NCBI GenBank assembly: GCA_003246765.1
Contig: QKDA01000128.1
Coordinates: forward strand, 1 to 37,801
Origin: Spirochaetales bacterium
GTDB taxonomy: Bacteria > Spirochaetota > Spirochaetia > Treponematales > Treponemataceae
DNA length: 37,801 nt
Reading direction: 5' to 3'
Below the pieces are notes generated by a model. It did not search any database. It was given only the letters and a program-made list of their open reading frames with translations, and was not told where the DNA came from. This document shows positions 1 through 37,801 of this stretch, one piece after another. Position 1 is the first letter of the stretch. The number at the start of each line of letters is the position of its first letter. The position numbers and the translations under genes are program-made.

Positions 1-1734
1 GCCTGCCAGCAGACCTCGGACTCAAGCCCTGCCGCGGACGCCCCCGTCACCATGACCGGCATCAGCGTGACCCCCTCGGTCATCACGGATCTGCAAGTCA
101 CGGATCAAGTGCCCATCGTCGTAAAGGCGCTCTACTCCAACGGGACCACAAAAACGGTAAGCTACAGAGCTACGTTTTCCACTGGAGCCCACTACAGCTT
201 TTCATTGAACGTTCTTACCTCCACCGCCGAGGGTTCAGGAACTATCACGGTAACCTATCAAGACTTTACGGCGGATCTCCCCTATACCATGGTTGACAAC
301 TATACCAGCCTCGCGCTTTTCGCGGGCGGGACTCCCTTGACCAGCGTAACCGCCGACATAGGCGACGATTTGGAGTTCACCGCGGTGGCAACCCTCAAGG
401 ACGGTAGCACCCAGGAAGTAACCCTGGCCGACGGTCTCGCTCTCTCCAGGGACGGCTTTTTCTGCGGCACCCGGGAGATCGCCGACGGAAGCGGAACCAA
501 GACGGTTAACGTGCTCCATGCGGTAGACGGGATGAGCGGGAACATCACCGCAACCTTTAAGTCCCGCTCAGCCAGCGTTGACGCCAGCGTGGGCGACTTC
601 GCCTTCGGCGCCCGCCGCTTCCTCCCCGCGGAAATCACCTCCCGGAAGGCCGTAGCCTATTCGGGCTACCGCACCGGCGACTCGCCGAACACCCAAACCT
701 ATCCCGAAAAGTCGGAGATTCTTGAGGATCTTCAACTCCTGGAGGAGGCGGGATTTTCCTTCCTCAGGCTCTTCGACACGAGCGTCCACGCCTATCGGAC
801 GATCGAGAACATCGACGAGAACAACCTCGACATGAAGGTTCAGCTCGGGGTTTGGATCGCCGGCAGCGACGCCGCCCAGGGAACCGCAAACTGGGAGCAG
901 ATCGAGGGAGCCCTGGATCTCATCGCCTCGTATCCCGACGTCATCGCCTCCGTAAGCATCGGCAACGAATGCATGGTAGACTGGAACACCTGGGCCTCCT
1001 GCCCCCCTGCGGACATTCGCCGGTACGTGCAGTACATGCGCTCCAGGGTATCCGTGCCGGTTACCACCGACGACAACTGGGAACCCTTCGCGAAATACGA
1101 CATTCAGGACGATCCGGGAAAGGATCTAATTGGACCTACGGGGGCCTTGATTTACCGAAACGGCGACGTTAATACGCCCTACGAAACCGATCAGGTTGCG
1201 AAGGTTATCGACTATCTCGCCCTCCACACCTACCCCATAGCCGACAGCCCTTACGGAATATGGTCCTGGCAACGCACGGACGTCGAAGCAGGCCCCGCGC
1301 GGGGCGTGGCCATGATGGATCTCGCCCTCAAGGTGGCGCAAAAGCAGTACCAGGCCGCCCGTGACCACCTCACGGACGACCTGGGACTCTCGGACATGCC
1401 CATCATCATCAGCGAGACCGGTTGGAAGCACGCGGACACCAGCAACTGGCCCGGAAGGTCCCACCCGGTAAACGCCAAGATGTACTATGACAGGATCAAC
1501 GAGTGGGTTTACGGCTCGGGCCGCGCGGCCAGCGCCGCCGAAGGCCCCTGGGTATGCTTCTATTTTGAGGCCTTTGACGAGCCCTGGAAACTGGGCGACG
1601 ATGGCTGGGGCTTCTGGGACAAGGACCGAAATCCCTTGTACGCCCTCTGGGCCCAGAGCGACAGCGATTCCATCGACATGCCCGTCGGAGGCACAGCCTA
1701 TACCGACGACGACGTTGCCTACTACGGAATGTAA
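1..1734 (+). CDS. GH17-type beta-1,3-glucanase lipoprotein, 5' end outside window
   Basis: Likely a secreted, lipid-anchored glycoside hydrolase of family 17 that cleaves beta-1,3-glucan. The first in-frame ATG is at 52, but the frame is open to base 1 and reads ACQQTSDSS there. That looks like the end of a lipobox with Cys as second visible residue, so the true start lies upstream and ATG 52 is internal. Counting from ATG 52, residues about 1-180 form Ig-like beta-rich repeats (ISVTPS, SGTITVTY) that probably present the enzyme. The catalytic barrel starts near residue 190. SIGNE (Glu about 306) fits the GH17 acid/base and ISETGW (Glu about 455) fits the nucleophile motif. A strong terminator follows, and a convergent GH3 gene lies downstream. 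Fold and family are well supported; linkage specificity is inferred from the family and from the GH3 and GH64 neighbours. Confidence 0.8.
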   Translation, partial: ACQQTSDSSPAADAPVTMTGISVTPSVITDLQVTDQVPIVVKALYSNGTTKTVSYRATFSTGAHYSFSLNVLTSTAEGSGTITVTYQDFTADLPYTMVDNYTSLALFAGGTPLTSVTADIGDDLEFTAVATLKDGSTQEVTLADGLALSRDGFFCGTREIADGSGTKTVNVLHAVDGMSGNITATFKSRSASVDASVGDFAFGARRFLPAEITSRKAVAYSGYRTGDSPNTQTYPEKSEILEDLQLLEEAGFSFLRLFDTSVHAYRTIENIDENNLDMKVQLGVWIAGSDAAQGTANWEQIEGALDLIASYPDVIASVSIGNECMVDWNTWASCPPADIRRYVQYMRSRVSVPVTTDDNWEPFAKYDIQDDPGKDLIGPTGALIYRNGDVNTPYETDQVAKVIDYLALHTYPIADSPYGIWSWQRTDVEAGPARGVAMMDLALKVAQKQYQAARDHLTDDLGLSDMPIIISETGWKHADTSNWPGRSHPVNAKMYYDRINEWVYGSGRAASAAEGPWVCFYFEAFDEPWKLGDDGWGFWDKDRNPLYALWAQSDSDSIDMPVGGTAYTDDDVAYYGM

Positions 1735-1771
1735 AGGGCTGCCCTAAGAGGCTCCCCCAGGGAGACGGAAA

Positions 1772-1808
1772 GGCCCCCGGTACCTCAAGGTTACCGGGGG
1801 CCTTTTTT
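1772..1808 (+). terminator. intrinsic terminator after GH17 gene
   Basis: GGCCCCCGGTA (1772-1782) pairs perfectly with TACCGGGGGCC (1792-1802) and is followed by six T (1803-1808). It ends the GH17 transcript. It also lies just past the stop of the convergent GH3 gene, but on that strand only three T follow the stem, so it is weaker there. Confidence 0.9.
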
Positions 1809-1810
1809 CA

Positions 1811-3649
1811 TTACCAGCTCAGCCCGTACCCGAAGGGAAAGAGGGGGTCGTAGACGGCGTCGCCCACGTTAACCGGAACCTGTTCCACCGAGCGGGGCCA
1901 GCTCACGGGGAGCTTTCCCGAGGGCGATACGGCGCCCAGGAGTACGTCCGCCACTCCGGCCCCTTCCGTTCCGGGAAGCCAAGCCGCCACGAAGGCGTCG
2001 GAGGCATCGATCGCCTCGGTTACGATAAGGGGCCTGCCCGAAATGAGCACCGTCACGAGGGGAATGCCCGCTGCCTTCACGTTCTTCACTGTCTCTATGT
2101 GGGACGAGGGAAGCGCGAGGGTCCTTGAGTCTCCGCGCCCCTCGGCATAGGGCCTCTCGCCGATCACGGCCACCGCCGCGTCCAGCTTTACTCCCTCCGC
2201 ATCCTTGAGGCTCGTATATACCGTCACGCCGTCTCCCAGGGCGGAGCGGAGCGCCTCAAGAATCGTGGTGCCCTCGGTAACCGCGCCGTTTTCCCCCTGC
2301 CAGCTGATGGTCCAGCCCCCGCACTGGGCCCCCAGGTTGTCCGCGAGAGGACCGGTAACAAGGACGTTTTTCAGGCCGTCTGCCTTCAGCGGGAGGATGC
2401 CGCCGTTCTTGAGGACCACCACGGACTTGGATACCGCCTCCCGGGCGAGCTTCCGGTGTTCCGGGGAGCCCACCTCGGAGAGGAGGGAACGGTCCGCGAA
2501 GGGACGCTCGAAAAGGGCGAGCTCGAACTTGGCCTTGAGGATCCTCGAGACCGCCTCGTCGATCCTGGCCTCCGGAATCGCGCCCGAGCGCACGAGGCCC
2601 AGCGTGGTTTCGATAAATCGCTTATAGTCCTCCGGTATCATTACCATGTCTATTCCCGCGTTGATTCCCGCGGCGATTTGGTCCTCATACTCCCCGGGGA
2701 GCTCCTCGAGCCCGGCCCAGTCGGACACCACGAAGCCGGAAAAGCCGAGCTCCCCGCGAAGGAGTCCCTGGACGAGTTCCCCGTTCCCGTGCATCTTGGC
2801 GCCGTTTACGGAACTGTAGCTCGTCATGGCCGAACCGACCCCGGCGGCCACCGAGTCGACGTAGGGCGGCAGGTGAATCCCCCGGAGCTCTTCCTCGGAA
2901 AGCTTGGAGTCGCCCCGATCCCTTCCCCCCGCGGTGCCGCCGTCGGCGATAAAGTGCTTGGCCGTGGCGAGAATCGTCTTTCCGTCGGAAAGGTCGCCGC
3001 CCTGATAACCCCGCACCGCCGCGGCCCCGAGGCGCGAGACGAGGCCGGGTTCTTCACCGTAGCCCTCGTAGGTGCGGCCCCAGCGCTCGTCCCGGGGAAC
3101 CGCGAGGCAGGGGGCGAAGTTCCAGTCGATCCCGGTTGCCGCGACCTCGATCGCCGTAGCCCGGCCGATACGCTCTACCAGATCCTCATCACCCGCGGCG
3201 CCAAGGCCTATCTGATGGGGGAATATGGTAGCCCCCCGGACGTTGTTGTTGCCGTGAACCGCGTCTATGCCGTAGATGACCGGGATGCCGAGCCTGGAGG
3301 ACAGGGCGATTTCCTGGAACCCGTCGTACATATCCGCCCATCCCTCCGCCGTATTCACCCCGGGAGCCGAACCGCCCCCCGAGAGGATGGACCCGAGGGC
3401 GTAACGGGCGATGTCTTCATCGCTCTCCAGGAACTGACGGTCCGCCTGGGCCATCTGTCCCACCTTCTCCTCAAGGGTCATCCTGGAAAGGAGGTCCGCA
3501 GCCCTTTCGTCCGCGGAAAGACCGGGGTTCCTGTAGGCCGCTCCCTTCCCCGGCCGCGAAAGCCCCGCGCAGGACGCGAGAAGCAGCGCCAGGGAAGCCG
3601 CCGCGACGATCGCTCCCCCCGCGAGGGTCCTTTTACTTCGTTCTCTCAT
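1811..3649 (-). CDS. GH3 exo-beta-1,3/1,4-glucanase lipoprotein
   Basis: A 612-residue glycoside hydrolase family 3 enzyme, of the type of plant exo-glucanase ExoI and bacterial ExoP, which releases glucose from beta-1,3/1,4-glucan ends. A signal peptide with lipobox LLAS-C (Cys27) predicts a lipoprotein. The (beta/alpha)8 domain carries KHFIADGGTAGG (about 231-242) and SDWAG with nucleophile Asp310. The second domain has GGWTISWQG (about 444-452) and GERPYAEG, whose Glu503 matches the ExoI acid/base in its GEHPYAETKGD motif. These ExoI-like motifs separate it from ordinary BglX-type beta-glucosidases. The start is ATG 3647-3649, preceded by AAAGGAG about 10 bases upstream. It is last in line after the ABC transporter operon, with a terminator-like hairpin in between (3667-3705) and no separate promoter that I can see. 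Confidence 0.88.
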   Translation of the reverse strand: MRERSKRTLAGGAIVAAASLALLLASCAGLSRPGKGAAYRNPGLSADERAADLLSRMTLEEKVGQMAQADRQFLESDEDIARYALGSILSGGGSAPGVNTAEGWADMYDGFQEIALSSRLGIPVIYGIDAVHGNNNVRGATIFPHQIGLGAAGDEDLVERIGRATAIEVAATGIDWNFAPCLAVPRDERWGRTYEGYGEEPGLVSRLGAAAVRGYQGGDLSDGKTILATAKHFIADGGTAGGRDRGDSKLSEEELRGIHLPPYVDSVAAGVGSAMTSYSSVNGAKMHGNGELVQGLLRGELGFSGFVVSDWAGLEELPGEYEDQIAAGINAGIDMVMIPEDYKRFIETTLGLVRSGAIPEARIDEAVSRILKAKFELALFERPFADRSLLSEVGSPEHRKLAREAVSKSVVVLKNGGILPLKADGLKNVLVTGPLADNLGAQCGGWTISWQGENGAVTEGTTILEALRSALGDGVTVYTSLKDAEGVKLDAAVAVIGERPYAEGRGDSRTLALPSSHIETVKNVKAAGIPLVTVLISGRPLIVTEAIDASDAFVAAWLPGTEGAGVADVLLGAVSPSGKLPVSWPRSVEQVPVNVGDAVYDPLFPFGYGLSW

Positions 3650-3666
3650 AGCTCATGATCTCCTTT

Positions 3667-3705
3667 GAAAAAAGAAAAAGGCAGCCCCCCGTGCGGAGGA
3701 CTGCC
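3667..3705 (-). terminator. terminator/attenuator between ABC permease and GH3
   Basis: On the minus strand GGCAGTCCTCC (3695-3705) pairs with GGGGGGCTGCC (3680-3690), including two G-T pairs, around a 4-base loop. A U-rich run (CTTTTT, then TTTTTTC, 3667-3679) follows. It sits between the last permease and GH3, so it probably lowers GH3 expression relative to the transporter by partial termination, or ends the operon. Confidence 0.75.
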
Positions 3706-3727
3706 CGTATGCCGCCCGAAGGCGACC

Positions 3728-4618
3728 CTAGTTCTGAAGCTTGTCGGTCACCTTCTTGTTTATCAAGGTCATGGTGATGATGATGAAAAACAGGATCCAG
3801 GCGATGGCCGACGCCTTTCCGAAGTTGTTGAAGTTAAAGCCCGTTGCCAGCAGGTAGTAGGCGCTGGTGAGCCCCGCGTTGTTCGGTCCGCCCATCTGCT
3901 CGTAGCCCCTCATGAGAACGAAGGGTTCCTCGAAGAGCTGCATGCCGCCGATGATGCTCAAGGAAACGCCGAAGAAGATGATCGGCAGGAGCAGGGGCAA
4001 TGTCACGAAGCGGTGAATCTGGAAGCCCCTGGCGCCGTCGATTTCGGCGGCCTCGTAAAGCTGCCGGTCGATCGACTGAAGCCCCGCGAGGTAAATTACG
4101 GTGTTCCACCCGATGAACCTCCAGTTCACCATGATGGCGATGCTCGCGCGGATCGCGTTGGGCTCCTGGGTCCATTTCACCCTGGGAAGGCCGAACCAAT
4201 TCTCGATGATGTAGTTGAGCCACCCGTAGTTGGCATCGTAAAGCTGGCTGAAGACCAGGGCGATAACGACGGTACTGGTAATGTAGGGCAGAAAGTAGAC
4301 GGTCTTGAAAAAACCCGTTCCCTTGATCTTCTTGTTGTTCAGGAGAATGGCCAGGGGGATGGCGAACACGTGCTGGAGCATGGAACCCCAGATGAGCAGG
4401 AGGACGGTAGTCCACAGGGAACCCTTAAAGAAGGGGTCCGTGGTGAGAAGCTGCACGTAGTTGCGGAATCCCCGGAAATCCTGAGGCCCGGAGATGGTCC
4501 ACTTGAAGAAGGACATGGTGATGGAATAGCCGATGGGGAATACGGCGAAGATCAGGAAGAGAATAAAGAAGGGGCTGATGAATACGTAGGGCGCCAAGCG
4601 CTGTTGTTGATTTATCAT
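3728..4618 (-). CDS. sugar ABC transporter permease (MalF/UgpA type)
   Basis: A 296-residue inner-membrane permease of a CUT1-type carbohydrate ABC importer. About six hydrophobic segments are visible, the first at residues 10-35. The EAA loop that contacts the ATPase reads YEAAEIDGARGFQIHRFVTL. ATG 4616-4618 lies 3 bases after the stop of the other permease, with AAGGGG at the end of that gene serving as ribosome-binding site, so the two are translated together. No ATP-binding subunit is encoded nearby. In many Gram-positive bacteria and spirochaetes a shared MsmK-type ATPase encoded elsewhere serves several such systems. The likely substrate, a beta-glucan oligosaccharide, is inferred from the neighbouring glucanases. 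Confidence 0.9.
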   Translation of the reverse strand: MINQQQRLAPYVFISPFFILFLIFAVFPIGYSITMSFFKWTISGPQDFRGFRNYVQLLTTDPFFKGSLWTTVLLLIWGSMLQHVFAIPLAILLNNKKIKGTGFFKTVYFLPYITSTVVIALVFSQLYDANYGWLNYIIENWFGLPRVKWTQEPNAIRASIAIMVNWRFIGWNTVIYLAGLQSIDRQLYEAAEIDGARGFQIHRFVTLPLLLPIIFFGVSLSIIGGMQLFEEPFVLMRGYEQMGGPNNAGLTSAYYLLATGFNFNNFGKASAIAWILFFIIITMTLINKKVTDKLQN

Positions 4619-4621
4619 ACA

Positions 4622-5467
4622 TTACCCCTTGAGACTGCCTTCGGTGAGGCTGTCGATTATTTGTTTGTTGAAGGCGATAAACACCGCCATGAGGGGAAGC
4701 ACCGCGAGTACGGTTCCCGCCATGAGCCCTCCGCGGTCGCCGTCCATTTGCATGAAGAGCTTGGAAAGCGCCACCGGGATAGTGGTCTTGTCGATGGTGG
4801 GAAGCATGACCAGGGCGCCGAGGAAGTTGTTCCAGCTTCCGATGAAGGTGAGAATTCCGAGGACCGCTATGCCCGCCTGGGACAGGGGGAAGGCGATCTT
4901 CATGAGGATGTTGAATTCGGTGAGCCCGTCGATGCGCGCCGCGTCGAGAAGGTCGTTAGGAATGGAGTCCTGCATGAACTGGGTCATCATGAAGATTCCG
5001 AAGGCAGGGGCCATTCCCGGGATGATGAGGGGAAGCCAGGTCCCGTACCACTTGAAGGTGATCATCATCTTGAAGAAGGGAATGATGTTGAGGAACTGGG
5101 GGATGGCCAGGGTGCTCATGATAAAGAGAAAGGCGGCCTTTTTCCCCTTGAACTCGTACTTCGAGAGCGCAAAACCGCCCATGGTGCAGAAGAACACCAC
5201 CGTCACCGTCGACAGCACCGCGATACCCACGCTGTTCATGAAGTTGGTCGCGAAGGGGATGTCGTTAAACAGCCTCTGCACGTTGGTCATGAAGGAGCCC
5301 TTGAAGAAGATATGGGGCGGGTTGCGGTATACCTGGGTGCCCGGCACCGTGGAAAGCACCATCATGTAATAGAAGGGAAAGGCGAAGAGAAGGCCGAAGA
5401 ATGCCAATAGAATGTACACTATCGCCTTATTCACTGTGTTCGTCGATCCCGGACGTAAGTTACTCAT
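4622..5467 (-). CDS. sugar ABC transporter permease (MalG/UgpE type)
   Basis: A 281-residue inner-membrane permease, partner of the MalF-type protein encoded directly downstream. It has about six membrane segments, the first at residues 12-35. The EAA loop reads LLDAARIDGLTEFNILMKIA. Start ATG 5465-5467 is preceded by GAGGT. The gene follows the binding-protein gene after a 61-base gap that holds a strong hairpin (5495-5515). The order binding protein, MalG-type, MalF-type differs from the common SBP-MalF-MalG order. Confidence 0.9.
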   Translation of the reverse strand: MSNLRPGSTNTVNKAIVYILLAFFGLLFAFPFYYMMVLSTVPGTQVYRNPPHIFFKGSFMTNVQRLFNDIPFATNFMNSVGIAVLSTVTVVFFCTMGGFALSKYEFKGKKAAFLFIMSTLAIPQFLNIIPFFKMMITFKWYGTWLPLIIPGMAPAFGIFMMTQFMQDSIPNDLLDAARIDGLTEFNILMKIAFPLSQAGIAVLGILTFIGSWNNFLGALVMLPTIDKTTIPVALSKLFMQMDGDRGGLMAGTVLAVLPLMAVFIAFNKQIIDSLTEGSLKG

Positions 5468-5494
5468 CTGCGTACCTCGAAGAATGAAAACCCG

Positions 5495-5515
5495 GGTGCC
5501 GGGAATCCCGGCACC
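5495..5515 (-). promoter_or_regulatory. intercistronic mRNA hairpin between binding protein and permease
   Basis: GGTGCCGGG and CCCGGCACC form a perfect 9-bp stem with a 3-base loop in the gap after the binding-protein stop. No U-run follows at the stem base (CGGGTTTTC). Such hairpins in sugar ABC operons (for example malE-malF) commonly protect the upstream binding-protein mRNA from 3' decay, so that it outnumbers the permeases. That role is inferred here. Confidence 0.7.
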
Positions 5516-5528
5516 AAGGTTCGTTTGG

Positions 5529-6833
5529 TTAGTCGATCAGGGAGTTGATCTCGGAAAGCGCGGTTGCGTAGGCCTGCTCGGCGGTCTTGCCGTTCACGAG
5601 CACGTCCGTCACGCCGTTGCCGAAGATCGAGTTGATGGCGGCGTCGTATTCAGACACCTGCATCGGGGGAATGTTCCGGGCGATGTCGCCGTAGATCAGG
5701 CGGACCTTCTGGCCCCCGAAGAACTCCACGGGCTCGCTCATGACGGGGTCGTTGTACACCGAGGTGAGGGCCGGGAAGGCGTCGATGGTCTTGAAGGTGG
5801 TGATCTGGGCAACGGGGGAGGTGGACAGGTACTTGAGGATCTCCCAAGCCACGGCCTTCTGCGCCGCGGGAACCGCCTCGGGGATGCTCAGGTAGGTACC
5901 GCCCTGGGAGGCGTACACCTTGCCGGGGAGGTAGGCCACGCGCCAGTCGCCGGAGAGGTCCGGGCACACCCAGGTCTTCATGGTGCCGCCCCACCAGGCG
6001 CCGTTCACGATGGCGGCCACGTTGCCGTCGGGGAAGGCCTGGATCCAGGGTCCGCTCCAGCCGCCGAGGTCGGCGTCGATCTTGGCGTCGCGGATGTTCT
6101 TGACGAGGTTGAGGGCGTCGATGAACTTCTGCTTGGGCTCGAGAACCTTGCCGTTGGGGCCGAACCAGCCGCCCTTGCCGCCGTTGAGGGGCATCATGGC
6201 GACCTCGTTGGCGTGGGGAATGGCGAACTGGTCGATCTTGCCGTCGCCGTCCCGGTCCTTGAGGAGCTTCTTGCCGGCGGCGATGAATTCGTCCCAGCTC
6301 TTCATGTTGTCGAAGTTGACGCCCGCCTTGTCGGCCAGGCTCTTGCGGTAGAAGAGAACCGCGGGGGCGATGTCCACGGGCATGGCCACGAGGGAGCCCT
6401 TCTTGGTGGTGGCGTTGGACATGGCGAACTTGACGATGTCCTTGCCGGCGGTGAGGCCGTTGAAGGGGGCCTGGGCAAGGTCGGTAAGCCCGCCGCCCTC
6501 GACGAACTTGGCCACGTAGCCGATCTCGAGGGACTCGATGTCGTTGGTGGCCTCGCCGGCGGCGAGAACCGTGGTCAGGCGGTTATGGTGCCCCGAGAAG
6601 TCGGAGGTCTGGAACTTGATGGTTACGTTCGGGTACTTCGCCTTAAAGTCGGCGGTCGCGAACACGGCCTTGTAGGCGGCCTCGAGGTCGCCGAAGGCTC
6701 CGATGCTGATGGTGTACTGCTTGGCGGGGTCGTAGGCGGGAATCGCCTGTCCGGCTCCGTCGGTCTTGCCGTTGGCCACGGCGAGGGAGGTGAGGCCCAC
6801 GAGGGCGATAAGGGTCGCCAGCGCTTTCTTCAT
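5529..6833 (-). CDS. sugar ABC transporter substrate-binding protein
   Basis: A 434-residue extracellular solute-binding protein (family 1). A Sec signal peptide (MKKALATLIALVGLTSLAVA) lacks a lipobox Cys, so the mature protein should be periplasmic and begin near NGKTDG. The body shows features of the family, such as the NGAWWGG region, the RVAYLPGK region, and Trp-rich stretches that often line sugar sites. ATG 6831-6833 follows AAGGAG at 8-9 bases. It is first in an operon with two permeases. A sigma-70 promoter with an overlapping LacI-type operator lies about 215 bases upstream, leaving a long leader with a hairpin. Specificity is not readable from sequence; a beta-1,3-gluco-oligosaccharide is inferred from context. 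Confidence 0.9.
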   Translation of the reverse strand: MKKALATLIALVGLTSLAVANGKTDGAGQAIPAYDPAKQYTISIGAFGDLEAAYKAVFATADFKAKYPNVTIKFQTSDFSGHHNRLTTVLAAGEATNDIESLEIGYVAKFVEGGGLTDLAQAPFNGLTAGKDIVKFAMSNATTKKGSLVAMPVDIAPAVLFYRKSLADKAGVNFDNMKSWDEFIAAGKKLLKDRDGDGKIDQFAIPHANEVAMMPLNGGKGGWFGPNGKVLEPKQKFIDALNLVKNIRDAKIDADLGGWSGPWIQAFPDGNVAAIVNGAWWGGTMKTWVCPDLSGDWRVAYLPGKVYASQGGTYLSIPEAVPAAQKAVAWEILKYLSTSPVAQITTFKTIDAFPALTSVYNDPVMSEPVEFFGGQKVRLIYGDIARNIPPMQVSEYDAAINSIFGNGVTDVLVNGKTAEQAYATALSEINSLID

Positions 6834-6906
6834 CTTTTCTTCTCCTTAGTATTTTCCGCACGCTAATGATTGCCGCCGCGCGCGGGTTGTAGCGGCATCA
6901 AACAAA

Positions 6907-6942
6907 GGGCGCGACCGGGGCTGTTTGGACCCGTTCGCGCCC
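6907..6942 (-). promoter_or_regulatory. hairpin in leader of ABC operon, possible attenuator
   Basis: On the minus strand GGGCGCGA (from 6942) pairs with TCGCGCCC (to 6907). A further CGGG/CCCG pairing lies inside and TTTGTTT follows. It lies in the roughly 215-base 5' leader between the predicted start point (about 7050) and the binding-protein ATG. The stem is strong, but the U-run is interrupted by G, so it may be an attenuator or only a stabilising structure. Confidence 0.45.
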
Positions 6943-7045
6943 CCAAAAAGCTCTTGCACTGCTTTTTTGACCACCAGACATTGACCGTACGGACGAACAT
7001 GGTATCGCAGGCGCATTTGTTGGTAATCCGACACATAATCGGGCA

Positions 7046-7085
7046 ATGTATACGTTATCATATATCTGGTTTGTCATCTCGTCAA
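7046..7085 (-). promoter_or_regulatory. promoter and LacI-type operator of ABC operon
   Basis: On the minus strand, -35 TTGACG (7080-7085), a 17-base spacer and -10 TATGAT (7057-7062) form a near-consensus sigma-70 promoter. The dyad ATGATAAC/GTATACAT (7046-7061), with the central CG usual for LacI-family operators, overlaps the -10 box and start point. Bound repressor would block RNA polymerase. The 19 bases 7044-7062 are identical, inverted, to 9294-9312 at the small-lipoprotein gene. Confidence 0.72.
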
Positions 7086-7720
7086 GAAAAAAAAGAAAAT
7101 ATCTCTGTTTCAATATTTCATTATATTACAAAAATATATTCTGAAGTAATCATGAAGATGTCATGCTTTCTTGTGTATTCTACATATACGTAATGGCCGC
7201 AATAACAGAATGCAATCTGTAAATATTGTTGCACTGTGTACTCGTTTACAGGTTACGTACAAATAAGAGTGTTTCCCTGGAAATATCAACAGCGGAAACG
7301 TCACGGGTCTGACAATCAACTTCGTCAATCGAAATTTCTTTGATATATCTATAAATCAGCTACGTTAACTGCAATGATTAATTCATTGCGTATACCTCAC
7401 CTTTATACATCAAATTGTGTTTCATATCCTCTGTATACGCATCCATGCGCTAAATAACTGGCAGGAGAGAATAAAGACAAGAACTTCAAAGAAGCTAACC
7501 TAGTCAATTCCGTGTAATATCAATCCTATCTATTTCTATACAGTAAAAAATAGGCATGTTTATCCTATTATTTCTATATAATATAAGCTTATGCAGGGCT
7601 GTGAATTATAACTTCTCTTCCATTAGAACAAACCATTTCCATCAATGATATCTAACTTGCACCGAGACAAATCATTAAACGAAATTCATTGACAACTGGA
7701 AAGATGCGTGAGATGATGCT
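7063..7720. other. AT-rich gene-free spacer with operator-like dyads
   Basis: No convincing gene. Base composition is much more AT-rich than the surrounding genes. It separates the minus-strand ABC operon from the plus-strand lipoprotein gene. It contains several dyads: TGTACTC/GTTTACA at 7237-7250, GCAATGA-n5-TCATTGC at 7371-7389, and the inverted pair TGCGTATAC (7387-7395) and GTATACGCA (7433-7441). These resemble half-sites of the operators at the promoters on both sides. Confidence 0.6.
7237..7250. promoter_or_regulatory. additional LacI-type operator-like dyad
   Basis: TGTACTC/GTTTACA has the outer TGTA..TACA and central CG seen in the operators at 7721-7738 and 15767-15780. It lies about 190 bases upstream of the ABC promoter and 480 bases before the CBM lipoprotein promoter, so it could be an auxiliary site for looping. 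No promoter overlaps it. Confidence 0.45.
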
Positions 7721-7738
7721 AATGTAATCGTGTACATT
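7689..7738 (+). promoter_or_regulatory. promoter and LacI-type operator of CBM lipoprotein gene
   Basis: -35 TTGACA (7689-7694), a 17-base spacer and -10 GATGAT (7712-7717) form a plausible sigma-70 promoter. Just downstream, AATGTAATC/GTGTACATT (7721-7738) is a dyad with perfect outer arms and central CG. A further TGTACA at 7742-7747 repeats the right arm. The operator would cover the start point. Confidence 0.62.
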
Positions 7739-7762
7739 TTATGTACAACAAGGAGGACTGTT

Positions 7763-8407
7763 ATGAAAAAATTGAAAACCGCTGCGATGCTCCTCATCAC
7801 CGCGGGATTAACCGTTATCGCGATGGGATGCGCCAGCGCTCCCAAAGCCGCGGGCGACAGCGGCAAAGCGGACTGGTCGGCGAATCTGCTTACCAACGGA
7901 GACTTTGAAGCCGGCCAGGATCCCTGGACCCCGTGGATTGACACGGGATGGGGCGGCGCCGGTGAGGTTACCTGGGATAACGGCGTAGCCACCCTCAGGA
8001 TTGACGAGATGGGAGAACAGCCCTGGGCAGTGGCCATGCACTACAAGAAGGTGCTCTTCGAAAAGGGCGAACGGTACCGCGTCAAGTTTGACATGAAGTC
8101 GGACATGAACCGCATTGTTCGCTTCAGCATCGGAAACGGTCTCGCTCCGGCCGATCCGCCCTATCTCAACTACCAAGATATCGAAATCGGTACCGAGTGG
8201 AAGACTTACGAATTCGAATTCGTAATGAAGTTCAGAACCAACAAATTCGGTCGGCTCGACTTCAACTGCGCCTATAACCCCGGAATGTTCCTTCCCGAAG
8301 GTTCACCCTGGAGGGACGAGGCCAAGTTGAAAGCCACTGGCGGCGCGACCGTTTATATCGACAACGTGATACTCCAGAAATGGGGAACCGGTTCAGAGGC
8401 TAAGTAA
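7763..8407 (+). CDS. lipoprotein with CBM4/9-like carbohydrate-binding domain
   Basis: A 214-residue lipoprotein, probably on the cell surface or outer membrane, made of essentially one carbohydrate-binding module. The signal peptide ends in a lipobox IAMG-C (Cys23). Residues about 37-210 match the pattern of CBM4/9-like jelly-roll modules: LLTNGDFEAGQDPWTPW at the start, aromatic residues along the strands, and a final VYIDNVIL strand. Several CBM4 members bind beta-1,3-glucan, which would suit this locus. ATG 7763 was chosen over an upstream in-frame ATG at 7730 because AGGAGG lies 6-7 bases before it and the signal peptide begins there. It has its own promoter with a LacI-type operator and a strong terminator further downstream. 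No catalytic domain is present, so it likely acts in capture, not cleavage. Confidence 0.82.
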   Translation: MKKLKTAAMLLITAGLTVIAMGCASAPKAAGDSGKADWSANLLTNGDFEAGQDPWTPWIDTGWGGAGEVTWDNGVATLRIDEMGEQPWAVAMHYKKVLFEKGERYRVKFDMKSDMNRIVRFSIGNGLAPADPPYLNYQDIEIGTEWKTYEFEFVMKFRTNKFGRLDFNCAYNPGMFLPEGSPWRDEAKLKATGGATVYIDNVILQKWGTGSEAK

Positions 8408-9270
8408 CGGGAAATTGAATATCTGATATAGAGCCGACAATGCACGCAGAACAGCATGTTAACGGCATTAGGGTTCGCTAGGATTAAGATTTTCTGCAAT
8501 CCTAATTATCGGATTTCAACATATCGATTTTTGAAGGATACTAGCTAATATCAGTATCAAGAGCTGTCCGACAAACAAAGTGTTGGACAGCTTTTTTTTA
8601 CTGTTTCAATGGATTTGTGGGTTTTCTCTTTAGGCTATTAACCTCTTCTCCATATTTTTTGTATTCGTATTCAGTATTGATACATTATTATTTTTTTTCA
8701 CGTTGAGTACGTGACAATTTCTTAATTTATTCCAGGCAGAAAAAGATTAGCAATTTGCTTTATTATGCAGCGGGACAATTTTAATAAAAAAAAGCATAAA
8801 AACGGTTGGAATAGCCGTATGATCTACTCGGAATAGGCCCGGATCCGATCCAAATTTATAATGATAATTGAATGCAATTCAAATTCGTCTTGAACCAACC
8901 CGGCGGTATACCGGATATCGGGAAATGAAAAAAGCTCAAGTTCGTTATAACATCCCCAAACAGCATATGTTCTTACAATACAACAAATAAATGATAATAC
9001 TCATCAAGCAAGGTCCTTTTTCACCCCTTTATATTAAGCAATTAGTTGAATCAAGCATAATGTTTTTTGCTAAATTACTCCCCGGAAATCTTGCCGTAGA
9101 AGAGATCGTATTGTAAAGAAACGTTAAGCTTTACATACGTAAGCGTACTATTCGCAACACAATTACATCTTCACTATACACGATTATGATAAATCCCTGC
9201 ATGTAGATTTCGCCCATTTTTTCATCGTTTTAATGTCATCTTTTTTTTTATGAATTTAGAAATATTTTTG
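8408..9270. other. AT-rich gene-free region
   Basis: About 0.86 kb without a credible coding region, rich in A/T with many stops in all frames. Besides the terminator at 8562-8599 it holds small dyads: TTGAAT-GCA-ATTCAA (8868-8882) and CGGTATACCG (8904-8913). The second contains the GTATAC core also seen in the operators. I recognise no RNA gene or mobile element. An unannotated small RNA or decayed DNA is possible. Confidence 0.5.
8562..8599 (+). terminator. intrinsic terminator after CBM lipoprotein gene
   Basis: AGCTGTCCGACA (8562-8573) pairs with TGTTGGACAGCT (8581-8592), one G-T pair, 7-base loop, followed by a run of T (8593-8599). It lies about 155 bases after the stop codon. Confidence 0.88.
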
Positions 9271-9312
9271 TTGACGTCCTGAAATAACCGGCTTATGATA
9301 ACGTATACATTG
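9271..9312 (+). promoter_or_regulatory. promoter and LacI-type operator of small lipoprotein gene
   Basis: -35 TTGACG (9271-9276), exactly 17 bases, -10 TATGAT (9294-9299), with the dyad ATGATAAC/GTATACAT (9295-9310) across the -10 box and start point. Both hexamers, the spacer length and the 19-bp core match the ABC operon promoter, while the spacer sequence differs. The binding site is therefore conserved independently of the rest of the promoter. Confidence 0.75.
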
Positions 9313-9338
9313 AGCCGCTAGGCAGAAAGGAGTTGTAT

Positions 9339-9965
9339 ATGAACAAGAAAATTAGTTTTGCGTTGGTTGCGATTATGCTGGCCTTCAGCATGGTCACTTT
9401 CGTAGGTTGTGAAGATGCTACCAAGGATGATCCCGCTCCTCAGAATCTTGCGTTGCCGACCGATGCGCCTGAGGGAGCTATCTTCCTCTATGGAGGTACG
9501 CCCAAGGTAGGCGAATGGCAGAACTGGGGAATGAACAACGTAGTTGATGAGGCGTATGCGGCGGATGCAAGTTATAATCCCTGTATTCTGTTAACCAGCG
9601 CAACTGGCTGGGGCAATGGATACCCCTGGGCCTTCGATGCGGGTTCGCTTACGGGTATGACTACGTTCTCCTTCAAGGTTAAGTCGGAGGATTATGACTA
9701 CGTCGCGGTTAAGATGCCTGGTTCTTCCCTCATTGGCGACGCTGCCGTGCAAATCTTCTTTGACGGAAGGACTGCTGGCACCACTGTTACCGACGTAGCT
9801 GGCGCTCCTGGTTGGAAAAAGGTAGTTGTAAACGTTGCAACCGTGTGGGGTAATCTTGACGCCGCTACGCAGTGTGCAATCTACTATCAGGTCATACCTG
9901 TTGTACACGGTTCGTCGACTCCTGAAGGCGAAATCATGTACTTGGCGGATATTTACCTGTACTAA
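9339..9965 (+). CDS. small lipoprotein of unknown function, beta-sandwich-like
   Basis: A 208-residue predicted lipoprotein: signal peptide with lipobox TFVG-C (Cys24), then a short linker and about 165 residues of predicted beta structure rich in Trp, Tyr and Gly (YGGTPKVGEWQNWGM, ATGWGNGYPWAF, APGWKKVVV). The pattern resembles galactose-binding-like carbohydrate modules, but I cannot assign a family. ATG 9339 follows AGAAAGGAG; a TTG two codons earlier is less likely. The gene shares its promoter and operator type with the ABC operon and precedes the porin-like gene, so a role in glucan binding at the surface is inferred. Its GC content is lower than that of the flanking enzymes. Confidence 0.7.
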   Translation: MNKKISFALVAIMLAFSMVTFVGCEDATKDDPAPQNLALPTDAPEGAIFLYGGTPKVGEWQNWGMNNVVDEAYAADASYNPCILLTSATGWGNGYPWAFDAGSLTGMTTFSFKVKSEDYDYVAVKMPGSSLIGDAAVQIFFDGRTAGTTVTDVAGAPGWKKVVVNVATVWGNLDAATQCAIYYQVIPVVHGSSTPEGEIMYLADIYLY

Positions 9966-9991
9966 TACCGTGCACGCTTAGTATGTAAAGT

Positions 9992-10031
9992 TCGCCACTA
10001 CAGCCTTGTGCGGTAGTGGCGACTTTTTTTT
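9992..10031 (+). terminator. intrinsic terminator between lipoprotein and porin-like genes
   Basis: TCGCCACTAC (9992-10001) pairs with GTAGTGGCGA (10013-10022), loop of 11 bases, followed by C and eight T (10024-10031). I see no strong promoter between it and the next gene, so readthrough may supply the porin-like gene. Confidence 0.88.
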
Positions 10032-10109
10032 GGATAGGTAAATGCTGTTTCGTTAGGTAACTTTTATTTGTCATACTGCCTAACCCATTGTTACTTATGA
10101 GGAGACAAG

Positions 10110-11648
10110 ATGAAAAAGCTATTGCTTGCTTTGTTAATTATTAGCCTAAGCTTTTCCGCGTTCGCGGAATTTACGGGCGCTCGCACCGAGAACCTTTATG
10201 ACGAGAACCTTCCCACGCAGTCTTCGCCCATTAAACCTTCGGTTGCCTTTAAGCCTAAACTAGGCGTTATTTGGGGTTATGATTTTGACCGCAAGGAGTC
10301 AGGCTTCCATGAAGTAGTCGACTTGGACGTTGAATGGGAAATTCTCCCTTACAAGGACTATGCAACCGATACATCGGATCTCGAATACGGTCTACCCTAC
10401 GGCCTAGTGATGTTCTCCGGCGGGCACCTTGTGTTAAAGATGCAGGATCAAACGGGCGATATGGCCGTACATGGGACAGGCGGCACCACGGCAAAAAAGA
10501 TTGAACCGTACCTATCTTTGAATTTTGAGAAAATCTGGGGAAAGGTCATTTGGGATCCCTTCTATGTCGTACTTGCGGCAAACGACACGAACTTTTACGA
10601 GCGTCACACCGGATGGAACTTTCCTACTTCCAATAATTTTATCCGCGCCAACTGGGCACACATGGGTAACCGCGTACAAGGCTGGGTGAGCCCGCTGAAT
10701 ACTGACCCCTGGACCCTTGCCGGTAATTATGACACCCTGAAAACAACGACCGGAAGCGCAGGAATTGGCGTTGGATACGTTGCTAACGTCACCGAGGTTC
10801 TGTTCCAGGTTGGTTCCAATGATGTAAATTTTGATTCGGATAACTTCTTTGGCGATCATAACCCAACAGGAACGAATAAGGATAACGCGTACGCCTTTGG
10901 GCTCTCGGTTGAATCAAACCCCATCGGCGACCTACAGGTACGGGCATCATCCTATACGGGCATAAATTATAAAAGCCCGACAGGCCTGAATAACACTCCC
11001 TTGGGCTTTAGCGGCATGGTTGGCTGGCGTTATGATATCACGAACACCATTAGCTTTACCCCGCATACCGCGATGGACGTTGCCTTTGCCAGAGTTGACG
11101 ACGATCCCTTCGGAACGTACCGAACCGAAAACAGTTTTGGTTTTGATATCGTCTGGCCGGGTTCTAACGGTTGGGGAGACAATCCGCTCATCAATAAGGA
11201 AACCAATATCTTTGCGGGTCTTACTGTAGACGCAATTGTTTGGACGAAAGAGTTTGAAGATCCTACAATGCACTTTTCTGTTTCTCTACATGAAGACAAC
11301 GCTGGCGGGCTTATTCCGAACCTGGGCACCACATTTGTGTACGAGATCAAGAACCTTATTGCCCCAAGTGTAGAGGGAGATCCGCAGATGTTTTACGGCG
11401 TGTTCGTTGATTACAACCTGTGGAATCAGTTCCGTCCGTATACGCGAATCAACAGGACAACAAGCAATGCGGGAACAAAGGCTGACGAGGCAAACCGCTT
11501 GCCGCTTCAAACGGAAATTGGTCTTGAAATTACCGTAATCCCGCACACGATAATTACGCTTAAGTATCAGTCCGCAGACTTTATTGACGTGGTCCAAAAA
11601 TCGGATAGTAAAGGTCTGTTTACTTCGGCTTTCATCGTAACCTTCTAA
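10110..11648 (+). CDS. putative outer-membrane beta-barrel (porin-like) protein
   Basis: A 512-residue exported protein. It has a classic signal peptide with cleavage after AFA (residue 19), alternating hydrophobic/polar strands with many aromatic residues, and a C-terminal Phe (FIVTF), the usual BAM recognition feature of outer-membrane barrels. I do not recognise a named family. ATG 10110 follows GAGGAG at about 7 bases. It lies after the small lipoprotein in a region of lower GC content, ends at a strong terminator and stands next to the LacI regulator gene. From this context it may be the outer-membrane channel for glucan oligosaccharides, in place of a SusC-type receptor, which is absent. 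Confidence 0.68.
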   Translation: MKKLLLALLIISLSFSAFAEFTGARTENLYDENLPTQSSPIKPSVAFKPKLGVIWGYDFDRKESGFHEVVDLDVEWEILPYKDYATDTSDLEYGLPYGLVMFSGGHLVLKMQDQTGDMAVHGTGGTTAKKIEPYLSLNFEKIWGKVIWDPFYVVLAANDTNFYERHTGWNFPTSNNFIRANWAHMGNRVQGWVSPLNTDPWTLAGNYDTLKTTTGSAGIGVGYVANVTEVLFQVGSNDVNFDSDNFFGDHNPTGTNKDNAYAFGLSVESNPIGDLQVRASSYTGINYKSPTGLNNTPLGFSGMVGWRYDITNTISFTPHTAMDVAFARVDDDPFGTYRTENSFGFDIVWPGSNGWGDNPLINKETNIFAGLTVDAIVWTKEFEDPTMHFSVSLHEDNAGGLIPNLGTTFVYEIKNLIAPSVEGDPQMFYGVFVDYNLWNQFRPYTRINRTTSNAGTKADEANRLPLQTEIGLEITVIPHTIITLKYQSADFIDVVQKSDSKGLFTSAFIVTF

Positions 11649-11674
11649 CGCAGATAGTTTGAATCGTTACAAAA

Positions 11675-11708
11675 AGCTCTTCCCCGCATCGGGAAGAGCT
11701 TTTTTTTT
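11675..11708 (+). terminator. intrinsic terminator after porin-like gene
   Basis: AGCTCTTCCC (11675-11684) pairs perfectly with GGGAAGAGCT (11691-11700), 6-base loop, preceded by A-run and followed by eight T from 11701. Confidence 0.93.
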
Positions 11709-11831
11709 AGCTATACCGATTTAATTTTAAACAGTACATAAACAGGACTTTACTTCTCCTCAAATATGTCAGTGTATTAAAGGAAAGATCGAACGAGAAC
11801 TGTCTCCCCCCCCGACTTCACCCCTCCCCCG

Positions 11832-11840
11832 TGCTATACT
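11832..11840 (+). promoter_or_regulatory. extended -10 promoter of the LacI-type regulator
   Basis: TGCTATACT is an extended -10 element (TGn plus TATACT) with no good -35 box at 16-18 bases. The start point would be near 11847, giving a short leader with GGGGGAG six bases before ATG 11859. Confidence 0.5.
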
Positions 11841-11858
11841 CCTTCGGGGGAGTTTTTT

Positions 11859-12860
11859 ATGCCGAATCAAAAAGACGTTGCGCGCCTGGCGGGGGTTTCC
11901 CACGCATCGGTGTCGAGGTACCTCGCGGACCCGGAAGCGGTGAGCGAGGGGAACCGGGAGAGGATCCGCGAGGCCATCGAGATGCTCAACTACAAGGTAG
12001 ACGCCGCCGCGCAGACCCTGCGTACGGGGCGTACCAAGCACGTGAGCATTCTCGTGCCGGGGTCGGCGCCCTTTTACTGGGTTCTCGTACAGGCCATGGA
12101 AAAGAGGCTCAGCGAGGAAGGCTACTTCAGCAGCGTGCTTTTCACCCGGGAATTCGACCAGCTCGTTTCGGTCAAGTCGGGCATGGTGGACAAGATGATC
12201 CAGTCGAACCTGATTGAGGCATGCGTGCTCTTTCCCCTCCTCAAGGAGGAGGACGAGCGCCTGGCCGAGAAGATCCACCGCTACCACAAGAACTTTATCG
12301 TGGTGGACAATTCCCTCCTGGGAGCCCACATTCCCCGGGTGGTCTTCGACAACTACGGGGCGGGGAAGACCGCCGCCCGGGAAATGGTCAAGAAGGGACA
12401 CAGGGACATTCTCCTCCTCACGGGAGACGAGATCTTCGAGTCCGCGGTGATGCGGAAGAAGGGTTTCCTGGAGGGCATCGCAGAGGCGGGACTCCCCGAG
12501 GAAAGCGTCACGGTCATCAAGACGGGCTTTTCGCCCCAGGTAGCCTACCCCCATTTGGAGAGGATCAAGCTCCCCCCCTTCACGGCGGTGTTCGCCGCCA
12601 ACGACACCACCGCCCTGGCCTTCGTGAACGTGGCCCACCAAAAGGGGCTCCAGTGCCCGGGGGACTACGAGATTATCGGCTTCGACAACAATACCGAGTA
12701 CACCCCCTACTCCATCCCCACCCTTTCCACCTTCCACCAGCCGACCTTCGACGCGGGGGTGAAGACCGCCGAACTCGTGCTCGACATGATCAACGGGAAG
12801 GCGATCCCCTACGAGACCGTGTTCCCGGCGGAGCTGATCCGCAGACAGTCGTTTTCGTAA
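11859..12860 (+). CDS. LacI-family transcriptional regulator
   Basis: A 333-residue DNA-binding repressor. The N-terminal helix-turn-helix (KDVARLAGVSHASVSRYLADP, about residues 5-25) and hinge helix (about 45-60) are typical of LacI/GalR proteins. Residues about 62-330 form the periplasmic-binding-protein-like sensor, which includes VFDNYGAGKTAAREMVKKGH and IIGFDNNTEYTPYSIPTLST. Such proteins release DNA (or, less often, bind it) when they sense a sugar. It lies between the porin-like gene and the GH64 gene. Dyads with central CG occur at four promoters of the locus, so it is the best candidate for their regulator. The inducer is not readable; a gluco-oligosaccharide is inferred. It faces the GH64 gene convergently. 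Confidence 0.92.
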   Translation: MPNQKDVARLAGVSHASVSRYLADPEAVSEGNRERIREAIEMLNYKVDAAAQTLRTGRTKHVSILVPGSAPFYWVLVQAMEKRLSEEGYFSSVLFTREFDQLVSVKSGMVDKMIQSNLIEACVLFPLLKEEDERLAEKIHRYHKNFIVVDNSLLGAHIPRVVFDNYGAGKTAAREMVKKGHRDILLLTGDEIFESAVMRKKGFLEGIAEAGLPEESVTVIKTGFSPQVAYPHLERIKLPPFTAVFAANDTTALAFVNVAHQKGLQCPGDYEIIGFDNNTEYTPYSIPTLSTFHQPTFDAGVKTAELVLDMINGKAIPYETVFPAELIRRQSFS

Positions 12861-12897
12861 GCCCCCAGTCCGGAACGAGGACATAGAAAGCCGCAGA

Positions 12898-12935
12898 CAA
12901 AAAAAGGGCCGGCCTCCCCGAGGGGAAACCGGCCC
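12898..12935 (-). terminator. intrinsic terminator after GH64 gene
   Basis: On the minus strand GGGCCGG (12929-12935) pairs with CCGGCCC (12906-12912). An inner CCCC/GGGG pairing follows, and the stem is followed by a run of T (12898-12905). On the plus strand no T-run follows, so it serves the GH64 gene and not lacI. Confidence 0.87.
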
Positions 12936-12987
12936 GAGAGAGGGCGGAAAACCCGGCCCGAGGGACGCCTGTCCCGCGGGTCGCAAC

Positions 12988-15669
12988 TTACCAGTTGACG
13001 TCGATCACGACGGCGCGGCCGTTGTAGCTCCACAGGGCGCCGGAGAAGTCGCCTACGTCGTCGTAGGCGAAGCCGTAGGCCTTTCCGTTCACCGCGTGGT
13101 CGTGCATGAACTTCGAGAAATAATTGCAGGGCGCCGCTTGGTAGAAGGATGCGGGGTCGTCCCACTTCGAGGAATCTTCCATGACGTGCCGGTTGAACGC
13201 AGCGGCGATGCGGGCCTGAATGGCGCCCTCCTCGGTGTTGCCCGTGGCGAGAACCCCGGAGGCCTCGAAGATCTCCGTGGCGTTGGGCTTGCGGGCTACC
13301 GCGGTAAAGTTTGTCCTTCCGGTGCGGGAGAACACGAAGGCGTCGCCGTAGACCCGTCCGCGGTACTCGTAGGTATTGCCGTCCCAGTACATGTTGAACA
13401 CGAGGTCCTGAGCGCGGTACTGATTCCAGATCTGGTTGACGTAGGCGTCGTAGTACGCGGCGTTCGCGGAGGCGAGGCCGAAACCGTCGGGATCCTTGCA
13501 GGGGGCATTGATGCGGTACTCGTTGATGAGACCCTGGAATTCGGCGGGCACTTCCCGCTGCCAGGCGTCCCAGAGCGCCGCGCGGGTTTCGGAGATGCCG
13601 TTCTCGCCGAGGTAGGTCGCCCCGCCCGAGCCGTCCTTTTCGTACACGCGGGCAAGGAGGGGAACGCTCAGCTGGTCAACCTGGGTGGTGTTGCCCCAGA
13701 AACCGACCGGGCTTCCCGCGGCCCAGGTGGCCGGGACGATGGCGAACTCGTACCAGTCGAAGAACACGTCGGCGTTCGGGTCCATGGCGTTGTTGAGGTC
13801 CGGCGCGGCGTAGGCCACCCTTCCGTTCCCGTCGACGTTCACGGTGATGTAGAGGGGCTCTCCCATGGTCACGAAGACGCGGCCGGAGGAGACGTAGGGC
13901 GGGAGCTGGAAGCCTTCCATGTCGCTGAGGCGGAAAGAGTAGTTGGCGCAGAGGCGGCCGTTCTTCGCGAGCTGCCCGTTGTCGGCGAGGCTCATGGGCT
14001 GGAGGGTTCCGTCGGGCTTGACCCAGCACCAGTCCTGGGCCTCGTTGCGGGCGAGCATGGTCAAGAAGATCTCGGAGTCGTCCCAGGCGCCGGAGGTACG
14101 GTTGGCGAACTGCATGGTCATGTGCATGCCGGGGGCCAGGGGCAGGAGCTCGGGGCCGGTGTATTCGGTCCACTGGGCGTACACGGTAAGGTTCGAAACG
14201 ACGGGGGTAGCGGCGGTGAAGGCAGCGCCTGAACCGTCGCGGGAGAGGTTCCAGCCGCTGAAGGTATAGCCCGTCCTTCTGGGGTTCTCGGGGAGGTTCC
14301 CCAAGGAAGCTCCCGCTTCAACGGTCATGGAAGAGGGAGAAGCGGGCACCGTGGCGCCGTTGGAGTCGAAGGAGACCGTGGCGGTCTCGACTCCGATCCA
14401 GTAGGCGTACACCGTGATGTCGCCGTAAACGGGGGTTTCCGCGGTGAAGGAATCCCCTTCCCCGTTGGGAGCGGTAAACCAGCCGCCGAAGTCGGCGAGG
14501 GCCTTCACGGGCTCCGCGGGGAGGCTTCCGAGGCTGTCGCCCTCGGAGGCGACGCTCATGGAGGCGGGGGTCGCGGGTGTGTCGGCGCTTGAGGAATCGA
14601 AGGTAACCGTGGCGAAGTCCGGCAGGGCGCCGTACTCGAAGGAAGCCCAGCTTGCGGTATTGGAGAGGATGCCCTGGGGAACGTTGGTCTCGATTCCGGA
14701 GCGGAGGGTCAGCACGTCCAGGTAGATCTTGGCGCCCTGAACGTAGGTGGGATGGCTGAAGGTGTAGGTCCAGGTACCGCCGTTATTGGCCATGCCCTGG
14801 GAGGCGAGCACGAGGCCGGTGCCGTTGCCCTCGGAAAGGAAGAGCCTGGCCTGGTCCACGGGGGCCGCGGGGGTATAGCTCACGGTGAGGGAAGAGGCGG
14901 TCATGGCGCTGACGCTCACGGTGCCGTTAGGCCCGGTAAGGGTGAGGCCTCCGGAGGAGTTGAGCCTCCAGGCGGCGTACACCGTAAGGCTTTCGTTTAC
15001 GACGGTAGTCTCCGTGAACCGGGCGCCGCCCCCGTTGGGCGCGGTATACCAGCCCAGAAAGCTGTAGCCTGACCGAGAGGGGGCGGAAGGCAGCTGGGAA
15101 ACGGTGCCCCCGGCGGGGGAAACCAGGATGGAGGAGGGAACCGCGCTCACGGTGGCCCCGGCGGAGTCGAAGGTGACCAGGGCGCCCTCGGATGAGCCGC
15201 CGTAGGTGAAGGAGGCCCAGGTAGTGGAGTCCCCGAGAATTCCCTGGGGCACGTTAACCTCCCCCGTCGGGGTGGAGGCGAGAACGTCCACGTAGATCTT
15301 CGCCCCGTCGACATAGCTCGGATGGCTGTAGGTAAAGGTCCAGGAGCCCCCGGAATTGGCCATGGGCTGGGAAGCGACCACGAGGCCCGGCGCGTCGCCG
15401 GGGGACAGGTAGATGCGGGCCTGGCTTACGGGAGACGCGGGGGTGTAGGATACGGTAAGACTGGTACCGGTCATTCCGGAAACCTGAAGGGTTCCGTTCG
15501 GTCCCGTCAGGGTAAGGGGAGCGGCGGCGGCGCGGGAAGCTGCGGACATTTCCCCGCTCCCCTGAATGGGCTGAAAACAGGATGCCAGAAGGGTAACCGC
15601 CGCGGCGGCGACGGCGGCGATGCGGCTACGGGCAAACCGTACCTTATTGTTCGAAAAAATTGCCCTCAT
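12988..15669 (-). CDS. modular GH64 beta-1,3-glucanase lipoprotein
   Basis: An 893-residue surface enzyme. The signal peptide ends in lipobox LLAS-C (Cys31). Then come a beta module (about 52-157), an InlB-type B-repeat (164-234), a second copy of that module (242-347), two more B-repeats (352-424, 430-500) and a C-terminal GH64 domain (about 507-893). The two module-plus-repeat units are offset by 190 residues. GH64 enzymes release laminaripentaose from beta-1,3-glucan. Here FDWYEF (Glu641) and TTQVDQ (Asp665) are the likely catalytic residues, and AYGFAYDDVG near the end is a family signature. The duplicated module may bind glucan, perhaps like CBM56, but that is not certain. ATG 15667-15669 follows AGAGGAG. 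A LacI-type operator lies about 100 bases upstream. Confidence 0.87.
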   Translation of the reverse strand: MRAIFSNNKVRFARSRIAAVAAAAVTLLASCFQPIQGSGEMSAASRAAAAPLTLTGPNGTLQVSGMTGTSLTVSYTPASPVSQARIYLSPGDAPGLVVASQPMANSGGSWTFTYSHPSYVDGAKIYVDVLASTPTGEVNVPQGILGDSTTWASFTYGGSSEGALVTFDSAGATVSAVPSSILVSPAGGTVSQLPSAPSRSGYSFLGWYTAPNGGGARFTETTVVNESLTVYAAWRLNSSGGLTLTGPNGTVSVSAMTASSLTVSYTPAAPVDQARLFLSEGNGTGLVLASQGMANNGGTWTYTFSHPTYVQGAKIYLDVLTLRSGIETNVPQGILSNTASWASFEYGALPDFATVTFDSSSADTPATPASMSVASEGDSLGSLPAEPVKALADFGGWFTAPNGEGDSFTAETPVYGDITVYAYWIGVETATVSFDSNGATVPASPSSMTVEAGASLGNLPENPRRTGYTFSGWNLSRDGSGAAFTAATPVVSNLTVYAQWTEYTGPELLPLAPGMHMTMQFANRTSGAWDDSEIFLTMLARNEAQDWCWVKPDGTLQPMSLADNGQLAKNGRLCANYSFRLSDMEGFQLPPYVSSGRVFVTMGEPLYITVNVDGNGRVAYAAPDLNNAMDPNADVFFDWYEFAIVPATWAAGSPVGFWGNTTQVDQLSVPLLARVYEKDGSGGATYLGENGISETRAALWDAWQREVPAEFQGLINEYRINAPCKDPDGFGLASANAAYYDAYVNQIWNQYRAQDLVFNMYWDGNTYEYRGRVYGDAFVFSRTGRTNFTAVARKPNATEIFEASGVLATGNTEEGAIQARIAAAFNRHVMEDSSKWDDPASFYQAAPCNYFSKFMHDHAVNGKAYGFAYDDVGDFSGALWSYNGRAVVIDVNW

Positions 15670-15766
15670 GAGGGTCTCCTCTTTATGTGTAGTGAGCTAA
15701 AAAAGATTTCCGACAGGGCCCTTGCCGTAAATCCCGTTACCGTACCGGGGTAGAACTCAGAAGTCA

Positions 15767-15824
15767 TGTACACGTGTACACGTAAACTCTCATCATTGTT
15801 GCTATGGGTTTAAAAAATTGTCAA
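15767..15824 (-). promoter_or_regulatory. promoter region and LacI-type operator of GH64 gene
   Basis: TGTACAC/GTGTACA (15767-15780) is a perfect 14-bp palindrome with central CG, matching the operators at 7721-7738 and 7046-7061. On the minus strand -35 TTGACA lies at 15819-15824; the -10 box is unclear (none of good match at 17 bases). The operator would lie just downstream of the start point. Confidence 0.62.
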
Positions 15825-16017
15825 GAAAAATGTTATAAATAGTCGGCCCCGGGTGTTTTATTGCTAAATAGTTATAATGCAAGATTTTATAAGCATAACA
15901 CAGGGAATAAAAGATGCCGGGGGCGTTTTTTTTCACCCCGTCTGCACGAATTGCTTAAAAAAGGGACAGGTCTAACTCCAATGTTTGCGTGTACATAAAA
16001 ACCTCAACCCCAGGACC
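15825..16017. other. spacer with a second operator-like dyad
   Basis: No gene seen. ATGTTTGC/GTGTACAT (15981-15996) carries the right arm and central CG of the LacI-type operators but a weaker left arm. No promoter overlaps it. It lies about 200 bases from the GH64 operator, a distance compatible with DNA looping. The rest is AT-rich up to a GC-rich repeat that begins near 16018. Confidence 0.45.
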
Positions 16018-16080
16018 CTCTCCCTTCGCGGGGGCTCCGCGCGGGGCCCTTTCAGAGCCCTTCCCCCGTTCTGCCTCCCC
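16018..16080 (+). repeat. dispersed GC-rich intergenic repeat, copy 1 (partial)
   Basis: Shares the string GCGGGGGCTCCGC, then GGCCCTTTC and CCTTCCCCCGTTCTGCCTC, with the copy at 30922-31010, and parts with the inverted copy at 29516-29610. The hairpin CGCGG-n5-CCGCG (16027-16041) matches GGCGG-n5-CCGCC in copy 3, with both sides of the outer pair changed. It ends 15 bases before the stop of the phosphoribosyltransferase gene. Confidence 0.68.
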
Positions 16081-16095
16081 CCCCCCTTTCACCTC

Positions 16096-16650
16096 TTACG
16101 GGGCTTTCTTGAAGACCGGGAGGCGTTCGAGGTACACGAGATCTGTACCGTCATACCCCCCTTCCTCGAGGAGGACCGCGGCCTTGCAGGCGACGGCGCA
16201 TCCTACCCGGGAAAGAAGCCGTTCGAGGGCAAAAAGGGAGCCGCCGGTGGAGACCACGTCGTCCACGACGCATACGGTTTTGCCCCGGAGGCGGTCGCAG
16301 TCGGGGGCGTCGAGCACGAGGGTTTGGGTTCCCGAGGTGGTGATGGATGAGGAGGTCTCGACGACGGGCTCCCGCATGTAGGCCTTCACGGTCTTGCGGA
16401 CCACCACGTAATCGAGGGAAAGCCTGACCGCCAGGGCATGGGTCAGGGGAATGGCCTTGGCCTCGGGGCACACGAGAAGGTCGATGCCGGAGCGGGGAAA
16501 GCGGGGGTGCGCGAAAAGGGCGTCGGCGGCGGCCTCCACGAGAGAGGTGTCCCCGAGCATGACGAAGCTCGCGATGGAAAGCTCTTGAGAGACGGGAACC
16601 ACGGGAAGCTCCCGGATCAGGGAACCGATTCGAAGGGTATAGGTTTGCAT
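16096..16650 (-). CDS. adenine-phosphoribosyltransferase-like protein
   Basis: A 184-residue type I phosphoribosyltransferase. The PRPP-binding signature VCVVDDVVSTGGS lies at about residues 119-131, and the hood region with VVVRKTVKAYM is like that of adenine phosphoribosyltransferases, which convert a purine base plus PRPP to a nucleotide. ATG 16648-16650 was chosen because the conserved fold starts there; the frame is open further upstream within the preceding gene but has no family similarity. It follows the LUD gene by 8 bases and is last in the HD-GYP/LUD/PRTase operon. Base specificity is not proven by sequence. Confidence 0.78.
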   Translation of the reverse strand: MQTYTLRIGSLIRELPVVPVSQELSIASFVMLGDTSLVEAAADALFAHPRFPRSGIDLLVCPEAKAIPLTHALAVRLSLDYVVVRKTVKAYMREPVVETSSSITTSGTQTLVLDAPDCDRLRGKTVCVVDDVVSTGGSLFALERLLSRVGCAVACKAAVLLEEGGYDGTDLVYLERLPVFKKAP

Positions 16651-16658
16651 GGGCTTCC

Positions 16659-17273
16659 TCAGCAATTCTCGATCAGGATTACGGTGATCCTTCCCCGGGG
16701 CCAGCACTTTTCGAGGATGGACCAGGCGTTGCAGATCCGGTCGGGGCTGGAGCAGTCCGAGCAGACGCCGGTCTTTTGGCAGGGGGTGCGGAGGTCCCCG
16801 TTGCGCCGGGCGTTCCAGGGGGCGGTTTCGGAGCGGATTCGCTCCATGGCGGACTCCCGGTCCCTGGCGATCTTGCTCGCCCCGGCGAGGAGTACCACCC
16901 GGCGGGGGCCGAAGGTGATGCCGGCGACGCGGTTTCCCACCATGTCGAGGTTTACGAGCTGCCCTTTCTCGGTGACCGCGTTGCACCCGGCGAGGAAGAG
17001 GTCCGAGAGGAGGCCCCTCCGGGAGGTTTCGAGGGTTTCGTCCCACCCGCCGCCGGCGAAGGGGTCGATGAACTCGATATCCGCGCGGGAGGCAAGTTCC
17101 TCCGGAATGAGGGAGCGCTCCAAGGTGGCGGAGTCGCCGCGGCTCACCGTCCGGGGGGCGATCGCCGGAAGAATCTCCGAGAAGAAGAGCTCCCGGGCTT
17201 CCGCCTCGGTTTTGACGGAGCGGGCGTCGAAGCCGTTCTTCCGCAGGGCCTCAAGGGTGGCTTCTAGATTCAC
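16659..17273 (-). CDS. LUD-domain (LutC/YkgG-like) protein
   Basis: A 204-residue LUD-domain protein. Family features include SRGDSATL, LAGCNAVTEKGQLVNLDMVGNRVAGITFGP and VVLLAGASKIARD. A Cys-rich tail (PCQKTGVCSDCSSPDRIC) is seen in stand-alone members and may bind metal. LutC belongs to the LutABC lactate oxidation complex, but no LutA or LutB is nearby, so the lactate role is unsupported here. The start is GTG 17271-17273, preceded by GGGGAGGAAA. It overlaps the TGA stop of the HD-GYP gene (GTGA), which suggests translational coupling. Confidence 0.82.
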   Translation of the reverse strand: MNLEATLEALRKNGFDARSVKTEAEARELFFSEILPAIAPRTVSRGDSATLERSLIPEELASRADIEFIDPFAGGGWDETLETSRRGLLSDLFLAGCNAVTEKGQLVNLDMVGNRVAGITFGPRRVVLLAGASKIARDRESAMERIRSETAPWNARRNGDLRTPCQKTGVCSDCSSPDRICNAWSILEKCWPRGRITVILIENC

Positions 17274-19264
17274 TGGTTTCCTCCCCGCTCGAATTCGCCA
17301 TGGAGGGCCCTGAAGGCCCCCAGATTGCGCTCGAAACACGCGAAAATTTCCGGGTCAAAATGGGTTCCCGCACCCTCCCGCATGATCGCCACGGATTCCT
17401 CGAAGGGGAAGGCCTTCTTATAGGGCCTTTTCGTCGTGAGGGCGTCAAGCACGTCGGCCACGGCTATGATCCTTGCCTCCAGGGGAATGGCCTCTCCCGA
17501 AAGCCCCTCGGGATAACCCGATCCGTCCCATTTCTCATGGTGGTTTTGGGCTATCCTGATTCCCATGGTAAAGAAGGAACGGCCCACCCGGGAGTTGGAA
17601 TTGGCCGCCTCTTTAAGAACGTTGGCCCCGTAAGTGGTATGGGTCTTCATATGCTCCCACTCGGCGGGATCGAGCTTGCCGGGCTTGAGGAGCACGTCGT
17701 CGCGAATTCCCACCTTGCCGATGTCGTGCATGGGACTAAACCGCTCCAGATCCTTCACGAAGTCGCCGGGAATGTCCGAGGAGCGGACTCCCTGCTCGAT
17801 CATGAGGCGGGCCAGGAGGGTCGTGTACCGGCTCATGCGGTCCAGGTGGTCCGCGGTGTCTTCGTCCCGGGCCTCCGCCATCTTGGCCAGGGAAAGGGTG
17901 GTGGCGTAGACGAGCTCGTCCACCACGATGTTCTTCTCAAAGGCCAGGGCAACGGCGTTCCTGAGGTTCTGCAGGAAGGAAAGGTGCAAGTCGGTGTAGG
18001 CGTTCACGGTACGGCTTGAGAAAAAGAGAAAGCCCAGGGCCTTGCCGTTCATCACCAGGGGAAGGGTAATGGAGGACCGGATGCCCTCCTCCAGGAGTAT
18101 CTGGGTGTACTCCTTGGGAGGCTTGTTTCGGGAATAGATTTCCAGGTCGTTAATGACCCGGGGAAACCCCGTCTCCAGAATCTCCCCGAGGGAGGTCGTT
18201 CCGATGTCCCAGGTCTTACCCATGAGCCTCGCCGGGAGGGTTGCGAAGGATCCGTCGGACTCTCCGTAGGCCGCCGTGAGCCGGGTGCCCCGGTAGCCCG
18301 CAAAGGTGGCGACGCCGATGTATTCGTAAGGAACGTAGGGCTTAAAGGTCCGGAATATTAGGGAGAGGGTCTCGGAAAAGGAGTTGCCCTGGTTGATATA
18401 GGCTACGAGATTGAGCATGTCCCGCATCATAGCGAAGGTGTCCGCCACCTCACGGGTAAGCACCGAGTACCTTCCCCCCGGCGAAGGGGATGCCTCCGCG
18501 GCGGCGGCGCCCATGGTCTTCACTCCCCGGTAAAACAGGGTATAGGGTTCTATGAGAAAGCGGTACGTACCGTAGAGCAGCCACACCACCAGGAAGATAA
18601 GGGATACCGTAAGGATGGCGAAGGCGGTTTGGTCAAAGCGGCTCTTGGCCCCGAAGGCGTCCAGGGCCGCTCGGCTGATCCGTTCCGTGTGGGCAAGGAG
18701 CTCCAAATTGCCCTCGTTAATCACTATAAGCGCGGCCCTGAAGCGGGCGTCCTTGGAGCCGGAAGAGGCGATCAGCCGGGCGGAGGACTCAAAGGAAGTC
18801 CAAAGCTTTCGGGTTTCCCCGACGGCCACCGCGAAGGACGGGTCCGCGAGATCAAAGAGGGAAATAGAGCGGATCTTACCGCCCTCGTCGATCTGGAGGA
18901 CGCCTCCTTCCGTAGAGGCCAGGGTTTTACCGAAGGCCTCAATCGCGAGGGAAAGGGAAATTCTGACGTCCCACAGCTTGCTCTCAAGGTAGTTCACCTC
19001 CTGGAGCCTGACCGGGGATTCTATGGCATCCAGGAGAGACGAAATCCTGTTCGCGTCCTTAGCGATCTGCTGGGTCAGCATCCGCTGCCGGCCCAGGGCG
19101 TTCAAGATCTGGTTATGCTCGCTTTCGTGGGTTCGGGAAAGTAAAAGGGAAAAGACGGCGAGAACGGTCAAGGATAGAAGGGATAACGCCACGAGCATGA
19201 AACGGTATCTAAAAAAATCGGTCAGCCGAGAGGACTTCACCCTGCCTAAGCATGATTTAAACAT
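17270..19264 (-). CDS. membrane HD-GYP cyclic-di-GMP phosphodiesterase with GAF domain
   Basis: A protein of about 664 residues that likely hydrolyses c-di-GMP. Two membrane segments (about 22-45 and 216-238) flank an outer sensor region whose start (LGRQRMLTQQIAKD) resembles PilJ/type IV pili MCP-like N-termini. A GAF domain follows (about 290-445), then the HD-GYP domain with MHDIGK (about 513-518), NHHEKWDGSGYPEGL and DVLDALTTKRPYK. ATG 19262-19264 lies 11 bases after AGGAG; an in-frame TTG at 19268-19270 lies 5 bases after it, so the start is uncertain by two codons. It is first in an operon with the LUD and phosphoribosyltransferase genes. Confidence 0.9.
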   Translation of the reverse strand: MFKSCLGRVKSSRLTDFFRYRFMLVALSLLSLTVLAVFSLLLSRTHESEHNQILNALGRQRMLTQQIAKDANRISSLLDAIESPVRLQEVNYLESKLWDVRISLSLAIEAFGKTLASTEGGVLQIDEGGKIRSISLFDLADPSFAVAVGETRKLWTSFESSARLIASSGSKDARFRAALIVINEGNLELLAHTERISRAALDAFGAKSRFDQTAFAILTVSLIFLVVWLLYGTYRFLIEPYTLFYRGVKTMGAAAAEASPSPGGRYSVLTREVADTFAMMRDMLNLVAYINQGNSFSETLSLIFRTFKPYVPYEYIGVATFAGYRGTRLTAAYGESDGSFATLPARLMGKTWDIGTTSLGEILETGFPRVINDLEIYSRNKPPKEYTQILLEEGIRSSITLPLVMNGKALGFLFFSSRTVNAYTDLHLSFLQNLRNAVALAFEKNIVVDELVYATTLSLAKMAEARDEDTADHLDRMSRYTTLLARLMIEQGVRSSDIPGDFVKDLERFSPMHDIGKVGIRDDVLLKPGKLDPAEWEHMKTHTTYGANVLKEAANSNSRVGRSFFTMGIRIAQNHHEKWDGSGYPEGLSGEAIPLEARIIAVADVLDALTTKRPYKKAFPFEESVAIMREGAGTHFDPEIFACFERNLGAFRALHGEFERGGNQ

Positions 19265-19288
19265 TGCCAAAAGCGCTCCTAAAAGGGA

Positions 19289-19316
19289 ATTCTAGCGATT
19301 TAGACGGCCTGGTCAA
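19289..19316 (-). promoter_or_regulatory. sigma-70 promoter of the HD-GYP operon
   Basis: On the minus strand, -35 TTGACC (19311-19316), a 16-base spacer and -10 TAGAAT (19289-19294). The start point would be about 18 bases before the gene. Confidence 0.55.
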
Positions 19317-19341
19317 CCCTCCGCGGACGGATTGAAAGGCC

Positions 19342-19369
19342 TTGGCGTTATATACTAACCTTATATACG
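19342..19369 (+). promoter_or_regulatory. possible promoter of the small secreted-protein gene
   Basis: TTGGCG (19342-19347), 16 bases, TATACG (19364-19369). TTATATAC is directly repeated (19348-19355 and 19361-19368). The hexamers are only fair matches. Confidence 0.35.
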
Positions 19370-19390
19370 AAAAACGAACGGAGGCGGATC

Positions 19391-19987
19391 ATGAAAAGGA
19401 CCCTTGGGAAAGTACTGGCCGCGCTGATGCTGTGCGCTACGGGTAGCCTTGGCTTCGCGGGCCCCTTCGGTCTCGAGATGGGCACGAGCCTGGCCGACCT
19501 GGAGCGTCTGTGCGGCGCCCCTCCCCGGGAAATCGCCCCGGGCTTCTACTCGGTAAAGCCCCCTTCCCCCCATCCGGACTTCGATTCCTACGTGGTCCAG
19601 GTAAGCCCCCGGTACGGAACCCACTTCATCAAGGCTATAGGCAGGCGGGTCGAGACCCCCGGCGACGGTTCCGCTTTGAGGGAAGCCTTTTCGGACGTGG
19701 TGACGGGCCTGGAAAAAACCTACGGCAAGGGCGAGGCCCTGGACTACCTTCAGAAGGGCAGCGCCTGGCCGGGCGCGGACAACTGGATGATCTCGCTCCT
19801 GAAGAAGGAGCGGGTCCTCCTGGCTTTCTGGAAAGAAAGGAAAAACGCGGCGTACCCGGGGAACGTGGCGAGCATAGGCGCCATGGCCGTGGCGGACAGC
19901 ACCGGGTCGGGCTTCGTCATGGTCGAGTATTATTCCGGCGATAACGAGCTCGCCCAGGCGGCTAACGACGCGGATTCCGTTTTTTGA
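19391..19987 (+). CDS. secreted protein of unknown function
   Basis: A 198-residue protein with a Sec signal peptide, probable cleavage after GFA near residue 23. The mature part begins FGLEMGTSLADLERLCG, a start seen in many small exported proteins that track a calculated difference between strands; I recognise no named family. There is no lipobox Cys at the right place. ATG 19391 follows GGAGG at 6 bases. Its last 26 bases overlap the 3' end of the convergent EAL gene. Confidence 0.68.
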   Translation: MKRTLGKVLAALMLCATGSLGFAGPFGLEMGTSLADLERLCGAPPREIAPGFYSVKPPSPHPDFDSYVVQVSPRYGTHFIKAIGRRVETPGDGSALREAFSDVVTGLEKTYGKGEALDYLQKGSAWPGADNWMISLLKKERVLLAFWKERKNAAYPGNVASIGAMAVADSTGSGFVMVEYYSGDNELAQAANDADSVF

Positions 19988-21875
19988 AGAACTCCAGGGC
20001 CTCCGCCGGGGGTACGGGGCGGGAATAGTAGAACCCCTGTATCTCGCGCCCCCCGCACTGGGCGATAAACCGGGCCTGATCCTCGGTCTCCACGCCTTCC
20101 ACCACCGCCCCCATGGAAAAGGTTTCCGCCAGGGCTAGCATGGCTTTCAGCAAATTCTCGTTCTCCGCGTTTCCCGGAAGGTCGCACACGAAGCGGCGGT
20201 CTATCTTCAGGCTGTCCGGCCGGAACCCCTGCAGGTACGAGAGGTTTGAGTACCCCGTCCCGAAGTCGTCAATGGAGAAGCGGACGCCCAACTCCCTCAG
20301 TCTCCTGAAGAGGGAACGGACCGCCTCGTTTTCCCGGATCACCACGCCCTCCGTAATTTCCATCTCGATCTGGCGGGCCTCGGGAAGGTCCCGGAGGCGG
20401 TCAGCCAGGGGCGAAAGGAACACGGTGGTCGCCAGTTTTGGGGAGAGGTTGAAGGACACCCGGACCTCGCTCCCCCCGGGGAGCTCGTTGAGGCGCCGCA
20501 CGAAGGCCAGGGTTTCCCGGAACACGAAGCCCGTTACCATCTCGATGGCGGGGGTCTCCTCGGCGATGGGTATGAATTCCGAGGGTGACACGGGCCCAAG
20601 CTCGGGATGGGTCCAGCGCACCAGGGCCTCGAAGCCCGTGCAGGACCCGGTGTCCACGGAAACCTTGGGCTGAAACACCACTGAAAGGTTTACGGAGAAA
20701 TCGGTTTTGACCAAGGCCTTCCGGAGGACGATCTCCCGGGCATAACGCCCGTGAAGTTCCGCGTCGAAGGACACGATGCGGTTTCGCGTCTCCCGAGCCT
20801 GCCGCGATACCATGCGGTACACGCTGCCCCGAAGTTGGTCCGCCGAGGCGGCGTGATCCGGGTAGACGGTATAGGCCGCGAGGAAACCCGTGGCGGCCTC
20901 GGTTTCGTGCTTGAGAAAGTCGCCGCGGAATCGGGACTCGAGCTTTTTGGCGCACTCCGCCAGGTCCTGAGTCCCCGTCGGATCCTCGACGATCAGGTAG
21001 AACAAGTCCGTCTCCGCCCTGTAGATGCGGTACTCCCGGGGAAACACGAATCGGGGGCAGTACCGCTGCCATTCGTCGAGGGTATCGGAAAAGGAGAGGA
21101 GCATGAGGTCAAACCAGCGCTTGGCCGCGGCGGGACCCGCCAGGCCCGCCAGCTCCCCGAGTCCCTCGATACGGAAGGCGAACAGGGCCAGGCGCCCGCC
21201 CTTGCGCAGGGCGGCAATCCGGTCCGTCAGGTCCGCTTCCAGGAGCTTGCCGTTGGGAAAGCCCGTTTCCGTATCAAAGAGGGAAAGCCTGCGGAAGTAC
21301 GAAACCAGGTAGCCCTCCTGGGCGGCATAGGCCAGGACCGAGGTCATAATGGCCCCGAGGCTGATGCCCCCCCACAGGAGGATCCGGGCGGCGCCCCCTT
21401 GGGCCGGAAGGGCGGGCAGGGGCCGGCGGGCTGCCGCGACCAGGGCGTACGCGGTGAAGACCGCCGCTATAAAGGCCGCGAAAAGGGCCTGAAAGAGGAT
21501 GCTCCGGGACACGAGCCCGGTAATCACCACGAAAACGGACATTCCCAAAAAGCCGAAGATTACCGCCGTGAGGGAACCCGAAAAGAACAGGGTATTGAGG
21601 GCGAGCACCGCAAAGTCCGCGAGCACCAGGGCCATCCCCAGGCGCCTGAGAGACGCGAGGCTCACCTTCGCCGGGGGAAGGAGAAAGAAGCCAAGGAAGT
21701 TGACCAGGGCGCCCGCCAGCAGGGGCCAGGTCTCGGCGGTAAAAAGGGTGGCCGCTCCGAGATACCAGAGGGCCTCCCCCCCGAGAAGGCCAAAACCCAC
21801 GGCCGCCAGGGCCGTAAGAATCGCCAGGGTTTGGCGGAGAATCCTTGCCTCGAGAATTTCCGGGTAGACCGTCAT
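19962..21875 (-). CDS. membrane EAL phosphodiesterase with degenerate GGDEF domain
   Basis: A 637-residue protein. The N-terminal 190 residues hold about seven or eight hydrophobic segments. Next comes a diguanylate-cyclase-like region (about 196-375): it keeps LFDTETGFPNGKLLEADL but has YRAETDLFYL where the GGDEF motif should be, so it is probably inactive or regulatory. The EAL domain (about 385-630) keeps FEALVRW (EAL 416-418), SFNLSP, EMEITEG and SIDDFGTGYSNLSYLQ, and so should hydrolyse c-di-GMP. ATG 21873-21875 follows GGAG at 10 bases. The 3' end overlaps the convergent secreted-protein gene. Confidence 0.9.
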   Translation of the reverse strand: MTVYPEILEARILRQTLAILTALAAVGFGLLGGEALWYLGAATLFTAETWPLLAGALVNFLGFFLLPPAKVSLASLRRLGMALVLADFAVLALNTLFFSGSLTAVIFGFLGMSVFVVITGLVSRSILFQALFAAFIAAVFTAYALVAAARRPLPALPAQGGAARILLWGGISLGAIMTSVLAYAAQEGYLVSYFRRLSLFDTETGFPNGKLLEADLTDRIAALRKGGRLALFAFRIEGLGELAGLAGPAAAKRWFDLMLLSFSDTLDEWQRYCPRFVFPREYRIYRAETDLFYLIVEDPTGTQDLAECAKKLESRFRGDFLKHETEAATGFLAAYTVYPDHAASADQLRGSVYRMVSRQARETRNRIVSFDAELHGRYAREIVLRKALVKTDFSVNLSVVFQPKVSVDTGSCTGFEALVRWTHPELGPVSPSEFIPIAEETPAIEMVTGFVFRETLAFVRRLNELPGGSEVRVSFNLSPKLATTVFLSPLADRLRDLPEARQIEMEITEGVVIRENEAVRSLFRRLRELGVRFSIDDFGTGYSNLSYLQGFRPDSLKIDRRFVCDLPGNAENENLLKAMLALAETFSMGAVVEGVETEDQARFIAQCGGREIQGFYYSRPVPPAEALEFFKKRNPRR

Positions 21876-21917
21876 GGGCGCGGGTCTCCGAGTTTACTGC
21901 GGGTTATCACAGGGCGA

Positions 21918-21946
21918 ATTCTCGGTTTTCCTTCGGCCCTTGTCAA
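21918..21946 (-). promoter_or_regulatory. promoter of the EAL gene
   Basis: On the minus strand, -35 TTGACA (21941-21946), 17-base spacer, -10 GAGAAT (21918-21923), about 40 bases before the ATG. Confidence 0.5.
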
Positions 21947-21980
21947 CCGTTTTCCCGGGGAGACGATTACCCAAACCGGG

Positions 21981-22658
21981 ATGAACGGATTATGGCTTTC
22001 TCTGGAATCCAACCCCGGCGGATCCTCGGAGGACTTCACCCTGCTGGGGGGAACGGTGTTCAGCAGCCGCCAGCACTCGTTCTCGGAAAGCCTCGCGGGC
22101 AGCCTTAATCTCGGGGGCAGCCTGCTCATGGGCAGCGACTATGACATGATCCTCATCAATTTTCCCATGTCCGCCTCGGGGGTCCTGCGGGCGCTGGAAC
22201 GGCCCGAGCTTTCGCTCTTTGCCTTCGGCGGCCTCTCGGGGGCCCTGGGGCTCTCCATGATGAGCTTTGACATCGTCCAGCCGGTGCCCTACACGGCCCA
22301 AACGGTCACCGACACCGTGACCGTGAGAACTACCATGGTCACCGCCAGCGCCTCCGCGGGGCTCCAGGCAAACCTCGAGTTCAGTCCCTTCGTGATTTCG
22401 CCCTTCGCGGTGCTGACCTGGACGGGAGGAACCGCAGAAACGGAAATGGAAAGCTCCATGTCCTACGATTACGGTTCCGGCAGCGCGGACATACCCCTAT
22501 CGCAGAGCGCCGTATACGGGTTCGACGTTCTCTACGAGCCGGCGAACCTGAGCCTGAGCTCCATGCTCCGCGCCGACAGGGACTACACCCTCATCACGGT
22601 CAGCGTCAGGTTCGTCTCCAAGCGCTACATGAACGGAATCGAGCAGAGCCCGCGCTGA
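21981..22658 (+). CDS. outer-membrane-like beta protein lacking a signal peptide, possibly truncated
   Basis: A frame of about 225 residues from ATG 21981, rich in amphipathic beta strands with alternating Ser/Gly and aromatic residues (MNGLWLSLESNPGG, LNLGGSLLMGSDYDM, VSVRFVSKRYMNG), like a small outer-membrane barrel. No ribosome-binding site precedes ATG 21981 and no signal peptide appears in any frame upstream, although the frame itself stays open across the antisense of the EAL gene. GGGGAG at about 21956 could serve a non-ATG start, still without a signal peptide. It may be a 5'-truncated gene. The end, next to the GntR gene stop, is clear. Confidence 0.5.
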   Translation: MNGLWLSLESNPGGSSEDFTLLGGTVFSSRQHSFSESLAGSLNLGGSLLMGSDYDMILINFPMSASGVLRALERPELSLFAFGGLSGALGLSMMSFDIVQPVPYTAQTVTDTVTVRTTMVTASASAGLQANLEFSPFVISPFAVLTWTGGTAETEMESSMSYDYGSGSADIPLSQSAVYGFDVLYEPANLSLSSMLRADRDYTLITVSVRFVSKRYMNGIEQSPR

Positions 22659-22678
22659 GGCAAGCCGCGGGAAGGGGA

Positions 22679-23386
22679 TTAGTCGAAGTATATTGAGGGG
22701 TTTCCAGCGATAGTGCCGTCGATGGAGGCCTTGAGGGCCGCGACGGCCCCCGGAGCGTTCCCTGAGCGGGCGAGGTCCAGGATCTCCCGGGCGTTGGACA
22801 AAAGCCGGTCGGGGCCGTGAAGGCTGAGGTAGCGCTCCCACAGCTTGAGAACGGGTTCGCGAAACGACTGGAAGATGAGGGGGAGAATCGTGTTCCCCGA
22901 GATTACGCACAGCTCGTGGTGAAACGCGAAGATGGCCGCCGCCGCCTCCCGTCTGTCCCGGGCTTCCCCGCAAGCCGCAAGCCGCCGTTCCAGGGCGGCC
23001 GCGTCCTCGTCGGTCATGGAAGGCACCCCGAGATTCAGGGCCAGGGTCTCGAGAACCAGGCGTATCTCCAGGAACGACTTGATCTCGTCCCGCCTGAGCA
23101 CTCCTCCGTTGTACCGCATGATTGAAAGGAGGGTTTCGAGGGTTCCGGTCCTTCGGTAATCCGACACCAGGGCGCCTACCCGGGGCCGTATCTCGAGAAA
23201 GCCCTTTTTTGCCATCTCCGTAAGCCCCGAGTTCACCACCCCCCGGCTCACCTGCATGCGTTCCGCGAGCTCCCGTTCGCTCGGGAGCCTTGTCCCCACC
23301 GGGAGTTCCCCCGAAAGGATCATGCGCTCAATTTCGTTCACGAACAGTTCCTTGAGCGTTGGGGATGAAAGTTTGGGGAAAATCAT
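22679..23386 (-). CDS. FadR/GntR-family transcriptional regulator
   Basis: A 235-residue regulator. The N-terminal winged helix (LSGELPVGTRLPSERELAER, then VSRGVVNSGLTEMAKKGFLE) is a textbook GntR domain, and residues about 85-230 form an all-helical FCD ligand domain as in FadR-subfamily proteins. ATG 23384-23386 was chosen over an in-frame ATG six codons earlier because GAGGAGG lies directly before it, so the longer start would translate its own ribosome-binding site. A dyad TGGT-n3-ACCA between its promoter and the gene fits FadR-type autoregulation. It is transcribed away from the nickel/hyp operon and is the obvious candidate to control it. The ligand is unknown. Confidence 0.9.
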   Translation of the reverse strand: MIFPKLSSPTLKELFVNEIERMILSGELPVGTRLPSERELAERMQVSRGVVNSGLTEMAKKGFLEIRPRVGALVSDYRRTGTLETLLSIMRYNGGVLRRDEIKSFLEIRLVLETLALNLGVPSMTDEDAAALERRLAACGEARDRREAAAAIFAFHHELCVISGNTILPLIFQSFREPVLKLWERYLSLHGPDRLLSNAREILDLARSGNAPGAVAALKASIDGTIAGNPSIYFD

Positions 23387-23407
23387 GGAGCCCTCCTCTA
23401 TCATCGT

Positions 23408-23422
23408 ACTGGTCTAACCAGT
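23408..23422. promoter_or_regulatory. GntR/FadR-type operator
   Basis: ACTGGT-CTA-ACCAGT is a perfect 6-3-6 dyad containing the TGGTnnnACCA pattern known for FadR-subfamily regulators. It lies just downstream of the regulator's own predicted start point and about 80 bases upstream of the hyp operon -35 box. Confidence 0.75.
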
Positions 23423-23436
23423 TACCAGACTCTATC

Positions 23437-23465
23437 AGTGTAGCGATAACAGGTTTTATTTTCAA
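23437..23465 (-). promoter_or_regulatory. promoter of the GntR regulator gene
   Basis: On the minus strand, -35 TTGAAA (23460-23465), 17-base spacer, -10 TACACT (23437-23442), followed about 14 bases later by the operator. Confidence 0.65.
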
Positions 23466-23501
23466 TATATATAATGTTATTTTATATTCGATATTTTTTT
23501 A

Positions 23502-23529
23502 TTGACATATATTCAGAAGCTGGTATAAC
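23502..23529 (+). promoter_or_regulatory. promoter of the nickel permease/hyp operon
   Basis: -35 TTGACA (23502-23507), 16-base spacer, -10 TATAAC (23524-23529) with an extended TGG just before it. The start point is about 28 bases before the ATG. Confidence 0.7.
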
Positions 23530-23564
23530 CTACGCTCATACGATTATCCCGAGAGGTATGCACT

Positions 23565-24236
23565 ATGGAACAAAGCGTTTTTCTTTTTCTGTTAACCGCC
23601 GCAGGGGTCGGCGTCATTCACACCCTCATGGGGCCCGATCACTACCTGCCCTTCGCGGCGCTGTCCCGGGCCCGCTCCTGGTCCCTGCGCCGCACCCTTT
23701 CGGTCACCGCCATCTGCGGCGGCGCCCACGTGCTTTCCGCCCTTATCCTGGGGATATTCGCGGCCTCCGCAGGACAGGCGGTCGCCCGGCTGGAGGCGGT
23801 TGAATCCGTCCGGGGCAGCCTTGCGGCATGGCTCCTTACGGCCTTCGGGTTTGTCTACGCCGTTTGGGGATTGAGAAGGGCGTTTACCGAAAGGGCCGCT
23901 CCCCCGGAAGGGAACGGAACCCCCGTCGGCGAGAAGAAAAGCGTAGGTTGGGCGCTCTTTATCATTTTCGCCCTGGGGCCCTGCGAGCCCTTCATTCCCC
24001 TGGTCATGGCGAGCTCCATCCAGGGCGGCGCGGGCTCGGTCATCGCGACGGCCCTCGTCTTCGGTCTCGCCACGGTGGCGACCATGCTGACGGCCGTGAC
24101 AGTGCTTGCCTTCGGCGGCCGGCTCCCGGCCCTGAGGCGCGTTCGCGGGGGAACCTTCTTTTACCGCTTCGGGAACGCCCTCGCGGGATCCCTCATCTGC
24201 TGCTGCGGTCTCGGCATGACCTTCCTCGGCCTGTGA
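23565..24236 (+). CDS. nickel-permease-like membrane protein (UreH/HupE-like)
   Basis: A 223-residue integral membrane protein with about six hydrophobic segments. The motif VIHTLMGPDHYLPF in the first segment resembles the HxxxPDH signature of nickel/cobalt permeases (NixA, UreH-like), and a second conserved segment reads FALGPCEPFIPL. A TauE/SafE-type exporter is the main alternative. GAGAGG lies about 9 bases before ATG 23565. It is the first gene of an operon with hypB and hypA, which insert nickel into hydrogenase, so nickel uptake is the likely job. Confidence 0.72.
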   Translation: MEQSVFLFLLTAAGVGVIHTLMGPDHYLPFAALSRARSWSLRRTLSVTAICGGAHVLSALILGIFAASAGQAVARLEAVESVRGSLAAWLLTAFGFVYAVWGLRRAFTERAAPPEGNGTPVGEKKSVGWALFIIFALGPCEPFIPLVMASSIQGGAGSVIATALVFGLATVATMLTAVTVLAFGGRLPALRRVRGGTFFYRFGNALAGSLICCCGLGMTFLGL

Positions 24237-24259
24237 CGCGGCGGCCTACGGAGAAACCC

Positions 24260-24949
24260 ATGGAAGCCTTCAGAGTCATCGAAATAAAGAAAAGCGTCTA
24301 CGAAAGCAACGACGCAAAGGCGGCGGAACTGCGGCGGGACATGGAGAAGCGGGGGGTTTTCCTCCTTAATCTCATGTCCTCCCCGGGCTCGGGGAAAACC
24401 ACCACCCTGGTAAGGACCCTCGAGGCCCTCTCGGGCCGGTACGGGATAGGCATCCTCGAGGCGGACCTCGATTCCGACGTGGACGCCCGGACGGTCTCCC
24501 GGGCGGGGGCCCGGACCATCCAGGTACATACCGGGGGGATGTGCCACCTGGACGCCCAGATGACCCGGGAAGGCCTCGAGGCCATGGGGCTCGAGGGGCT
24601 CGACCTGGCGGTAATCGAAAACGTGGGGAACCTCATCTGCACCGCCGAGTTCGACACGGGAGCGGCATTGAACGCCATGATCTTAAGCGTGCCCGAGGGG
24701 GACGACAAACCCCTGAAGTACCCGACCATGTTCAAGGCCGTGGACGTGGTACTGGTCAACAAGATCGACACCCTCCCGGTCTTCGACTTCAACCTCGCAT
24801 CGTTCACCGAGCGGGTCCTCGCCCTCAATCCCGGGGCCCGCATTCTGCCGATATCGGCCAAGACCGGCGAGGGAATCGCCGAATGGGCTGCCCTTTTGGG
24901 CGCCGAAATAGACTCGTGGCGGGCGAAGAATGCCCGAAAGGAAGACTGA
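24260..24949 (+). CDS. hypB: hydrogenase nickel-incorporation GTPase HypB
   Basis: A 229-residue GTPase that, with HypA, delivers nickel to [NiFe]-hydrogenase. P-loop SSPGSGKTT (about 40-48), metal site TGGMCHLDAQM with Cys95 and His96, third ligand Cys127 in NVGNLICTAEFDTG, and base-recognition NKID (about 167-170). It lacks the N-terminal His-rich nickel-storage stretch that some HypBs have. GGAG lies 7 bases before ATG 24260. It follows the permease gene by 23 bases and the oxidoreductase gene starts 4 bases after its stop. HypA/HypB can also serve other nickel enzymes such as urease. Confidence 0.93.
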   Translation: MEAFRVIEIKKSVYESNDAKAAELRRDMEKRGVFLLNLMSSPGSGKTTTLVRTLEALSGRYGIGILEADLDSDVDARTVSRAGARTIQVHTGGMCHLDAQMTREGLEAMGLEGLDLAVIENVGNLICTAEFDTGAALNAMILSVPEGDDKPLKYPTMFKAVDVVLVNKIDTLPVFDFNLASFTERVLALNPGARILPISAKTGEGIAEWAALLGAEIDSWRAKNARKED

Positions 24950-24953
24950 CGCC

Positions 24954-27608
24954 ATGGCAAGGGAAAAGATACTGGATCTGGCAAACAAGATATCGAGGCA
25001 AAAACGGGGCACCAAATCGGAGATTCGCGCCGAGGACCCGGAATACATGATCCTGGAGCCCATCGTCAGCGACGAGATGGCGGAGGTAGCCCTCTGCCTG
25101 GGCCTGAGGGAGCCGAAGAGCGCCGGGGAAATCGCCCCCCTCTGCGGCAAAACCCCGGAAGAAACGGGCAAGCTCCTTTGGGACCTCGCGGTGGCGGGGG
25201 TTTGCTTCGTCAACAAAAAGGACGGGGTGGACAAATTCTGGCACGACCTGTGGATTCCCGGCCACATGGAAATGATCGTGAACAACAAGGAAAACGTGAA
25301 GAAATACCCCCAGCTCGCGGAGGCTTTTGAGGCCTACGGGCGGGTTCGGGGCCCGAAAACCGCGGGGCTTTTCCCCGTGGGCATGGGTCTCATGCGGGTT
25401 ATTCCCATCGAAAAGGCCATACAGGGCGAGACCCGGAGGGCCTCCTACGAGGAGGTTTCCGGTTACCTCAACGAGAACACCCTCTTTTCCGTGTCCGACT
25501 GCTCCTGCCGCACCGCCCGGGAGTCCATGGGCGAGGGCTGCGGCCACCTCAAGGAGGACATGTGCATCCAGATGGGGCATGCCGCGGAATACTACATCCG
25601 GACGGGCCGGGGAAGGGAGATTACCCGGGAGGAGGCCTTCGCGATTATCCGGAGGGCGGAGGAAAACGGGCTCATGCACCAGATTCCGAACACCGACGGG
25701 CCCGGCAAGACCCACGCCATCTGCAACTGCTGCGGCTGTTCCTGCCTTTCCATGCGCACCGCGGGCATGTTTTACAACAACGACATGGTCCGCTCCAACT
25801 ACGTGTCCAAGGTTGACCGGGACGCCTGCGTCGCCTGCGGCGAGTGCGTGGAGGTGTGCCCGGTGAACGCCCTTACCCTGGGACGGAAGGTATGCGCCCC
25901 GGAAGCCCCAAAGAAAAAGCGGCGGGAGACCCCCCGGGACACGGTGTGGACAGCGGACAAGTGGAACCCCGACTACCGCATCAACCGGAAGGTCGTGGAC
26001 GAGGGAGGCTCGAGCCCCTGCAAGGCGGGCTGCCCCGCCCACATCGCGGTCCAGGGCTACGTCAAGAAGGCCGCCCAGGGAAAGTGGCGGGAGGCCCTGG
26101 AGCTCATCAAGCGGGAAAACCCCTTCCCGGCGGTATGCGGCCGCATCTGCCCCCGAAAGTGCGAGGCGGCGTGCACCCGCAACGAAATCGACGACCCCGT
26201 GGCGGTGGACGACATCAAGCGCTTCATCGCCCAGAAAGACCTCGAAGCGGAGCACCGCTTCGTGCCCGAAAGGCGCCACGAGTACCCCAACCGGGTGGCC
26301 GTGGTCGGATCGGGCCCCGCGGGGCTCTCCTGCGCCTACTACCTCGCCGTTGAGGGCTACAGGGTCACGGTGTTCGAGAAAAACCGGGAAAGCGGGGGCA
26401 TGCTCACCCTGGGCATTCCCTCCTTCCGGCTGGAAAAAGACGTGGTCCGGGCGGAAATCGAAATACTGCGGGAACTGGGAGTCGCCTTCGAGTTCGGCGT
26501 GGAGGTGGGCCGCGACAGGACCCTCGAGTCGCTGCGTCGGGAAGGCTACGAGGCCTTCTTCCTCGCCCCGGGAGCCCAGGGCGGCCGCAGGCTCGGCATC
26601 GAGGGGGAGGACGCGGCGGGGGTAATCTCGGGGGTCGACTTCCTCAAGGGGGTCAATCTCGGGACCGGCGCCGCCCTTTCGGGGAGGGCCGTGGTCATAG
26701 GCGGCGGCAACGTCGCCATCGACGTCGCCAGGACCGCTTCCCGCGCGGGGGCCTCGGAGGTTTCCATGTTCTGCCTGGAAAGCCGGAAGGAAATGCCCGC
26801 CCTGCCGGAAGAAATAGAGGAAGCCCTGGAAGAGGGAATCCGCATCGAAAACTCCTGGGGCCCGGCCCGGATCGTGACCGAGGGAGGAAAGGTTACGGGG
26901 GTTGAATTCCGCCGCTGCCTCTCGGTATTCGACGAAAACCGCCGGTTCGCCCCGAAGTTCGACGATGCCGAGGGAATCCTGGTTCCGGCGGATTCGGTGC
27001 TGGTCTCGGTGGGACAGACCATTGAGTGGGGAGGCCTCCTTGAGGGCAGCGCCGCGAAGCTGAACCCCAACGGGACCGTCAAGGCGGACCCGGTTACCCT
27101 GCAAACCGGGGAACCCGACGTATTCGCCGGGGGAGACGCCTTGAGCGGGCCCAAGTTCGCCATCGACGCCATAGCCCTGGGCAAGGAGGGGGCCGTCTCG
27201 ATCCACCGGTTCGTGCAGAAGGGCCAAAGCCTCACCCTGGGAAGAATCAAACGGGACTACAAGCCCTTCGATACCTCATCCCTCGACCTCGAGAGCTACG
27301 ACCGGCTCCCCCGGCAGCGCCCGGAAAGGAAGCATGACGCCCTTACCGAAAGCCAGGTCAGGGAGGAAACCGAACGCTGCCTCGGCTGCGGCGCCACCAC
27401 CGTGGACGAATACCTCTGCGTGGGCTGCGGCGCCTGCACCACCCGGTGCAAGTTCGACGCCATCTCCCTGGTACGGAAGTACGACGCCGCGAGCGTGGAG
27501 CTCAAGGAACTCAAACCCGCGGTGGCGAAGAACGCCCTGAAGCGAATGGTTAAAATCGCCGTGAAAAAGGCCGCGGAGCCCGTGACCTCGCTTTTTGACC
27601 GGGAGTAG
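24954..27608 (+). CDS. fused Fe-S protein and GltD-like NAD(P)H oxidoreductase
   Basis: An 884-residue cytoplasmic flavoprotein. Residues about 1-135 include a winged-helix-like stretch. Next are Cys-rich clusters (CSCR 183-186, Cys196, Cys204, CNCCGCSC 257-264) and a 4Fe-4S ferredoxin motif (CVACGECVEVCP 292-303). Residues 356-407 match the Fe-S entry domain of the glutamate-synthase small subunit (GltD). FAD- and NADPH-type Rossmann motifs follow (VAVVGSGPAG about 448, VVIGGGNVAID about 580), then a C-terminal pair of clusters (CLGCG 809-813, CVGCGACTTRC 822-832). It probably shuttles electrons between NAD(P)H and ferredoxin-like partners; the substrate is unknown. ATG 24954 is preferred to ATG 24930, which overlaps hypB. 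It lies between hypB and hypA. Confidence 0.8.
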   Translation: MAREKILDLANKISRQKRGTKSEIRAEDPEYMILEPIVSDEMAEVALCLGLREPKSAGEIAPLCGKTPEETGKLLWDLAVAGVCFVNKKDGVDKFWHDLWIPGHMEMIVNNKENVKKYPQLAEAFEAYGRVRGPKTAGLFPVGMGLMRVIPIEKAIQGETRRASYEEVSGYLNENTLFSVSDCSCRTARESMGEGCGHLKEDMCIQMGHAAEYYIRTGRGREITREEAFAIIRRAEENGLMHQIPNTDGPGKTHAICNCCGCSCLSMRTAGMFYNNDMVRSNYVSKVDRDACVACGECVEVCPVNALTLGRKVCAPEAPKKKRRETPRDTVWTADKWNPDYRINRKVVDEGGSSPCKAGCPAHIAVQGYVKKAAQGKWREALELIKRENPFPAVCGRICPRKCEAACTRNEIDDPVAVDDIKRFIAQKDLEAEHRFVPERRHEYPNRVAVVGSGPAGLSCAYYLAVEGYRVTVFEKNRESGGMLTLGIPSFRLEKDVVRAEIEILRELGVAFEFGVEVGRDRTLESLRREGYEAFFLAPGAQGGRRLGIEGEDAAGVISGVDFLKGVNLGTGAALSGRAVVIGGGNVAIDVARTASRAGASEVSMFCLESRKEMPALPEEIEEALEEGIRIENSWGPARIVTEGGKVTGVEFRRCLSVFDENRRFAPKFDDAEGILVPADSVLVSVGQTIEWGGLLEGSAAKLNPNGTVKADPVTLQTGEPDVFAGGDALSGPKFAIDAIALGKEGAVSIHRFVQKGQSLTLGRIKRDYKPFDTSSLDLESYDRLPRQRPERKHDALTESQVREETERCLGCGATTVDEYLCVGCGACTTRCKFDAISLVRKYDAASVELKELKPAVAKNALKRMVKIAVKKAAEPVTSLFDRE

Positions 27609-27613
27609 GGGCC

Positions 27614-27955
27614 GTGCACGAACTGGGAGTCGTCATGGAGGTGGTCAAGGCGGTGGAGGAATTCGCCGCCGAGAACGGCCTTACGGAGATCGAAAGCCTT
27701 ACCCTGGAGATAGGGGAACTCTCCTCCATGGTGCCCCGTTACGTGGAAGCCTGCTTTCCCGCGGCGGCGGAGGGAACCCTCCTGGAGGGCTCCCGTCTCA
27801 TTATCGAAACCGTGAGGGGCAACGGACGCTGCCGGGGCTGCGGGAAGATCTTCCACGTCCTTTCCAACGAGGGGAGATGCCCCTTTTGCGGGGAGGAACG
27901 CCCGGAAGCCCTGGGGGGCCTTGAGTTCAACATCAAGGCGATCGAGGCCCGGTAA
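27614..27955 (+). CDS. hypA: hydrogenase nickel-incorporation protein HypA
   Basis: A 113-residue metallochaperone. The start is GTG 27614, which gives the N-terminal MHE essential for nickel binding (Met, His2, Glu3). The C-terminal half has the zinc site CRGC (about 73-76) and CPFC (about 90-93). GGGAG lies in the last codons of the oxidoreductase gene, whose stop is only 5 bases upstream, so the two are co-translated. It acts with HypB. No hydrogenase structural gene follows in this window. Confidence 0.93.
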   Translation: MHELGVVMEVVKAVEEFAAENGLTEIESLTLEIGELSSMVPRYVEACFPAAAEGTLLEGSRLIIETVRGNGRCRGCGKIFHVLSNEGRCPFCGEERPEALGGLEFNIKAIEAR

Positions 27956-28062
27956 GACCGGAGGTACCGCTGCCGCCGGGCAGGCCCGCCGGCCGGGTTT
28001 CCGGCCCGCCAGGGAGCCGCCGTCCAGGAGCCCCTTGGGCTGCGGGCCCCTGGCGCCGAGCC

Positions 28063-28905
28063 CTAGTCCGCCTGAAGGACCGCCCGCACGAAACGGTGAT
28101 CCGAGGGAAGGCGGTCCCGCTCCGCCCGGTTGGAGGGCTCCCCGTAGGAGATGACCGAGGCTTCCAGCACCTCGATGTCGTGGGTGCAGAAGATATAGTC
28201 CAGCTGGGAGCCCCTGCCGCCGTTGCCGAAATACCAGTGGGTATGACGTTCCGCCTGGGGAATTCCCGCGGCGGCAAGGACGTCCGACAGGGGGAGCTCC
28301 AGAAGGGGTTCGAACTCGAACTGGTGCATGCCCCGGATGAGGATGCCGTTGAAGTCCCCCATCACCAGGGCTTTTCGGCGGGGAATCATGGAAGCCAGGC
28401 GCTTAACCTCTTCCACCCGGAACTCGATTCCCCGGTCTTCCCCCCGCTGGCTCTTCAGGTGCACCGCGAAAACCTGGAGGTTACCCCCCTCGCTGCCCAG
28501 GTCGAGCCTCAGGAGGTTCCGGGAAAACTCCCCCTCCACGTTGACCGCCCGGGCGCCGGGAAACCGGCCCTTCTTGAGGAGGGCCCCCACGTAGATGCCC
28601 CGGCGGGAATTTTCTTCATAAAGAAAGCAGTCGTACCGGTTGGCGAGATACAGGCCGTTGAAGTTGTCCAGGGTCTCGAGTCCCCCGATCTCGCAGAGGG
28701 TCACGAGGTCGAAGTCATGCTCCAGGATCGTGCGGGCGATGGCCGCGATCTTGGGCCGCTCCTTGTTCGGATTCCAGATGGAAAGGTTCATGTCGTGGTA
28801 TTCCCGGTCGCTCAAGGCCTCAAGCTCCGAGCGGTCCAGTTCCCGGTCCAGGAGAAGGGAGAAATTCTCCGCGTTGAAGGTGGCTGCGTGAAGGGGGGCG
28901 CTCAC
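28063..28905 (-). CDS. endonuclease/exonuclease/phosphatase-family protein
   Basis: A 280-residue metal-dependent phosphodiesterase of the EEP superfamily. Active-site motifs appear in order: ATFNAENF near the start (Asn, Glu), TLCEIGGLE, FAVHLKSQRG, VMGDFNGIL, QLDYIF and PSDHRFV at the end. Substrate (DNA, phospholipid or another phosphate ester) cannot be told. The start is GTG 28903-28905, with GGGAG upstream, overlapping the acetyltransferase stop as GTGA. An in-frame ATG four codons earlier lacks a ribosome-binding site. No signal peptide, so cytoplasmic. Confidence 0.83.
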   Translation of the reverse strand: MSAPLHAATFNAENFSLLLDRELDRSELEALSDREYHDMNLSIWNPNKERPKIAAIARTILEHDFDLVTLCEIGGLETLDNFNGLYLANRYDCFLYEENSRRGIYVGALLKKGRFPGARAVNVEGEFSRNLLRLDLGSEGGNLQVFAVHLKSQRGEDRGIEFRVEEVKRLASMIPRRKALVMGDFNGILIRGMHQFEFEPLLELPLSDVLAAAGIPQAERHTHWYFGNGGRGSQLDYIFCTHDIEVLEASVISYGEPSNRAERDRLPSDHRFVRAVLQAD

Positions 28906-29477
28906 CGCTTCTCCCATTCGGAGGAAAGGATTCCGTAGGCCCAGGCGTCGTGCCAGATCGGGGCGCCCGCGCCGTCCCGGCGGAAAAAGGCCCGCTCCCG
29001 GAAATGACCCTCCCGGCGCATGCCGAGCCGCTCCAAAACCCGCCAGGAAGCGGCGTTCCTGGGGTCGCACATGGCCTCGATCCGGTGGGCCCCCAGGGCC
29101 CCGAAGGCGTGGCCGATCAGGGAGCGGGCAGCCTCGGTGCAGTACCCCCTGCCCTGGTAGGCGGGGTTGAAAATGTAGCCGAGCTCCCAGGTATCAAAGT
29201 GCAGAGGTTCCCGCCGGTGAAAGTAAAGATGACCCGCCATCTCCCCGGAATGCAGGCATACGGCGAAAAAATCCTGCCCACCGGCGCGTTCCGCCGCCAT
29301 GCGGTCCGCCTCCTCCCGGGTTACGGGGGAGCCCGGCTCGAAGAGGTAGGTTTCGGGAAGGGAAAGGTAGGCGAAAAGGGATTCCCCGTCGGAGGGAAGG
29401 AACCGTCTCACCGCGAGGCGCTCCGTCGCGAGGGGCCTCGACAGTAAGCCGCTCATGGTGCGTGCTGCGTCATTCAT
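28902..29477 (-). CDS. GNAT-family N-acetyltransferase (RimJ/RimL type)
   Basis: A 191-residue acetyltransferase that transfers acetyl groups from acetyl-CoA, perhaps to a protein N-terminus or an antibiotic. Typical features are TERLAVRRF at the start, LGYIFNPAYQGRGYCTEAAR (the acetyl-CoA binding QGRG motif, about 128-147), and MCDPRNAASWRVLERLGMRREG. ATG 29475-29477 has AGGGG four bases upstream. The gene is directly coupled to the EEP-family gene downstream through a GTGA overlap. Confidence 0.85.
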   Translation of the reverse strand: MNDAARTMSGLLSRPLATERLAVRRFLPSDGESLFAYLSLPETYLFEPGSPVTREEADRMAAERAGGQDFFAVCLHSGEMAGHLYFHRREPLHFDTWELGYIFNPAYQGRGYCTEAARSLIGHAFGALGAHRIEAMCDPRNAASWRVLERLGMRREGHFRERAFFRRDGAGAPIWHDAWAYGILSSEWEKR

Positions 29478-29515
29478 CCCCTAAGGATACCCTAAAGCGG
29501 TGAGGGGCACAACGG

Positions 29516-29610
29516 AGGGGGAGGCAGAAAGGCGCACGGGGGGAGCGCGTCGTTCTGCGGAGCCCCCGCCCAGGGCCCGACCTCGGCCGGGCCAAGTCCC
29601 TGCAGGGGCG
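29516..29610 (-). repeat. dispersed GC-rich intergenic repeat, copy 2
   Basis: Read on the minus strand it gives CGCCCCTGCAGGGAC, a GGCCCG...CGGGCC hairpin, GCGGGGGCTCCGC and a terminal TTCTGCCTCC, in the same order as copy 3 at 30922-31010. One helix position is a G-T pair in place of copy 3's A-T pair. It lies directly downstream of the flavodoxin stop codon. Confidence 0.7.
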
Positions 29611-29620
29611 CCGCCCGCGG

Positions 29621-30187
29621 TCAGGGCCGCAGCTTCCCGACCGCCGAGGCGGCGATTCCCGCGAGCCGTTCCAGGTCGCCGGGATGCTCCGCCAGGCGGT
29701 ACTCCCCCGTGTCCCCCGTACTCGGCCCGGCGGGAACCTCGCAGTACTGCGCGATATTGAGGTCGAGGCACAGCGCCAGGCCTTTCCCCGCGCGTTTGAC
29801 CAATTCCTTCGCTATACCGGGATTGGGACCGAGGGCCCCGCCGGACACCGACACCCAGCAGTAACGTTTCATTCGCCCCCGGGCCGCCTTAATGGCAGTC
29901 CTCAGGGGGGCGGCAATATGGAACATCCACAGGGGGCCCATGAACACCACGAGATCATAATCCCCGACGTTGTCCGGAAGGGCCTGAAGGGCGGGCTTCC
30001 TGCCGAAGACCATGTCTGCGACGAGGCCGCCCATCTTCCGGGGAACCCTTTCGGCTAGGGAAAAAAGGGTAACCCCGTGTGCGGAGCCCCCCTCCGCGGC
30101 GCCCATGGAACGGAGGCCCTCCGCGATGCGCTCGGCGAGCGCGGCATTGTTCCCGGTCCGGGAATAGTACTCAATCAGGATTTTCAT
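29621..30187 (-). CDS. flavodoxin-like protein
   Basis: A 188-residue flavodoxin-fold protein. The N-terminal YYSRTGNNAALAERI is the FMN-phosphate loop, and FMGPLWMFHIAAPLRTAIK lies after the central strand. It is probably a cytoplasmic electron carrier or FMN-dependent reductase; the partner is unknown. The start ATG 30185-30187 follows AAGGAGC. It is the second gene in an operon behind the TetR regulator (21-base gap), so it is likely the repressor's target. Confidence 0.8.
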   Translation of the reverse strand: MKILIEYYSRTGNNAALAERIAEGLRSMGAAEGGSAHGVTLFSLAERVPRKMGGLVADMVFGRKPALQALPDNVGDYDLVVFMGPLWMFHIAAPLRTAIKAARGRMKRYCWVSVSGGALGPNPGIAKELVKRAGKGLALCLDLNIAQYCEVPAGPSTGDTGEYRLAEHPGDLERLAGIAASAVGKLRP

Positions 30188-30208
30188 AACAGCTCCTTGC
30201 GTAATGCT

Positions 30209-30826
30209 TCATGGACGAAGCCCCCTTAGAATCGCCGCGGCGATGTGTTTCATCAATTCAGGGAAGTGTTCCGCCCCTATCTCTTCCTTATGCAGGTCGA
30301 TAAAGGGAATCGCGCGGAACATAGCCTGAATCGTCGCGTCGTCCAGGTCAGTCCGCATCATCCCCGCGGCCTTCCATTCCCGAATCATTTCCAGCTGACC
30401 CTCATTCATTTCCGCCTGCAGCTGCGCCATTTCATCGCTCCCGGCGAACATGCGCTCGAGCCTGGCGAAGAGGTCCCGGTTATACCACTCCCGGAGAACG
30501 GGGTTGGCAAGCATCTCCCGCGCGTTCCGGCTGACGATTTCCGCGACGAACTCCACGGGATCCGGGGGCAGACCGACAGGAGCCCCCTCAGGGGAGAACT
30601 CGGGAACCAAACCCTCAAAGAGCCGCGCCTTAAGCGCCCGGTTCTCGGCCCTGTAGACATCAAGAAAGGCCGCCTCCTTCGACTCGTAATACCGATAGAA
30701 GGAACCTACCGCGAAACCGGCCCTATGCATGATGTCCGCCACCGAGGTTTGCCGGTATCCGACTGACGAAAACAGGGCATGGGCAGCCTCGAAAACCCTG
30801 CGTTTCTTCTCTTCATCCGTTTCCAT
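30209..30826 (-). CDS. TetR-family regulator
   Basis: A 205-residue repressor-type protein. The helix-turn-helix lies at about residues 24-48 (TSVADIMHRAGFAVGSFYRYYESKE), followed by the usual TetR start of helix 4 (KEAAFLDVYRAE). It is first in an operon with the flavodoxin-like gene and sits directly behind a strong dyad that is presumably its own operator. Ligand unknown. Confidence 0.9.
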   Translation of the reverse strand: METDEEKKRRVFEAAHALFSSVGYRQTSVADIMHRAGFAVGSFYRYYESKEAAFLDVYRAENRALKARLFEGLVPEFSPEGAPVGLPPDPVEFVAEIVSRNAREMLANPVLREWYNRDLFARLERMFAGSDEMAQLQAEMNEGQLEMIREWKAAGMMRTDLDDATIQAMFRAIPFIDLHKEEIGAEHFPELMKHIAAAILRGLRP

Positions 30827-30841
30827 GAGCTCTCTCTTACC

Positions 30842-30898
30842 TGAATGAATACATTACCTATTCATTCATATAATAGCCAAACCCAGGAACTCTGTCAA
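30842..30898 (-). promoter_or_regulatory. promoter and operator of TetR-flavodoxin operon
   Basis: On the minus strand, -35 TTGACA (30893-30898), 17 bases, -10 TATTAT (30870-30875), an almost consensus promoter. Immediately downstream TGAATGAATA (30842-30851) and TATTCATTCA (30859-30868) form a perfect 10-7-10 dyad over the start point, the expected place for TetR autorepression. Confidence 0.82.
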
Positions 30899-30921
30899 GT
30901 TTTTTTCACGACTGCGATTAA

Positions 30922-31010
30922 CGCCCCTGCAGGGACGCGGCCCGACACCGTCGGGCCCTCGGCGGGGGCTCCGCCCGTGGCCCTTTCTCCCCCCTTCCCC
31001 CGTTCTGCCT
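30922..31010 (+). repeat. dispersed GC-rich intergenic repeat, copy 3
   Basis: The fullest copy: CGCCCCTGCAGGGAC, hairpin GGCCCGAC-ACC-GTCGGGCC (30939-30957), hairpin GGCGG-GGGCT-CCGCC (30961-30975), then a CT-rich tail ending CCCCGTTCTGCCT. Copies at 16018-16080 and (inverted) 29516-29610 share order and sequence. It lies directly downstream of the outer-membrane-protein stop at 31016. Confidence 0.75.
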
Positions 31011-31015
31011 CTTCC

Positions 31016-32626
31016 TTAAAATTCGTACTTCGCCGTTATCTGGGCGTAGTTGTTTTGCTCGTAGGGAGCGAACTCGCCCGTGTCGGTGCGGAGGATATAG
31101 CCGCCCGAGGCGATTACCGAGAAGCCGTCCTTGAGGGACACCGTGAGCTTGCTCTGGAGGTAGAGGTCTTCCCGCTCGATGCCCCACACGCAGGCGATTT
31201 CGGGCTTTACCTTGTCGTGGTTCCAGCTGTCCGAGAGGAGCACCACGAGCTTGTTGTTGGTCCACGCCTCGTCGGCGTTCCAGTCCGCGTCGGCGGCGGA
31301 CTCGATGCCGTCGGAGCCGTAGAGCCAGGAGCCGATCTCCTGCACGTTTAGTGTCATGTTGCTCACGGGCACGGGAATGTCGAAGCCCGCGAGCCACTGA
31401 AGGCTGTTGTTGCGCACCGCGGGATCGTCGCCCTTGACGTCGTCGGTGAGGTACCAGGCTATCTCGCCCCGGAGGTTGAGGAAACCTACGGCGGCCGCCG
31501 CGTCGGCGCCGAAGATCTGGAGCCGGTCATAGTCAAGGGAGAGGGCCGTGACGGCGGTCTCCCCGAGGGCGTTTTGCCCGTAGGTAACGGAGGCAGAGGG
31601 GGTCTTGTAATGTCCGTAGTAGTATTCGGCGCCGAGGTCCGCGAGTCCTATCGTGCCGGTGAGGCGAAGACCGTACTGGCCGTACTTGAGGGCCTTCGTG
31701 TCAGGCAGGAGGTCGGCGGCGGAGCCGTAAGCGGCGAGCACGCCCTGGGCGGCTTCCAGGCCCTTGGCGCTGGCGGCGCCGGTGGCGGTTCCGGTGGCTT
31801 GGGCGGCGGCGAGGGCGGCGATCTCGTCGGGGGTGTAGATCCCGGCCGCGGCAAGCTGGGCGGCGGCGGCGTTGTACGTGCTCTGGTAAAGGGCGGCGAA
31901 GGTTTCCTCATAGGCCGCGGCGTAAGCCTCGCCCGAAAGGTAGGTCACGTAGTTCGTGCCCGCTTCCGTGAGCGCGGTTGCCTGGGCCGGCGTCCAGCGG
32001 CCGCTCATGTCGAGGCGGTCGCCCGTCATGGCCGGGGTCCACACGGCCTCGGCCCGGAGACCCGCGGGCCCGTTCCAGGAAAGTCGGGCCATGGGTTCCG
32101 CCAGGCGGCGGTCGATGTAGTCGGGGATTATGAAGTCGGTATAGTCGTTGGCGTTGAAGGGGTCGAGCACGTGGAGCTTGTCGCCCCGGCCCCAGACCAC
32201 CTTCATCTTTCCCGCCTCTAGGACGAAGTCCCCGAGGAAGGCCCGGGCGGTTACCTCTTCCAGGAGGTCGCCGGGGTTGTCCCTCACCGCGTCCTCGTCG
32301 AAGGCGAGCTTTCCCTCGAGCTCGGAGTTGGCTCCCTTCCAGGAGAAGCCGAGCTTGACCGAGGGAGTCGCGGAAACGGCGTTGGTCTCGTCCGCGGGGT
32401 CGGTGCCGAGCCAGGCGCGGGCGTCGACCGTCGCGGCGCCGTGGAATTCCAGGGCTGCCGCGGCTGCGCCCGAGGCGGCCGGATCGGCGGATCCTGAGGC
32501 GAAGACCTCGTCGAAGCTGAAGGACGAGTCGGTATTCGAGTCGGCGGCGTCCTGGGCCGCGAGGGGACCGTAAATGAGCGCGGCGAGGGTCGCCGCGCCC
32601 AGGATTTTCCTGCTGAGCGCGTTCAT
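31016..32626 (-). CDS. putative outer-membrane beta-barrel of MMPL exporter operon
   Basis: A 536-residue exported protein. Signal peptide (cleavage near LAA, residue 24), beta-rich body (AATVDARAWLG, SVKLGFSWKGANSELEGKLAF, FVLEAGKMKVVWGRGDKLHVLDPFN) and a C-terminal aromatic (ITAKYEF) fit an outer-membrane barrel. The GRGD..VLDPFN motif resembles DUF1302-type proteins, which also lie next to RND exporters and LolA-like proteins. An Ala-rich, probably helical stretch (about residues 225-315) interrupts the strands. ATG 32624-32626 follows AGGAGA. It is last in the operon MMPL, LolA-like, this gene. Confidence 0.75.
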   Translation of the reverse strand: MNALSRKILGAATLAALIYGPLAAQDAADSNTDSSFSFDEVFASGSADPAASGAAAAALEFHGAATVDARAWLGTDPADETNAVSATPSVKLGFSWKGANSELEGKLAFDEDAVRDNPGDLLEEVTARAFLGDFVLEAGKMKVVWGRGDKLHVLDPFNANDYTDFIIPDYIDRRLAEPMARLSWNGPAGLRAEAVWTPAMTGDRLDMSGRWTPAQATALTEAGTNYVTYLSGEAYAAAYEETFAALYQSTYNAAAAQLAAAGIYTPDEIAALAAAQATGTATGAASAKGLEAAQGVLAAYGSAADLLPDTKALKYGQYGLRLTGTIGLADLGAEYYYGHYKTPSASVTYGQNALGETAVTALSLDYDRLQIFGADAAAAVGFLNLRGEIAWYLTDDVKGDDPAVRNNSLQWLAGFDIPVPVSNMTLNVQEIGSWLYGSDGIESAADADWNADEAWTNNKLVVLLSDSWNHDKVKPEIACVWGIEREDLYLQSKLTVSLKDGFSVIASGGYILRTDTGEFAPYEQNNYAQITAKYEF

Positions 32627-32636
32627 TGATCTCTCC

Positions 32637-33413
32637 TTAAAGCCGGCCGGTGTTGAGGAAGTTGGTGGAGAAGAGCTTGTCCGACAGGGGCTTGTCGATC
32701 TCGATCTGCATGATCTCCAGGCGGGTGGAATGCCCGGTCTGGACGTTCTTGAGGCAGTTGCTCATGGGGATCCAGTAGCCGCCCTTCTGCTCGAGCTTCT
32801 CCACGGTGAGTACCTTCAGGAGCGCGCCCTTCTTGTCGTACATCTCGGCCTTCACGGGCACGAAACTCCCCTTGTCGATCCAGCTGATGCGGTAGCCGTA
32901 CTGGCTGTCGGCGGGGTTCTTGGCGGCGCTCTTCACCTTGTAGCAGTCGTAGGAGCCGACCTTCTCCTCGCCGAGGAGCTCGTGGGTGTCCAGGGAAACC
33001 TCCCGGGTCTCCATGTCGTCATAGGTGGCGTCGGTGCCCATGAAGGACTTGTCCCCCTCGGAGGAGGCGACCCGGCGGGTGGTGCGGAGGGCGGGAAGGT
33101 AGATCCACTTGTCGTTGGCCCGGCCTTCGTTCTCCACCTGGAGGAAACGGGTGTCCTTCACGGTGGCGGGGCTGCGGAAGGCCATGACCACGGACTTCAG
33201 TCCGTTCGCTTCCCGGCCCCATTCCTCCACCATGCGGCTCTCGGCGGTGCCGTCGGCCTCGATGAGGTCCATTCTAACGGCGGAGTGGGTGAAGGCGGGT
33301 TCCTTCACGTCGTAGGCCTTTTGCATGATCTCCGTGCCGTCCAGGGCGAAGGCGGGGATCCCGGCGATGAGGGCCGCCGCGGCGGCGGCGATCAGGGCAG
33401 CGTTCTTTTTCAT
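32637..33413 (-). CDS. LolA-like outer-membrane lipoprotein-sorting-type protein
   Basis: A 258-residue periplasmic protein with Sec signal (cleavage after AFA, about residue 23). The body fits the LolA_like family next to MMPL exporters: an N-terminal helix (EIMQKAYDV), antiparallel strands with NDKWIYLPALRTTRRVASSEGDKSFMGTD, and ISWIDKGSFVPVKAEMYDKKG. Members probably carry a lipid between membranes. ATG 33411-33413 follows AGGAGA. It lies 10 bases before the barrel gene and 69 bases after the MMPL gene. Confidence 0.85.
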   Translation of the reverse strand: MKKNAALIAAAAAALIAGIPAFALDGTEIMQKAYDVKEPAFTHSAVRMDLIEADGTAESRMVEEWGREANGLKSVVMAFRSPATVKDTRFLQVENEGRANDKWIYLPALRTTRRVASSEGDKSFMGTDATYDDMETREVSLDTHELLGEEKVGSYDCYKVKSAAKNPADSQYGYRISWIDKGSFVPVKAEMYDKKGALLKVLTVEKLEQKGGYWIPMSNCLKNVQTGHSTRLEIMQIEIDKPLSDKLFSTNFLNTGRL

Positions 33414-33482
33414 GTGCGTATCTCCTAAAAGTTTATTCGGTATGCGCCCGCCATGGGCGGGCTTCGCCTCGCGGCCGCTTCC

Positions 33483-36233
33483 TTACAGCGGCTTCGAGAT
33501 GAACTTGGGCTTGAAGACGTTGAGTATGACCGGCAGCACGGTCATGGCGGTGACGGAGCTCGTGAGCATGACCACCGCCACGAGGAAGCCGATGTAGCGG
33601 AGCACCACGAACTGGGAAAGGCAGAGCACCAGGAAGCCGAGTCCCACGGATACCGCGTTCACCACGATGGCCTTCCCCGACACCTTGAGAGTGTTCATGG
33701 TCACCTCGTCGAGGTTTTCGCCCTTGAGGCGTTCCGTATGGTAGTTGTTCATGAAGTGGATGGTGTAATCCACGCCGATACCGATGGCGATGGAGCCGAT
33801 GAGGCTCGTGATCATGTCGAGGTTGATTCCCGTGAGGCCCATGATGCCGAAGTTGATCAGGATGGAAAGGCTCAAGGGGATCGATCCGATCAGGCCCGCC
33901 ACGGGCGACTTGAAGTAGATCGCCAGGATGATGAACACCACGGCGATGGCGAGGGCCAGGCTCGAGAGCTGGCTTCCGGTGATCATGTCCGTGAGGGCGA
34001 CCTCCATTTCCGCGATGCCCGTGGCCTCGATGGAGTACCCCTCGGGGAAGTTGGCCTCGGCGTAGCGCCTGGCGTCGGCGATCACGTCGGCCACGGCGGT
34101 GGTCTTGTGGGTTCTCAGCTGCACCTGCATGCGGGCGGCCTTCGGGGCCAGGGGATCGTCGGCGAACTGGTCGAGGGACCCGGAGTAAAGGAGGAGGTAC
34201 TGGGACACGAGGTTCTTGAGCTCCCCCTCGCTCGCCACGGGGTACTTTCTCGCGTCCGAGGGAATCTCGTTGTAGGCCGCGCCGCCGTAGTTAAGCTCCT
34301 CCTCGAGGGCGGCGAGGAGTTCCCCGGCGGATATGTTTCCGCCCCCGGCCCTGGCGTAGGCCCGGCTGAAAAGCTCGATAACCTCGGCCACGTTCGGGGT
34401 GGACGCAAGGGTCTCGGCATTCGCCGACATGACAGCGACTGTCGAAGCCCCGCCGGCGGAGGCGTCATCGCCGAAGAAGCTCGAGAAGTCGTCACCCGAC
34501 GACGAGGCGGCATCATCGCCGAAGAAGCTCGAGACCTCGGCGCCAGTGGCGAAGTCGGCGCCCGAGGCGGAGTCGGCGAAACCGTCCGCGCCGCCAGGGG
34601 CCGAGCCCTCCGCGGGGGCGGCGTGCATCACCTTGTTCATGCGCTTGATGAAGTCCGAGAAGGAGACGATCTTGCCGATCTCGGGATGCCGCTCCAGGAG
34701 GTAGGCGGAAAGGCCGTCCATTTCCTTGAGGATGGCGGGGTCCGCGAGGTCGCCCTTTTCCTGTCCCGTGATCACGAAGCTGAAGAGGTTGGTACCGGCG
34801 AACTGGTCGTCGATGGCCGCTGCGTCCCGGCGCATTTCCGATTCCTTGGGAAAGTACTCGATCAGGGACGACTCCACGTTAAGCCGGGCAAGGCCCCAAA
34901 AGGAAAGCCCGATGATCGCGGCTAAGGCGATCACCACCCTGCCCCGTCTCTTGTTGAGGTAGCCGTAGATCTGGCCCACGGCGGTGTCCTTCCAGCCCGG
35001 GTCCCCTGCCTTGGCGTCTGCGGGGTTTCCCGAAGCTGCGCCGGAAGCGGCCGCCCCCGCGCCGAAGCGGCCCTTCTTGGCCGCCTTGGGCGCGATCTGG
35101 CGGTTCACCGACTTGATGGGCTTCACGGTGAGAAGCGCCGGGATGAGCACCAGGGAGAGCACCAGGGCTATGGTAACCCCCACGGCGCTGAAGATCGCGA
35201 AGGTCTTCAAGGGGACGATGGGGCTCGTGACGGTGGAAATGAAGCCCGCGATGGTGGTGATACCCGCCAGGGCCACCGGGGCGACCATCTTCTTCACCGA
35301 GCGGGCGATGAGGTCCCGGTGGGCTTCCGCCGTGAGCTCCCCGGCGACCGACCGAAGGTCCTCGTAGTAATGGTTCACCACGTGGATGCCGTAGGCGGAG
35401 CCCACCGCGATGAGCAGGACCGGCAGGGTGCTCGAGACGATGGTGAAATGGGTTCCCGTGAGGGCCATGAGACCCACGGTCCATACGGTGCTTATCACCA
35501 CCGTGATGAGGGGGAGCAGGGTTCCCTCCAGGTTGCCGAAGGAAAGGAAGAGAATGACGAGAACCACGAGGCTCACCAGGGGAATGAGGGCGGCGAGGTC
35601 CGTCTGCATGTATTCCTTGGCCCGCTCGGAGAGTACCGGGTCCCCCGCGAGGCGCACCGTGAGGTTGTCGTTCTTGTACTTGGCAACGACGGCGCTGGCG
35701 GCCTTGTAGAGCTCGCTCATCTGGGGGGCCGTGATGTCGTGGTCCACGTTGATGATGATCTGGCTTCCCTTGAAGCTGTCCGACACGACCACGCGGCCGT
35801 ACATCTCCTCCCAGTCCACGATGCGCTGCCTGAGGCCCTCAAGTTCCTCCGCTGTCCCGGTGAATCCCTCGGGAACCAGGCGCTCCGCGGACATGCCCCC
35901 GTCGATGGCGGCGATATAGTCCATGTTCGTCAGGGACTGAATTCTCTCGATGTGGTCGAGAGCCTCGAGGTCGGCGGTAATGTCGCCGATGGTCCTAACC
36001 GCGTCGGCGGTGAGAATCGTGCCCCGCTTGGCCTCGATGGCGATGTCCATGAGGATCTGGCTCCCGTAGGTGTCGTCCAGGTTCCTCACCCGGACGTAGG
36101 AGGGGTGGTCATAGGGGAAAAAGGCCTTCACCTCGTTGTCCAGGATGATTCTCGGGACCATCGCCCCGAATATCGCCGTGGCCGCCAGGGTGACGGCAAT
36201 GACGATCCATGACTTTCGTATTCTTTTGTCCAT
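33483..36233 (-). CDS. MMPL-type RND superfamily exporter
   Basis: A 916-residue inner-membrane protein with the RND layout: one N-terminal helix, a periplasmic domain, five or six helices, a basic cytoplasmic linker (about 385-425), then the same again. Conserved MMPL signatures include ALTGTHFTIVSSTLPVLLIAVGSAYGIH (first half) and SLIGSIAIGIGVDYTIHFMNNYH (second half). MMPL proteins usually export lipids such as hopanoids or surface lipids, which would fit the LolA-like and barrel partners. ATG 36231-36233 was chosen because GAGGT precedes it; a start six codons earlier lacks one. An acidic Ser/Gly-rich insert in the second periplasmic domain contains two SSFFGDDA units from a 22-bp exact DNA repeat. 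Confidence 0.9.
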   Translation of the reverse strand: MDKRIRKSWIVIAVTLAATAIFGAMVPRIILDNEVKAFFPYDHPSYVRVRNLDDTYGSQILMDIAIEAKRGTILTADAVRTIGDITADLEALDHIERIQSLTNMDYIAAIDGGMSAERLVPEGFTGTAEELEGLRQRIVDWEEMYGRVVVSDSFKGSQIIINVDHDITAPQMSELYKAASAVVAKYKNDNLTVRLAGDPVLSERAKEYMQTDLAALIPLVSLVVLVILFLSFGNLEGTLLPLITVVISTVWTVGLMALTGTHFTIVSSTLPVLLIAVGSAYGIHVVNHYYEDLRSVAGELTAEAHRDLIARSVKKMVAPVALAGITTIAGFISTVTSPIVPLKTFAIFSAVGVTIALVLSLVLIPALLTVKPIKSVNRQIAPKAAKKGRFGAGAAASGAASGNPADAKAGDPGWKDTAVGQIYGYLNKRRGRVVIALAAIIGLSFWGLARLNVESSLIEYFPKESEMRRDAAAIDDQFAGTNLFSFVITGQEKGDLADPAILKEMDGLSAYLLERHPEIGKIVSFSDFIKRMNKVMHAAPAEGSAPGGADGFADSASGADFATGAEVSSFFGDDAASSSGDDFSSFFGDDASAGGASTVAVMSANAETLASTPNVAEVIELFSRAYARAGGGNISAGELLAALEEELNYGGAAYNEIPSDARKYPVASEGELKNLVSQYLLLYSGSLDQFADDPLAPKAARMQVQLRTHKTTAVADVIADARRYAEANFPEGYSIEATGIAEMEVALTDMITGSQLSSLALAIAVVFIILAIYFKSPVAGLIGSIPLSLSILINFGIMGLTGINLDMITSLIGSIAIGIGVDYTIHFMNNYHTERLKGENLDEVTMNTLKVSGKAIVVNAVSVGLGFLVLCLSQFVVLRYIGFLVAVVMLTSSVTAMTVLPVILNVFKPKFISKPL
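34465..34534. repeat. 48-bp tandem duplication inside the MMPL gene
   Basis: The 22 bases at 34465-34486 recur exactly at 34513-34534, an offset of 48 bases, so the reading frame is kept. It encodes two SSFFGDDA peptides in a Ser/Gly/Asp-rich loop. Confidence 0.75.
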
Positions 36234-36274
36234 GGGCTTACCTCTCTGCATTAATTACGCATTAGCTATACTCT

Positions 36275-36329
36275 ATGTGCGTTGTTTGCACATTATGTGT
36301 AATTTAAGCATACGGGTTTGCCTGGTCAA
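36275..36329 (-). promoter_or_regulatory. promoter and TetR-type operator of the MMPL operon
   Basis: On the minus strand, -35 TTGACC (36324-36329), 17 bases, -10 TAAATT (36301-36306). The dyad ATGTGC-n7-GCACAT (36275-36293) covers the start point. GCATTA is also directly repeated (36248-36270 region). The dyad's 6-7-6 form suits the TetR protein encoded just upstream. Confidence 0.68.
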
Positions 36330-36386
36330 GGGTTTTTTTGACGAGATAGGAGGAATTGCGGGAAAAGCGTAAAAGAGTGGGGGGGG

Positions 36387-37022
36387 TTAGACTCTCAGAT
36401 ATGAGTTAAAGACCTCGAAGGTCTCCTGAAGGAACTCGTCGGAGGTTCTGCGGGTCGCCAGGCGCACTACGTCGGTATCGGAAACCGCGTTTTGAACCGC
36501 CCCGTGGACGAGGCTCACTACCGCGGCGGCGGTTCTCTCCGGGTCGGCGAGGGGCTTAACGCTGCCGTCCTCGGCGCCTTCCCGGAGGAAGGCCGCCACG
36601 AGGGACACGATGCGGTCGATATGGGCAAAGCATTCCCGCACAAGCTCGTTGTCCGTGCCCATGGATCGAAGGCTATCGGAAAAATTGACGATAAACTGGA
36701 ATCCCCCGGGATCGGTCTGGAACATTCGCCGGTACATGTCAAAGGTAAGCTCCAGGCGCTCCACTCCCGTCTTTCCCCTGCCGTGAATCTCCTCCACCTG
36801 GGCAAGGAGGCGGGAAAGGGTATCCGCGGCGGCGGCCAGGGACACCTCCTCCTTACTGCGAAAGTAGTGGTAGATGGTGCGCCGGCTCAGTTCCGACGTA
36901 TCGGCGATGTCGTTCATCGTCGTTCCGGAAAAGCCCTTGGAGAGGAAAATCGCCTTTGCGGCGGTGATAATCTCGCCGATGCGCCTTTGGCGGTCCCGGT
37001 GGCGCCGTTGTTCTATGCCCAT
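36387..37022 (-). CDS. TetR-family regulator of the MMPL operon
   Basis: A 211-residue regulator. The DNA-binding domain (about 14-60) reads IGEIITAAKAIFLSKGFSGTTMNDIADTSELSRRTIYHYFRSKEE-like, in pieces: TTMNDIADTSELSRRTIYHYF. ATG 37020-37022 was chosen because the conserved N-terminus begins there; upstream codons in frame look unlike protein. No ribosome-binding site precedes it, and the -10 box is only 9 bases away, so the mRNA may be leaderless. It is encoded directly upstream of the MMPL operon on the same strand and likely represses it. Confidence 0.87.
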   Translation of the reverse strand: MGIEQRRHRDRQRRIGEIITAAKAIFLSKGFSGTTMNDIADTSELSRRTIYHYFRSKEEVSLAAAADTLSRLLAQVEEIHGRGKTGVERLELTFDMYRRMFQTDPGGFQFIVNFSDSLRSMGTDNELVRECFAHIDRIVSLVAAFLREGAEDGSVKPLADPERTAAAVVSLVHGAVQNAVSDTDVVRLATRRTSDEFLQETFEVFNSYLRV

Positions 37023-37031
37023 GGGTTTTTT

Positions 37032-37060
37032 ATGATACGCGGGAGACCCGCATTTTGCAA
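37032..37060 (-). promoter_or_regulatory. promoter of TetR gene, apparently leaderless
   Basis: On the minus strand, -35 TTGCAA (37055-37060), 17 bases, -10 TATCAT (37032-37037), then nine bases to the ATG. The spacer contains GCGGG-TCT-CCCGC (37039-37051), a perfect dyad that could be an operator. Confidence 0.55.
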
Positions 37061-37084
37061 GCGAAAACGTCGCACCCGCAGGCT

Positions 37085-37114
37085 TTGACAAAAACCGGAA
37101 CCGGAACCTACACT
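37085..37114 (+). promoter_or_regulatory. promoter of the PAS-GGDEF gene
   Basis: -35 TTGACA (37085-37090), 18-base spacer, -10 TACACT (37109-37114). It lies back-to-back with the TetR promoter. Confidence 0.5.
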
Positions 37115-37151
37115 CTAGTAAGCGAAGCGCGGAAGGGAACGGTAAAAAAGT

Positions 37152-37801
37152 ATGCTTAAGAGTCTGCGAAAACGAAAGGCATCCTTTATCGAGGGGGAGC
37201 GGGAAATTGAGCTCCTAACCCTCAAGTGCAGGCTATTATTCGACCATGCCCGGGACGTAATCCTTTTCGTCAGGGAAAACGGGCGCATCGTCGACGCGAA
37301 CCGTTCCGCCCTGGAAACCTACGGCTATTCCCACCGGGAACTTACCTCCATGAGCGTGTTCGACCTTCGTACCTCGGATGCCCCGGAATGCGTGCTGGAC
37401 CAGATGCGCCGGGCGGGAGACAGCGGCATCGTTTTCGAGGCGATTCACCGCACCAAGGACGGGCGGATGATCCCGGTGGAGGTAAGCTCCACGGGGGTGG
37501 ACTTTTTCGGGGAGAAAATTCTCATGAGCATCGTCAGGGACGTGAGCTCCAAGCGAAGATACCTCGAACATATCGAGAGGCTTGCGTACTATGACGAGCT
37601 TACGGGCATCCCGAACAGGAAGAACTTCAGGGACTCCCTAAGGCGGAGGATCGCGGAAGGAGAGCCTTTCTCCCTCATGCTTCTCGACGTGGACCGGTTC
37701 AAGGACGTGAACGACACCTACGACCACTCCGTCGGAGACGGACTTCTCTCCGCGCTGACCCTCTCCATAGCCAAGGTGCTGGAAGACTGGGGAACCCTGT
37801 A
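37152..37801 (+). CDS. PAS-GGDEF diguanylate cyclase, 3' end outside window
   Basis: An open frame from ATG 37152 to the window end (216 codons, no stop). Residues about 20-145 form a PAS sensor domain (ARDVILFVRENGRIVDANRSA, YGYSHREL, RDVSSKRRYLE). From about 150 the GGDEF domain starts with YYDELTGIPNR and LLDVDRFKDVND, which carry the metal- and GTP-binding residues of diguanylate cyclases. The GGDEF motif itself is beyond the window, so activity cannot be judged. The usual GH-x2-GD reads DHSVGDGLL. No signal peptide or membrane segment is visible, so cytoplasmic. The ribosome-binding site is weak. Confidence 0.85.
   Translation, partial: MLKSLRKRKASFIEGEREIELLTLKCRLLFDHARDVILFVRENGRIVDANRSALETYGYSHRELTSMSVFDLRTSDAPECVLDQMRRAGDSGIVFEAIHRTKDGRMIPVEVSSTGVDFFGEKILMSIVRDVSSKRRYLEHIERLAYYDELTGIPNRKNFRDSLRRRIAEGEPFSLMLLDVDRFKDVNDTYDHSVGDGLLSALTLSIAKVLEDWGTL

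Follow-up and report, generated by a model that had tools for sequence, protein, structure and literature searches.

A predicted beta-1,3-glucan utilization locus of a Treponemataceae bacterium and its P66-related barrel porin candidate

Gene content of the locus and its closest relatives

The window, which is the whole stretch of DNA analyzed here (37,801 nt), represents an entire contig (C102) of a 3.28-Mb Treponemataceae draft genome that comprises 273 contigs and is 91% complete. All ten genes named by the first-pass annotation were found at the same coordinates and on the same strands (Table 1).

Table 1. Genes and predicted regulatory features of the locus, in window positions
Feature	Position	Strand	Support
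GH17 beta-1,3-glucanase, 5′ end lost at contig edge	1..1734	+	Pfam PF00332, 29.2 bits (cut-off 28.2)
GH3 beta-glucosidase/exo-glucanase, lipoprotein (LLASC)	1811..3649	-	Pfam GH3 N and C domains
CUT1 ABC permease (MalF/UgpA-like)	3728..4618	-	PF00528 BPD_transp_1
CUT1 ABC permease (MalG/UgpE-like)	4622..5467	-	PF00528 BPD_transp_1
Periplasmic sugar-binding protein of the importer	5529..6833	-	PF01547 SBP_bac_1
Predicted promoter TTGACG-N17-TATGAT with adjoining operator AACGTATACATT, for binding protein, permeases, and GH3	7045..7085	-	
Inverted repeat TGTACAT-TTT-ATGTACA, operator candidate upstream of CBM gene	7731..7747	.	Read from the sequence; pattern match 7727-7738
CBM4_9 lipoprotein	7763..8407	+	Pfam PF02018 (CBM_4_9)
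Intrinsic terminator 3′ of CBM gene	8559..8595	+	
Predicted promoter TTGACG-N17-TATGAT with adjoining operator AACGTATACATT, for LPX and barrel	9271..9311	+	
LPX, small acidic lipoprotein	9339..9965	+	Lipobox FVGC; no Pfam family
Terminator-like hairpin with T8 in the LPX/barrel gap	9987..10031	+	-21.7 kcal/mol, z -4.4
Predicted outer-membrane beta-barrel, 512 residues, of a spirochete porin family including Borrelia P66	10110..11648	+	
Intrinsic terminator 3′ of barrel	11671..11704	+	
LacI-family regulator	11859..12860	+	Pfam LacI/Peripla_BP_3
GH64 beta-1,3-glucanase, lipoprotein (LLASC), three List_Bact_rpt	12988..15669	-	PF16483, 239 bits
Perfect palindrome TGTACACGTGTACA, operator candidate upstream of GH64	15767..15780	.	

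Both catalytic Glu motifs were found in the GH17 enzyme, and the GH3 enzyme carries the SDW nucleophile motif; its nearest NCBIfam model is an exo-beta-1,3/1,6-glucosidase, with a score below the cut-off. Complete lipoprotein signal peptides were identified in GH3, GH64, the CBM protein, and LPX. The three glycosidases had all been described as lipoproteins, which stands for GH3 and GH64, while GH17 is only presumably one because its frame, cut at the 5′ end, begins on the “AC” of a probable lipobox. The sugar-binding protein has an ordinary signal peptide and no lipobox, and SBP_bac_1 together with two BPD_transp_1 permeases identifies a CUT1 importer. The locus contains no ABC ATPase gene, and a search for the importer ATPase with a single model, PF17912, gave no match in the 91%-complete draft. 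No match to SusD (PF07980) was found anywhere in the genome, and the one TonB-receptor barrel lies on contig C241, outside the locus. The lack of SusC/D is expected in a spirochete and no surprise in itself. Just beyond the locus, HD-GYP and EAL proteins of cyclic-di-GMP turnover are encoded at 17270-21875.

The proposal of a beta-1,3-glucan locus without SusC/D was borne out, as the gene set is kept in another genome of the genus (G195) together with three GH16 enzymes. The order there is GH16, LacI, GH16, GH17, GH3, permease, permease, binding protein, and a 236-residue lipoprotein, followed on the opposite strand by the CBM lipoprotein, the barrel, and a CBM-GH16 protein. Identity between the window and G195 is highest for the permeases (82% for 3728..4618 and 78% for 4622..5467), the binding protein (75%), and the CBM protein (75%), followed by GH3 (65%), GH17 (60%, complete in G195), the barrel (54-57%), and LacI (54%). 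The relatives of the window LacI that lie beside GH16/GH17 in G195 and in a second genome, G487, are 54-56% identical to it. G487 (77% complete) keeps GH16-LacI-GH16-GH17 on a contig with no barrel or importer. In two same-genus genomes, a methyl-accepting chemotaxis protein adjoins this four-gene block (L122:5941-8202 and L123:7119-9386) and is perhaps a sensor of glucan oligosaccharides.

The path from polymer to cytoplasm had been called complete within the window, which does not hold: the contig start truncates the locus, and the GH16 block lies on another contig of the same genome, C74. That contig ends in GH16(-)-LacI(+)-GH16(-), and its final GH16 gene begins just inside the contig end; the same order lies immediately upstream of GH17 in G195. 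We infer that the window very probably begins where C74 ends; a search for overlapping sequence between the two found none.

Other treponeme GH64 genes (L106, L107, L109, L110, L113, and L115) have as neighbors large lipoproteins whose N-terminal part resembles a GH18 chitinase (RVVGYFVEWG), and there is one in the window's genome as well, on contig C15. These neighborhoods suggest fungal cell-wall loci. They would be consistent with a target other than laminarin-type beta-1,3-glucan, either a mixed-linkage beta-1,3/1,4 or a beta-1,6-branched fungal glucan, as would the several beta-glucan specificities known within GH16, GH17, and GH3. GH64 and GH17 together, however, indicate beta-1,3 linkages, and we regard a different glucan as unlikely. 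Beta-1,3-glucan is the best guess at the substrate because GH17, GH64, and GH3 occur together here, with two GH16 enzymes on C74 and three in G195.

Predicted operators and the small lipoprotein LPX

The 16-mer TGATAACGTATACATT has just two copies in the 3.28-Mb genome, one ahead of the ABC operon and the other ahead of LPX-barrel, and both sit immediately behind TTGACG-N17-TATGAT. Counterpart elements in G195 are TATGATTGCGTATACATT, which precedes the ABC operon, and AACGTATACATT, in the gap that separates GH16 from GH17. The candidate palindromes before the CBM gene and GH64 share a related core, GTGTAC. The LacI encoded downstream of the barrel is the likely, though unproven, owner of these operators, and two LacI paralogues are candidate readers. 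Both intergenic stretches flanking the CBM gene are AT-rich (about 930 bp, 35-38% GC). ARAGORN called a tRNA-Thr at 12550-12645, antisense within the LacI gene, which is probably spurious. No RNA families were found, and a PHROGs search gave no match.

The first-pass annotation had suggested that LPX and the barrel may be an unrecognized outer-membrane glucan uptake pair; on this view they would be a dedicated two-part complex, a functional counterpart of SusD/SusC. LPX lies immediately upstream of the barrel, a single predicted promoter-operator would serve both, and in the GH65-type loci described below a small lipoprotein is encoded 4 to about 210 nt ahead of the barrel. However, a terminator hairpin lies between LPX and the barrel, and in mannan-type loci the barrel is not directly preceded by a small lipoprotein. 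After removal of signal peptides, LPX showed no detectable relation to the small lipoproteins that accompany other barrels. No LPX relative was found in G195; its place there is held by the CBM lipoprotein, whose stop codon lies 14 nt ahead of the barrel ATG. The absence of LPX from G195, its CBM-barrel operon, and the unrelated lipoproteins elsewhere rule out an LPX-barrel pair as a general rule, and a dedicated complex of the two is improbable. What survives of the proposal is that the barrel belongs to the locus, as supported by the G195 gene set, the shared promoter-operator, and its co-distribution with the importer. Because of the 14-nt spacing in G195, the CBM protein is a better candidate than LPX as the conserved barrel partner, and it is probably a glucan-binding protein, presumably exposed at the cell surface.

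LPX itself gave nothing significant against PDB and no relatives in viral contigs. One homologue of its domain was found, in a Gracilinema MAG, where the flanking GH16 and CBM9 genes suggest that LPX binds glycan. A 664-residue protein at L031:2032-4023, apparently caspase-like at its start, has an LPX-like domain as its C-terminus. The GC3 of LPX and of the barrel is 0.54, compared with 0.70-0.94 in the other genes. From this low GC3, LPX and the barrel could be a later addition to the locus, although in G195, too, the barrel has a low value (0.62).

The barrel family and Borrelia P66

Against Pfam, the window barrel matched OMP_b-brl alone, at a score below the threshold (15.7 bits), and its family gave nothing significant against PDB sequences. 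Of 12 genomes of the genus, two have both the close barrel and the binding protein, and the other 10 have neither. This co-inheritance rests on few events, the close barrel being known from two genomes. Profile searches recovered distant barrels in 25 of 296 sampled Spirochaetota genomes, the weakest matches being tentative, and a scan of 84,980 species with just two peptide patterns returned solely Treponema/Spirochaetaceae records. A further same-genus genome encodes a distant family barrel at L125 (G484:C171; E 1e-163 against the combined profile).

CUT1 permeases lie at most 9 kb from the barrel in 11 of 13 family loci; the count covers loci flanked by 5 kb or more on both sides, G195 included and the window excluded. 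Most of these follow the GH65-type arrangement, which runs LacI, GH99-like lipoprotein, small lipoprotein, barrel, binding protein, permease, permease, GH65, GH65, HAD, and Spirochaeta thermophila-like genomes (L082 and L083) have a related arrangement. In another type, the barrel accompanies GH5-CBM27, an N-acylglucosamine 2-epimerase-family protein, and GH130, that is, a mannan locus. Outside the genus, therefore, homologues of the barrel were found mostly away from glucanases, in the GH99-like/GH65 and GH5/GH130 loci, an outcome that the first-pass annotation had itself named as counting against its reading. Nor is the barrel tied to GH64, because none of 10 other GH64 loci has a barrel nearby; at genome level, both occur in five genomes (Fisher p 4e-4), an association confounded by relatedness. 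Since distant barrels lie in non-glucanase loci and other GH64 loci lack one, the barrel looks like a member of a general oligosaccharide porin family and not half of a glucan-specific pair.

The AlphaFold model of the window barrel (pLDDT 39) is too poor for use alone. With the model of a relative (pLDDT 54), OprD/Occ porins came out on top (Z about 15, rows tied), and chitoporin and maltoporin were also listed. The models support a porin-like barrel only, with strand number and fold class approximate.

Among the first profile matches was the C-terminal portion of a protein from Borrelia that Pfam names P66. When a combined profile of 15 barrels was aligned to a profile of seven P66 sequences with hhalign, the probability was 98.3% (E 1.3e-14) and the alignment ran full length, pairing columns 4-503 with columns 3-598. 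Adding two more divergent barrels raised this to 99.1% (E 1.5e-18), and single P66 sequences scored 96.5-97.6% against the barrel family. None of 60 block-shuffled P66 profiles reached the real score (117.0; shuffled profiles at most 28.9), and the controls stayed at 0.4% for the reversed profile, 0.1% for a TonB receptor, 0.1% for Escherichia coli LamB, and 0.4% for OmpF. In the reciprocal search over 687 ORFs, the P66 profile ranked P66 itself first and the barrels next, the only exception being one weak match at the end of the list. In the first hhalign comparison, sub-family profiles had scored only 45-58% against P66 (45% for the window-type profile alone, with two sequences), a result that would have carried no conviction but for the combined profile and its shuffled controls. 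The motif EDNxxGxIPxLG is common to both, and the clearest stretch is HEDNAGGLIPNLG in the window barrel and YEDNKKGIIPNLG in P66. Judged by these profile comparisons, the barrel family is homologous to Borrelia P66 along its whole length. The relation, again on sequence grounds, is at superfamily level and not one of Pfam membership, as PF11263 (Attachment_P66) gave no match for the window barrel and 334 bits for Borrelia P66.

P66 was described in 2022 as lacking homologues outside Borrelia (PMC9539438), and its biological substrates were left for future study in 2025 (PMC11790652). In bilayer work, maltohexaose blocked P66 by about 90%, while mono- or disaccharides did not (PMC3819385), in keeping with an origin from an oligosaccharide porin. 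It is tempting to suggest, at slightly less than even odds, that spirochetes own a family of oligosaccharide porins that are substrate-specific, lie in polysaccharide loci, and each receive their substrate from a surface lipoprotein partner, and that P66 is a former member turned large porin and adhesin. The conductance of P66 is very high, and the protein also acts as an adhesin that binds integrins (PMC9539438, PMC11790652), which, along with the occurrence of family members in loci for differing glycans, could mean that the barrel, as a general-diffusion porin or adhesin, lies in sugar loci by coincidence, with oligosaccharides taking other porins. This is doubtful, however, given that barrels recur inside CUT1/glycosidase/LacI loci in many genera and that the window barrel appears to be co-regulated with the importer through the common promoter-operator.

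Proposed uptake path and comparison with known systems

With a probability of roughly 0.7, we propose that the window holds most of a Treponemataceae beta-1,3-glucan utilization locus in which a P66-related barrel porin feeds oligosaccharides to a CUT1 importer. Laminarin, or fungal or callose beta-1,3-glucan, would be cut by the lipid-anchored GH64 and GH17 and by GH16 from the neighboring contig, while the CBM4_9 lipoprotein, and probably LPX too, may hold it at the cell. Oligosaccharides would cross the outer membrane via the 512-residue barrel, be trimmed by the lipoprotein GH3, and enter the cytoplasm through the CUT1 ABC system of binding protein and two permeases, its ATPase presumably encoded elsewhere; the transport genes may be controlled by LacI through the common operator.

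To our knowledge, few descriptions exist of how diderm spirochetes pass oligosaccharides across the outer membrane with neither TonB nor SusCD, and our literature search found no paper on a porin in spirochete sugar loci. Members of the barrel family named here turn up repeatedly in loci for glucan, alpha-glucan, and mannan. The glucan locus itself is a good but ordinary spirochete variant of the porin-plus-ABC scheme, and the chief gain is that P66 is placed, by the profile evidence, within a spirochete-wide porin family of polysaccharide loci. Non-pathogenic P66 relatives with a predicted substrate would open the fold, channel, and ancestry of P66 to direct testing.

Like the Bacteroidota laminarin SusCD loci, the locus combines glycosidases, predicted surface glycan-binding lipoproteins, and a putative uptake barrel, but those loci have a TonB-dependent SusC with SusD, and here neither is present and ABC import would be used instead. 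CymA-CymDEFG and LamB-MalEFGK likewise encode an outer-membrane porin with a CUT1 oligosaccharide importer, although LamB has no sequence similarity to the window barrel (hhalign 0.1%) and the enzymes here are lipoproteins from the same locus. The Treponema/Spirochaeta thermophila GH99-like/GH65 loci (L070-L083) share the barrel family, LacI, the CUT1 importer, and a lipoprotein glycosidase, but differ in their enzymes for alpha-linked substrates and in a small lipoprotein unrelated to LPX. Borrelia P66 (Pfam PF11263; TCDB 1.B.51 Oms66) is about 100 residues longer than the window barrel, about 18% identical to it, and integrin-binding, and its gene lies between lactate permease and glyA-type genes, in no glycan locus. 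P66 is a proven, maltohexaose-binding porin (PMC3819385), whereas a channel role of the window barrel is predicted; the two share the EDNxxGxIPxLG motif, homology over the whole barrel, and a beta-barrel architecture that is predicted for the window protein.
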